48,403 nt of DNA from Candidatus Zixiibacteriota bacterium (GTDB lineage Bacteria; Zixibacteria; MSB-5A5; UBA10806; 4484-95). The stretch lies in the NCBI GenBank assembly GCA_021159005.1, contig JAGGSN010000057.1:1-48403 (forward strand). Reading direction: 5' to 3'. Under the pieces are notes generated by a model that did no database searches, was not told the origin of the DNA, and saw nothing but the letters and a program-made list of their open reading frames with translations. Of this stretch, positions 1 through 48,403 are shown in pieces. The position numbers and the translations under genes were made by a program. How positions within the stretch are numbered: the stretch's first letter is position 1; every line of letters starts with the position of its first letter.

Positions 1-112
1 CAGGAGTTTCCCCGAAAATTCCGGTAAAATCTTTATAGTATAGTATGTTTCATAGGGTTAACATTTTCAATAAGTGGAAATCATAGTTTTTGAAAAAACG
101 GGGAAACTCCTG
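1..112. mobile_element. MITE-like element with 14-bp perfect terminal inverted repeats
   Basis: Bases 1-14 (CAGGAGTTTCCCCG) are repeated exactly in inverse orientation at 99-112. They enclose about 84 bp of AT-rich sequence with no ORF. The same motif followed by a T-run (AGGAGTTTCCCCGTTTTTT) recurs at 48318-48336, at the other end of the window. This is the structure of a short non-autonomous element derived from an insertion sequence. Because it touches base 1, no target-site duplication can be seen on the left. It could instead be a large hairpin. Confidence 0.55.
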
Positions 113-124
113 ATCATTATAACC

Positions 125-153
125 TTGACATAATTGGCTTGCTAACCTAAAAT
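125..153 (+). promoter_or_regulatory. Sigma70-type promoter of the tolQ-tolR-tonB operon
   Basis: TTGACA (125-130), a 17-bp spacer and TAAAAT (148-153) give a near-consensus promoter. The expected transcription start is near 160, leaving a leader of under 20 nt that just contains the AAGGAG ribosome-binding site at 165-170. Confidence 0.65.
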
Positions 154-176
154 GCCTTCAAAAAAAGGAGTAATGA

Positions 177-902
177 TTGGATAAACTATTTACATTATTA
201 TTATTGCCGGATGTAGTAGCCGGAAAGAGAATTACAGACCTTATAGTCGAATCATCGGTATTTGCGAAAATAGTATTATTAGTGCTTGTTCTATTTTCGA
301 TAATATCATGGGCTATTCTCATTTACAAATACTTTGAATACAAAGCGGTGTTTTCCGAATCCAAATCTTTTCTCAAGGAATTCAGGCGCCGCAAGAGCCT
401 TGAAAAGAGCTTTTCGAGTTTGAGCCGAATGAAGAAATCACCAATGGCAGTCATGTATGGGGCTGCATTTATCGAATTGGAATCGCTTGCCGGAATAAAA
501 AATAAAGACGGAAAAATACTTATTGATGATGATAGCTTAGACCAGTTAGCCGAAGCTATTGACCGAGCCGGAAACACTGAACTTATGCGGCTTGAAAAAT
601 ACGTTATATTTTTGGCAACCACAGCTAATGCCTCGCCATTTTTAGGCCTTCTTGGGACGGTCTGGGGCATAATGGAGTCGTTTGCAAATATCGGGGTAAG
701 CGGAACCGCAACGCTTGCCGTTGTTGCGCCCGGTATAGCGGAGGCGTTAATTGCCACTGTAGCCGGCTTAGCGGCGGCTATCCCTGCCCTAATCGCTTAT
801 AACTTTTTTGTTAATAAGCTAAGACGAGTTGCCGGCGAGGTCGATAATTTCAAGTCGGAGCTATTTTCTGCTATCAAAAAGGAGTTGAATACAGTTGCGT
901 AA
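177..902 (+). CDS. tolQ: TolQ/ExbB-family proton channel protein
   Basis: This is an inner-membrane stator subunit of the MotA/TolQ/ExbB family. It converts proton-motive force into movement of a TolA/TonB partner. Three hydrophobic segments are visible at about residues 29-53, 142-167 and 179-210. The second holds the family hallmark GLLGTVWGIM, and the third is the pore helix rich in A and G (AVVAPGIAEALIATVAG). The first segment resembles TolQ more than ExbB. The start is TTG at 177, 6 nt after AAGGAG. The ATG at 173 in another frame stops after three codons. The gene overlaps tolR by 8 nt. The family is certain; the choice of TolQ over ExbB is inference. Confidence 0.92.
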   Translation: MDKLFTLLLLPDVVAGKRITDLIVESSVFAKIVLLVLVLFSIISWAILIYKYFEYKAVFSESKSFLKEFRRRKSLEKSFSSLSRMKKSPMAVMYGAAFIELESLAGIKNKDGKILIDDDSLDQLAEAIDRAGNTELMRLEKYVIFLATTANASPFLGLLGTVWGIMESFANIGVSGTATLAVVAPGIAEALIATVAGLAAAIPALIAYNFFVNKLRRVAGEVDNFKSELFSAIKKELNTVA

Positions 903-1302
903 GTTTAAACGAGAATATAATGCAATGGCTGAGATTAATGTTACCAATCTCGTGGATGTCGTGCTGGTATTATTGATTATATTCATGATTACTGCGCCCA
1001 TGATGCAGTCTGGTGTCGATATAAAACTGCCCAAGTCCAGCGAATCTCCCCGTGATGTATCAGCCAGCATCGTAGTTTCAATCTCCAAAGACCAGCAGAT
1101 ATATATCGATAATTATAAAATACCGATAAAGCAATTCGAAAAGCGGCTAAAGACAATTAGGGAAGTTAAAAAATTCAGACCGGTTTATATCCGCGCCGAT
1201 GAAAGCGTGCCGTATGGTGTTGTCATGAAAATAATGAGTAAAATTAAAAAAATCGGCATCCAGAATGTAGGGCTTATAACCGAACCGGAGAGCAAACTTT
1301 GA
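895..1302 (+). CDS. tolR: TolR/ExbD-family biopolymer transport protein
   Basis: This 135-residue protein has one N-terminal membrane helix (about 19-37) followed by a periplasmic domain. It is the second stator subunit beside TolQ. Asp21 at the start of the helix (NLVDVVLVLLIIF) matches the essential proton-carrying aspartate of TolR/ExbD. Translation appears to start at TTG 895, inside the end of tolQ, with AAGGAG about 10 nt upstream, implying translational coupling. The 3' end overlaps the next gene in the sequence TTGA. Confidence 0.9.
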   Translation: MRKFKREYNAMAEINVTNLVDVVLVLLIIFMITAPMMQSGVDIKLPKSSESPRDVSASIVVSISKDQQIYIDNYKIPIKQFEKRLKTIREVKKFRPVYIRADESVPYGVVMKIMSKIKKIGIQNVGLITEPESKL

Positions 1303-2009
1303 CCTATGCTATTGTAATCTCCGTGATTCTGCATCTGCTGGTATTTATATATATTATATTTGGCGGAAAAGCGATTCAGAAGGATGCTTACCCTCGCATA
1401 ATGACTGTCGACCTTGTTTCGATGCCGCCTATCTCAAAAGGCAAACCGGCCGGCACAGAAACACCCGGCAAAACGGAAGCTAAAGCCATCAAGCCAAAAG
1501 CCGAAACAAAAGTTGAACAAAAACCCGATGCACCCCGTTTAGCTGAAATCGAAAAGAAGAAAAGACAGCCTCGAAAAAAACCAAAACAGAAACCCAAAAC
1601 TCAGGCAGAGACATCTAAAAACAATACATCAAAAAATGCGGAAAAATCCGGTATTGATGAGGATAGACTGGGACTTCCGGAGGGCGTCGAATTTGGCAGT
1701 GAATTCGGCACGGTTCGACTTGAGGGGGCAAGTTTCGAGACGCCGACATATCTTAATATCCTGTTTGCCAAAATTAAATATAGATGGGATAATCCCTTTC
1801 AGGGAATGGATACGATATCCTGTTTTGTTTATTTTACAATCCTCCGCAATGGCGATCTTGCGGATGCCACTGTCGAAACATCCTCCGGCATTGCGGCTTT
1901 CGACCAATCGGCTTTGCGAGCCGTCTTGTCCTCCAAGCCGCCGCCATTACCACTTGAATATACCGGCAATCAGCTGGGCGTACATCTGCAATTCAAGTTT
2001 GTCCCCTGA
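1299..2009 (+). CDS. TolA/TonB-like energy-transducing protein
   Basis: The 236-residue protein has an N-terminal membrane anchor (about 3-22), a Pro/Lys/Glu-rich linker (about 45-115) and a C-terminal TonB/TolA-type domain (about 148-236). The domain contains the typical sequence FTILRNGDLADATVETSSG and a final stretch with SKPPPLP. It should span the periplasm and be driven by the TolQ/TolR pair encoded just upstream. The start is TTG at 1299, overlapping the tolR stop as TTGA, with CGGAG upstream; no ATG lies nearby. tolB and pal do not follow, so whether it serves the Tol or the Ton pathway is open. Confidence 0.85.
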   Translation: MTYAIVISVILHLLVFIYIIFGGKAIQKDAYPRIMTVDLVSMPPISKGKPAGTETPGKTEAKAIKPKAETKVEQKPDAPRLAEIEKKKRQPRKKPKQKPKTQAETSKNNTSKNAEKSGIDEDRLGLPEGVEFGSEFGTVRLEGASFETPTYLNILFAKIKYRWDNPFQGMDTISCFVYFTILRNGDLADATVETSSGIAAFDQSALRAVLSSKPPPLPLEYTGNQLGVHLQFKFVP

Positions 2010-2144
2010 TTATATGCAATATTATGCATATTTATTAATCTGTAAATACTAATATCTTCCCTCACCATTTATAATAATTGCCTTTATCATAAAAGTATTT
2101 CTAATCCTATCTGTTCAATTGAAACCTATATTACAATATACTCA

Positions 2145-2184
2145 CAATAACGCCAATGTTTCTGGCATCATGTTTGCGTTATTG
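2145..2184. repeat. Inverted repeat in the gap after tonB
   Basis: CAATAACGC (2145-2153) pairs perfectly with GCGTTATTG (2176-2184) around a 22-nt loop. It lies in the 292-bp gap between the TonB-like gene and the pilin-like gene. It has no T-run, so it is not a standard terminator. A second weak AT-rich hairpin (ATATGCA/TGCATAT, 2012-2031) follows the tonB stop. No gene is seen in this gap. Confidence 0.4.
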
Positions 2185-2301
2185 GCATATCGAATGACAT
2201 AAAAAACGCCGGTTTAATAGCCATGTAGTTATTAACTGTAGGTGTCTTAATAAATTAGATGATGAAAGATATTTCACACAAAGATTAAAAGAAGAAAAAT
2301 A

Positions 2302-2796
2302 ATGATAAGAAATACTAAAAGAAGAAGCAATAAAAACGATACGATAATTATGGTAGTCGCCCTGTTTGTCATGCTCTTAGCGGGCGGCATATCAATGTCT
2401 ACAATAAACACCGATCAAAATGTGAAATCGATGCAAGTTGCAGCCATCGAGCCGCTTAATCCCCTGAATCTGGCAGAACAGGCGGCTATGGCGGGCATTA
2501 AGGCGGCTAAAGGTCATATTGAATGCCATAGTATAAAAAAACCGGGTAGTTTGCCTCGTCAGTTTTATGTCAATGGCGGCCGCTTTGAGGTGGAATGGGA
2601 TGACATTAATATTGCCGATTCGACTGTTAATATAGTATCAACCGGCTATTATGAATCAGACAGTAAAAAAACATATACATCTCGGCTCGAATCGGTTATC
2701 GATCTCAGCTTTATGCCATCACATAACCAGCAAATATTATCAGATTATTATATGAGCCACCCCAAAAATCACGCAATCAAGCAAACAGGGAATTAA
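2302..2796 (+). CDS. PilX-like pilin/pseudopilin-type protein, orphan
   Basis: This 164-residue protein has a basic N-terminus (MIRNTKRRSNK), one hydrophobic helix (about 14-33) and then an amphipathic stretch LAEQAAMAGIKAAKGHIE. That pattern matches the N-terminal region of PilX-type minor pilins, where a membrane helix runs into an AExA helix. The rest is a predicted extracytoplasmic beta-rich domain without recognised motifs. No prepilin peptidase or other pilus gene lies nearby, and the canonical G-F-T prepilin cleavage motif is absent. The RBS is weak. The assignment to pilin-like proteins is inference from the N-terminus only. Confidence 0.5.
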   Translation: MIRNTKRRSNKNDTIIMVVALFVMLLAGGISMSTINTDQNVKSMQVAAIEPLNPLNLAEQAAMAGIKAAKGHIECHSIKKPGSLPRQFYVNGGRFEVEWDDINIADSTVNIVSTGYYESDSKKTYTSRLESVIDLSFMPSHNQQILSDYYMSHPKNHAIKQTGN

Positions 2797-2845
2797 CCGG
2801 GGATTCTGCAGTTGATTTTTTAGCAATATAAACCCAACTATATGT

Positions 2846-2909
2846 ACATCAGCACGTAGGGACGTCTGCCTAAGGCGAACACTTCAAGCGGACAACATCC
2901 TGAGGCGAC
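2846..2909. repeat. Compound dispersed repeat (CAGCGC-type plus GTCCGC-type palindrome)
   Basis: Bases 2846-2865 (ACATCAGCACGTAGGGACGT) match the repeat at 29157-29179. Bases 2863-2909, read in reverse, contain CAGGATGTTGTCCGC followed by GTTCGCCTTAGGCAGAC, resembling the palindromic units near 10931, 38529 and 40368. The repeats fill the convergent gap between the pilin-like gene and etfB. Confidence 0.5.
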
Positions 2910-2940
2910 TGATTGCTTGAAAATTATCTACTGAATTGCC

Positions 2941-3699
2941 CTATAGAACCTGCTGTTCTTTAAGCTTTTCAACCAACTTATCGATAATCTCATCCTTTTC
3001 GCCGGTAAGAATCTCGCCGGAGGGACGGGCTGGCGGCTTAGTGACTGATTTTAGTTCTAAGGAACCGGTTAATTCAATGCCGAGGTCGGCGGGCGACCAA
3101 GCGGTAATTTTCGCTTTCTTGGCTTTCATCTTGCCCCTTAGCGATGGTAAGCGCGGTTCGTTAATCTCCTTGACCACCGAAAACACAGCCGGTAAAGGCG
3201 TTTCCACCTTATCATAGCCTTCATCGGTTGTTCTAAAACAGACTACTTTATCGGGGGCGACAGAATCGAATTTTTTAACAAAGCTGGTCTGCGGCCAATC
3301 GAGATGACCGGCAATAGAGGGTGCCATCAATGCCGAGTCGTCATCGGTAGCCTGTTTGCCGGTAAGAACCATCTGTATATCGCCGATTTTCTCAACCGCT
3401 TTAGCCAGCACTTTCGAAGCTTTCTGCGGGTCGAGATATGTATAACTGTCATCCGCGATAAGGTAGGCTTCATCAATACCTAAGGCCAACGCTGCGCGAA
3501 GGGCGGCTGCGGCATTTTCTGTTCCATAGGAAATAGCGATTGTTTTGCCGTCGTGAGCTTCTTTAATCCGCAATGCCTCCTCAAGAGCATACTCATCGAA
3601 AGGGTTGACAATAACTTCATCATCCGGCCACTCGGCTTTATCGACTACTTCAACCTCGGAAATCTGCGGTGTTTGTTTAATTAGAATTGCGATGTTCAT
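2941..3699 (-). CDS. etfB: Electron transfer flavoprotein beta subunit (EtfB/FixA)
   Basis: The 252-residue protein is full length for EtfB. It has the typical N-terminus MNIAILIKQTP, the segment NPFDEYALEEALRIKE and the nucleotide-binding-region sequence TGKQATDDDSALMAP. EtfB pairs with EtfA to carry electrons from acyl-CoA or other dehydrogenases, using FAD in EtfA and AMP or FAD in EtfB. It is the last gene of the fab/rnc cluster, 6 nt after the gerW-like gene. No etfA is adjacent, which is unusual, since the two are normally neighbours. Confidence 0.9.
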   Translation of the reverse strand: MNIAILIKQTPQISEVEVVDKAEWPDDEVIVNPFDEYALEEALRIKEAHDGKTIAISYGTENAAAALRAALALGIDEAYLIADDSYTYLDPQKASKVLAKAVEKIGDIQMVLTGKQATDDDSALMAPSIAGHLDWPQTSFVKKFDSVAPDKVVCFRTTDEGYDKVETPLPAVFSVVKEINEPRLPSLRGKMKAKKAKITAWSPADLGIELTGSLELKSVTKPPARPSGEILTGEKDEIIDKLVEKLKEQQVL

Positions 3700-3705
3700 T
3701 TATAT

Positions 3706-4095
3706 CTACTCCTCTTCCGTTTTCCCCTTGTCGTTGCCTTTATCTTTATTCTTTTTTAAGCCTTTAAATTTATCCAATACGCTGGGGATAGCCTCGACCA
3801 ACCCCTCGAACTTGCCTGGCTTAGTGGGTAAAAATGACACATTGTCGCCATCGATAACAATAAAACCAACCGGTTCGACTCGCGCGCCGCCTCCGCCGCC
3901 TCCGCCAAAGCCCTCACCCTGCTTTTCAGATGAACCCTCGCCGCCTCCTACGCCAAAACCTACCATTATGCGTGATACGGGAACAACTGTTTTCCCGCCT
4001 ATGGTTACTTCCTTGCCGATAATCGTTTCGGTTGCGGCAATATGCTTAAGTTCAACCATTATTGATGACAGTAGTTCTTGAAGTTTGTTGGGCAT
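3706..4095 (-). CDS. ytfJ: GerW/YtfJ-family protein
   Basis: This 129-residue protein matches the GerW (YtfJ) family. An N-terminal helix is followed by TIIGKEVTIGGKTVVPVSRI, a glycine-rich loop (about 48-71, including seven consecutive Gly), then VEPVGFIVIDGDNVSFLP and a Lys/Glu-rich tail. In Bacillus the family is linked to spore germination, but it also occurs in many non-sporulating bacteria, so no sporulation is implied. It sits 1 nt after the DUF2953 gene, the same pairing as ytfI-ytfJ in Firmicutes, which supports a joint function at the membrane. Confidence 0.85.
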   Translation of the reverse strand: MPNKLQELLSSIMVELKHIAATETIIGKEVTIGGKTVVPVSRIMVGFGVGGGEGSSEKQGEGFGGGGGGGARVEPVGFIVIDGDNVSFLPTKPGKFEGLVEAIPSVLDKFKGLKKNKDKGNDKGKTEEE

Positions 4096-4096
4096 T

Positions 4097-4714
4097 TCAG
4101 CCTCCTTTTCTTAGTTTTCTTATTATTCTTATTATCCCTAATTTGGGCAATTTCCAGGTAAAAATCAACATCTCTTTTATAAGGCAGCTAACTCTTGTTT
4201 CCATTCCGGCGATAATACTGGCGCTAAGCGAACCGCTCAAAAAATCCGGCTGATAGGCAATGGAAACCGATTCGCCAAGCATCGGCTTGATAGATTCTAT
4301 CACGCCGTATGCTTCGCCGGTCATATCCGGCGAGCCTAAGCTGCCCTGCACCGATATATTCAAAAAATATCGGTCGGGAAATTTTAACAACCTGCCAATA
4401 AATTTACAAACTTCAAGCAGAACGTGCTTGATTATCTCAAATTCATTAATCGCTATCTGCAGGTATGATATTTTCTTTCGTCTTTTTATCGGTTTTGCAG
4501 TTTTTTCTCTTTGGGCAATCTCCTTTATTTCTTTTTTGGTTTCGGTTTTCTTCTTGCTGAAAACATACTTATATTCGAAAGGAGCAAATCTTACGGCAAC
4601 GGCACCCGAGAATGTGTCCCGTATGATAAAATTAAATGATAATATTAAAGGATTAAACAGTAGATATAAGCAGATAATAAAAAGAAAAATTACTATGCCG
4701 ATTATAATTGCCAT
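4097..4714 (-). CDS. DUF2953 (YtfI-like) membrane-anchored protein
   Basis: The 205-residue protein has one N-terminal membrane helix (about 2-30), a basic Lys/Glu segment (about 53-85) and a C-terminal domain with LNISVQGSLGSPDMTGEAYG and a basic tail. These are features of DUF2953 proteins, whose function is unknown. It lies between rnc (2 nt upstream) and ytfJ (1 nt downstream). The association with a GerW/YtfJ protein is known from Firmicutes. Confidence 0.7.
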   Translation of the reverse strand: MAIIIGIVIFLFIICLYLLFNPLILSFNFIIRDTFSGAVAVRFAPFEYKYVFSKKKTETKKEIKEIAQREKTAKPIKRRKKISYLQIAINEFEIIKHVLLEVCKFIGRLLKFPDRYFLNISVQGSLGSPDMTGEAYGVIESIKPMLGESVSIAYQPDFLSGSLSASIIAGMETRVSCLIKEMLIFTWKLPKLGIIRIIRKLRKGG

Positions 4715-4716
4715 TA

Positions 4717-5442
4717 TTATTGTTTGTTGTTAATCGTTTTAAGCGCATGGCAAGCGGCATGTTGTTCAGCTTCCTTTTTGGATTTGCCTTGTCCTTCACC
4801 GTACGTGTCATTATTGATGATTACGCTTACTTTGAATATTTTATCGTGGTCAGGACCGATTTCATCTACCACTTTATAATAGGGCATGCTTTTCCCTCTT
4901 GCTTGAAGATATTCTAAGAGTTCGCCTTTATAGTTATGAAGTTTTTCATCATCGATGGTTTTCAGATAATCATTTAGAAGATACTTTTTTATAAGATTTT
5001 CAGCCGCTTTAATATCGCCATCAAGGAAAACCGCGCCAATCAGCGCCTCCATGGCATCCGCAGTTATCGAGAGTTTGGTTCTGCCGCCGGATTTATCTTC
5101 CTCGACGCTTAAATACAAATAATCACCAAGATTAAACGACAACGCCGCTCTCGATAGAATCACCTCATTGACAAGAGCGGCTTTCATGCGTGTTAGGTCG
5201 CCCTCATAAAGATTTCGATTTTTTTTATAAAGGAAGTTTGAGACTATCATACCCAATACGGCATCGCCTAAAAATTCAAGCCGTTCGTTTGAGACTAAGC
5301 CCGTATCTTTCAAGGAAGATCTATGTCTTAATGCCGTTTCTATCAACTCTCGATCCTTGAACCGGTAGCTTATCTCCTCCTCTAATTTACTTATAGAGTC
5401 AACTTTCTTACCAAATAATCGCTTTAGAAACCTCAAATTCAA
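4717..5442 (-). CDS. rnc: Ribonuclease III
   Basis: This double-strand-specific endoribonuclease processes rRNA and other structured RNAs. The catalytic domain carries the signature NERLEFLGDAVLG (52-64, including Glu56 and Asp60) and a second acidic pair in DAMEALIGAVFLD (Asp129, Glu132). A dsRNA-binding domain follows from about 165 to 240, ending GKSKKEAEQHAACHAL. At 241 residues the length is normal. The start is TTG at 5442, overlapping the fabF TGA as TTGA; no closer ATG exists. The fabF-rnc order is a common bacterial arrangement. Confidence 0.96.
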   Translation of the reverse strand: MNLRFLKRLFGKKVDSISKLEEEISYRFKDRELIETALRHRSSLKDTGLVSNERLEFLGDAVLGMIVSNFLYKKNRNLYEGDLTRMKAALVNEVILSRAALSFNLGDYLYLSVEEDKSGGRTKLSITADAMEALIGAVFLDGDIKAAENLIKKYLLNDYLKTIDDEKLHNYKGELLEYLQARGKSMPYYKVVDEIGPDHDKIFKVSVIINNDTYGEGQGKSKKEAEQHAACHALKTINNKQ

Positions 5443-6686
5443 ATGCCATTAGCTATATTTTTTAATAAAAGCGATATGTTATGTCCTCCGAAGCCAAAGG
5501 AATTGGACAACATATATTCAATTTCATAGTCAATCGGACCATCATGAACAAAATACAAATCGCACTGCTCTTCCGGGTTTTCATGATTTGTAGTAGGATG
5601 CAGCTTCTTGTTTTTCATCTGAAGTAAGCTGGCAATTACCTCTACGGCTCCGGTAGCGCCCAGCAGATGGCCAGTCATAGACTTGGTTGAATTACACGGG
5701 ATTTTTTTAGCTCTATCGCCAAAGACTTTTTGAATAGCCAGACATTCGGCAATATCGCCAAGTCCGGTGGATGTGCCATGTGTATTAATATAGTTAATAT
5801 CATCTTTGCTGATACCGGCATCAGCAATAGCGGCCTGCATGCTTCTGGCGGCGCCGTCTCCATCAGGAGAGGGGGCTGTCATATGAAAAGCATCAGCGGA
5901 CATACCCAAGCCTACCATTTCACCGTAGATTTTAGCGCCGCGCTTGCGGGCATGTTCCTCATTTTCGAGGACAATAATACCGGAGCCTTCGCTAATAATA
6001 AAACCATCTCTATCTTTATCGAATGGTCGCGAGGCTTTTTCGGGAGCGTCATTTCTTGTTGATAAAGCCTTAGCGTTGCAGAATCCGGCTATGGCGGTTA
6101 CGGTAATTGCCGCCTCTGTGCCGCCAGTAATCATGATATCGGCGCTGCCGCGCTGAATAATCTGGAAAGCATCCCCGATTGCATTTGAACCGGAGGCGCA
6201 GGCGGATACTGCCGCATAATTTGGCCCTTTAAATCCAAGCCGAATCGATACCATTCCGGCTGACATGTCGGCAATCATCATAGGGATAAAAAATGGAGAA
6301 ATCCTATTAGCTTTGCCTTCAACTACAAGTGAATGCTGGTTTTCAAATGTTATAATTCCCCCGATACCAGAACCAATAACAACGCCAGCGCGATTGGAAT
6401 CATAATTGCCCTGACCTAATCCGGAATCATCATAAGCCATGTGCGCCGCGGCAATTGCGTACTGCTGCGACAAATCTACGCGTCGGCTTTCTTTCTTGGT
6501 CATGAAATCAAGCGGGTCGAATCCTTTGACCTCACCCGATATTTTGGAAGTCAGCTCAGAGCAATCGCACTTGGTGGTTAATCCTATTCCGGACTTGCCG
6601 TTTAAAAGGCTGTCCCGGAATTCATCAAGCGTATTGCCAATCGGAGACACCAACCCCATGCCGGTTATAACTACTTGGTTTCTCAT
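5439..6686 (-). CDS. fabF: 3-oxoacyl-[ACP] synthase II (KAS II)
   Basis: The enzyme condenses malonyl-ACP with acyl-ACP during fatty-acid elongation. The catalytic triad is visible: Cys163 (VSACASGSNAIG), His303 (NTHGTSTGLGD) and His340 (NSTKSMTGHLLGATGA). The C-terminal SFGFGGHN glycine-rich loop is intact. At 415 residues it is full length. It lies 20 nt downstream of acpP and its stop overlaps the rnc start. Confidence 0.97.
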   Translation of the reverse strand: MRNQVVITGMGLVSPIGNTLDEFRDSLLNGKSGIGLTTKCDCSELTSKISGEVKGFDPLDFMTKKESRRVDLSQQYAIAAAHMAYDDSGLGQGNYDSNRAGVVIGSGIGGIITFENQHSLVVEGKANRISPFFIPMMIADMSAGMVSIRLGFKGPNYAAVSACASGSNAIGDAFQIIQRGSADIMITGGTEAAITVTAIAGFCNAKALSTRNDAPEKASRPFDKDRDGFIISEGSGIIVLENEEHARKRGAKIYGEMVGLGMSADAFHMTAPSPDGDGAARSMQAAIADAGISKDDINYINTHGTSTGLGDIAECLAIQKVFGDRAKKIPCNSTKSMTGHLLGATGAVEVIASLLQMKNKKLHPTTNHENPEEQCDLYFVHDGPIDYEIEYMLSNSFGFGGHNISLLLKNIANGI

Positions 6687-6706
6687 AAGCTGTATCTTGC
6701 TTTAAA

Positions 6707-6940
6707 TTAAAGATTTTTATTTAAATATTCGATAGCTTCGCCAACATTGGTAATCTTTGCCGCTTCATCCTCAGGAATCTGACAATCGAATTCCTCTTCG
6801 AGAGCCAAAATCAATTCAACCTGATCAAGTGAATCAGCATCAAGATCATCAACAAAACTGGCATTAGGGGTAACTTTCTCAGCGTCGACATTTAAACTAT
6901 CAACAATAATATTCTTTACTCTTTCTTCGATAGAAGCCAT
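6707..6940 (-). CDS. acpP: Acyl carrier protein
   Basis: This 77-residue acidic protein carries the phosphopantetheine attachment serine, Ser37, in the motif [19 protein letters not shown]. It holds the growing acyl chain for FabD, FabG and FabF, which are encoded on both sides. A good AGGAGG ribosome-binding site precedes the ATG. Confidence 0.97.
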
Positions 6941-6976
6941 TATTTCCTCCTTAACATATGTTCAAATTACTACAAT

Positions 6977-7738
6977 TTACATAACCATTCCGCCATCGAC
7001 ATTTATCACCTGACCGGTAATATACGAGGCGGCATCCGAAATCAAAAATAAAACAAGACTGGCAATATCCTTAGGAACGCCGGGTTTCTTTAAGGGAATA
7101 ACATTCAAGAAAGCGTCTTTAACATCTTGGGAGAGATTTTCGGTCATTTCGGTTTGAATATAACCCGGAGCGATTGCATTTACAGTGATGCCTCTGGCGC
7201 CCAACTCCTTGGCGGCAGATTTGGTCAGCGCTATCAAGCCTGCTTTCGAAGCGGCATAGTTAGCCTGACCGGCATTGCCAATCAGCCCAACAATCGATGA
7301 GATATTTACGATTCGCCCGTATCTTTTTTTCATCATTGCCCGCGCGGCGGCTTTAATGCATAAAAACGAGCCTTTCAAGTTAACATTCATCACCGAATCC
7401 CAGGCTTTCTCATCCAAACGAACAAGCAGATTATCGCGGGTAATCCCGGCATTATTGACAAGAATATCGATTCCGCCAAATGAGTCTGCTGCCGTTTTAA
7501 AAAGCCTGTTTACATCCTCAGGGTTTGAAATATCGCCGGCAACTGAAACGGCATTGATGCCCTGCTCTTTTAATTTGCTCGCCGCTTCATTTGCTTCCTG
7601 CTCCAAAATATCAGACACTATAATGTTTGCGCCGAGTTGTCCGATTCTTTCGGCTATAGCAAGCCCTATGCCTCTTGCCGAACCGGTAATCAAAGCGGTT
7701 TTGCCCGAAATTCCCTCAAAGCCTGTTAAATTACTCAA
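6977..7738 (-). CDS. fabG: 3-oxoacyl-[ACP] reductase
   Basis: This short-chain dehydrogenase reduces 3-oxoacyl-ACP with NADPH. The cofactor motif TGSARGIG (18-25), the structural motif NNAG (95-98) and the catalytic residues Ser148, Tyr161 and Lys165 (YAASK) are all present. Its 253 residues are normal for FabG. It overlaps the end of fabD by 8 nt, which, with acpP downstream, supports FabG identity over other SDRs. Confidence 0.95.
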   Translation of the reverse strand: MSNLTGFEGISGKTALITGSARGIGLAIAERIGQLGANIIVSDILEQEANEAASKLKEQGINAVSVAGDISNPEDVNRLFKTAADSFGGIDILVNNAGITRDNLLVRLDEKAWDSVMNVNLKGSFLCIKAAARAMMKKRYGRIVNISSIVGLIGNAGQANYAASKAGLIALTKSAAKELGARGITVNAIAPGYIQTEMTENLSQDVKDAFLNVIPLKKPGVPKDIASLVLFLISDAASYITGQVINVDGGMVM

Positions 7739-8657
7739 CTTTTACTCCAGTAATATTTTCAAGATGCTTTATGCTATCAACGCCAATCCCTGTATATTGT
7801 TTCCCTTTTGATGATCTTTTTAGCAGCCCTAACAGAACTTTACCGGGACCAATCTCATAGAAATCTTCAACCCCCATATCATACATCTTCTCGATAGTAG
7901 GGTGCCATAATACCGGCGATGTTATTTGCTCGCACAGCAGTTGTTTCATTGTAGCGGGGTCATCTACAGGTTGGGCAGAAACATTAGCGATAACCGGGAA
8001 AGCAAACTTATTAAACTTAAGCGTTTCGATGAAATCGGTCATCTCGTCCTTTGCATGCTTCATCAAAGGCGAATGGTAAGCGCCGCCGACAGCCAGCATA
8101 ATAGTCTTTTTAGCGCCGTTTTCTTTTAATCTGCCGCAAGCAGTCTCAACTGCCTTTTTTACGCCTGAAATAGCTGTCTGGGCGGGCGAATTGAAATTTG
8201 CCGGCACAACATCATCAATATCTTTTATTACTTCATTAACCTGATCTAATGTTAAGCCAATAATCGCCGCCATTGTGCCGGGGTTGTCATCACAGCATTT
8301 CTGCATCAAACGGGAACGCAAACCCACGGCTTTCAGCCCCTCCTCGAAAGAAAATACGCCGGCGGAAACCAAAGCCGAATATTCCCCAAGACTATGACCA
8401 GCGGCAATATCAGGTTTTATACCAGCCTTTTTCAGCAAAACGTCAATTATAACAGAATGCGTAAAAATTGCCGGTTGAGTATATTCTGTACGCACTAATT
8501 TTTCATCAGGCCCGTTAAAGCAGGCATTTTTGAGGTCGAGCTGAAGTATATCATCCGCTTTATCGAAATATTCTTGAGCTATAGGGAAATTATTGTATAA
8601 ATCACTGCCCATTCCGACATACTGCGATGCCTGTCCGGGAAATAAAAACGATTTCAT
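7731..8657 (-). CDS. fabD: Malonyl-CoA:ACP transacylase
   Basis: The enzyme loads malonyl groups onto ACP. The nucleophile Ser89 lies in AAGHSLGEYSAL, and His195 in GGAYHSPLMK. The N-terminal FPGQASQYVGMG is characteristic. Its 308 residues are the usual length. It is the first gene after a probable internal promoter (8685-8714) and overlaps fabG. fabH, which often precedes fabD, is absent here. Confidence 0.96.
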   Translation of the reverse strand: MKSFLFPGQASQYVGMGSDLYNNFPIAQEYFDKADDILQLDLKNACFNGPDEKLVRTEYTQPAIFTHSVIIDVLLKKAGIKPDIAAGHSLGEYSALVSAGVFSFEEGLKAVGLRSRLMQKCCDDNPGTMAAIIGLTLDQVNEVIKDIDDVVPANFNSPAQTAISGVKKAVETACGRLKENGAKKTIMLAVGGAYHSPLMKHAKDEMTDFIETLKFNKFAFPVIANVSAQPVDDPATMKQLLCEQITSPVLWHPTIEKMYDMGVEDFYEIGPGKVLLGLLKRSSKGKQYTGIGVDSIKHLENITGVKVE

Positions 8658-8684
8658 TTAAAGCTCCACAATAATCAATTCCCA

Positions 8685-8719
8685 AGTAAAGCTAATTTTG
8701 AAAAATATTGTCAATATTT
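8685..8719 (-). promoter_or_regulatory. Probable fabD promoter with overlapping palindromic operator
   Basis: Read on the minus strand, TTGACA (8709-8714) is followed after 18 bp by TTTACT (8685-8690), upstream of fabD. The -35 box lies inside a perfect palindrome, AAATATTG-t-CAATATTT (8703-8719, 8-bp arms around one base). A dimeric repressor bound there would block the promoter. The promoter is inferred from consensus only; the palindrome is seen directly. Confidence 0.5.
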
Positions 8720-8747
8720 CATCCTCAGAGTTATTAAATCGTATCTT

Positions 8748-9812
8748 TCATGATACTGTTTTTGGAATATCAGTATTAGTCTTATCTTTATTAAGATTAT
8801 TAGCATTTAATTTTTCTTGAATAACATTATTAACATCTTTGCGCACTATATCCACTGCTACCAAGATAGCATTTTTTATCGCCTTGGGAGATGAATTGCC
8901 GTGGCCGATAATGCAAACGCCGTTTATTCCCAGAAGTACCGCCCCGCCATGGTCTGCCGAATCCAATGACTGCTTGAAGCTTCTGAAAGCGCCTTTCATT
9001 AAAAGCGCACCCAAAGCAGCAATCGGATTGCCGTGAATCTTCTGCTTGATTCGATTGCTCATGAAACTGCTGGTAGATTCGGCGAATTTCAGCACAACAT
9101 TGCCGACAAAACCATCGCACACAACAACATCGGCGGTGCCTTTAAGGATATCGCGTCCCTCGACATTGCCGCAAAAATTCAAGCCTGAATTATCAAGCAT
9201 TTTATGTGAAGCAATAGTCAATTCATTTCCTTTAGACTGTTCCTCTCCAATTGAAAGCAAACCGACTTTGGGGTTTTTTACTTTTAAAATGAATCTTGAA
9301 TATAAACTGCCCATTATTCCAAACTGGTAAAGATGATGAGCCTTACAGTCCGAATTAGCGCCTACATCAAGGACTAAGACCACACCTTCCTCACTGGGGA
9401 ATAAAGCTGCAATTGCCGGCCGGCTTACGCCCTTTAAACGTCCTAATGTAAACAGTGAGGCTGTCATCACTGCGCCGGTATTACCGGCAGAAACGAAAGC
9501 ATCGACTTTACCTTCTTTTTGAAGAGTTAAGCCTACATTTATAGACGATTTCTTTTTATGTCTGACCGCATCAATCGGACTGTCGCTCATGTCGATAATC
9601 TCAGGGGCATCAACAATTTCAATTGGTAGTTTTTCGGATTTTAAGCTTTCGAGTTCGCGTTGAATCCTTTCGGCATTGCCAACCAATATCAAATGCACAT
9701 GCGGCTGCAGCACACGATAACACATCACCACGCCAGCTACAATTGAAAAAGGGGCGTTGTCACCGCCCATGGCATCGATAGCTATCCTGATTTTAGAATC
9801 AGCTTTACCCAT
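8748..9812 (-). CDS. plsX: Phosphate acyltransferase PlsX
   Basis: PlsX converts acyl-ACP and phosphate to acyl-phosphate, the first step of phospholipid synthesis with PlsY. The N-terminus IRIAIDAMGGDNAP, the segment SAGNTGAVMTAS, the stretch CDGFVGNVVLKFAES and the C-terminal GINGVCIIGHGNS are typical of the family. At 354 residues it is slightly long, because of a polar Asn/Lys tail. It follows rpmF by 4 nt, the classic rpmF-plsX arrangement linking ribosome and lipid synthesis. Confidence 0.97.
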   Translation of the reverse strand: MGKADSKIRIAIDAMGGDNAPFSIVAGVVMCYRVLQPHVHLILVGNAERIQRELESLKSEKLPIEIVDAPEIIDMSDSPIDAVRHKKKSSINVGLTLQKEGKVDAFVSAGNTGAVMTASLFTLGRLKGVSRPAIAALFPSEEGVVLVLDVGANSDCKAHHLYQFGIMGSLYSRFILKVKNPKVGLLSIGEEQSKGNELTIASHKMLDNSGLNFCGNVEGRDILKGTADVVVCDGFVGNVVLKFAESTSSFMSNRIKQKIHGNPIAALGALLMKGAFRSFKQSLDSADHGGAVLLGINGVCIIGHGNSSPKAIKNAILVAVDIVRKDVNNVIQEKLNANNLNKDKTNTDIPKTVS

Positions 9813-9816
9813 TTAT

Positions 9817-9999
9817 CTATTCTTGAGTAACGGCAATAACTTCGCGGCCATTGTACCAGCCGCAGCTTGGGCAAATCTGGTGCGGCAGTTTTTTCTCATG
9901 GCAATGAGGACACTCCATTACATTAGGCGCAGTTAAAACCCAATTGGTTCGTCTTTTGGCGCCGCGCGCTTTTGAATGTCGTCTTTTTGGAAGGGGCAT
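9817..9999 (-). CDS. rpmF: Ribosomal protein bL32
   Basis: This small basic protein (60 residues) of the 50S subunit begins MPLPKRRHSKARGAKRRTN. It carries a zinc-ribbon with two CxxC pairs (CPHC and CPSC), so this is the zinc-binding form of L32. It lies between yceD and plsX, in the widely conserved order. Confidence 0.97.
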   Translation of the reverse strand: MPLPKRRHSKARGAKRRTNWVLTAPNVMECPHCHEKKLPHQICPSCGWYNGREVIAVTQE

Positions 10000-10024
10000 T
10001 TTATCTCCTTACAGTTAATAATTT

Positions 10025-10552
10025 CTATTCGAATTGATCGTCATAAAGATTCTTTAAAGTTTCCCATCGTTCATCTGTTTTGTCGGGCATGCAATTGCAT
10101 TCTTCCTCATTTAGATTAATGCCGCACATGGGACACAAACCTTTGCAGTCCTCACTGCATAATGGTTTCATTGATATTTGTAAAACTATTGAATCACGCA
10201 CTCTATCAGAAATATCAATAAAAGTCTGGGTTTTCGGAATCATCTCAAATTCATCATTATCCTCATCCGAATTCATTATCGGTGAATCTGTCATTTGAAC
10301 TACAAATTGCAGTCTTTCCCGTACCGGGAGATCGAATATTTCAAGACATCGGCTGCATTCCACTTCAACATCAGTATGCACTTCTCCCTGACAGATTAAC
10401 TCATCGCCGGAGAGAACAATGCTCAAGTCAACTTCTATCGGCATGGGGAACTTAACGCCTGTAACCGATATATCCATTTCCTCTGCCGATTCAGAGAAAT
10501 GAAAATCATTTCCCTCGGGCGTAATTTCTCTAATTTCAATCTTCATCAGCAT
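10025..10552 (-). CDS. yceD: YceD/DUF177 family protein, 23S rRNA accumulation protein
   Basis: The 175-residue DUF177 protein shows the family's central motif VECSRCLEIFDLPV and a C-terminal cysteine cluster CSEDCKGLCPMCG followed by CNC, probably a metal site. In E. coli and plants the family is needed for normal 23S rRNA accumulation, and the gene is typically placed before rpmF as here (25 nt upstream). Starts at 10552 (MLMKIEI) and 10546 (MKIEI) are both possible; neither has a clear RBS. Confidence 0.85.
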   Translation of the reverse strand: MLMKIEIREITPEGNDFHFSESAEEMDISVTGVKFPMPIEVDLSIVLSGDELICQGEVHTDVEVECSRCLEIFDLPVRERLQFVVQMTDSPIMNSDEDNDEFEMIPKTQTFIDISDRVRDSIVLQISMKPLCSEDCKGLCPMCGINLNEEECNCMPDKTDERWETLKNLYDDQFE

Positions 10553-10554
10553 CG

Positions 10555-10583
10555 AAATAACTACAACTTCAAAGGCATGTCAA
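10555..10583 (-). promoter_or_regulatory. Possible promoter of the yceD-rpmF-plsX operon
   Basis: On the minus strand a perfect TTGACA (10578-10583) lies 17 bp before TTATTT (10555-10560). Transcription would start almost at the ATG, implying a leaderless message beginning at 10552 or 10546. The -10 match is poor. Confidence 0.3.
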
Positions 10584-10665
10584 GAAAAATTTTTAACAGG
10601 AGTTCTCTCATCTATTTACGGAAACAGCAGGTTGTTCATACCATGTCGTTGACAAAACCCGACCC

Positions 10666-10736
10666 GACTGGAAAATCGGGGCTATTAAGTTTTGATTATT
10701 AATATAACCACTTAGTATAGTCGAGATTTTCCAGCC
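10666..10736. repeat. Imperfect 20-bp terminal inverted repeat (MITE-like)
   Basis: GACTGGAAAATCGGGGCTAT (10666-10685) matches in inverse orientation the bases at 10717-10736, with 16 of 20 positions agreeing and a perfect core CTGGAAAATC/GATTTTCCAG. The interior is AT-rich and non-coding. It lies in the 586-bp divergent gap (10553-11138), which holds no gene. Confidence 0.5.
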
Positions 10737-10838
10737 CCGACTATTCAGACTGTTAACAAAGAGTCAGGTTGAAATATGGCCAATAAAAAGGAAATTTTCA
10801 AAAATTAATATAATTTATAAGCCATTGGCAGGACAGGC

Positions 10839-10867
10839 ATTTCTGTCTGTCTATGTCAGACAGAAAT
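10839..10867. repeat. Perfect 11-bp hairpin
   Basis: ATTTCTGTCTG (10839-10849) pairs exactly with CAGACAGAAAT (10857-10867) around a 7-nt loop. No T-run follows on either side that would make it a clear terminator. It is probably a REP-type palindrome. Confidence 0.55.
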
Positions 10868-10930
10868 ATCTGATCTACTAACCGCTCTTATCAAATTCTT
10901 TAATATTACCTTTTATCAACAATCCGTTTG

Positions 10931-10962
10931 GCATGCATTAAGATGTTCGCCTGAGGCGGACA
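10931..10962. repeat. GTTCGCC/GGCGGAC dispersed palindrome copy
   Basis: The stretch AAGATGTTCGCCTGAGGCGGAC shares its core and flanks with the palindromes at 2863-2909, 38529-38570 and 40368-40417. Confidence 0.5.
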
Positions 10963-11000
10963 AAAAGCCGGACAGCAGTGGAATCTTTTGAAAAAATACC

Positions 11001-11030
11001 TTGACTCACAACTGATTGAGACTTTATAAT
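11001..11030 (+). promoter_or_regulatory. Sigma70-type promoter of the ABC/envelope supra-operon
   Basis: TTGACT (11001-11006), an 18-bp spacer and a perfect TATAAT (11025-11030) precede a leader of about 100 nt. The leader ends with an AGGGAG ribosome-binding site before the GTG at 11139. No other comparable promoter is seen before 29152, although the 175-bp gap at 16169-16343 could hold one. Confidence 0.65.
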
Positions 11031-11138
11031 CATCAAATTGGGAAAGAGTTACAATTGTCAAATAACTGGTTTTTAATTAGTACACGGTTATTAGGCTTCA
11101 ATCATTTAATAACTTAATCTTAGGGAGCGGACGAAAAA

Positions 11139-11810
11139 GTGAGAAAAGTATATATTATCCAAAATGTTTGCATTGTTGTTGCAATTTTAATGATTACAAG
11201 TTGTGGAGTTTTTATAAAGGGCAAAGACCCCGTCCTACAAATGAGTCCTTATGAGGATAATACCGCTTTTTACGGCAAAGTTGTTGATTTGTCGACTCAA
11301 GAGCCGCCTCGATATCCAATAAAAATCTCTTTGGAACCCGACGATCCCGGCAATCATTTAGTTGTTGACGGCCAATATTTTTATATTGAGGATAAAGGAC
11401 TCGAACCGGACTACGATTACACATTGAATATTAGAGCTCAGTATTATATTGAACATGAAATGCCTTTAAAATATGAATCCGGCAAGAGCCAGAATCTTGG
11501 CATAATACAGTTGAAATATATTGAGGCCTGGTTAAACGGTCCTTTTGAGCTGGGACCTTTTGAGGGATTCAATCCGGGTTCCGGAATAATTGAAAAGCAT
11601 GGCTGGAGCATATCCTCGTTTTTAAACCACTGGCGAACTAATTTCAGTGACCGTCCGTTTAAATTTGATGATGTTAAAAGCTATGTGCAAGAATCTCTTG
11701 GCGAAAATGCCTCGGATGTTAAAAAGGATGAAATAAAACAGGCGATAAAAAAATGGTTAGCTGAAAATCAAATAGAAAAATATGGCCGTCAATCATATAA
11801 ACTTAAATAA
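11139..11810 (+). CDS. Predicted lipoprotein with beta-sandwich domain
   Basis: This 223-residue protein has a short signal sequence ending in the lipobox ITSC (Cys22), so it should be lipid-anchored. Residues about 40-130 look like a carboxypeptidase-regulatory or transthyretin-like beta-sandwich (AFYGKVVDLST, then paired beta strands). Residues about 160-223 are helical and charged. I recognise no specific family. The GTG start at 11139 follows AGGGAG. It is the first gene of the long plus-strand block, 48 nt before the next gene. Confidence 0.7.
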   Translation: MRKVYIIQNVCIVVAILMITSCGVFIKGKDPVLQMSPYEDNTAFYGKVVDLSTQEPPRYPIKISLEPDDPGNHLVVDGQYFYIEDKGLEPDYDYTLNIRAQYYIEHEMPLKYESGKSQNLGIIQLKYIEAWLNGPFELGPFEGFNPGSGIIEKHGWSISSFLNHWRTNFSDRPFKFDDVKSYVQESLGENASDVKKDEIKQAIKKWLAENQIEKYGRQSYKLK

Positions 11811-11858
11811 CTTAGAGCCTGAGGGCGATAATAATGCATACTTTTTGGAGATGAATCT

Positions 11859-13103
11859 ATGTTTAATATGAAAAAGAAAAGAAAATTATCATTAAATAAC
11901 ACGCGCGGAGGCGTTTCGTTTACCGGAATCGTACTGGCTGTAATACTAATAGTTACGGTATTGGTGCTGTTTTTTCTTTTGAAAGAGGTTTTAAAAGAAG
12001 AAAAAGTTATCCTGACGATTCAAGCGCAGGATTCTGTCGGCGACCCGCTTGCGGGAGTTGAAATATTTATTGATGATATATTTGTTGCTTCCACAGATTC
12101 GCTTGGCGAATATCAATATATTTATTCTGCCAGCGATGAGGGCAAGACCATATCAATAAAAGCGACAATAGACGATTATCAGGAATTAGAAGTCAAACGT
12201 TTGCTGGGCATTAATCCGGTGATGGTTCCTCTCACGATGCTAAGACCCTTTGCCGATATAACATTCACTACAATTGACAGCATCTCCAACAAACCGGTTA
12301 AGGGGGTTGATATTTATGTGGCCGGCGAGAAAATCGGAACCACCGGTTCAGATGGCATCTTAGCTGTTCCATCCAATACGGTACGTCTGCATGATTTAGT
12401 TTATGTGCAATTGGAGGGAAAAAGATACAATCGAAAAACGGAAAGCGTTGATATAGCCAGTTTGGATTACAACAAAACCTTTGAAATAGTGAAAAAGAAG
12501 ACGAGAGCAAGGCGTCCCCGCCCTAAAAAGAAACAACCTTTGCCGCCTGTGATATCTGTTATTGAAACTCCCGAGATGGAATTTAAATCTGACGCGCCTG
12601 TTCCTATCAAAGCAGTCGAGGAAAATTCGGATGATACGACTCATCTGATTATAAACAGCGCTTTCAATTTATATAAGGATAAAAACTACCGTTCGGCTTT
12701 AGATGACTACAATAAATTAACTAGCATGAGACGGTGGTCTGCTCGGGCTGATTTCTGGCTGTACAGCGCCGATTGCGCGATTCACCTTTCGGGTGATAAA
12801 TATGGGCGATACAATCGGGCAATTCTTGACAGCGCGCTTACATTCTTAGAAAATGCCCAGCGTTACGAGGCTTATATCAAGGGTGATGTTTTCTCTGCCT
12901 TAGTAAAAATAAAAGTGGGAGAAACTTACGCTTATTTGTGCGAAACCCAGATAGGTGTAAATCATGAACGCGAGGCGGAATTCCGCAACAAGGCAGACCT
13001 TTATTTAAGCGAAGGGTTGACAATGCTTACAAACCAGAAACTCAACAATACGGATCTTTATAAATTTGCGCTTAGCTTGAGAGACGATGTTGGTCAATAT
13101 TAG
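11859..13103 (+). CDS. Membrane protein with two PEGA/CarboxypepD-like domains and a TPR-like C-terminus
   Basis: The 414-residue protein has a cytoplasmic basic N-terminus, one membrane helix (about 22-42) and two tandem beta-sandwich repeats. Each shows the pattern of regulatory-like or PEGA domains: first DPLAGVEIFIDDIFVASTDSLG, cut here to IFIDDIFVASTDSLG, then VKGVDIYVAGEKIGTTGSDG. A Lys/Pro-rich linker (KKKTRARRPRPKKK) leads to a helical, TPR-like region (about 260-414). It probably faces the periplasm. No exact family is recognised. It is part of the tight gene block and may scaffold the neighbouring transporter. Confidence 0.65.
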   Translation: MFNMKKKRKLSLNNTRGGVSFTGIVLAVILIVTVLVLFFLLKEVLKEEKVILTIQAQDSVGDPLAGVEIFIDDIFVASTDSLGEYQYIYSASDEGKTISIKATIDDYQELEVKRLLGINPVMVPLTMLRPFADITFTTIDSISNKPVKGVDIYVAGEKIGTTGSDGILAVPSNTVRLHDLVYVQLEGKRYNRKTESVDIASLDYNKTFEIVKKKTRARRPRPKKKQPLPPVISVIETPEMEFKSDAPVPIKAVEENSDDTTHLIINSAFNLYKDKNYRSALDDYNKLTSMRRWSARADFWLYSADCAIHLSGDKYGRYNRAILDSALTFLENAQRYEAYIKGDVFSALVKIKVGETYAYLCETQIGVNHEREAEFRNKADLYLSEGLTMLTNQKLNNTDLYKFALSLRDDVGQY

Positions 13104-13113
13104 GCTGTTTAAT

Positions 13114-14565
13114 ATGCTAATCAGAAGATTGTCCGCCGCTTTTATAATTTGCGTTATTTTAGCGTCATGCGGGGAAAGAAAAGATAAGTCATCCGCCAAA
13201 CAAGACCTGGCAAGTTTTGGCTCTTATTATGCCGGAAACATATCCCGCATACTCAATGCCGACAGCTTGACTGCTGTTGACAGCTTGAGGATTCTGGAAA
13301 ACGGTTATTATCAAGCCTCGTTTAATGCTCAGCTGTTTAAATTTCAAAAGGCGCTGGCAAAATCTTATTTCGCTGCCTGTCATGAAAAATGTGAAACCAA
13401 GAAATGCTCGCCGGGCAATATAATTAACGCCGCCATTGCTCACTACTTCGATGGCTGCAGCGATTCTGTATTGTTCCTGTGTGATTTAATAGATAAAACA
13501 AATAAGGATATTCCCCCTGAAGTTAATGAAATTAAAACAACGCTGTTAACTGTTATGTCGGTTGATTGGCAAGGTAAGCTGGATGATTTAATAAAAACGG
13601 GCGATATTAAGACTCCAACGGGAAAGAGTTTTCTATCGATTGTCTCGATGGATAGAGCATATGACCCGAATTACTGGATTGATAACATATCAAAAAAATC
13701 GAAAGGGTTAGAGCAATTGCCATTAAGGTATGCCTACTCTTATGCGCTGGCGCTTTCGGGCGAGGTTGTCAAAGCTTGGGAGACTATTCCTGATTATGCC
13801 CCTTTTGATACAGCTTATCCGCCCCCTTCTTTCACCGAGAATCTCGTTATAGGCGATTCCACTTTAGCGCAAAAATTGTATCTGCCAATAAACTTATATA
13901 TACGGAAACAAGTTGATGAAATGCTGCTAATCTATCTGCTTAATAGCGGCTATGCGGCAATAAATCCGCCAAGTGCCGTAGCTTTAAAGGCTTTATCGCA
14001 GATTAAAAAGCTAAGCGCGCCCGAAATCGATTCACCGTTTGAGGCATCTGAAACAGACAGTCTTCCCGGTTCTTTCGATAAAGAGCTGACATTCATTTTA
14101 TCGCATATTGAAGACAATCAAAACACTTCTGATATTTTTAAACAGCTTCATAACCCGATTTCGAGGGCGGCTTTCCTGAAACTTTTATCAGATAAGCCTG
14201 AGAATGATTATTCTCCCGAAATGACAAAATTGATAAACGGTGAAATCAATGATGTTAGAAAAAACATTAACGATTTGCCGGAGATAATATATTGGCAGAG
14301 CAGTATTTTCCTTTCTGGGGCGATATATAATGTTGCCGGTCCGGTAGAATCTTTCAGCCAATTAAATAATATTGGCCGCGTTGACTTATCGGTGAGGAAT
14401 AATTCTCCGGAATGGCTGGCGCTTTATGCCCGGGTGGGGCTGGAGGAAGGATCGCAGATTTCCATAGTTACCTTGGTATCGTTTAATATAACGCGTTATT
14501 ATCCCTATGCGATAGGGCTTTATGAGACAATGCAGAACTATAAACTTCTATGCAAATATTTTTGA
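13114..14565 (+). CDS. Predicted large lipoprotein, helical repeat type
   Basis: The protein begins with a clean lipoprotein signal (MLIRRLSAAFIICVILASC; lipobox LASC). About 460 mostly alpha-helical residues follow, with no motif I recognise; TPR-like solenoids are possible. A cysteine cluster CHEKCETKKCS lies near residue 95. The ATG at 13114 is preferred over the upstream in-frame ATG at 13087 because it gives a normal signal peptide and starts 10 nt after the previous stop. The 3' end lies 7 nt from the binding-protein gene, so it is probably an accessory of that transporter. Confidence 0.65.
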   Translation: MLIRRLSAAFIICVILASCGERKDKSSAKQDLASFGSYYAGNISRILNADSLTAVDSLRILENGYYQASFNAQLFKFQKALAKSYFAACHEKCETKKCSPGNIINAAIAHYFDGCSDSVLFLCDLIDKTNKDIPPEVNEIKTTLLTVMSVDWQGKLDDLIKTGDIKTPTGKSFLSIVSMDRAYDPNYWIDNISKKSKGLEQLPLRYAYSYALALSGEVVKAWETIPDYAPFDTAYPPPSFTENLVIGDSTLAQKLYLPINLYIRKQVDEMLLIYLLNSGYAAINPPSAVALKALSQIKKLSAPEIDSPFEASETDSLPGSFDKELTFILSHIEDNQNTSDIFKQLHNPISRAAFLKLLSDKPENDYSPEMTKLINGEINDVRKNINDLPEIIYWQSSIFLSGAIYNVAGPVESFSQLNNIGRVDLSVRNNSPEWLALYARVGLEEGSQISIVTLVSFNITRYYPYAIGLYETMQNYKLLCKYF

Positions 14566-14572
14566 GGAGCGT

Positions 14573-16168
14573 ATGAAATCAATGAAAGCAAACATCCAAA
14601 TTTTGGCGGCAGCATTAATACTTTGTTTGATAGCCGGTTCCGTTATGGCTCAATTTGGAACGGAGATGGTTTATTATGAATTGAACAAACCGCAGCGCAA
14701 TCTCAATCCGATTTCGGCTAACGACCTTCAAGTTTTCAGGATTGACGAATTAATCTTTGATGCTCTTTACAGCTGGGACCCTCAAGGCAATATCATTCCT
14801 CAAATGGCTCAAGGCTTGCCGAAAAGCATAGACGATGGCAAGGGGGCGCTGGTGATGTTGAAAAACAATCTGAAGTGGCCGGATTCCTCTGAGATAACCG
14901 TTGATGATGTAATATTAACATTCACCAAAAAATACACTGAAATAGACGACACTCGCCGGCGTCTTGAACTTATCAAGTCGGTAAATCCCGGTGAGGCTCC
15001 AAACAGCATTATCTTTAAATTTGAACGGAAAGTTGCGCATCCCGAGCGGCTATTAGCTAATATTTTTATTCTTCCCAGCAAAAAGCTGGATACATCTAAA
15101 AAATTCAGCTATTTTTGCGAACATCCAATGGGGGCAGGACCATATGGACTGGATAATATATCGATATCGCGTAATTCTTACTACTTCATTAAAAATCCAA
15201 ACTATAGCACTATTGCGGCTGGCCGTCCGTTGATAGACCGAGTAAAACTAATGTACTGGTGGAGCAAAGCGGCTTGGATTCCCAATATCTTAGACGGCGT
15301 GGTGGATATACTTCCGGGCATGGAATTTAATCCCGAGTTAAGCTCAAAACCCCGTATTATCAGCAAACCGGTTAACACCAACACAGTCGCTATGATTTTG
15401 ATTAATACAAATGATCCGGTGTTGAAAAATATCGACATAAGAAATGGGCTTCAGCACATTATTTCGAGAAATGATATCTATGATAAGAAATATTTCGGTG
15501 ATTCGACTCTCGTATTGACAGGACCGTATTCTCCCGCCAGTCATTTTTTCAATTATAAAGTTCCCTCATGGGTCTACAGCCCCGAAAAAGCGCATTCTCT
15601 TTTCAGGAAGTCCGGTTTGCTAACGGTGAATAACGGCAAGGTTATGAATAAAAAGGACAACAAGCAATGGAAGCTTTCGCTGAAAACATTCATAACCGCC
15701 GCCGGCGAACGTGAAAATCTCAGGGATGCCCTTGAGGCCGTTAATTCCTATTTATATAGCGGCGGCATCAATTCCAAAATCGAATACCTGCCTATGGAGG
15801 GCTACGTTCGAGCTTTGGAGAAAGGCGATTTTCAGTTGATTTATATGGAAATCACTTTTGACGATAATTTTGATATCGAGCCGTATTTCTCATCAAGTGC
15901 TATCCGTCGAAACGGCGGACGCAACTATGGCGGTTATTCCAATTCTAAAGTTGACAAAGCATTTGCGCAATTGAGTAAGTCATCGGTGCCCCAGGAACAG
16001 CAGAATATCGGCAAAGAGATTCACCAGCTTCTGCATGATGACCCGCCTGCCTTATTTCTCTGGAATCTGTTGAAGTGGAGTTATGTCAGGATGGAGCTTG
16101 AAGATGTCAATATTATGCCGTTTTACTTTTTCAGCACTATCGACCAGTGGAAGAAAAAAGCTGAATAG
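14573..16168 (+). CDS. Peptide-type ABC transporter substrate-binding protein (SBP_bac_5)
   Basis: The 531-residue secreted protein belongs to the DppA/OppA-type binding proteins. After the signal peptide (cleavage near VMAQ) it shows DGKGALVMLKNNLKWPDSSEITVDDV-type features, of which LKWPDSSEITVDDVI is the hallmark 'W-x-DG-P-TA-DDV' region. Later come HPMGAGPYGLDN and a C-terminal dimer of helices ending near the motif DDPPALFLWN. It has no lipobox. The start at 14573 follows GAGGAG; an upstream in-frame ATG at 14522 lies inside the previous gene and gives no proper signal peptide. The ligand is unknown. Confidence 0.88.
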   Translation: MKSMKANIQILAAALILCLIAGSVMAQFGTEMVYYELNKPQRNLNPISANDLQVFRIDELIFDALYSWDPQGNIIPQMAQGLPKSIDDGKGALVMLKNNLKWPDSSEITVDDVILTFTKKYTEIDDTRRRLELIKSVNPGEAPNSIIFKFERKVAHPERLLANIFILPSKKLDTSKKFSYFCEHPMGAGPYGLDNISISRNSYYFIKNPNYSTIAAGRPLIDRVKLMYWWSKAAWIPNILDGVVDILPGMEFNPELSSKPRIISKPVNTNTVAMILINTNDPVLKNIDIRNGLQHIISRNDIYDKKYFGDSTLVLTGPYSPASHFFNYKVPSWVYSPEKAHSLFRKSGLLTVNNGKVMNKKDNKQWKLSLKTFITAAGERENLRDALEAVNSYLYSGGINSKIEYLPMEGYVRALEKGDFQLIYMEITFDDNFDIEPYFSSSAIRRNGGRNYGGYSNSKVDKAFAQLSKSSVPQEQQNIGKEIHQLLHDDPPALFLWNLLKWSYVRMELEDVNIMPFYFFSTIDQWKKKAE

Positions 16169-16262
16169 TGTTTGGGATTGGCGTTAGAAAGTCTTTGCTG
16201 AACGCAGTTTGATAATCATTATTTATAGGAATTTCTTTTGTTAATGTCGAGCCATAAAAAAG

Positions 16263-16294
16263 CTCAGCGCATAGGGGCGTATTGCATACGCCCT
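16263..16294. repeat. CAGCGC-AGGGGCGT dispersed repeat with hairpin
   Basis: GGCGTAT-tgc-ATACGCC forms a perfect 7-bp hairpin in the only sizeable gap (175 bp) within the ABC gene block. The preceding CTCAGCGCATAGGGGCGTAT matches the repeat copies at 29157-29179 and 2846-2865. Confidence 0.55.
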
Positions 16295-16343
16295 CTGAAT
16301 TACCAGGCGCGTTTGATAACTATAGTGAAACTTGGAAACACAG

Positions 16344-17177
16344 ATGAATAATCTGCTTAAGAAATACTTTTTCATACTAATTAAAATTGCGGTTGTGCCG
16401 GCGGTTGTTACTATTGTTGTATGGCTGGCTTTCAAATTTGTTGGCGGCGAAATTATTGCTAATTACGAAGGGCCAGGGATACTCAGTTGGCTTAGCCGCT
16501 TGTATTTCAATTTTGATTTTGGCATTGCCGGCGGCTGGGCTTTAAGCAATCAGCCGGTGGCGCCATATCTCTGGGGAGCTATCGCCACTACCGGGACAAT
16601 AACATTTATTGCAATAGCGGTTGTCATTGTGATAAGTCTGTTTTGGTCATACATCTTTTGGAGGTATCCATTCAGCATTTGGTCTAAATCCGGCTCTATG
16701 GTCATTCGGTTTTTCTCAAGCTGGCCTATATTAATCGGGGCGATAATATTAGCGGTTGTGTCAAAAGGACAGGCATTTTCATCAATACTATTGCCGGCGT
16801 TGGCGCTGGCGTTTTTCGATAACAACCTGAACGATTTTAAGGACAACCTGAATGACGAGATAAAAAACGTCCTGAATTCTGATTATGCCGCCGCCGTAGT
16901 CGGGCAGGGTAGGAATTTTTTTAAAAACCTCAGCCCTGAGATATTATGGAAAATATTATCATTTATAAGTTCTCGATTGCCGGCATTGGTATCTGGGATA
17001 ATTATCCTTGAGCTGTATTTTAATATAAACGGTATTTATACATTCCTAAAGATGTTTTATGAGACTCGCGACTTGAACGCCATTTTGGGGATTACTTTTT
17101 TGGTATCATTTCTGCTGGCAATTTGGAGTTCGATTTTTACGGTTATTCATTCGCTAATCGATCCCAGGCAAAGGTAA
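16344..17177 (+). CDS. Divergent DppB/OppB-type ABC permease
   Basis: This polytopic inner-membrane protein (about 277 residues, roughly six hydrophobic segments) sits where the first permease of a dipeptide-type importer is expected, before a clear DppC-like permease. The EAA coupling loop is poorly conserved (NSDYAAAVVGQGRNFFK), while FNINGIYTF resembles the family's F-x-I-P-G element. It is short for DppB (usually about 330). The ATG at 16344 is chosen; an in-frame TTG at 16332 is possible. The assignment rests largely on context. Confidence 0.7.
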   Translation: MNNLLKKYFFILIKIAVVPAVVTIVVWLAFKFVGGEIIANYEGPGILSWLSRLYFNFDFGIAGGWALSNQPVAPYLWGAIATTGTITFIAIAVVIVISLFWSYIFWRYPFSIWSKSGSMVIRFFSSWPILIGAIILAVVSKGQAFSSILLPALALAFFDNNLNDFKDNLNDEIKNVLNSDYAAAVVGQGRNFFKNLSPEILWKILSFISSRLPALVSGIIILELYFNINGIYTFLKMFYETRDLNAILGITFLVSFLLAIWSSIFTVIHSLIDPRQR

Positions 17178-17183
17178 TAATAA

Positions 17184-18065
17184 ATGACGCGCTCTAATAC
17201 AGACAAAACCAAAATGAAAAAGTTTAGCCTGATGCTTTTTTATATTTATATTATTGTAGTGCTAACTGCCTTTATCTGGCCGTATTTTACAGAATCATCA
17301 TCTGCCGGCAGTTTTTCGCTGCCGTCGCCGGAGGAAAAAATACCCAGCTTGTCTCACCCTTTTGGATTGGATGATTTAGGTCATGATGTTCTAAGCGTTG
17401 TCCTTTCCGGTTTCAAAACAAGCTTTGTAAGCGGTTTATTAGCGACTGCTTTATTTCTCGTTGTTGGTCTTGTGATGGGCATTTTTATTGGCTTCGAGGA
17501 TAATCCTTTAGCCGGTTTTGCCGGCGGCATATCCAACAGCTTAAACTCGGTACCCAAGTTTTTCGCTTTGTTTATAGGCTTTATCATAATTGGTACCTAC
17601 AAGCCGTTCTTGTTGATGGCCATGCTTGGCATATTATGCGCGCCGCGTTTAGCAGAGATACTCAGGTTTAAAATTTCGCACTATCGGAAAGAGGATTTTT
17701 ACGATGCGGCAATCGCCTTAGGTCTTTCGCCATTCACTGTTATCTGGAAGCATATTATATGGTACAACACCAGAAAATCGATATTTTCCGAACTGGCTTA
17801 TATGTTTGGTTATGCCATATTAAGCGAAGCTACCTTATCTTTTATATTGCTTGGTTCCCCCGGACGGGGATGGCATAGCTGGGGCACTATAATTAATAAT
17901 GAACTATCAAGTTTTTCTGCATTCATTTACAACTTATTCAACCCCTCTGTGAGGGTCGATTTGATTACCGATAACCCGCTTAAATTTCTTATGCCATTTG
18001 CCGCCTTAGTCCTTACGGTTATGCTGTTTTCCGTTCTCTCCCGTAAATTCAGCGAGGAGGAGTAA
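17184..18065 (+). CDS. DppC/OppC-type ABC permease
   Basis: The 293-residue membrane protein has the OppC-type N-terminus: one helix, then HPFGLDDLGHDVLSVVLSGF. Five further helices and a canonical EAA loop, DFYDAAIALGLSPFTVIWKH (about 172-191), follow. The EAA loop contacts the ATPase. It should form the channel with the preceding permease. It lies 6 nt after that gene and 1 nt before the first ATPase gene. Confidence 0.88.
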   Translation: MTRSNTDKTKMKKFSLMLFYIYIIVVLTAFIWPYFTESSSAGSFSLPSPEEKIPSLSHPFGLDDLGHDVLSVVLSGFKTSFVSGLLATALFLVVGLVMGIFIGFEDNPLAGFAGGISNSLNSVPKFFALFIGFIIIGTYKPFLLMAMLGILCAPRLAEILRFKISHYRKEDFYDAAIALGLSPFTVIWKHIIWYNTRKSIFSELAYMFGYAILSEATLSFILLGSPGRGWHSWGTIINNELSSFSAFIYNLFNPSVRVDLITDNPLKFLMPFAALVLTVMLFSVLSRKFSEEE

Positions 18066-18066
18066 G

Positions 18067-19134
18067 ATGACGGAAGACTTCTTGATAAAGCTGACTAACC
18101 TGTCTGTCAGGCTGGCAGATTCAAACGCGCTGAAGTATTTAGTGAGGCATTCCGAACTGGAACTTCATAACGAGAAAGCAGTGGGCTTAGTGGGTGAATC
18201 AGGCAGCGGCAAGACGCTTACAGTAAGCTCAATTTTAGGGATAATTTCGTTTTTACCGGGCATCACCAGCGGCGAGCTGCAGCTGAATTATGACGGCAAT
18301 AAAGCGAATATATGGAATGACGCTCCTTGGAGAAATCATCCTGAGGCTAAGCTGGAGGGGTTATCGGATGCTGACTTTAACCGCAAAGAGTATTTTTTAT
18401 GGCAGAGGAAAATCGCCTCAAGGATGAAACGGTATAGAGGCAAAAAAATCAGCATTATTTTCCAGCGGGCTAAAACAAGTCTAAATCCGTTCTTAACAAT
18501 CAAAAACCAAATATATGAATCATTGACCATAGCGGGCGAGGCAAAAGATTATGACCGCATGCTTGAATGGCTTGCCAATTGCGGGTTTACTTTAAATGAG
18601 GCAAAACGGATTGCCGGGATGTATCCGCATCAGCTTTCTGGCGGCCAGGCTCAGAGGGCTATGATGGCGGTTACTTTAAGCAGTCAGGCGACCACTATTA
18701 TCGCCGATGAGCCAACCACCGGTTTGGATGCCAAACTTCAGGTAGAGACATTGGTATTTATAAAAAGGATGCTGGACCAGCATAAAAGGTCGGCGGTTAT
18801 TGTATCTCATAATCTTTATTCGGTGTCAAAATTTACTGATGTATGCTATGTCATGTATAGAGGCTTAACAGTAGAGAAGGGACCGACATCGAAAATCCTC
18901 AAACCGGCCGGGGATAACCATCCCTATACTCGGAAGCTGAGAGAGGGTGTTGAGAAAAACAGGCAGATTGGCCGAATTGTAACCGGTGAGATAACGGGCT
19001 GTCCCTTTTATCCCAACTGCGATTTGTATAAGAAAATGGCATCCTCCGAGCAAGCCAAGTGCAGAGAGGAATTGCCGCCGAAGATTAATATTGACAGCAA
19101 TCATTTTATAAGGTGCTGGGCGTTTGATGAGTAA
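18067..19134 (+). CDS. DppD/OppD-type ABC transporter ATP-binding protein
   Basis: This ATPase has Walker A GESGSGKT (43-50), signature LSGGQAQR (190-197) and Walker B IIADEP (211-216). A C-terminal oligopeptide-transporter tail has Cys pairs (CPFYPNC, then CRE and CWAF). Between Walker A and the Q-loop (Gln133) there is an insertion of roughly 30 residues relative to usual DppD proteins (about 79-128, with many W, R and K). The Q-loop reads FQRAKTSLNP where FQDPMTSLNP is usual. It powers peptide-type uptake with the next gene's product. Confidence 0.9.
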   Translation: MTEDFLIKLTNLSVRLADSNALKYLVRHSELELHNEKAVGLVGESGSGKTLTVSSILGIISFLPGITSGELQLNYDGNKANIWNDAPWRNHPEAKLEGLSDADFNRKEYFLWQRKIASRMKRYRGKKISIIFQRAKTSLNPFLTIKNQIYESLTIAGEAKDYDRMLEWLANCGFTLNEAKRIAGMYPHQLSGGQAQRAMMAVTLSSQATTIIADEPTTGLDAKLQVETLVFIKRMLDQHKRSAVIVSHNLYSVSKFTDVCYVMYRGLTVEKGPTSKILKPAGDNHPYTRKLREGVEKNRQIGRIVTGEITGCPFYPNCDLYKKMASSEQAKCREELPPKINIDSNHFIRCWAFDE

Positions 19135-20128
19135 TAACGAAATAATATTGAACGGTACTGGGCTTTCCAAGAGCTTTGCCTCGAATGCTGGTTTTAGCCT
19201 GTTTTCGAAAAGTCAGGTTAAGGCTTTGCAGGATGTTGATATTACAATACATCGGGGTGAGAAAATCGGACTTATCGGCAGAAGCGGTTCGGGCAAGTCG
19301 ACCTTGATTCGCTGTTTGGCAAAATTAATTACACCTGATAAAGGCCGGATATTTTTCATGGGAAAAGATGTAACATCTATGCCGCTCAAGCAATTTAAGA
19401 ATATGAGAAAGTATATTCAAGTGATTTTCCAGAATAATTACTCAGCTTTGAATCCGGGTATGAAAATCAGAGAAATGCTTCATGAAACTGCCAAGCTAAG
19501 CGGCTATAACAACGGCATTGACCAGCTAATTGAGGGACAGATGGATAAGGTAAGCCTTTCGACGGCTCTGCTTGAAAGGTATCCGCGTGAGCTATCAGGC
19601 GGAGAATGCCGCCGTATCGGTATAGCCATGATCGACCTTATAAGCCCCGATTTATTATTAGCGGATGAGCCGGTTACTGCTTTGGATTATATCAACAAAT
19701 GGGAAATCCTGTCGCTTTTTGAGAAGCTGAATAAAGAAAAAAACCTTGCCCTTTTAATAGCCACTCACGATTTGGAAGCGATGCTGGAAATTGTCAACCG
19801 GGTTATTGTTATGTATGGTGGAATAATAGTCGAGATGCTCCCAATTGAACAGCTCTGGGAATGCTGTCATCCTCATACGGTTGAATTGGTCAGGTATCAC
19901 GGCTTTTTAAAAAATAAGTTGACAGTTGATGTTCTATCGTCATATAATTCTAAGACAAAGGACTTATCGGCTGAAAGTATCAAGACAGGCTGTGTATTTG
20001 TCAATAATTGTCAGAGGTATCAGATTTTAGGGAAACCGGAGATATGCAGGGAAAAACAACCTCCGCTGACTGATAATGGAAACGAGCACAAAACAGCTTG
20101 TTATTTTTATAATAAGGTAGAAGAGTAA
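19127..20128 (+). CDS. DppF/OppF-type ABC transporter ATP-binding protein
   Basis: The second ATPase (333 residues) carries Walker A GRSGSGKST (51-59), signature LSGGE (156-160) and Walker B LLLADEP (176-182). A C-terminal tail has four cysteines (GCVFVNNC, ICRE, ACYF), as in OppF-type proteins. The ATG at 19127 overlaps the preceding stop codon, and a TTG immediately before it is an alternative. The stop overlaps the next ATG by one base (TAATG), showing tight coupling to the TPR genes that follow. Confidence 0.9.
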   Translation: MSNNEIILNGTGLSKSFASNAGFSLFSKSQVKALQDVDITIHRGEKIGLIGRSGSGKSTLIRCLAKLITPDKGRIFFMGKDVTSMPLKQFKNMRKYIQVIFQNNYSALNPGMKIREMLHETAKLSGYNNGIDQLIEGQMDKVSLSTALLERYPRELSGGECRRIGIAMIDLISPDLLLADEPVTALDYINKWEILSLFEKLNKEKNLALLIATHDLEAMLEIVNRVIVMYGGIIVEMLPIEQLWECCHPHTVELVRYHGFLKNKLTVDVLSSYNSKTKDLSAESIKTGCVFVNNCQRYQILGKPEICREKQPPLTDNGNEHKTACYFYNKVEE

Positions 20129-21399
20129 TGCTTATCAGAATTTTTACTTCAATTGTATTAACGGCGGTTATCTTCACGCTAAATATATCAGCTATAGCCG
20201 GAAGTGTCGCCGACAGCAAGATGAAAAACGGCAAAATTCTTATTAAAAAAGCGCTGCCTGCGGAAGGTGATAAGAAAGCTAATTATATCTATAAGGCCAA
20301 ACGTGAATTCGAAAGGGCATCCTCTGCCGAACCGGATAACCATTTGCCGTATTACTGGCAAGCAGTTATCACGTTTTACCTTGAGGACGACTCTACAAAA
20401 TCAGCCAAGCTTTATAATAAGGCCTTGAATCGAGGGGCTGAGGACTATCCCGAACCATGGCTGTATAAAACTGATAATCATTTGCTGTCAGCTTTTAAGG
20501 GCGATTTTTCCTGGGTAAAAGAGGCTGAAGAATTGCCGGTTGTCGAGGAAATTGCTGAAGTGATTCCTGTTGAAAAACCTGCTAACCCGGCGGCGATTCT
20601 TGAAGGACTAATAGCCTCTAATAATATCGTATCTGCGGAGTCGCTTTACAATGAGCTTATAGTTTTACCCGAACACAAATCGAATACCGAACTTATGTAT
20701 CAGGGTTTGATGTTGAATCTTTATCAGGGACAAACCAGACAGGCATCCGATTTGCTTGAGCAAATTCGGGAAATGACCGGCAAGAAATCAAAAGTATACA
20801 AGAAAGCGGCAGCACTTTATGATACGGTGCTTGATTCGGTAATTATCAGCACCAAACAGCTTGAAAGGGATGGCGAAAGCACAAAAGCTTTAGCCGTTTT
20901 ATCAAAATGGCAGCCGAATAGATTAGTTCCCAAAAGCCCGGCGCGCGCGCGGTTGATGATTAGGTATTCGTCAATACTTTTTGCCAACAATAACTTTACC
21001 GCTGTCGAATCGATGCTTCAGTTGTACAAAGAAAACGGATATAAAAAAACTAAACCATATAAGAAACTTAAAAAAGACTTAGAGGAAGCTTCAGAGCAAC
21101 AAGCAAAAGATTTAGAAGTAGTTGAGCTTGTGGAAACTAAAACAAAGGAGCTGCCTGAAGGAACAGTAAATTATATAACCTTGTCGCCTCCCGGGGGAGA
21201 TATTGTCAAAGTAGTCGTTGATAAAATCAATCCGACTACCGGCAAGGTTTTAGAATCGGAGATGTGGGAAACGTACAGCCCCAAAAAACTGTCGACTGGC
21301 GCTGCCTATAAATTAACGGTACATAAAAAAAGAGAACGAAAAGCGCCCAAATATATCGCTGTAGTAGGAATTATAACAACTTTATTGATAATGAGATAG
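20128..21399 (+). CDS. Secreted TPR-like protein with C-terminal hydrophobic tail
   Basis: The 423-residue protein starts with a signal peptide (about 1-25). It continues with TPR-like helices (for example YKAKREFERASSAEPDNHLP, a typical tetratricopeptide) and ends with a short beta domain followed by a basic stretch and the hydrophobic tail KYIAVVGIITTLLIMR. The tail resembles a C-terminal anchor. It overlaps the ATPase gene by one base. I recognise no named family. It is probably an envelope partner of the ABC transporter. Confidence 0.65.
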   Translation: MLIRIFTSIVLTAVIFTLNISAIAGSVADSKMKNGKILIKKALPAEGDKKANYIYKAKREFERASSAEPDNHLPYYWQAVITFYLEDDSTKSAKLYNKALNRGAEDYPEPWLYKTDNHLLSAFKGDFSWVKEAEELPVVEEIAEVIPVEKPANPAAILEGLIASNNIVSAESLYNELIVLPEHKSNTELMYQGLMLNLYQGQTRQASDLLEQIREMTGKKSKVYKKAAALYDTVLDSVIISTKQLERDGESTKALAVLSKWQPNRLVPKSPARARLMIRYSSILFANNNFTAVESMLQLYKENGYKKTKPYKKLKKDLEEASEQQAKDLEVVELVETKTKELPEGTVNYITLSPPGGDIVKVVVDKINPTTGKVLESEMWETYSPKKLSTGAAYKLTVHKKRERKAPKYIAVVGIITTLLIMR

Positions 21400-21407
21400 A
21401 AGGTAAA

Positions 21408-22223
21408 ATGAAAAAATTTACAGCAATAACAGTATGCCTGTTTGTCATGTGGGGAGCATCAGCCCTGGCAGCATCAAAAGATGACAACCGAATGGAAACC
21501 GCCGAACAAGCATTTAAAGAGAAAAGCTATACTGATGCTAAAGCGATTTTCAACAGTTTAAAGGATAAGCCAAAGTTTCGTGCAAAATGCTATTTGTATC
21601 TGGCTATGACATATTATGAAACAGGTTTTATAGAAAACACTATCGACTGCTTGAATAAATTTAAAAGCTATGTTACAGACAAAACCGATCTCACTTTGCT
21701 GACTGCAGCGGATAACCTAACAAATGAGATTGAAAGTAATTTCAGCGCTCTTGATATTGTTATATTCAGCCAAGAGGAACAAAAGGGAGTTGATCCCGGC
21801 TACTATAATTTGCTTTTTCTATCAGAAGGCGGGTTAAACCCGGCGCAGGAGGCAAGACTAAGTGTTATCAATAAAGTGGTAACTCAATCGCAGGGCATCT
21901 TAAACTGGCAGAGCGACGGCACATTCTTAAAAGGGACTGTTAATTATTTCCCTGTTAAAATGTTCGAGACAACTCCTTTGATTGCGGAAGTCAACGGTAT
22001 TCCGGTTTATTTCAGGTACGATTTTCAGACATTACAGGGCTTATGGATTCCTTATGACATCCTCGAAACAAGCGAAGCGCCTGAACCATCGATAGCTTTT
22101 AGCGAAAGCTTCGACCGCGCTTATAGTCAGGATGATTCCTCGAAAAGCAATAAATCCAAATTTGTTGTTATTGGGACAGCTTTGGGGGCGGTTATCACCG
22201 CTATTGCTTTTGCGATATTTTAG
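21408..22223 (+). CDS. Secreted TPR-like protein with C-terminal hydrophobic tail, paralogue 1
   Basis: The protein (271 residues) has a signal peptide (cleavage near ALAA), a TPR-like N-terminal half (METAEQAFKEKSYTDAKAIF) and a C-terminal domain containing AQEARLSVINKVV and VNYFPV. It ends in the hydrophobic tail FVVIGTALGAVITAIAFAIF. The next gene has the same plan and matching motifs, so the two look like an old tandem duplication. The function is unknown. It is spaced 8 nt from its upstream neighbour. Confidence 0.65.
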   Translation: MKKFTAITVCLFVMWGASALAASKDDNRMETAEQAFKEKSYTDAKAIFNSLKDKPKFRAKCYLYLAMTYYETGFIENTIDCLNKFKSYVTDKTDLTLLTAADNLTNEIESNFSALDIVIFSQEEQKGVDPGYYNLLFLSEGGLNPAQEARLSVINKVVTQSQGILNWQSDGTFLKGTVNYFPVKMFETTPLIAEVNGIPVYFRYDFQTLQGLWIPYDILETSEAPEPSIAFSESFDRAYSQDDSSKSNKSKFVVIGTALGAVITAIAFAIF

Positions 22224-22234
22224 CGGGAAGGATT

Positions 22235-23116
22235 ATGTTTTTTAGAAGATTACAACTGCTGCTTTTATTGCTTGTTTTATGCCTGTGTATTGAAGCGGTG
22301 GGGCAGGGCAAAAAGTCTATCTGCGACGACCTGTTCCAGACAGGTCAACTGGAAACCGCCTTAGAATGTTATCAGGGAATTTACGAACTTAATTCTGATG
22401 ATCCCCTTGTTAATTTAAGGCTGTGCAAGATTATTGAAGCGATTGGCGATGTGGAAAATATCGGTCCGTATATTGGCAAAATCGACAGTTCATCAACGGA
22501 GGCGTTAAGTTTCCTTGAGTATCTTAATTCCAATTACCAGACTTTGAAGGTTGAACTTACCGGAGAGATAAAGTGTCCTCTTTATTTTGCGGGTAAAACT
22601 TTAGCCGAGTTTACACCGCCCTCCGATCTAAGCCAGGCGAAAGCCGCTCGTCTCGCGACGATAAACTCTGTTTATAATCCCGGAATACTGATGTTTCATA
22701 AAACAGACCCAACTACCGGCATCTCTGAGATACGTTATTTCCCTGTTGTTACCGATGTGCCCCTTCCATACAATGTTAAATTATCAGACAGTTCATATAA
22801 TTTGAATTTTAATTTCCTTAATAAGGAACCTTTACAAATAGACTGCAGCGATCTGGATTCAATGTATTGCCGGGTGCCGGAAAGTATCGCTGAGGTTCAG
22901 GTCGAGATTGATGATACCGATTTTGATGTATCGTTAAGGAAAGCTGTCTTAGCAGATTCGGCTGGTTTTAATTTTGTGAATACAAGATATTATATAAATC
23001 AGGGAGTGAAGCCCGTTTTACATTATCAGAAAAAAGGAATTCAACAAAAAGGCAAGAAGTATTTTGTAATGACATCTGCGATTTTAACTGTTGCGATGCT
23101 TCTTTTTCAAAGGTAA
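22235..23116 (+). CDS. Secreted protein with C-terminal hydrophobic tail, paralogue 2
   Basis: The 293-residue protein has a Leu-rich signal peptide (about 1-23) and a TPR-like segment (GQLETALECYQGIYELN). Its C-terminal domain carries AKAARLATINSVYNPGI and IRYFPV, matching AQEARLSVINKVV and VNYFPV in the preceding protein. It ends with the tail KKYFVMTSAILTVAMLLFQR. It probably acts with the two preceding tail-anchored-looking proteins. No named family is recognised. Confidence 0.65.
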   Translation: MFFRRLQLLLLLLVLCLCIEAVGQGKKSICDDLFQTGQLETALECYQGIYELNSDDPLVNLRLCKIIEAIGDVENIGPYIGKIDSSSTEALSFLEYLNSNYQTLKVELTGEIKCPLYFAGKTLAEFTPPSDLSQAKAARLATINSVYNPGILMFHKTDPTTGISEIRYFPVVTDVPLPYNVKLSDSSYNLNFNFLNKEPLQIDCSDLDSMYCRVPESIAEVQVEIDDTDFDVSLRKAVLADSAGFNFVNTRYYINQGVKPVLHYQKKGIQQKGKKYFVMTSAILTVAMLLFQR

Positions 23117-23122
23117 GGATAT

Positions 23123-24367
23123 ATGAAAATTCGTTTGTTAATAACATGGATGACAGTATTGTTGATTGCCGGTACGGCATTATCAGATGAGCTTATAGAT
23201 TTTGTAGATAAGCCGCGCTTATTAAACACCGGCGAGGCGGGACAAGGAGAAAATCATTTCCGTCCCCGATGGAGCGGCGACGGCAGCTGGCTGTCTTTTG
23301 AGTTAATTGACGACAACTCCTTGCGAGTGTTTACAACGGTACCAGGTTCTGATTTCATATATGAATGCCGCAGCAAGCAGAAAGACAGCTATTCCGGCGC
23401 TTTAGATTTATTCGGCGGCGGCAACAGCGGCAAGCTTGCTATTACACGTTTATCGTGGGCTAAACAGCCATTTAATAATACGGCTATGTTTTGTTTTGTC
23501 GATAACGGCGTATTATATAAATCATTCGCTTTTATTTCGGGTGATAAACCGTCAGTAGCGCCTATCGGACAATTTATTTCAAGCGCAAAAATGACGGGAG
23601 TTGGCAAAAAGAACGGTTTGTTTATCCCCGAACTCGGCTATACTCCACTTAAGGGGCAGCCGCCGGTAGTTTTTACCGACAACGACACAGGCAAGCTTTT
23701 TGCAATAACCGAGATGCAGAATTTAGTGCAGATGACTTTTAGTAAACCGGATGAAGCGTTTTCTGATTACTGCGCCAAATTCAAACCGGTTGACAACGCC
23801 GCCATTGTTTTTATGCGGGCTTATGAGGGCAACTCGGAGCTTTACTTGATTGAGGATATTACTCATCCCGAAGAAAGTTTAAAATTACTTTTAAGCTGGA
23901 AAAAATCGGATGAAGTAGCGCCCAACTGGTCGCCGGATGGTAAAAAGATAGCTTTCTATTCTAATCGCCATAAAAATGGCAGCAGTAAAAAACAGTGGGA
24001 CCTTTATTATATGGACCTGTCGGCCGGCGGTGAACCAACGCTGTTAGCATCGAATATCCGGCCTGATAATATAGACGAGAAAATTGCGCCCCCCTATATC
24101 GGGCCGCAATGGATGGGCGATGATGTGATAATATTTATCAGCGATGACAAACCCAACAAGGACCCTATGATGTATGTTCAATTGTCCACCGGCAGTATTG
24201 AGATTTTACCGGTGGGAACGATTCTTAATGATTGTCCTAATGTATATGATGCCGGCGATGGCACCTATCTTCTGGCATATACGACTTTTGGAAAGAAAAC
24301 TACAGACCTGACGCAGCCGGATATAACAAATAAAATATACTATGCAAAAATGATATTCAGCGAGTGA
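23123..24367 (+). CDS. Secreted TolB-like PD40 beta-propeller protein
   Basis: The 414-residue protein has a signal peptide (cleavage near LSDE) and PD40/WD40-like repeats such as RPRWSGDGSWLSFE and APNWSPDGKKIAFYSNR. These form a periplasmic beta-propeller like that of TolB. It is not a full TolB: the N-terminal TolB domain is missing, and it lies far from the tolQR genes. It is spaced 6 nt from the preceding gene. A protein-binding role is likely. Confidence 0.75.
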   Translation: MKIRLLITWMTVLLIAGTALSDELIDFVDKPRLLNTGEAGQGENHFRPRWSGDGSWLSFELIDDNSLRVFTTVPGSDFIYECRSKQKDSYSGALDLFGGGNSGKLAITRLSWAKQPFNNTAMFCFVDNGVLYKSFAFISGDKPSVAPIGQFISSAKMTGVGKKNGLFIPELGYTPLKGQPPVVFTDNDTGKLFAITEMQNLVQMTFSKPDEAFSDYCAKFKPVDNAAIVFMRAYEGNSELYLIEDITHPEESLKLLLSWKKSDEVAPNWSPDGKKIAFYSNRHKNGSSKKQWDLYYMDLSAGGEPTLLASNIRPDNIDEKIAPPYIGPQWMGDDVIIFISDDKPNKDPMMYVQLSTGSIEILPVGTILNDCPNVYDAGDGTYLLAYTTFGKKTTDLTQPDITNKIYYAKMIFSE

Positions 24368-24380
24368 GCTTGGAGGATAT

Positions 24381-27300
24381 ATGGTATTGATGAGAAAAAT
24401 AATTTTTCTGATAATAATAATCTTTATGCTTGGCGCTTCGAAAGCTAACGCGGTCAATCTCAATATTACTTTTGAACCGGATGACACTCTTGAAATAGCC
24501 GAGGGAACTCTGGATTCTGTAACCGTAAGGTTTGTAGAACATACAGGAGGTCCCAGTGATCCGCATCCGCCTGTTTCGATTGTAGATCCGCCAAGTTTCA
24601 TATCAACCTCTATAACATGGGATTTTGATGCTGGTGATCCGAGAACTAATGTAATCATTAGAGCAAATCCGGGTTATTCAGACGCAGGCAGTTGCAGCAT
24701 AGACATAACAGCCAGCGACCTTAACGCAGATGATACAACAGTAACTCTTACGGTTATAATTAATAATAGCAACAGGGCGCCCGTTATAGAAAATCTGCCG
24801 ACTACAATAGATATCAATGAGGGCGACAATACGGTTTTCGCGGTAGCCGCCACTGATCTTGATGGCGATATTGACAATTATTCTATGACTCCGAGCATTG
24901 ATTGGGTAAGCATAAATACCTCTACCGGCGCTATTACTGTGAGCGCTGTGCCCGATTCTGTTGCCGATTGGAATAATGACACCGTTTTGAGAGTATTCAA
25001 CGTTACTGTTGAAGACCTCGCTAATGATACGGATACTGAAAATTTCACGGTAAGGGTTCAGAATGTTAACCGGCCGCCGGTATTCCAGAAACCATCACAG
25101 GATACTGTAGTTGCAACATATCAGGCTGACACCAGTTCTATTATATTTTACGCGACTGATGAAGACACCCAGTACGAAAGCGATGATGTCAGTTATTCAA
25201 ATTTGGATGATATAGTAACCGAGTTGGGCAATGCCGGCTGGTATGTTTCGATTGATGACTTAAATGATTCACTAAAATTGACAGTAAGTCCCCCGCACGA
25301 TTTTGAGGGATTGTATGGCGCATCGTTCAGATTTGCGGCTTATGACTTGGCGTTTGATACTACTCTTGTTAGAATCAGTTTCATAGTAGTTGATAATATC
25401 CCGCCGGATACTATCACATCACTAAGCGGAAGCGTTTCGGGTATGGCATTCGGCAAGGTTGAGCTTGAATGGGATGCGCCGCATGAGGATATGAATATAA
25501 GCTCAAGCGGGGCAGTTAACGCTTATTATATAAAATATGCGACATCCGCGCCCGCCAATTCGAACGACTGGAATTGGTGGAACAGCACAGCGGAATATAT
25601 TACCCAGAATCCCCCTTATCCGCCGGCGACACCTGGTAATACTGACAACGTTATAATTGATGGCTTAACAGAATATCAGAATTACTGGTTTGGCATCATG
25701 GCAAGGGATGCCGCTAATGAAACATCAATAGTATATATAAATACCGATTCTATCAAGGCCAAATCACAGGCTCCCGAAATAGCTATCGCCGAACTTGATT
25801 CGGTTTTGCCCGAAACGGAATTTACTATCAAGTGCGCTGTCTCTGATTCCGGCGGAACAATTGACAGCATATCCTTTTCGTTCGACAGCCTGACCTGGGC
25901 GGATATCGCCGCTGTCGATTCGGTATCCGATTCATCAGCCTCATTTATAAGAAAACATTTCCATATTGACACAACTATAAGCTCAAATTCAACTCTCTAT
26001 GTTAAAGCTTATGATTCTCAAGTTTGGGGGTACGCCAGCAGACTTATATATATAGACAACACACCTCCCGCTGTGCCTATCGTAACTGATAGTACTGATG
26101 GTACATTAGTCAATGATCCCCTTTTCTATTTTGCCGGAACGAAAGAAACTGGCGCAACCGTATGGGCATTTGTGAAATTTGGCGGAAATCCCGGCAGCAG
26201 TATCCGGCTAACTGAAGAAGGCGACAACAGCACAACTTGGCAGGATACAATATCCGCCTACTATCAGGGACAGATTAGCTTCAGGTTTTATGCAACCGAT
26301 GAGGCGGGCAATCCCAGCGACAGCACATCGGAGCATATTTATACATTAGATACGGAAGCGCCTTATATAGTCGGGTCGCCTATTGTAACGCAATATACCA
26401 ACGAACAGCAAACTTCCTCAGCAGTGATGAATATTTTATTCAATGAAGCGTTAGATTCAAATACGGTTGGGCGGGATGATTTCACTATTGTCAATCAAGA
26501 TACAGTTCTTACAATTGATTCTTTAACCGAGCTTGTCTTTCTGCAGTATTCGGTAAGAATTGATTTTTCGGATTCATTAACAACTGCATTATTAGAACTT
26601 ATTTCTCAATCAACCGGAAATTATCCGGTATTATCAATAGATTCTGCTTCATTTACAGATATGGCCGGTAATTATAACAATGATATTTCAATAACTTTCC
26701 AATCAAATCTGAATGTTATTGACGATACAACGATTGTCTTTACAAATTCGACAAACATAAATCCCGACTCGGCTTCATTTACTATCGAGTTTACAACGAG
26801 CCAGATATCATATTTCACATTTTCCATATTAAATGAGCAGGGTAATATCGTTTACAGCATAATTGAAAATCCGCTCAGCGCCGGCGATCATTCATATACA
26901 TGGGTGGATACAATAGACGGCAGTCCGGCTCCCGATGGCTGGTATAAAGCTCGTTTTTCCGCTCGTCCTTATCCGGTAAGTCCCTACGATTTGCCTATTG
27001 AGGTTGTGCTGATTCTGGATTCATATGCGCCCTACGAGGCGAGCTTCTTTCCCAATTCAGGTTCCGACAGCAATTCTGCCAGAGTGATAAACAGTCTGCC
27101 GCGATTTGAGCTTGTGGTGGGCGATACGGGAGCGGTAAGCGCCAATGCCCGGGCTGAAATAGTCAATCCATTCTTAGTCTATGGCGACTCTGATGCCGAC
27201 ACTTTATTCTTCTCGGAAAATGATTCAATACCCAACCTGTGGCTTACCGATTCGTTAGCGGCTCCGCTGACAGTGGGATTATATGAGATGACTTTGGTGA

Positions 27301-27659
27301 TTGCCGATTCGGCAGGCAACTTAAGCAGCTATGCTAAATATTACGAGGTAACAGATGACAGCGGAGTTGCCGGTTTTTTGAATTATCCCAATCCATTCGC
27401 TCCATCCATAGAGCAAACAGCCATTGTATATAATCTCGGCGGTGATATTACCGAGCTGAAGCTTGAAATATATGATACCAGCGGCGATTTAGTATATCTT
27501 ACGGATTTAACCGGCGATTACCTGACCGAAGGGTCGCATGAAATTCCCTGGAATGGGAAATCATCATGGGGGAAAACGCTTAATAATGGCGTTTATTTCG
27601 CCAGATTAACCGGCAGCATCAATTCGGAATTCTTAAAGATTGCAATCGCTGATAGATAA
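24381..27659 (+). CDS. Giant secreted Ig/cadherin/FnIII-domain protein with FlgD-like C-terminus
   Basis: The protein has 1092 residues. After a signal peptide (about 1-24) come many beta-sandwich domains. Cadherin-like repeats occur at about 130-330 (NRAPVIENLPTTIDINEGDN, then NRPPVFQKPS). A fibronectin-III-like domain lies at about 335-460 (PPDTITSLSGSVSGMAFGKV). Bacterial Ig-like domains follow to about 780, with FlgD-like segments after that. The last 80 residues begin FLNYPNPFAPS and end GVYFARLTG, the FlgD/type A sorting-like C-terminal domain common in FCB surface proteins. It is probably displayed at the cell surface. The start at 24381 follows GGAGG. Confidence 0.8.
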   Translation: MVLMRKIIFLIIIIFMLGASKANAVNLNITFEPDDTLEIAEGTLDSVTVRFVEHTGGPSDPHPPVSIVDPPSFISTSITWDFDAGDPRTNVIIRANPGYSDAGSCSIDITASDLNADDTTVTLTVIINNSNRAPVIENLPTTIDINEGDNTVFAVAATDLDGDIDNYSMTPSIDWVSINTSTGAITVSAVPDSVADWNNDTVLRVFNVTVEDLANDTDTENFTVRVQNVNRPPVFQKPSQDTVVATYQADTSSIIFYATDEDTQYESDDVSYSNLDDIVTELGNAGWYVSIDDLNDSLKLTVSPPHDFEGLYGASFRFAAYDLAFDTTLVRISFIVVDNIPPDTITSLSGSVSGMAFGKVELEWDAPHEDMNISSSGAVNAYYIKYATSAPANSNDWNWWNSTAEYITQNPPYPPATPGNTDNVIIDGLTEYQNYWFGIMARDAANETSIVYINTDSIKAKSQAPEIAIAELDSVLPETEFTIKCAVSDSGGTIDSISFSFDSLTWADIAAVDSVSDSSASFIRKHFHIDTTISSNSTLYVKAYDSQVWGYASRLIYIDNTPPAVPIVTDSTDGTLVNDPLFYFAGTKETGATVWAFVKFGGNPGSSIRLTEEGDNSTTWQDTISAYYQGQISFRFYATDEAGNPSDSTSEHIYTLDTEAPYIVGSPIVTQYTNEQQTSSAVMNILFNEALDSNTVGRDDFTIVNQDTVLTIDSLTELVFLQYSVRIDFSDSLTTALLELISQSTGNYPVLSIDSASFTDMAGNYNNDISITFQSNLNVIDDTTIVFTNSTNINPDSASFTIEFTTSQISYFTFSILNEQGNIVYSIIENPLSAGDHSYTWVDTIDGSPAPDGWYKARFSARPYPVSPYDLPIEVVLILDSYAPYEASFFPNSGSDSNSARVINSLPRFELVVGDTGAVSANARAEIVNPFLVYGDSDADTLFFSENDSIPNLWLTDSLAAPLTVGLYEMTLVIADSAGNLSSYAKYYEVTDDSGVAGFLNYPNPFAPSIEQTAIVYNLGGDITELKLEIYDTSGDLVYLTDLTGDYLTEGSHEIPWNGKSSWGKTLNNGVYFARLTGSINSEFLKIAIADR

Positions 27660-27672
27660 CAAAGGAGATTCG

Positions 27673-28638
27673 ATGATAAAACGGTTTTTAATTATAATAT
27701 GCCTGGCGGTTCTGTCAATCCAGACAGTGCATGGCGGGGAAAGCGAATTTCCATTGTTCAAAGTTGGAGCCGGCGGCAGAGCGGCGGCAATGGGCGGCGC
27801 CTATACCGGTGTTGCCAATGATGCCAGCGCCGTATTCTGGAATCCTGCCGGGTTAGCTCAGATAGATAAAACGATATCGCTAATGTTTACCAACCGCATG
27901 CATTTTCAAAGCATGAAGCTATTGGAATTCTTCGGCACATACTCTGATATAAAGTTTGGAACTTTCGGCATCGGGATTTTATCAAACCAGGTTGATGACA
28001 TTAACGCTTATGATTCCCAGATGAATTTTTTGGGGACTTTTGGTTCATACGAACGGATGTTTATAATTAGTTACGCTTATAATTTGACGCCTGTATATAT
28101 TGGTTTCAGTTTAGCCAGCGTGCAGGAAGGGATGGATCCCTATCAAGGCGATTTAAGCGGTAATGGTATTTCTATAAATGTCGGCTTGATGACCAGAATT
28201 TCTAATAATTTCAAAATTGGTTCAACAATAAGGCCTGGTTTTTCAGTTAAATACGATGACAACAAGGACAACATTCCCGGTCAGACCAGTCTGGGAGCAG
28301 AATTCACTATGGGAATGGAGCTTGTTTCTCCTGATGATTCCCTGCGTCTTGTGGTCGATTTAAACCAGTCTAATCGCCTGCCTCTAAAAACCAATTTCGG
28401 AATCGAATTGGGTTTCATGAATGCTATTTATATAAGGGGCGGCATAAATTCTTTGATGATTGAAAGCAGAACCGATGACCTCGAACTATCGGATTATATG
28501 TCTGCTAATATGAAATACTGTTTTGGCGCCGGTTTGAGATTTTCAGTTTTGGATGGCAGTATTTTTCATCTCGATTTCGGATTGACCTCTGCCAACATGG
28601 GGAGTTCAACCGCTATCACGCTTAGCTGGATAAAATAA
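27673..28638 (+). CDS. PorV/UPF0164-like outer-membrane beta-barrel protein
   Basis: This 321-residue protein starts with a signal peptide. The typical PorV/UPF0164 N-terminus follows: FPLFKVGAGGRAAAMGGAYT, then VANDASAVFWNPAGLAQ. The remainder is alternating beta strands ending in an aromatic-poor strand (AITLSWIK). PorV proteins are FadL-like barrels that, in type IX secretion, receive secreted proteins at the outer membrane. Here it follows directly after a protein with a sorting-type C-terminus. The start at 27673 has an AAAGGAG site; an upstream in-frame start inside the previous gene is unlikely. Confidence 0.8.
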   Translation: MIKRFLIIICLAVLSIQTVHGGESEFPLFKVGAGGRAAAMGGAYTGVANDASAVFWNPAGLAQIDKTISLMFTNRMHFQSMKLLEFFGTYSDIKFGTFGIGILSNQVDDINAYDSQMNFLGTFGSYERMFIISYAYNLTPVYIGFSLASVQEGMDPYQGDLSGNGISINVGLMTRISNNFKIGSTIRPGFSVKYDDNKDNIPGQTSLGAEFTMGMELVSPDDSLRLVVDLNQSNRLPLKTNFGIELGFMNAIYIRGGINSLMIESRTDDLELSDYMSANMKYCFGAGLRFSVLDGSIFHLDFGLTSANMGSSTAITLSWIK

Positions 28639-28642
28639 GATA

Positions 28643-29152
28643 ATGCGATATTCTGTTAGAGTAATAGCATATATTTTAGCGGTAATAGTATTATTCAATA
28701 CAGCGGCTTATTGCGATAAGATTAATGTAAGCGCCGGTCGCGAGATAAAAATTAAGTACAAATCAAAATTATCGACCGAGCTTGAGCAATCTAAAAAGCT
28801 CAGTGATATATTAGAAATTTCTCAAAATGTCGCTATTGGCGGTATCGATGTTTTCAAAGCTGGCGGTACGGTTTACGGCGAGATTATCAAATTTAAAAAA
28901 CCCGGCCGATTGGGAAAACCTGCCGTTATTAAAGTAAGAATAGATTCGGTTCAGGCTATTGGCGGTAAAAACATTAGAGTAAAACCTGTATCTTTATCCG
29001 CTAAAGGAAAAAGCAAGAAATTGAAAGCATGCCTGCTTCTGCCGCTTCTTGGCTATGGCTATTTTTTTGTTAGAGGCGGCCATGCGTTGCTTGGCAGTGA
29101 TGAGATAGAATTAACGGTAAAGACAGCGCGGTTCGCGGAAATTGCATTCTAA
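28643..29152 (+). CDS. Small secreted protein of unknown function
   Basis: The 169-residue protein has a signal peptide (about 1-24), a beta-rich core with GGTVYGEIIKFKKPGRLGKP and IKVRIDSVQAIGGKNIRVKP, and a hydrophobic LLLPLLGYGYFFVRGG segment near 130. The core resembles small envelope domains seen in FCB bacteria, in which basic strands alternate with 'DG..V' turns, but I cannot name the family. It is the last gene of the plus-strand block, 4 nt after the barrel gene. Confidence 0.6.
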   Translation: MRYSVRVIAYILAVIVLFNTAAYCDKINVSAGREIKIKYKSKLSTELEQSKKLSDILEISQNVAIGGIDVFKAGGTVYGEIIKFKKPGRLGKPAVIKVRIDSVQAIGGKNIRVKPVSLSAKGKSKKLKACLLLPLLGYGYFFVRGGHALLGSDEIELTVKTARFAEIAF

Positions 29153-29156
29153 TTAT

Positions 29157-29179
29157 ACATCAGCGCGCAGGGGCGTATG
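29157..29179. repeat. CAGCGC-AGGGGCGT dispersed repeat copy
   Basis: ACATCAGCGCGCAGGGGCGT is nearly identical to the sequences at 2846-2865 and 16263-16281, but here it lacks the second hairpin arm. It lies between two convergent operons. Confidence 0.5.
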
Positions 29180-29243
29180 TAATTTAATATAAGCTGCATT
29201 ATCTGAGATTATATCTTGATAGTGTTCCCTGAAAATTTAAACC

Positions 29244-29375
29244 TTAGTCTCGTTCTCTTTTATGCAAAAATTTCCAAAACCAGGCAAAACCTATCAGGTA
29301 ACCCATCGCCGCAAGGTAAGCAATTCCTTTAGTGTGAGTCATGAACTCCTGCAGGGTTTGAATACTTTCAGTCAT
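29244..29375 (-). CDS. hmcD: HmcD-like small membrane subunit
   Basis: A 43-codon ORF lies 17 nt downstream of the NrfD-type gene, with a GGAG site 11 nt before its ATG. The product has the N-terminal segment LQEFMTHTKGIAYLAAMGYL, one membrane helix and the aromatic end FAWFWKFLHKRERD. Size, single helix and the TKG-x-x-Y-L pattern fit HmcD, the small subunit of the Hmc complex. It completes the set of six Hmc-type proteins in this operon. The family call combines sequence resemblance with position. Confidence 0.75.
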   Translation of the reverse strand: MTESIQTLQEFMTHTKGIAYLAAMGYLIGFAWFWKFLHKRERD

Positions 29376-29392
29376 TCTATACTTGCTCCTGC

Positions 29393-30565
29393 TTAATGCG
29401 TTTCATTATAATCGGGATGCTCATAAAATATCGGCATCCGGGTAACGATGAACCGGAAAACAACCAACCCGACAGTTACCACAAAAACAGTAATGCCAAT
29501 CTCCATCCAGTTCGGGAAATATCTCTGGTCGGAGGGCAAATTCCAGTTAAAGGCAATCAATGTTATGTTGAGCCGATTGAGGGCTATTCCTATCACTGTT
29601 AATAGCGCTGTGAAGCGTATCAGCTTTACGTTGCGGTCGCGCGAACCGACAGCAAACAAGAAACAGGGCAGAAGAACAAAGCCGAGCAATTCGACTAAGA
29701 ACCAGAGGCCGTAATTCGTAAACAATAAATTCCAGTGGTTGCCCATAATAATTCCAAAAACTTTGATAGTAAAATAACCGGCTAACACCAATGGCGCCGC
29801 CTTGCCGAAACCAAGAGTGATAGTATCCCGCGACGCTTTATGTTCTTTATCCATTATGTCGCTGAAATATTTATGTGAAAGCGAGCCTTCGAAAATAACC
29901 ATCGATAATCCTGCCGCTATGCTTGAGACGAAGAAAAATACAGGCAGATAGGGCGAATACCACAGCGGATGCAGTTTCGATGGAACGATTAGAAACATAG
30001 CTCCCAGCGATGATTGATGAAGAGTCGAAAGCATTACGCCAAGGATAGTCAGCGCTATTGTTATCTTAACGACCATTGCCCGAAGTTTTTTCAAGCCGAG
30101 CCATTCGAGCGCCGCCGGGGAGAATTCTAAAAAGAGCACGGTCAAATACAGCATAACGCAGGCGCCTACTTCAAACATAATTGAAGTTACTCCCGGGCTG
30201 ATAGCAAACGGATATGGTAGACGCCAGGGACGGCCAACATCATATAAAAGAGCAAAAACAACCATCGAATAGCCGAGGAATCCTGTGAGGATAGCCGGCC
30301 GCACCGCCGCATGATATTTTTTCATGCCGAAAAGCTCGACAGCCGCGGCTGTTACATAACCGCCAGCAGCTAAGGCGACGCCGGTCAGTAAATCAAAGCC
30401 GATCCATATTCCCCAGGGATTGTTATTATCAAGATTGGTGATAGCGCCCAAGCCGCCGGTAAACCGCAGATAAGTTAGAGGAATACCGATCAAGATGATT
30501 ATTCCGGTGATTATATTAAACGGACACAGCAAAGGTCTTTTAGCAGTGGTGATTTGGTCGGCCAT
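29393..30565 (-). CDS. hmcC: NrfD/HmcC-type integral membrane subunit
   Basis: This 390-residue membrane protein has about ten helices and the NrfD/PsrC-family opening PWGIWIGFDLLTGVALAAGGYV. NrfD proteins bind quinone and couple it to periplasmic FeS partners. The start codon overlaps the stop of the FeS gene upstream by one base (TAATG). In the Hmc complex this subunit is HmcC, partner of HmcB. No molybdenum catalytic subunit is encoded nearby, which argues against a polysulfide- or DMSO-reductase. Confidence 0.9.
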   Translation of the reverse strand: MADQITTAKRPLLCPFNIITGIIILIGIPLTYLRFTGGLGAITNLDNNNPWGIWIGFDLLTGVALAAGGYVTAAAVELFGMKKYHAAVRPAILTGFLGYSMVVFALLYDVGRPWRLPYPFAISPGVTSIMFEVGACVMLYLTVLFLEFSPAALEWLGLKKLRAMVVKITIALTILGVMLSTLHQSSLGAMFLIVPSKLHPLWYSPYLPVFFFVSSIAAGLSMVIFEGSLSHKYFSDIMDKEHKASRDTITLGFGKAAPLVLAGYFTIKVFGIIMGNHWNLLFTNYGLWFLVELLGFVLLPCFLFAVGSRDRNVKLIRFTALLTVIGIALNRLNITLIAFNWNLPSDQRYFPNWMEIGITVFVVTVGLVVFRFIVTRMPIFYEHPDYNETH

Positions 30566-31614
30566 TATGATTTCTCCTTACCGCTCTGTTTGGCGGCCTC
30601 GGCAAGCGCTTTTTTCACCGCTTTATCGATAGCCAGTTCTTTCTTCTCTTCAGCTTTTTTAGCGGCCGCTTTAATGTTTTCATTAGCTTCAGCCTGCGTT
30701 TTTGCTATCGCATTTTCAACAGCGGATGTTTTTTCCATGCGGGCGATTTTATCTCTGCGCTTGCTCATTATATATATGCCGCCCAGTAAAACCGGCCACA
30801 TACCTATCACAATCGGCACTAATGCTAAGGCGCCGGAGGTAAGCTCAGGAGCAGGAGTAACGCCTAAGTCTGTGCGGAAGTCGAGTTCCTCGAACGGCGC
30901 GCCGGTGATATAGAGCCAGCTTGTTCCGCCTGCTTCGTGTTCGCCGTAAATATGATCGACATAGCGCTCGGGGTGCTTGCGTATCCGTTCACGGGCAATA
31001 GCGATTAGATCATCGCGCTTGCCGTAAGTTAGCGCTTCATTGGGGCAGGCCTCGACACAGCCGGGCAATTTCCCCTCGGCGGTTCTTGGCTGACAGAGAT
31101 TGCATTTCATAACCCGCGGTGTTAATGCTTCATTATATTCATATGCCGGAATGCCAAAAGGACAGGCAATTATACAATACCGGCAGCCAACACAAACCGA
31201 CTCGTCATATATTACCGCTCCTTCCGGCGATTTTGTGAATGCGCCGACAAAACAGGCAGAGGCGCAGGCCGGTTCAAGGCAATGATTACATTGAATTTTG
31301 CGAAATACCGGCGAAGCAGGATAGCCTTGTGGTTCATATTTATTTACAACCGTATACTTTGCTTCATCGGTGCGTCTTTTTTCATCAAGAACACTCATGT
31401 CATCAAACGGTTTTTCCGGTGCGGGCAAATCGTTAATTTCATTGCATGCCTTTTCGCATGACCGACATCCGATACAAAGCGTAGTATCATGAAGGACACC
31501 GTAGCTGTCGGGATATCCGGTAAAATGTTCATGAGCTTTAGCGCTTTTGGGTAAAGCCGCCGCGCCGGCTCCAGCGGTCATCCATTTAAGAAATTTTCTT
31601 CTTGATGTGCTCAT
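30565..31614 (-). CDS. hmcB: HmcB-type periplasmic ferredoxin subunit (4x[4Fe-4S], Tat signal)
   Basis: The 349-residue protein starts with a twin-arginine signal ([13 protein letters not shown]). Sixteen cysteines are arranged for four [4Fe-4S] clusters: Cys47/50/53/57, 109/112/117/121, 141/144/147/151 and 171/174/186/190. A C-terminal membrane helix (about 261-283) follows, as in HmcB and DsrO relatives. Unusually, about 60 more residues rich in Ala, Lys and Glu follow (290-349), predicted as a cytoplasmic helix. It relays electrons between the multihaem cytochrome and the NrfD-type subunit encoded on either side. Confidence 0.92.
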
Positions 31615-31647
31615 TTATCGCTCCTTCGCCTATCCGAGTGGGGACTA

Positions 31648-33201
31648 CTACCTTTGCGCCAATTTCTTGTTGGCGTGACACCCGTTACAACCAGAAGGTT
31701 CCTCTATTTTCATAGCTTTATGACAGCCAAGACACTGCTGGTGATATGCTCCCATAAGTCCCGGCTTGAACAAATCAGCCTCGTTAAAGGGCTTGCCGTG
31801 ACAGCTCTCGCATAGCGGCGGCTTGACGCCAATCGGGCTGTGATGGTGGCACCCTTGGCAGACAACATCCTCATGACCGTGGAAATACTCAGCAATCTTA
31901 CTGCCGTTTATATCACTCATCAAACGGTTAATAATACGCCGATGCGGGAAAACCGCCGGTTCATATTTTTCAGATAGAATTGCTATCGTTACATCTTCCG
32001 GTATATCCTTATCTTTGAATGTAAGCTTAACATCTTTAGCTTTCGGTTTAAATTGCGAAAGGGATGTATATCGATTTTTTACTCTAACTAAATTTTCCGG
32101 TTGAGGTCCGGTATGACAAATTTTGCAGGCGTGCTCTGATTGCCGCCCATGTTCCATCAACGAATGACAACCGGCGCATTCGATAGCGGCTTTCTTTGTT
32201 TCATGACAGCCGACGCAGCTATGATCGGAGTTTGTATTATGAAACGCCTGCTGAAGGGTTATGCCAGCGCTTTCGGGCGTTCCCTGCAAGGTATGGCAAT
32301 CGGTACAGCTTTGCATGCTTTCATGATGGCAGACACGGCAAGTGTTGTTAAAGCTTTCATGGCCGACATGCGAAAAAGGAACGGTGTTTAATTTGCTCGA
32401 TTCAAGTTCATGTTCCGATGCACTAACAAGTATAAAATCCGGTTGATTGCGTTTTAACCGCGCCGGTTTTTTAATTTGTTTAATAGCCAGTTGATTTTGT
32501 TTATCATGACAGCCGGCACAAACAACAGGACCTGCATTTTTCGTTTTTATATGGCAATCAAGGCATGATTGATGCGCCGCCATACTTAGCGATGGCACAT
32601 TATCCGTTGCCTGTGATTTATGACAATAGCGGCATGAGCTTTCCTCGCCTTTAGCATAAAACAGTTCCTGCTTTTGTTCATTATATTGATGATGACACAG
32701 CTCGCATTTCTCATCGCTGGCTTTGGTATGCCGGTGATGAAGCGAATTATCGAAACCGATGGGTTCTCTTGTTGAGATAAAATTCGGTTCGCGCTGATGG
32801 CATTCGCCGCAGGTATTCGGCCCCGATTTTATGCCGGTTGCGGCTGTTTTATTATGACAGTTTATGCAGTTTTCATGGTAAATTAGCATGATGTCATCTT
32901 TACTGTCATCAGTTAATCTTAAAAATCTTTGTGATAATTTGCCATCTTCTCTATTGAGATGGCAGGTATTGCAGTCTTTATTTTGTTTGGCAAGGGCTGT
33001 AGTATGCAGGTCATGCGGGAAAGGAACGGGAGTTCGCTCCAGACTGCCAAACGTCGACATTGTTTTAATAAAGACTACATCCGATCGCTCATTTTTTATA
33101 TTCGCCTGGCTCTTGCTGCAGCCGGATAAAATATACAAACATATCAAAACAAGGCTGGTTATCAACAATGCTGTAGTTTTACGATGATGAGCATAATCCA
33201 T
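31648..33201 (-). CDS. hmcA: HmcA-like hexadecahaem cytochrome c, predicted lipoprotein
   Basis: The protein (517 residues from this start) contains exactly 16 CxxCH haem-binding motifs, the number found in HmcA, and its length is close to HmcA's (about 545). The signal sequence ends with the lipobox LSGC, so it is probably membrane-anchored by lipid. It would accept or donate electrons on the periplasmic side. The ATG at 33201 is preferred because AGGAGGAG lies upstream; a TTG at 33225 overlaps the preceding stop and is less likely. The haem count is read directly from the sequence. Confidence 0.93.
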   Translation of the reverse strand: MDYAHHRKTTALLITSLVLICLYILSGCSKSQANIKNERSDVVFIKTMSTFGSLERTPVPFPHDLHTTALAKQNKDCNTCHLNREDGKLSQRFLRLTDDSKDDIMLIYHENCINCHNKTAATGIKSGPNTCGECHQREPNFISTREPIGFDNSLHHRHTKASDEKCELCHHQYNEQKQELFYAKGEESSCRYCHKSQATDNVPSLSMAAHQSCLDCHIKTKNAGPVVCAGCHDKQNQLAIKQIKKPARLKRNQPDFILVSASEHELESSKLNTVPFSHVGHESFNNTCRVCHHESMQSCTDCHTLQGTPESAGITLQQAFHNTNSDHSCVGCHETKKAAIECAGCHSLMEHGRQSEHACKICHTGPQPENLVRVKNRYTSLSQFKPKAKDVKLTFKDKDIPEDVTIAILSEKYEPAVFPHRRIINRLMSDINGSKIAEYFHGHEDVVCQGCHHHSPIGVKPPLCESCHGKPFNEADLFKPGLMGAYHQQCLGCHKAMKIEEPSGCNGCHANKKLAQR

Positions 33202-33221
33202 ATTAATCACCCTGCTCCTCC

Positions 33222-34550
33222 TCAAGCTTTCAGATTATCGGGGATTTCCATAATCTCAACAAGGATTTCGCTTATAAACTTAACATGCATGCCAAGCTTG
33301 TAATAACCGATAATATCCTCAATTCCGCTATGGCAGTTGTGGCAAGGCGTACATATAATGCTTGCTCCGGTTGCCTCAAACTGTTCGGCTTTGACCCTAT
33401 TGCTAACCATTCGTGATGGTTTCCAGGGCGGTCCGCAGTTGATTGTGCCGCCGCCAGCCATACAGCAATAATTATGTTCAAAACGCGGGTCTACATCGCG
33501 AAAATCCTCACACATAGCATTCATTAAATAACGCAATTTATTGCCAAGTCCTCTACCGCGCACCGTATTGCAGGGGTCCTGAACAGTGATAGGCTCTTTA
33601 TATTTCTCTCTGATTTTAATCCTGCCGCTGGAAATCAAATCATAATAAAATTCGATAGCATGAATCATCGGTATCGGCGGATACTGCCAGCCAAGCCACC
33701 TGGGACCATCATAAACAGCGCCTCGGAAAGCATGACCGCACTCGCCCATAACAATCTTTTTTACTTTCAATCTGGCGGCGGTTTCCCAGTGAATCTTTTC
33801 AACTCGCGCCATTACCTCGAAATCGCCGGAATACATCGCCATGTTGCTGTTGTCCCAACCATCGGTTGCCGGCATGGTCCAATCAATACCAGCCACTGTC
33901 ATAATCTGAGACATGTTGCCAAGCAGTTGGGCAAGAATTTTTGGTTCGGGAGCTATTACCGAATACATAACATCAGCGCCCTCTTTCTCCAAAGGAATCC
34001 GCGCCTTGGGAATCTCAAACTGTGCTTCTTCCTCCTGCCACTGAAGAGTATCTATCCATTCATCCTGATGTACCCACATCTGGTTAAAAGTAGATGCATG
34101 ACTGTTAGTTGTATCCTGAAGGTATTGCGGCACTACTCCCAAAAGGCTGCAGATTCGCCTTCCTACTAGCAGCAAGTAGGCGATATCAATACCGAATGGG
34201 CAATACATGCTGCAGCGCCGGCAAACAGCGCACTCGGTGAATACGATTCGCGCCATATTGCGGATGAATTCGCCATCGACTTTGCCTTTGCGCTTTACAA
34301 GTTCCCAGATAGTGTTTTTAACTTTTCCTACCGGCGAAAAATTAGGGTCGCCATCGCGCGAAAGATAGGTATGACAAGCCTCGGCGCATAAACCGCAGTG
34401 AACACAGGTATCAATATATGCTTTCAGGCGAGCCGCATTCTCTTTGGTAAAAACATGCTTAACAACTTTTTCAATCTGTTCCGGCGTTAGTTTTTTAGAA
34501 GTTTCATCCAGTCCGGGATCGATAACCCTGCTTTCAGGCGTATCTTCCAT
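33222..34550 (-). CDS. hmcF: HmcF/TmcB/DsrK-type cytoplasmic FeS protein with CCG domain
   Basis: The 442-residue protein has two ferredoxin-type [4Fe-4S] motifs (CVHCGLCAEAC at about 49-59; CAVCRRCSMYC at about 107-117). A C-terminal cysteine-rich CCG domain carries CCMAGGG and CTPCHNCHSG, as in heterodisulfide-reductase-like subunits HdrD and DsrK. It should be the cytoplasmic catalytic-type subunit attached to the cytochrome-b subunit upstream. The start at 34550 follows AGGAGG; the longer in-frame ORF overlapping the previous gene is not needed. Both the Hmc (HmcF) and Tmc (TmcB) complexes contain this protein type. Confidence 0.9.
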   Translation of the reverse strand: MEDTPESRVIDPGLDETSKKLTPEQIEKVVKHVFTKENAARLKAYIDTCVHCGLCAEACHTYLSRDGDPNFSPVGKVKNTIWELVKRKGKVDGEFIRNMARIVFTECAVCRRCSMYCPFGIDIAYLLLVGRRICSLLGVVPQYLQDTTNSHASTFNQMWVHQDEWIDTLQWQEEEAQFEIPKARIPLEKEGADVMYSVIAPEPKILAQLLGNMSQIMTVAGIDWTMPATDGWDNSNMAMYSGDFEVMARVEKIHWETAARLKVKKIVMGECGHAFRGAVYDGPRWLGWQYPPIPMIHAIEFYYDLISSGRIKIREKYKEPITVQDPCNTVRGRGLGNKLRYLMNAMCEDFRDVDPRFEHNYCCMAGGGTINCGPPWKPSRMVSNRVKAEQFEATGASIICTPCHNCHSGIEDIIGYYKLGMHVKFISEILVEIMEIPDNLKA

Positions 34551-34584
34551 TCTTAGTTTTCCTCCTGAATTACATTCATACCTG

Positions 34585-35232
34585 CTACCAGTCTTTAGAG
34601 TTTCGGACAAGGCCAAATTCACAACCCATGTATGCCCGAGTGAATGGGAAATATATCATATGAACTATACGAGTAAACGGTATAACCATAAGCCAAATTG
34701 CGCCCGACCATATATGAATCGTAATTATGGTTTTATAATCGAATACCTGGTAATAAGCTAATATGCCGGTAGCGAAAGGAGCCGCCACAATAAACAGAAA
34801 AAGATAATCACTGTATGAAGTAACAAACCTTACTGTTGGGTCGGCAATTCGTCTAAGGGCAAATATGATAATCGACAGCACAACTATAATGCTCATTAAA
34901 TTGCTCAATCCCTCCGGAATATTCCACCAGCTTATGCCCCATGATTCATTCCAAAGAACAATATGTCCGAGAACGAATATCGGCGCAGCTAATAGGCAGA
35001 TATGAAACAGGTAAGAAACTATGGTAAACAACGGCTTCATTCTCATATTACGGCTGCCAAAAGGAATCAACCAGTGGAATAGAGAACGCAAACCGAATTT
35101 CCAATTCATATAAGGGTGAACGACTTTATCTTTTTTGGAAGCGAAAATTATCCAGAAAATCCGATATAAACTGCCTAAGAAAAAGGTTAGAAATGCTATC
35201 CAGACTAAAGGACCGCGGGCAAATTCATACAT
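34585..35232 (-). CDS. hmcE: HmcE/TmcC-type cytochrome b subunit (NarI-like)
   Basis: This 215-residue membrane protein has about five helices and several helix-borne histidines (for example LFHWLIP, YLFHICLL, VLGHIVLW, IHIWSGAIW) able to bind b-type haems, as in NarI, DsrM and TmcC. It ends YMGCEFGLVRNSKDW. It would link the quinone pool to the CCG-domain protein encoded 34 nt downstream. The first gene of the operon lies 37 nt upstream. Confidence 0.88.
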   Translation of the reverse strand: MYEFARGPLVWIAFLTFFLGSLYRIFWIIFASKKDKVVHPYMNWKFGLRSLFHWLIPFGSRNMRMKPLFTIVSYLFHICLLAAPIFVLGHIVLWNESWGISWWNIPEGLSNLMSIIVVLSIIIFALRRIADPTVRFVTSYSDYLFLFIVAAPFATGILAYYQVFDYKTIITIHIWSGAIWLMVIPFTRIVHMIYFPFTRAYMGCEFGLVRNSKDW

Positions 35233-35269
35233 TTCTCATTTCCTTCCTCAATATTAAACTAAAATTGCC

Positions 35270-36535
35270 TTAGCAAATTATCTCATTTACCAGCACTACT
35301 TGCCTATAGTACTTGCCGTTTTTGAGATATTTAAGTAAAACGTTTTTCCCATCCGGGCTAAAGACGGGTTCCCACAGACCTTCATAAGCAGGTCCTACAA
35401 TTTTGTTATTGCAGACAATATAAAACTTGCCATCTCTTTCAGCTTTAGCCGCAATATGTTTGCTGTCGGGACTGAAAACCGGATTCCATATCATCTCAAA
35501 ATTTTCGCTCCAGACTACCCCGTCAACAGCAATTGTCCAGCGGTTATTTTCCTTAACAATAGCGGCAACACGCTTGCTGTCAGGCGAGAAAATAGGCTCT
35601 AAAACCATATTGCTGAAAATTACCGGCCACGGGTCATCATCAACAGCTATTGTCCAACGTCCAAATTTCGGGGAAACTACAGCGGCGATTCTCAAACCAT
35701 CATGGCTGAATCGAGGACTCCAGAGCATGTTATAGTGTTTGCTCCAAATTAGCTTGCCATCCTCAGCTAATGTCCAGGCACCGTCATCGCGTACCGGAGC
35801 GACAACCTTGCGGCTTTGCGGTCTGAATACAGGCGCCCAGACACAACCGAATTTCTCCGGCCAGCCGCCGGCATTAACCGCTACGGAATATTCACAAATA
35901 TCAGTTCGTATCTCTGCGGCAACCGAATTGCTGTCGGAACTGAAAATAGGGTTCCAAGCATTGATAAATTTCTTGTCCCACTGCTTGCCGTTTACCGCAA
36001 CCGACCAGACACCCTTGAAAAATCCGAAAACATCAGCCTCTTTGAGCGATTCTACTTGAACAGTAGCCGCAGATTGCTTGCCATCCGGGCTTATACAAAA
36101 ATCCCGGATGGCGGCGAAACTGTTATCCCAAGGTTTGCCGTCAACTGCAACGCCATACATATTTTCACGCTTATAAAGATAACCAATTGTCTCGCCATTT
36201 TCGCTGAATCTGGGATTCCAGGCATATTCATAGCGTTCTTCGCCCGGTACGCCGTCAATAGCCAGTGTCCATTGGTCATCTATCCGAACAAGAGCAATCA
36301 GTTTGCCATTAGGTCCAAAACGCAAATACCATAACAGTTCGAATTGTTCAGGCCAAACTTTGCCATTAACACAAGTTGTAAAAGAACCATCATCGGAAAC
36401 AACCGGTGCAGCGATTTTTTCACCATCAAAACCAACAACAAACTCATCAACTCTTTTAAATTGCGCCCTTATTTTGACTAAATCAGCCAGAGTTTTTACC
36501 CCGACTTGCCAGTCCCAGTTCTCAATATCTTTCAT
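35270..36535 (-). CDS. tmcD: TmcD-like cytoplasmic WD40/PD40 propeller protein
   Basis: The 421-residue protein has no signal peptide or membrane helix. It consists of seven to eight repeats of the type W-x-P-x-F-S-x-D-S-K-x-x-A-A with a second strand W-T-I-A-V-D-G. The opening NWDWQVGVKTLADLVKIR and the following repeats resemble TmcD, the propeller-like cytoplasmic subunit of the Tmc complex in sulfate reducers. It is the first gene of the operon, after a probable promoter. The exact role in electron transfer is unknown. Confidence 0.75.
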   Translation of the reverse strand: MKDIENWDWQVGVKTLADLVKIRAQFKRVDEFVVGFDGEKIAAPVVSDDGSFTTCVNGKVWPEQFELLWYLRFGPNGKLIALVRIDDQWTLAIDGVPGEERYEYAWNPRFSENGETIGYLYKRENMYGVAVDGKPWDNSFAAIRDFCISPDGKQSAATVQVESLKEADVFGFFKGVWSVAVNGKQWDKKFINAWNPIFSSDSNSVAAEIRTDICEYSVAVNAGGWPEKFGCVWAPVFRPQSRKVVAPVRDDGAWTLAEDGKLIWSKHYNMLWSPRFSHDGLRIAAVVSPKFGRWTIAVDDDPWPVIFSNMVLEPIFSPDSKRVAAIVKENNRWTIAVDGVVWSENFEMIWNPVFSPDSKHIAAKAERDGKFYIVCNNKIVGPAYEGLWEPVFSPDGKNVLLKYLKNGKYYRQVVLVNEIIC

Positions 36536-36603
36536 CCAGCCTCTCTTGTTCAGTAATTAGCTGCCGTTTGAGCTTGAGAAATTTTTAACAAGCTTAGTTT
36601 TTT

Positions 36604-36632
36604 AATAAAAACTATTTAGATACATTTGTCAA
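36604..36632 (-). promoter_or_regulatory. Possible promoter of the Hmc/Tmc-type operon
   Basis: On the minus strand a perfect TTGACA (36627-36632) is followed after 17 bp by TTTATT (36604-36609). The leader to the tmcD-like ATG is about 60 nt. The -10 box is weak. Confidence 0.4.
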
Positions 36633-36813
36633 GAAGTATTCAAACCTAAGGTCTTATGATACCGATATCTAATTGTATTTATATCGTATAATTTTCGTAA
36701 TATAAATATATTAAGTTACTTGCAAAATAATCCAAACTTGTGATTTTCCTTAAAAGCCAATAAGAAGTCATTGCGGTACGCCCCAGTCGGATCCCCGCTC
36801 TCTTTTTCTATTA

Positions 36814-36867
36814 TTCCCCTCTTGAGAGGAGCCAAGGGTGTGTTCTTAACGCTAAGTGTTCAACACA
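36814..36867. repeat. Palindrome-rich intergenic repeat
   Basis: CCCCTCTTGAGAGGAG is a small near-palindrome. It is followed by TGTGTT/AACACA arms (36839-36844 and 36862-36867) enclosing CTTAACGCTAAG. It looks like a short dispersed element. Together with the promoter and the tRNA it is what I see in the 697-bp gap 36536-37232. Confidence 0.35.
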
Positions 36868-36983
36868 ATTCCGAATTAAATTTTTGATTTATTTGAAGTT
36901 CTACTGTAAAATCAGGGTTGAAAAGCTTTATTTCTGATAATAATTGCGAATAATACAGATTAAATTTTAAGGGAAATAGAAAA

Positions 36984-37055
36984 AGCGGGAGACGAGGCTT
37001 GAACTCGCGACAACTACCTTGGCAAGGTAGAGCTCTACCACTGAGCTACTCCCGC
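36984..37055 (-). tRNA. tRNA-Gly (anticodon GCC)
   Basis: The minus strand reads GCGGGAGTAGCTCAGTGGTA..., with a 7-bp acceptor stem (GCGGGAG/CTCCCGC), D arm GCTC/GAGC, anticodon arm CTACC-TTGCCAA-GGTAG (anticodon GCC) and T arm GCGAG-TTCAAGC-CTCGT. The discriminator is U, at 36984. CCA is not encoded; a T-run follows. Confidence 0.96.
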
Positions 37056-37066
37056 ATGGAAACATT

Positions 37067-37094
37067 AATATAATTATGCGTTTATCCATGTCAA
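37067..37094 (-). promoter_or_regulatory. Promoter of tRNA-Gly
   Basis: On the minus strand TTGACA (37089-37094), a 16-bp spacer and TATATT (37067-37072) place the transcription start a few bases before the tRNA 5' end at 37055. Confidence 0.6.
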
Positions 37095-37232
37095 GTTAAT
37101 TTTCATGCGGATGTCATAATTTGTAATACTGACATCAAATAATATTAAACTATCATTGAAAAAAATTGTCTATTATTTTAATGGCAATTGTGTGTCATAT
37201 ATGTTAATTTTAGGCAGATTATTTAAGGATGG

Positions 37233-38504
37233 ATGAAGATGAAAAAAATCATTATCATAATATTAGCAGTGATAATTGTCATAGTCTTAGCAATAATAAA
37301 CCCACTAAAAAATGCCAACAGCATTCAAAATAACTCCGTTCATACATCAACAGCAGTCGTAAACCGCGGCAATTTAATCATCGCTATCAACTCAACTGGC
37401 ATAGTTGAACCAATACTGACGGTTGAATTAAAATCAAAAGCCTCTGGTGAAATCATCGAGCTGGCTATTGAAGAGGGCGATTTAGTCAATAAAGGACAGT
37501 TAATCGCTCGTTTGGATGCCGCTGCCGCAGTGAACGATTATAATCAGGCAGAGGCTGACTATGAGGTGGCGAAAGCATCGCTTTCTCAGGCAAAAAAACA
37601 GCGGGATCGTCAGGAAAAACTGTATTTGCAGGGACTGATTTCCGAAATCGATTTCGAAAGCGCCGAACTTGCCCAAGAGCAGGCAAACTCAAATTTGGTT
37701 AGGGCAAAAACCGCCCTTGAATATGCCCGCGAACGCTTATCCGATACGGTAATCGAATCGCCAATCAATGGCATAATACTGAAAAAATTCGTGGAAAAAG
37801 GCCAGATAATAGCCTCGGGCATCTCGACCGTGTCGGGCGGCACCGCTATCGCCACTGTCGCCGATATGTCGAAAGTATATATTAGGACATCGGTGGATGA
37901 AATCGATATCGGTCAAATCGCCGCCGGCCAGAAAGCCTCTATTAATGCCGAAAGTTATCCCGACCACGAGTTTTATGGCGAGGTATTGCGCATCCATCCG
38001 CAGGCGAAAATCGAACAAAATGTTACAACCTTTGATGTTACCATCGAGGTTGACAACGCCGAGGGATTATTGATGGCCGGGATGAACGCCAGCGTCGAGA
38101 TTATCGCCAGTTATAAGGAAAATGTGCTGTTGATTCCGCGTGAAGCCTTAACCGATGTTAGAACCATTGCTAAAATGATTGGCGCAATCCCGGATGCCGC
38201 CCGCAAACGTCCCAATATGGAAAAAAGAAAAAGCTCATCCGGTCAACAGGGAAAACAGCATGCTAAAGAAGCAAAACAATCCAACCCAATTAGAATGGTG
38301 ATTGCTGTTGTTGATGGCAAACAAGAGCCGCGGCAGGTTGAAATAGGCATGTCGAATTTTGAACAAGCTGAGGTTATTTCGGGACTGGCGGAAGGTGAAA
38401 CTGTACTGACCTCAGTAAATTCCAAAGCGCTTAAAGACCGCGAAGCATTTTTGGATAGAATGAAATCATGGAACCAGATTCCGGGTATGGGGAAAAGCAA
38501 ATAA
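37233..38504 (+). CDS. MacA-like periplasmic adaptor (membrane fusion) protein
   Basis: The 423-residue HlyD/MacA-type adaptor has one N-terminal membrane helix (about 4-20) and a barrel-sandwich hybrid domain (VELKSKASGEIIELAIEEGDLV). Its alpha-helical hairpin (about 95-165) is rich in Q and A, and the second lipoyl half reads DTVIESPINGIILKKFVEKGQ. Beta-barrel and membrane-proximal domains follow. A basic low-complexity insertion, KRPNMEKRKSSSGQQGKQHA and beyond, lies near 330-350. It would connect the MacB-like permease encoded downstream to an outer-membrane channel. Starts at 37233 and 37239 are both plausible after AAGGA. Confidence 0.9.
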   Translation: MKMKKIIIIILAVIIVIVLAIINPLKNANSIQNNSVHTSTAVVNRGNLIIAINSTGIVEPILTVELKSKASGEIIELAIEEGDLVNKGQLIARLDAAAAVNDYNQAEADYEVAKASLSQAKKQRDRQEKLYLQGLISEIDFESAELAQEQANSNLVRAKTALEYARERLSDTVIESPINGIILKKFVEKGQIIASGISTVSGGTAIATVADMSKVYIRTSVDEIDIGQIAAGQKASINAESYPDHEFYGEVLRIHPQAKIEQNVTTFDVTIEVDNAEGLLMAGMNASVEIIASYKENVLLIPREALTDVRTIAKMIGAIPDAARKRPNMEKRKSSSGQQGKQHAKEAKQSNPIRMVIAVVDGKQEPRQVEIGMSNFEQAEVISGLAEGETVLTSVNSKALKDREAFLDRMKSWNQIPGMGKSK

Positions 38505-38528
38505 TGAAATGGACTGAATTAAACTTAT

Positions 38529-38570
38529 GCGTCAGGATGGAGTCCGCCTAAGCGGACGACATCCTGACGC
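38529..38570. repeat. Nested palindrome between macA-like and macB-like genes
   Basis: Outer arms GCGTCAGGAT (38529-38538) and ATCCTGACGC (38561-38570) are perfect. Inner arms GTCCGC (38542-38547) and GCGGAC (38552-38557) flank the loop CTAA. The design matches the unit at 40368-40417. It occupies the 80-bp gap where an ATPase gene is normally found. Confidence 0.75.
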
Positions 38571-38584
38571 CGGAAGAGATTGAA

Positions 38585-39805
38585 ATGAAGTGGAGTGAAT
38601 TTTTAATCATCAGCCTGGCTTCGCTTCAGGCAAATAAAATCAGAACTTTCCTCACCATGCTGGGAATTATTATCGGAGTCGCCGCGGTAATCACTATGAT
38701 ATCCCTTGGACAGGGCGCCAAAAAAGCGGTTGCCGATAGAATGGAAGCAATGGGCACAAACCTGATTTATATAATATCAGGTCAGCCGCATATGCGGGGG
38801 AGAGTCAGGTCAGCTGCCGGTTCCACACAAAAACTCGATGCGAAAGACCTAAAAAGGCTGCAAACAGCTTGCACAACAACCGACCTTATAGCGCCTGAAC
38901 TTCGCGGTTCAAAACAGATTGTTTATGGCAATCAAAACTGTAACACTACTGTCATAGGCACGAGCCCCGAGTATATCGAGCTTAGGGATTTCCGGATTGA
39001 TGAGGGCGAGATGTTCAGCCAACGGGATGTCAATTCCATTAAACGAGTAGCGGTAATCGGACCGGTGGTAGCCGAAAACCTATTCGGCAAAAGCTATCCG
39101 ATTGGAAAAACCATCAGAATAGGACGGCTAAGATTCGAGGTAATCGGCGTAACCAAAACCAAAGGCGTATCGGGCGGCTGGCTCGATTTCGATGATATTA
39201 TCCTTGTGCCTTATACAACCGCCCAAAAACGGATTTTCGGCATAGATCATTTAAGCCGTCTGATAGCGCATCTCAAGGATGAAAAGATGCTCTCGGCGGC
39301 ATATCTTGAAATCGAGAAGATACTCAGAAAATCGCACCGTCTGCGCCCCGACTATGACAACGACTTCTTCATCCAGTCGCAATCGGATTTCATCTCCGCT
39401 CGCCAGGAAACCACTCAAACGCTCTCCTACCTTCTCGCAGGTGTGGCATTGGTCTCATTGTTAGTCGGCGGCATCGGCATTATGAATATCATGCTGGTAT
39501 CGGTTACCGAACGAACGCGTGAAATCGGTGTCCGGATGGCTATCGGTGCGCGGCGGTCTGATATACTGATGCAATTCATGATGGAATCGATTAGCCTGTC
39601 GTTATTCGGCGGTATTATCGGGATATTAACCGGTATCGGCGGCTCGTATGTTATGTCGGAACTTTTCGGTTGGAATACGCTGATTGCGCCGGAGGCAGTG
39701 GTGTTATCGTTTATATTCGCCTCGGCGGTTGGTCTGTTTTTCGGCATCTACCCGGCCCGCAAGGCATCCCGACTTGACCCGATTGAGGCGCTGCGGTATG
39801 AGTAG
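38585..39805 (+). CDS. MacB-like FtsX-family ABC permease (no ATPase domain)
   Basis: The 406-residue protein has the MacB topology: one N-terminal helix (NKIRTFLTMLGIIIGVAAVI), a large periplasmic domain (about 45-275, with VIGPVVAENLFG) and three C-terminal helices. The FtsX-type core SVTERTREIGVRMAIGARR lies between the first two of them. It ends YPARKASRLDPIEALRYE. In MacB the ATPase is fused, and in related LolCDE/MacB-like systems it is encoded next door. Here there is neither, so the ATPase must come from elsewhere. Confidence 0.92.
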   Translation: MKWSEFLIISLASLQANKIRTFLTMLGIIIGVAAVITMISLGQGAKKAVADRMEAMGTNLIYIISGQPHMRGRVRSAAGSTQKLDAKDLKRLQTACTTTDLIAPELRGSKQIVYGNQNCNTTVIGTSPEYIELRDFRIDEGEMFSQRDVNSIKRVAVIGPVVAENLFGKSYPIGKTIRIGRLRFEVIGVTKTKGVSGGWLDFDDIILVPYTTAQKRIFGIDHLSRLIAHLKDEKMLSAAYLEIEKILRKSHRLRPDYDNDFFIQSQSDFISARQETTQTLSYLLAGVALVSLLVGGIGIMNIMLVSVTERTREIGVRMAIGARRSDILMQFMMESISLSLFGGIIGILTGIGGSYVMSELFGWNTLIAPEAVVLSFIFASAVGLFFGIYPARKASRLDPIEALRYE

Positions 39806-39874
39806 TAGTCAAGATGTAGGGTTTTTCCCTCCGGTCAGAAACTGATCTGCTATTGCTTAGCATAGAAATATTGA

Positions 39875-39903
39875 TTGATTATTAACTGTAAATGAACTAT
39901 AAT
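39875..39903 (+). promoter_or_regulatory. Strong-looking promoter of a small transcription unit
   Basis: TTGATT (39875-39880), a 17-bp spacer and a perfect TATAAT (39898-39903) put the start of transcription near 39910, almost at the ATG at 39912. Confidence 0.55.
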
Positions 39904-39911
39904 TACATATA

Positions 39912-40103
39912 ATGCTTAATAAAGAGAATGTATGTGAAGGGGTTAAAAGCCGCTACCCATCATTAATTCCTTTGATGGAAGAAATAGAAGGAATTCCTGC
40001 GCAGATTTATATTTCAGGCGCATCATTGGTTAATCAAGATAATAAATTGTTATTTGAAATTGATCTTGTTCTTTTGGTAGTTTTAAGTCGTACAGCTAAG
40101 TAG
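39912..40103 (+). CDS. Small ORF of unknown function
   Basis: The 63-codon ORF has a charged N-terminal half (about 1-30, ending PLMEEIEGIPAQIY) and a hydrophobic C-terminal part (LLFEIDLVLLVVL). It has no visible RBS. It is bracketed by a promoter that would produce a nearly leaderless mRNA and by a hairpin terminator starting at the base after its stop codon. It may be a real small protein, a small RNA with a chance ORF, or a gene remnant. Confidence 0.35.
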   Translation: MLNKENVCEGVKSRYPSLIPLMEEIEGIPAQIYISGASLVNQDNKLLFEIDLVLLVVLSRTAK

Positions 40104-40134
40104 GGCAGGAGTCCCCGACTCCTGCCTATTTTTA
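40104..40134 (+). terminator. Intrinsic terminator
   Basis: A perfect 9-bp stem, GGCAGGAGT (40104-40112) with ACTCCTGCC (40118-40126), encloses the loop CCCCG and is followed by TATTTTTA. It directly follows the 63-codon ORF. The same stem type is also a common dispersed repeat in other genomes. Confidence 0.65.
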
Positions 40135-40224
40135 GGTTCCCCTCATGACGTTGCTCGCCGCGGCGTTCACCTCAGATAAACATCCTGAAGATAAAAATAT
40201 ATTGACTCCAAATACATCAATGCC

Positions 40225-40369
40225 GGTGCCCCATCCCCGCTGCTGCGGGGTGGGTTAAGTGCAATATTTATAAATATCGGGTATAACTTTTACTTTGCTT
40301 ATGCCAACTTGCTGGTGCACGAATGATAATGAGGTAACCCACTCCCGCTTTGGGAGGGAGTGGGGCACC
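40225..40369. repeat. Pair of inverted GC-rich palindromes
   Basis: Bases 40225-40257 (starting GGTGCCCCATCCCC and ending GGGGTGGGTTA) recur in inverse orientation at 40335-40369 (starting TAACCCACTCCC and ending GTGGGGCACC). Each arm is itself a hairpin (CCCCGCTGCTGCGGGG on the left). They enclose about 77 bp without a gene. This gap (39806-40449) otherwise holds the small transcription unit and another palindrome. Confidence 0.6.
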
Positions 40370-40417
40370 TTAGGATATCCGCCTTAGGCGGATGTCATAG
40401 CGAGCAGTATCCTAAGG
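40368..40417. repeat. Nested dispersed palindrome after the RND gene
   Basis: Outer arms CCTTAGGATA (40368-40377) and TATCCTAAGG (40408-40417) are perfect. The inner core TCCGCC-tta-GGCGGA spans 40378-40392. It shares architecture and core with 38529-38570. It lies 33 nt past the stop of the RND transporter gene and could protect that mRNA end. Confidence 0.75.
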
Positions 40418-40449
40418 GCAATAATTATCTACTCTACTTTTCTAATCGA

Positions 40450-43400
40450 TCAAACCTCAATCGTTTTGCCGCCGCCAGCCCTGTCAATCTGCTTGTCCGA
40501 TTTAACCGTTTCTTTTCCCATAAAAAAGGCAACTATATCATCAAGGATACTATAAACAACCGGCACAACTACCAGCGTTAATATAGTAGAAGATATCAAG
40601 CCGCCAATAACAGCCTGCGCCATCGGCGCTTTAAACTCGGCGCCGCTGCCCAGACTTAAGGCAATCGGCAGCATACCAAATATCATAGCAAAAGTCGTCA
40701 TCAAAATCGGCCGTAATCTGATAGGCCCGGCTTTTAACAAAGCCTCATCACGCGACAACCCTTTTTGTCTCAGCTGTTTCGTGAAATCAATTAACAGAAT
40801 GGCGTTTTTCGTTACTAACCCCATAAGCAAAACAATCCCGATAAGCGAGGTGATGCTTAAAGAAGAACGCCAGATAAAAAGACCTAAAATTGCGCCCACG
40901 ATAGCTAAGGGCAATGACAGCATAATAGCGAAAGGATCGATAAATGATTCAAACTGTGAGGCTAATAGCAGGTAGATAAATATCACCGCCAAGGCTAAGG
41001 CCATGAAAATATTGGCAAATGATTCCTCCTGTATATTAGCCGCGCCTGTAGTTTCCACCTTAAAACCTGCGGGTATATTAAATTCGGGTATTTTTTCATA
41101 CACATGATTGACAACATCGCTCATCACATAGCCTTCATCTAAATTACAGCCCACCTTGATTTCTTTTTGACGGTTATAGCGTCTTATCTCAGTGGGGCTT
41201 GAGGCTGATGTCAGAGATGCTACTGTCCCCAGTTCAACCAACATGTCTTTACCGCCTACTTTTTTTCTCGATGGTATTTTCAACCGCGCGATATCATCAA
41301 GTCTGTTTCTGAATTCCGGCGCCAATTGAACCCTGATATCATATTCCTCATCCTTGTCCTTAAGCCTTGAGACCACAAAGCCGTCAACTAATTTCCGCAC
41401 GGTCATAGCCGCGCCGCCGATAGATATTCCCAAATCGCTGGCAAGGTCGCGGTCGATATTAATCTGTATTTCCGGTCGGGCTAATTTTTCGCTGTTTTCG
41501 AAATCGACACCGCCCGGCGCTTCACGCATAGCATTTTCAACTTTTTCAGCGAGTTCCTTGACAATTTCAAAGTCGGGACCTCTTACAGAAAATTCCACCT
41601 GCTGATTACCACCGCCGCCCTCTCCTTTTTCTGGCAATACTTGTATCGTAAGACCGGCGATATTAGCCAAATCATGTCTTGCCTGAGCGGTTAATTCGCC
41701 GGCGCTTTTATCGCGCTCTTCTATAGGCACAAGTTTTACAAATACATTGCCCTCATTAGCTGGTGTCTGCTCGCCGCCGATTTTAGTCAGTAAAAATTCA
41801 ATTTCGGAATAGGTCTTTAATCGTTTTTCAATTTTTTTAGCGAGTTCGCCCGTTCTTTCCAAAGAGGCGTCAGGACCGGCTTTAAAACTTACGAAAAACT
41901 GGCTCCGGTCTGATTGGGGGAAAAACTCGCTGCCAAGAAAACTGCCCAATATTAAAGATATTATAAATATAACAGCTGCTGCGGCAAGGGTTAAAAAGCG
42001 ATGATGCAAGACCCAGCGAAGAACGTTTTTATAACGGTCATTAAGTCTGTTGAAAAAGCCGTTCCACTTACCGGTAACCCATTTAACAGGATTGAACGAC
42101 TTGCTGCCTTCCGATGGTTCTTTTTTCTTAAGCCAGCGGGATGATAACATCGGCGTTAGCGTAAATGCTACAAACAGCGAGATGATGACCGCACCCGCAA
42201 CGGTAATCCCGAATTGATAGAAGAATTTGCCAATAATGCCCGACATAAACGCCACCGGCAAAAACACGACTACAATAGAAAAAGTTGTTGCCATAACTGC
42301 CAAACCAATTTCAGCAGTAGCGTTGCGCGCCGCCTGAAATGGTGATTCGCCCTCATCTAAATGCCGGTAAATATTCTCGATGACTACAATGGCGTCATCG
42401 ATTAACAGACCAACCGCCAGAGAAAGCCCTAAAAGGGTCATCATGTTTACTGTAAATCCAAACAGCTTCATCATGAAAAACGAGGCGATAATAGAGGTTG
42501 GAATTGCCAGCGCTGAGATAAAAGTCGAACGCCAATTAGCCAGAAATAAAAATATCACGAGCACCGCTAAGATGCCGCCGTATATCATATCGAAAACAAC
42601 ATGATGAATCGAATCTCTGATGAATACAGAATTGTCCTCAGCGACAACAATATTGATATCCGAAGGAATTTCACTTTTTAATTCGTCTAACCGCTTCAGG
42701 ATACCATCTGCAGTTTCGACAATATTGGCGCCCGATTGCTTGATAATCTCTAATGAAACGGTTTCCTGGCCATCCAATCGCGAAAGGCTTTCTTTTTCTT
42801 TGATGCCGTCTATGACCTGCGCAATATCATCAAGACGGATAACTTTGCCTTCCGAATTCTTGACTATTATCCGGGCAAGGTCGTCAACTGAGACGGCTCT
42901 GCCCATAACCCTAATCATCAAATCGTTGTTGCCTTGACTTAGTTTCCCGCCGGGGATTTCCATATTTGAGGAAGCTATTGCTCCGGCGATTTGATCAGGG
43001 ACAATATTTAAAGCGTTTATTTTATCTAAATCCAAGAGAACCTGAATTTCCCGTTCTGCGCCGCCGATAATTTGAGCCGAACCAACACCGGCTACTGTTT
43101 CCAGCCGGCGTTTCAGGAAATTCTTTACAAAACCGGTAATTTCCTTTAATGACCGCTCGCTTGAAACTGCCAAAGTTATTACCGGCAAGGCGGCAAAATC
43201 AAACTTCTGAATAACCGGCGCTTCAATATCAGTAGGCAATTCGGCAATAATACCGGCAATCTTATCTCGAACATCCTGAGCCGCTATATTGACATCGGTT
43301 TCGAGCGTAAATTCAATAAAAACCAAACCATAAGATTCTCGCGAGAATGATTGTATCCGCTTGATGCCGGAAATAGTATTTACGGCATCCTCGATATTTT

Positions 43401-43593
43401 TAGTAACATCACTTTCAACGGCATCCGGGTTGGCTCCGGGATATACAGTTGAAATGATTACAAAAGGCAATTCCACATCGGGAAATAATTCCGTGCTCAT
43501 CTGAAGGTATGACGATACTCCCATAACAACCAAAGCGGCTATTATCATTACTGTGAATACCGGTCTTTTTATTGCAGTATTAGCCAGATACAT
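40450..43593 (-). CDS. RND-family efflux transporter permease (AcrB-like)
   Basis: This 1047-residue inner-membrane proton-drug antiporter begins [20 protein letters not shown]. It has the TM4 motif [18 protein letters not shown] with the proton-relay pair Asp399/Asp400, two large periplasmic loops and a second membrane half ending in the usual basic tail. The length is typical of AcrB-type HAE pumps. Its start overlaps the adaptor gene by 14 nt, so pump and adaptor are co-translated. The substrate cannot be told from sequence. Confidence 0.96.
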
Positions 43594-44614
43594 TTTCGGT
43601 ATCCTTGTTAGAAATTATAACCGGTGCGGCATCACGCAAAGAGCTTTTTCCAACAACAACCACTTGTTGACCTTTCGATAGACCAGAAATGACCTGCGTC
43701 TTTTTGCCATCGGAAGCGCCAATAACAATCGTTTTAACATAAGCAGTATCGTTCTTGATTAAGTAAACTTTGCTGATACCCTCCTCGGAAAATATTGCCC
43801 GGTTGCTTATTGTGAGCGCGTCTTTGATATTATCTACAATCACTAAAGCTTTGGCATACATGCCGGGCTTAAGAACATTAGCAGGATTATCCATCTGTAG
43901 TTCAACTCTGAATAATCTGGTTTGAGGGTCAGCCGATTGAGAAATCTCAGCAACAACGGCGGAAATAGAGTCGCTCGAATCAAATAATATCTTGGCTGAC
44001 TGACCGACCTTTAGCTTTTCTACCTCACGAAGACCTGTAAATATTGTCAACCTCATTTTGTTCGTTCTGGCGATAGTGGCAATCGGGATGCCCATCGGCG
44101 CTTGCTGGCCAAGATTAACCGCTATTTCCGTAACGATACCATTGATTGGAGATGATAGCTCAACAGTAGCTTTAGCGGCAATGAAATTTGCCTTAGCAAC
44201 CTCATAAGCTGTTTTTACACCTTTAAAATTTACCTCAGAAATTGCCTTTTGCTCATACAGATTCTGCATCTTCTCATAGTTATCTTTCGCATTCTGATAA
44301 ACAGCATAAGCTTGATTGTATTGAGAAGTTGCACCATTCTTATCTAAGATAATTACAGGACTGCCTTTTTTAATACAACTCCCCTCTGATACCGGAATAT
44401 CAACGACAGTTTCAGGAATAAGGGCATATATTTTTGATTGCTCGGCTCCTTCAAGCGTGCCCGAATATGTTTTTATTACAGTTATATCGCCTGTTTCAAC
44501 AACATCAACCTCGACAGCGACCTTTTGCACAGAATCAACTTTTTGTTCATTAGAACCGCATCCGGCAATAATTAGCAGCAATATTAAGCCGGTCATTACA
44601 TATCGATTAATCAT
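43580..44614 (-). CDS. RND efflux periplasmic adaptor lipoprotein
   Basis: The 344-residue HlyD-type adaptor begins with a lipoprotein signal, MINRYVMTGLILLLIIAGC. Barrel-sandwich halves (VDIPVSEGSCIKKGSPVIIL; VELSSPINGIVTEIAVNLGQ), a short helical hairpin (about 90-135) and the beta-barrel follow. It links the RND pump to TolC. The ATG at 44614 has GGAG 8 nt upstream; the longer in-frame extension to 44674 would destroy the signal peptide. Confidence 0.93.
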   Translation of the reverse strand: MINRYVMTGLILLLIIAGCGSNEQKVDSVQKVAVEVDVVETGDITVIKTYSGTLEGAEQSKIYALIPETVVDIPVSEGSCIKKGSPVIILDKNGATSQYNQAYAVYQNAKDNYEKMQNLYEQKAISEVNFKGVKTAYEVAKANFIAAKATVELSSPINGIVTEIAVNLGQQAPMGIPIATIARTNKMRLTIFTGLREVEKLKVGQSAKILFDSSDSISAVVAEISQSADPQTRLFRVELQMDNPANVLKPGMYAKALVIVDNIKDALTISNRAIFSEEGISKVYLIKNDTAYVKTIVIGASDGKKTQVISGLSKGQQVVVVGKSSLRDAAPVIISNKDTENVSG

Positions 44615-44627
44615 TATAATTTCTCCA

Positions 44628-45962
44628 TCATTTAAGTAGATTATCTTCACCAAGAGCTTTTTGTAAAGCCGCATAACCGGTTGCCAAATTATAAAATGCT
44701 TTTATGCGATTAATTTCGGCTATCGACAGAGCAACTTCAGACTCAAAATATTCCAATTGAGTGCCAACACCGTTTTCATACCGTACCCGCGCAATCTCCA
44801 ATCCCCGCTTAGACATTTCTACAGCTTGTCCCCCAGCGGCTAAACTTTCACGCGCTTTCTGGTAGTTCCACCAGCTTTGCTCTATTTCAAGTTTAATATT
44901 TTCCTCGTATTCTTTTTCAGTTAGTTTCGATTGAGCCAGTTCTAATTTAGCCTGCTTAACTTTGGATGGCGTTCGCCATGAATCGAATAGCGGAACTGAA
45001 ATCATCAGCCCCGAAAATGAGCTCCTCCTCCAATCATCGCTGCCGGGCCATCTGTTGTTATCATATTGCGCCTGGTATTGAAGCGTCGTTAAAAAGTTTA
45101 TCGATGGTCTATAGCCTGCTTTAGCGACTGATACCGCTTTTTTCAACATTTTGGTTTGAAGTCTCATCATATCAATTTCCGGTCTTTTTTCTATGCAGGC
45201 AGTTTTCGCCGAATCAATATCAATATCAGGCATCAAATAAAGAACGCTGTCCATGCTGAATATTAGCTTGTTGTTTTCATTTTCCGGCAAACCAATAAGA
45301 TTATTTAAGGCTTTATGGGAAATTTTCGAGTTAGCTTCTGCTTCAATAAACCCGGGCTTGATATTAGCTGCTCTGACTTTAGCCATTAAAACATCATAGT
45401 CGGATACAATCCCCTGGGCGGCCATTTTTTCCACAACATCCAGTCCATCCTCGGCAAGCTCTACGGATTGTCTGGTTACCCTTAAAAGCTCATCCGCCAT
45501 AACTGCTAACCAGAAGGATCTAATGACATTAAGTTTTAACGACCTTTTTTTCATTTCCAGCTGCCGGGATGAGAATTTTTTATACATCTTGGCGATGCCC
45601 CAGGCTGTGAATACCCGCCCGCCGTTGTAAATCGGCTGGGTAACAGTCAAATCAGCTCTAAAGCTATTGACCGTACCCATTGGAAATTCCTGCTGCTGGC
45701 CATTAAAATCAATGATGAAAGAAGGTAGCTCCCAATTATGTATAACATTCAGACCGGCATTTAATTGAGGGAAAGCTGAGGCTTTTACCTCCGTAACCCT
45801 ATTCTTAGCTTTTTCAAGGTCTTTTTCAGCCTTAAGGTAGGATTCATTGTTTTGCAAAGCTAATTCTATCGCCTCATTTATAGTAAGCTCTGATTGGGCA
45901 AACAATGATGAAGATGCAAAAAGTATAATTAATATCAGTAAGCCAAGTGTTTTAAGATTCAC
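44628..45962 (-). CDS. TolC-family outer-membrane efflux protein
   Basis: The 444-residue protein has a signal peptide (cleavage near SLFAQ) and two structural repeats of the outer-membrane efflux family. The first opens with LTINEAIELALQNNESYLKAE, here LTINEAIELALQNNES; the second half ends RYENGVGTQLEYFESEVALS. It forms the outer-membrane channel for the adaptor and pump encoded downstream. It starts with GTG at 45962, 8 nt after AGGA, and lies 13 nt before the adaptor gene. Confidence 0.95.
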   Translation of the reverse strand: MNLKTLGLLILIILFASSSLFAQSELTINEAIELALQNNESYLKAEKDLEKAKNRVTEVKASAFPQLNAGLNVIHNWELPSFIIDFNGQQQEFPMGTVNSFRADLTVTQPIYNGGRVFTAWGIAKMYKKFSSRQLEMKKRSLKLNVIRSFWLAVMADELLRVTRQSVELAEDGLDVVEKMAAQGIVSDYDVLMAKVRAANIKPGFIEAEANSKISHKALNNLIGLPENENNKLIFSMDSVLYLMPDIDIDSAKTACIEKRPEIDMMRLQTKMLKKAVSVAKAGYRPSINFLTTLQYQAQYDNNRWPGSDDWRRSSFSGLMISVPLFDSWRTPSKVKQAKLELAQSKLTEKEYEENIKLEIEQSWWNYQKARESLAAGGQAVEMSKRGLEIARVRYENGVGTQLEYFESEVALSIAEINRIKAFYNLATGYAALQKALGEDNLLK

Positions 45963-46057
45963 TCAATATCCTTTCACAAAAAATTATTTTATTCAACATT
46001 GTAATCAACGTTATGTTCCAAAAAAAGTTTCACGCTTATTCTTCTGAGGATAATCAG

Positions 46058-46073
46058 TTTGATATATATCAAA
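46058..46073. promoter_or_regulatory. FNR/CRP-type binding site upstream of the tolC-RND operon
   Basis: TTTGATATATATCAAA is a perfect 16-bp palindrome and matches the FNR consensus TTGAT-N4-ATCAA at every fixed base. It lies about 100 bp upstream of the tolC-family start codon, at the 3' end of the preceding gene. Oxygen- or redox-dependent control of the efflux operon is inferred. Confidence 0.5.
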
Positions 46074-46536
46074 TTAATTCACTAACAGCCGAGCGAAACT
46101 GTTCCATATCGAACCCCGATGGTTCAAAGGCTTGTTTATAACGAACAGAGCCGTCATTGCCAATAACAAATACAAATGGATGGTATGATGGTTGAGCTTG
46201 GGATGAATCTATTATGCTAAACTGTTTGCCAACCCTCAGATCTCTGTCGCAGTATAAATTGTCGCCGAGACCTTCATCATCTTTAAACCTCTTTGCTAAT
46301 TTTAGCTTAATAGGCACAATAGCGGAAAGCCCGATTTTGAATCCGCTGGCTGTATCCGGCAGATTATTTTCCAGCTTATTGATTAATTCGGCTCCGTTTT
46401 TATCAGGGTTGACAAAAACAAGACAGGTAAACTTATCGCCCGACCTGTCAATAGGATCATGCATCCCGCCATTGATATCCGAAATCTTAAACTCCGAAAT
46501 GTTAAAACCGTCTCTAATTACATTTATATTATCCAT
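46069..46536 (-). CDS. Peroxiredoxin/thioredoxin-fold protein lacking the catalytic cysteine
   Basis: The 155-residue protein follows the AhpC/TSA layout. The strand FTCLVFVNPDKNGAELI stands where peroxiredoxins have the peroxidatic Cys, DRDLRVGKQFSI matches the central helix, and PFVFVIGNDGSVRYKQAF matches the C-terminal strands. The catalytic position has no Cys and no CxxC is present, so peroxidase activity is unlikely. A binding or regulatory role is possible. It is followed by the efflux operon and preceded by corA in the same direction. Confidence 0.65.
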   Translation of the reverse strand: MDNINVIRDGFNISEFKISDINGGMHDPIDRSGDKFTCLVFVNPDKNGAELINKLENNLPDTASGFKIGLSAIVPIKLKLAKRFKDDEGLGDNLYCDRDLRVGKQFSIIDSSQAQPSYHPFVFVIGNDGSVRYKQAFEPSGFDMEQFRSAVSELI

Positions 46537-46612
46537 AATTCCTCCGTTATTTCAATCTATTCCACTGATGTTATATCTCAGATAAAATAACGCCTTTTCT
46601 TTGGTTTTCTAA

Positions 46613-47578
46613 TTATAGCCAATCTTTTATTTTAAAAATAAAAAAGGTTATACCTATCACTATAAGCATCAAAAGCAGAGTGAAATAATAGCCAAGCTCC
46701 CATTCTAACTCCGGCATGTTTTTAAAATTCATTCCGTAAATTCCCGTAATAACCGAAAGCGGAAGCAATATGGCGGTAAACAGAGTTAGAGTTTTCATAA
46801 TGCGGTTGGTTTTGTCCGATGAGACTGAAAAATAAGCTTCCATAACAGAGGTTAAAAGGTCGCGAAAATGGTCAGCCATATCATTCACATGTGAAAGATG
46901 GTCGTAAATGTCCCTGAAATAAATCAGTAAATCAGAGCTTGTTAGCTTGTATTCACCGCGCGAGAAACGCCACATAATATCGCGCTGAGCTAAGGCATTG
47001 CGTTTCAAGGTGGCTATATCTTCTTTAAGTTCGAATATCTTTTTCAATAGTTCCCTATCGGGATTGCCGCTAAACACCTCAGCCTCGTAAACATCTATTG
47101 TCTTAGCAATCAATTTCAATGTATTAACATAATTATCTACCAGATTATCAACCAGAGAATGAAATATATAATCCGCTCCCCGCGATAATATCCTGTCATC
47201 ATGCAGGCACTTTTTCGCTAAAATATCTAAAGATGGAAATTTTTCTTTATGATAGCTGACGATATAATTTTTTCCTAAAAAGAAATCAATCTCCCTCGAA
47301 CCGAGTTCGTCCTCGGTTATGTAATCCGTTGTCCTGAAAACCATAAACAAATAGTCTTTAAATACTTCTAGCTTGGGATAAGAAACATCAATGGCGTCTT
47401 CAATAATTAACGGGTGAAATTTGAAATCCGAGTACAATATATATGATTCATCCTCATCGGGAGCATCGAAATCTATCCAGAATGTACTATCCTTAGCGCT
47501 GATTAAATCATTGAAAGGCAAAATGCCCTCATGAACATGACAGCCTGTTTCGGTGTTGAATTGAAGCGTCCGAATCAA
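46613..47578 (-). CDS. corA: CorA-type magnesium/cobalt transporter
   Basis: The 321-residue protein has the CorA plan: a cytoplasmic alpha/beta N-terminal domain, a long helix, and two C-terminal helices. The first helix ends with the pore signature GIYGMNF, followed by the loop MPELEW. It carries divalent cations (Mg2+, Co2+) across the inner membrane as a pentamer. It starts with TTG at 47578, overlapping the nth stop as TTGA, with GGAGG upstream. Confidence 0.95.
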   Translation of the reverse strand: MIRTLQFNTETGCHVHEGILPFNDLISAKDSTFWIDFDAPDEDESYILYSDFKFHPLIIEDAIDVSYPKLEVFKDYLFMVFRTTDYITEDELGSREIDFFLGKNYIVSYHKEKFPSLDILAKKCLHDDRILSRGADYIFHSLVDNLVDNYVNTLKLIAKTIDVYEAEVFSGNPDRELLKKIFELKEDIATLKRNALAQRDIMWRFSRGEYKLTSSDLLIYFRDIYDHLSHVNDMADHFRDLLTSVMEAYFSVSSDKTNRIMKTLTLFTAILLPLSVITGIYGMNFKNMPELEWELGYYFTLLLMLIVIGITFFIFKIKDWL

Positions 47579-48264
47579 ACCGCAGCCCTCCTTTTCCGCC
47601 TTAGGCTAATATTATAGCCGCATGATTGCGCTAAGAAACAAGCCTCACATAAAGGCTTTCTAGCTCGGCAGATTTGCCTTCCATGCTGAATAAGATTCAG
47701 ATGAAATTGATATAATTTAACCGTTCCTCGATAATTAAGAAAGTAGCTGTGAGCCTCACAGGCAGATAAATCCGGCGGCAAAATGCCAAGCCTTTCGGAA
47801 ACACGGCGAACATGCGTATCCACCGGCATAACATCCCGGCCAAGAGAAAATGCCAAGACGCAGGCGACGGTTTTTGGACCTACCCCATCAATGTTTTGCA
47901 GGTAATCATTTACCTGTTCATCAGTCTGATTATATAAAAAATCGAGATTCAATCTTCCTTGTGATTTTTTAATATCATTAAGCATCTTTAATATCCATGT
48001 CGCCTTGGTTTTGGCTAACCCGCCTGTTTTTATAGCCGACATCAGTTCTGCATGTGAAGCATTGGCTGTATCATCCCATGTTGGGAATTCCCTTTTTAGC
48101 GATTTATAAGCCCTATCTCTGTTTGTATCGTTTGTATTCTGTGATAGTATAGTAAAAACTAATTCAGTCAACGGGTCCTTGCTGTTTTTAAATACTTTTT
48201 CCCCATATTTTAAAGCCAGATTTTTATCGATTCTGACAACTCTTTCTTTCATTAGCGCACTCAT
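47575..48264 (-). CDS. nth: Endonuclease III (DNA glycosylase/AP lyase)
   Basis: This base-excision-repair enzyme removes oxidised pyrimidines. The helix-hairpin-helix IDGVGPKTVACVLAFSLG carries the catalytic Lys131, and the motif PVDTHVRR carries Asp149. The C-terminal [4Fe-4S] loop has the spacing C-x6-C-x2-C-x5-C (CRARKPLCEACFLAQSC). At 229 residues it is full length. The start at 48264 has a weak RBS; ATG at 48252 is an alternative. Confidence 0.95.
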   Translation of the reverse strand: MSALMKERVVRIDKNLALKYGEKVFKNSKDPLTELVFTILSQNTNDTNRDRAYKSLKREFPTWDDTANASHAELMSAIKTGGLAKTKATWILKMLNDIKKSQGRLNLDFLYNQTDEQVNDYLQNIDGVGPKTVACVLAFSLGRDVMPVDTHVRRVSERLGILPPDLSACEAHSYFLNYRGTVKLYQFHLNLIQHGRQICRARKPLCEACFLAQSCGYNISLRRKRRAAV

Positions 48265-48276
48265 AATAAACTTGCT

Positions 48277-48305
48277 ATTTTAATTCCTTATCATCAAAAA
48301 GTCAA
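48277..48305 (-). promoter_or_regulatory. Promoter of the nth-corA operon
   Basis: On the minus strand TTGACT (48300-48305), a 17-bp spacer and TAAAAT (48277-48282) lie just upstream of nth, giving a very short leader. Confidence 0.6.
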
Positions 48306-48317
48306 TACTTTTGACGA

Positions 48318-48337
48318 AGGAGTTTCCCCGTTTTTTT
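48318..48337 (+). repeat. Second copy of the contig-end terminal repeat
   Basis: AGGAGTTTCCCCGTTTTTTT matches the reverse complement of 93-111 of the left-end element. Here it is followed by unrelated sequence and, 21 nt later, by an ORF running off the window. This is what a full insertion sequence with its transposase gene would look like. Confidence 0.5.
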
Positions 48338-48357
48338 CTTATTCAATTGTAGTAACT

Positions 48358-48403
48358 ATGTTACAAAAAACAGTTGAGCCTCACATCCGTGAATGGTATT
48401 TTG
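48358..48403 (+). CDS. Possible start of a truncated ORF at the window edge
   Basis: An ATG at 48358 opens a frame reading MLQKTVEPHIREWYF before the sequence ends. There is no clear RBS. Its position just inside the terminal repeat suggests a transposase start, but fifteen residues are too few to identify it. Confidence 0.25.
   Translation, partial: MLQKTVEPHIREWYF

What the first reader, a model, noticed from the sequence alone, without database searches (positions are those of the whole stretch)
11139..29152. An 18-kb envelope supra-operon built around a divergent dipeptide-type ABC importer
Fifteen consecutive plus-strand genes, mostly separated by 1-14 nt or overlapping, follow one good promoter. 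They encode two lipoproteins, a PEGA/TPR-like membrane protein, a complete five-gene ABC importer, three secreted proteins with C-terminal hydrophobic tails, a PD40 propeller, a giant Ig-domain protein, a PorV-like barrel and a small secreted protein. Dpp/Opp operons normally hold only the importer. Packing it with so many envelope and surface proteins suggests a machine that couples ATP hydrolysis to work at the cell surface, or a surface-capture and uptake system. I know of no named system with this gene set.
Basis: partly seen in the sequence, partly recalled or inferred. Interest (0 to 1): 0.75.

Follow-up and report, generated by a model that had tools for sequence, protein, structure and literature searches.

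The report
Envelope operon linked to injection machine
A 15-gene block in an uncultured Zixiibacteriota bacterium, which looks like a peptide importer bundled with many surface proteins, is a conserved unit, and its last gene and its neighbours in relatives tie it to an unusual type VI (contractile) injection system that lacks the standard membrane anchor.

Summary
The 15-gene plus-strand block is real. It is one conserved unit: genes 1-12 keep their order in three genera of two families of Candidatus Zixiibacteriota (genes 13-15 also, where contigs reach), and every part searched across 132 phylum genomes occurs only in those three. The importer is an intact SBP5/Dpp-type ABC system. In one relative the block runs straight into a type VI secretion system (T6SS) cluster; in another it starts beside PAAR and OmpA-like genes. 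Gene 15 is a fixed T6SS-cluster gene phylum-wide, about 10 kb from tssC in 28 genomes. The window's genome carries the same T6SS on another contig. This T6SS type (65 genomes) has no IcmF/TssM; a DO-GTPase and a TssL-like protein follow tssK. Most likely the block is an accessory envelope module of that T6SS. What the importer does for it (uptake of prey or wall peptides, or a firing signal) is inference; no expression data or usable structure was obtained.

The parts
11139..11810 (+). Gene 1: lipoprotein, 223 aa, no known domain
   Evidence: lipobox ITSC; orthologues only in G002 and G008, 44-48% identical
11859..13103 (+). Gene 2: N-terminal TM anchor, weak Ig/carboxypeptidase-regulatory-like domains, C-terminal part described as TPR-like
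   Evidence: no PEGA hit; orthologues in G002 and G008
13087..14565 (+). Gene 3: lipoprotein, 492 aa, no known domain
   Evidence: lipobox LASC; orthologues in G002 and G008 and a solo paralogue in G002
14573..16168 (+). Gene 4: periplasmic solute-binding protein, family 5 (start moved from 14522)
   Evidence: SBP_bac_5 116 bits; nearest solved relative AppA oligopeptide-binding protein; SD at 14573
16273..16293 (.). Palindromic repeat in the gap before gene 5, repeated on the T6SS contig
16332..17177 (+). Gene 5: DppB/OppB-type permease, divergent (start probably 16344)
   Evidence: BPD_transp_1 29.5 bits; OppB in PDB 1.2e-5; only 3 of 132 phylum genomes
17184..18065 (+). Gene 6: DppC/OppC-type permease
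   Evidence: BPD_transp_1 38 bits; Opp4C best NCBIfam
18067..19134 (+). Gene 7: DppD-type ATPase
   Evidence: ABC_tran 70 bits; GESGSGKT, LSGGQAQR, C-terminal Cys pair
19124..20128 (+). Gene 8: DppF-type ATPase (start probably 19127)
   Evidence: ABC_tran 104 bits; GRSGSGKS, LSGGECRR, ADEPVTALD
20128..21399 (+). Gene 9: secreted TPR-like protein with hydrophobic C-terminus
   Evidence: weak TPR; only in 3 genomes
21408..22223 (+). Gene 10: secreted protein with C-terminal TM, paralogue of gene 11
   Evidence: hhalign probability 96.8 with gene 11
22235..23116 (+). Gene 11: secreted protein with hydrophobic C-terminus, paralogue of gene 10
23123..24367 (+). Gene 12: secreted PD40/TolB-like propeller
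   Evidence: PD40 46.8 bits; orthologues 52-56% identical
24381..27659 (+). Gene 13: 1092-aa surface protein with Ig-like repeats and T9SS type A sorting domain
   Evidence: FlgD_ig; TIGR04183 27.2 bits against cut-off 23
27673..28638 (+). Gene 14: PorV/PorQ-family outer-membrane barrel (start moved from 27640)
   Evidence: NF033709 96.2 bits against cut-off 90; SD
28643..29152 (+). Gene 15: small secreted protein that is a regular gene of Zixiibacteriota T6SS clusters
   Evidence: profile hits in 60 of 132 genomes, 54 with this TssC; about 10 kb from tssC in 28

Best explanation
The block is an accessory cell-envelope module of a non-canonical T6SS of Zixiibacteriota. Shown: genes 1-12 are one conserved unit found only in genomes with this T6SS subtype; gene 15, the last gene, is itself a regular gene of these T6SS clusters; the block abuts T6SS genes in two relatives. 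Inferred: the T6SS is anchored by a TssL-like protein and a DO-GTPase (in the place of TssM), with gene 15 in the periplasm. The lipoproteins (1, 3), periplasmic proteins (2, 9-11), propeller (12), T9SS-exported Ig protein (13) and PorV-like barrel (14) add an outer-membrane and surface part. The Dpp-type importer takes up peptides there, either as food (released from prey or from the cell wall) or as a signal that licenses assembly, much as the ABC-like TagQRST complex does in Pseudomonas.
For: Strict co-conservation and order of genes 1-12 in three genera. G002: genes 8-15 on one contig run directly into a T6SS cluster. G008: PAAR and OmpA-like genes diverge from gene 1. Gene 15 sits 9.95-10.9 kb from tssC in 28 genomes and co-occurs with this TssC (54 of 60, Fisher 6e-19, not corrected for kinship). 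The window's genome has the same T6SS on contig C118 and a PAAR/OmpA locus on C105. In G000 genes 1-14 stay coupled to gene 15 although the T6SS core is on another contig. IcmF never occurs together with this TssC. Importer motifs are intact.
Against: G005 and G007, complete genomes, have this T6SS and gene 15 but not genes 1-12, so genes 1-14 are not needed for the T6SS as such. The co-occurrence of genes 1-14 with the T6SS inside the order is weak by itself (3 of 5 with against 0 of 4 without, P = 0.12). In the window's genome the block is not next to the T6SS core. No expression or interaction data, and no homology of genes 1-14 to any T6SS protein.
Confidence: 0.6

Rival explanations
1. 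A stand-alone peptide capture and import system (surface Ig protein, barrel, lipoproteins and Dpp-type importer) that lies beside the T6SS locus by descent and merely shares a transcript with gene 15.
For: The importer is complete and ordinary in its motifs and the best conserved part of the block (59-70% identity against 36-56% for most others). G005 and G007 keep the T6SS without it. In the window's genome it is away from the T6SS core.
Against: It abuts T6SS genes at its 3' end in G002 and at its 5' end in G008, and ends in a T6SS gene in both genomes where the end can be read. It is absent from the T6SS-free members of the order.
Confidence: 0.27
2. A T6SS-activating sensor that works like TagQRST: the importer-like ABC complex and lipoproteins sense envelope damage or a peptide and trigger T6SS assembly, with import secondary or lost.
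For: Two lipoproteins, periplasmic proteins and an ABC complex near a T6SS, as in TagQRST (PMC10482370).
Against: The ABC type differs (SBP5 importer with two BPD_transp_1 permeases). No PpkA-type kinase was seen beside the T6SS of G000 or G002.
Confidence: 0.1
3. Chance packing of unrelated envelope genes, with no shared function.
For: Most single domains are common in the FCB group (own knowledge).
Against: Same order in three genera at 36-70% protein identity and in no other of 132 phylum genomes.
Confidence: 0.03

Closest known systems
Dpp/Opp/Nik-type ABC importer (solute-binding protein family 5)
   Same: All five subunits with intact ATPase motifs; best solved relatives of gene 4 are AppA and NikA-like proteins
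   Different: Scores far below every named NCBIfam equivalog; embedded in a conserved operon with ten envelope proteins
T6SS of Pseudomonadota (T6SS-i, TssJLM membrane complex)
   Same: The linked clusters have TssB, C, D, E, G, H, K, VgrG and a TssF assigned by position
   Different: No IcmF/TssM in any genome with this TssC; a DO-GTPase and a TssL-like protein follow tssK instead
T6SS of Bacteroidota (T6SS-iii, TssNQOPR membrane complex; PMC10781749)
   Same: Hcp of the Bacteroidetes TssD family (PF17642); no TssJLM; multi-part envelope gene set
   Different: No TssN hit in 132 genomes, though that search had no positive control; the paper reports T6SS-iii only in Bacteroidota
TagQRST (Pseudomonas aeruginosa H1-T6SS activation; PMC10482370)
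   Same: ABC-transporter-like complex with an OM lipoprotein and a periplasmic protein, linked to a T6SS
   Different: Importer of the SBP5 type with BPD_transp_1 permeases, many more envelope proteins, no kinase seen nearby
DO-GTPase/GAP1 conflict systems (PMC7159879)
   Same: DO-GTPase2 and, weakly, GAP1-N2 Pfam matches in the linked T6SS cluster of G002
   Different: Here placed after tssK inside a T6SS cluster; the passages read in that paper describe other contexts
T9SS cargo with PorV/PorQ-family barrel
   Same: Genes 13 and 14 pass the curated cut-offs
   Different: Embedded in a T6SS-linked operon; the rest of a T9SS was not searched

Membership tests
Dpp/Opp-type ABC importer (genes 4-8) | Family 5 solute-binding protein, two BPD_transp_1 permeases, two ABC ATPases over curated cut-offs | tested here: met
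   116, 29.5, 38, 70 and 104 bits, all over cut-off
Dpp/Opp-type ABC importer (genes 4-8) | Intact Walker A and signature motifs in both ATPases | tested here: met
Dpp/Opp-type ABC importer (genes 4-8) | Peptide, nickel or other substrate | not testable with these tools
   Needs binding or uptake assays
T6SS-associated module | T6SS core genes in the same genome | tested here: met
   G000 contig C118
T6SS-associated module | Physical linkage to T6SS genes | tested here: met
   G002 3' side and G008 5' side; not adjacent in the window itself
T6SS-associated module | Co-occurrence with the T6SS beyond kinship | tested here: inconclusive
   Strong for gene 15; for genes 1-14 only three genomes, P = 0.12 within the order
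T6SS-associated module | Required for, or acting with, the T6SS | not testable with these tools
   Needs genetics
Canonical TssJLM membrane complex (the linked T6SS) | IcmF/TssM present | tested here: not met
   PF06761 in 11 of 132 genomes, none among the 65 with this TssC; control positive
TssNQOPR membrane complex (the linked T6SS) | TssN present | tested here: inconclusive
   No hit, but no control genome gave a hit either
TagQRST | ABC transporter of the TagTS kind | tested here: not met
   The ABC proteins are a family 5 importer with BPD_transp_1 permeases
T9SS cargo and PorV/PorQ family (genes 13, 14) | C-terminal sorting domain and PorV-family barrel above curated cut-offs | tested here: met
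   TIGR04183 27.2 against 23; NF033709 96.2 against 90

The most novel reading that the evidence does not exclude
Zixiibacteriota carry a T6SS lineage whose membrane anchor is neither TssJLM nor TssNQOPR but a DO-GTPase, a TssL-like protein and gene 15. In one order it is extended by a 14-gene outer-membrane and surface module whose peptide importer couples peptide uptake or sensing to firing.
Probability: 0.33. Interest if true: 0.85.

Novelty: new variant of a known kind. Interest (0 to 1): 0.66.

Why it matters
How T6SSs outside Pseudomonadota and Bacteroidota are anchored in the envelope is open. The Bacteroidota anchor was described in 2024 and reported absent from other phyla (PMC10781749). 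Here 65 of 132 Zixiibacteriota genomes share a T6SS in which no TssM is found, with a GTPase where TssM would be expected and a conserved small secreted protein (gene 15). The operon is, in the papers I could search, an undescribed case of a full Dpp-type importer tied to a T6SS, which makes a link between attack, sensing and feeding testable.

Tried and rejected
Genome-contig scan with the permease alignment gave only the two relatives already known, but named the phylum. Single-sequence AlphaFold models of genes 15 and 1 had mean pLDDT 34.5 and 43.4 and are unusable, so no fold search was run; proteins from genome-search loci were not handed to the structure tool because its stated rule does not list them. 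Profile searches of the TssL-like protein, the DO-GTPase and gene 15 against PDB, and of the TssL-like protein and gene 15 against Pfam, gave no TssJ, TssL or TssM match. Profile comparison of operon proteins with the envelope genes beside other Zixiibacteriota T6SSs showed no homology; only genes 10 and 11 are related, to each other. Promoter and terminator scans were not above chance. Literature searches found no description of a Zixiibacteriota T6SS or of a Dpp importer in a T6SS locus in the held library. A chance packing of genes was considered and rejected on the conserved order.
Full report
WHAT IS THERE. The fifteen plus-strand ORFs from 11139 to 29152 are real and tightly packed. Start sites with good ribosome-binding sequences move gene 4 to 14573 and gene 14 to 27673. 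The only large gap, before gene 5, contains a palindromic repeat. The flanks are ordinary: yceD, plsX and fatty-acid genes on the left and an NrfD/Fe-S/class III cytochrome cluster on the right, both on the minus strand. The GC of the block (0.417) matches its surroundings.

THE PROTEINS. Genes 4-8 are a complete importer of the SBP5 (Dpp/Opp/Nik) type, over the Pfam cut-offs and with intact ATPase motifs, but far from every named NCBIfam equivalog. Gene 5 is the weakest match to its family, yet it is 61-63% identical between the three genomes. Genes 1 and 3 are lipoproteins; gene 2 has one N-terminal membrane helix; genes 9-11 are secreted with hydrophobic C-termini; genes 10 and 11 are paralogues. 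Gene 12 is a PD40 propeller. Gene 13 ends in a T9SS-type sorting domain and gene 14 is a PorV/PorQ-family barrel, both above curated cut-offs; that they act as cargo and partner is inference. The 'PEGA' label for gene 2 is not supported.

ONE CONSERVED UNIT. The two relatives that carry the operon are named Candidatus Zixiibacteriota, and the window's genome is placed in the same family as one of them. Orthologues of genes 1-12 occur in the same order in G002 (same family, another genus) and G008 (another family). In G002 they lie on three contigs whose ends overlap by 503 and 323 bp at 97-98% identity; in G008 the contigs do not overlap, so order across the breaks is inferred. Genes 13-15 follow in G002; the G008 contig ends inside gene 13. 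Across 132 phylum genomes, gene 1, the permease and genes 9-11 are found only in these three, apart from one marginal hit at 7.7e-4. Identities of 36-70% argue against a very recent transfer of a chance block.

THE T6SS LINK. In G002 the block ends at 8461 of L036 and a convergent cluster begins at 8458: a GAP1-like protein, a DO-GTPase, a TM protein, TssK, TssG, TssF (assigned by position and length; no Pfam hit), TssE, VgrG, TssD, TssC, TssB and a ClpV-type ATPase (TssC, TssB and ClpV were named from sequence and position, not from a family search). In G008, PAAR (with a weak SpaA-like match) and OmpA-like genes sit divergently upstream of gene 1. The same T6SS core is on contig C118 of the window's own genome. 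A profile of gene 15 finds homologues in 60 of 132 genomes, 54 of them among the 65 with this TssC. In the 28 genomes where both lie within 20 kb on one contig they are 9.95-10.9 kb apart, in 26 of them on the same strand. Reading such loci gives the order tssH-B-C-D-vgrG-E-F-G-K, TssL-like protein, DO-GTPase, gene 15; G027 shows the convergent arrangement of G002 without the operon. In the single-contig genomes G005 and G007, which have the T6SS but not genes 1-12, gene 15 lies between PAAR and the DO-GTPase. PAAR/OmpA-type genes occur in exactly the five T6SS-positive members of the order.

THE ANCHOR. IcmF (TssM) is found in 11 phylum genomes, none of them among the 65 with this TssC, and the positive control worked (chance of no overlap 3.7e-4, not corrected for kinship). 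The DO-GTPase has an N-terminal GTPase half, one membrane helix and a C-terminal half of about 330 residues; the protein before it has a soluble N-terminal part and a C-terminal helix. These layouts recall TssM and TssL (own knowledge), but no homology was found by profile search. A search for TssN, the core of the Bacteroidota anchor, was empty but had no positive control. That the GTPase, the TssL-like protein and gene 15 form the anchor is inference.

MECHANISM. Most likely the block adds an outer-membrane, periplasmic and surface part to this T6SS, with a peptide importer acting at the same site. Shown: conservation, linkage, gene 15 membership in T6SS clusters, intact importer motifs. Inferred: co-transcription, physical contact with the T6SS, and the purpose of the importer. 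Two purposes fit: recovery of peptides released by prey lysis or wall remodelling, or use of a peptide as a signal for assembly. The closest functional precedent is TagQRST, where an OM protein, a periplasmic protein and ABC-like proteins activate the Pseudomonas H1-T6SS (PMC10482370); it is a different ABC type, so this is a likeness and not membership.

LIMITS. G005 and G007 show that genes 1-14 are dispensable for having the T6SS. The phyletic support for genes 1-14 rests on three genomes, one of them 69% complete, and is weak by itself (P = 0.12). Phylum tallies use one genome per species and are not corrected for kinship. Structure prediction failed for lack of alignment depth. No collection outside this phylum could be searched deeply, so a wider distribution is not excluded.

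Noticed in passing
G000:C118 (L072, L073) and 64 other phylum genomes: A T6SS type without IcmF/TssM, with a DO-GTPase and a TssL-like protein after tssK; 11 other phylum genomes have IcmF instead, with no overlap.
   Followed up: partly
L107-L112, L117-L118 (G015, G127, G110, G104): Next to gene 15 in other Zixiibacteriota T6SSs lies a convergent set: Ser/Thr kinase, two TPR-type proteins, a barrel-like protein and lipoproteins, without detectable homology to the window operon.
   Followed up: partly
window 16273-16293 and 29161-29178; L072 547 and 11046; L073 6857: A palindromic repeat GGGGCGTATTGCATACGCCC in the gene 4/5 gap, a partial copy just after gene 15, and three copies at borders around the T6SS cluster on C118.
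   Followed up: partly
L113/L114 (G073): In G073 the T6SS cluster lies about 5 kb from yceD-plsX-fab, the same genes that flank the 5' side of the window operon, with atp genes between. It may be an old shared locus or chance.
   Followed up: no
L009 7150-8547 (G002:C336): A solo paralogue of gene 3 without any ABC gene nearby.
   Followed up: no
L119 (G000:C105): PAAR and OmpA-type genes followed by further genes and a 2460-aa ORF, a possible T6SS spike and cargo locus of the window's genome.
   Followed up: no
window 29393-35232, minus strand: NrfD, Fe-S protein, class III multihaem cytochrome, CCG Fe-S protein and nitrate-reductase-gamma-like genes, a membrane redox complex of the kind seen in sulfate reducers.
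   Followed up: no
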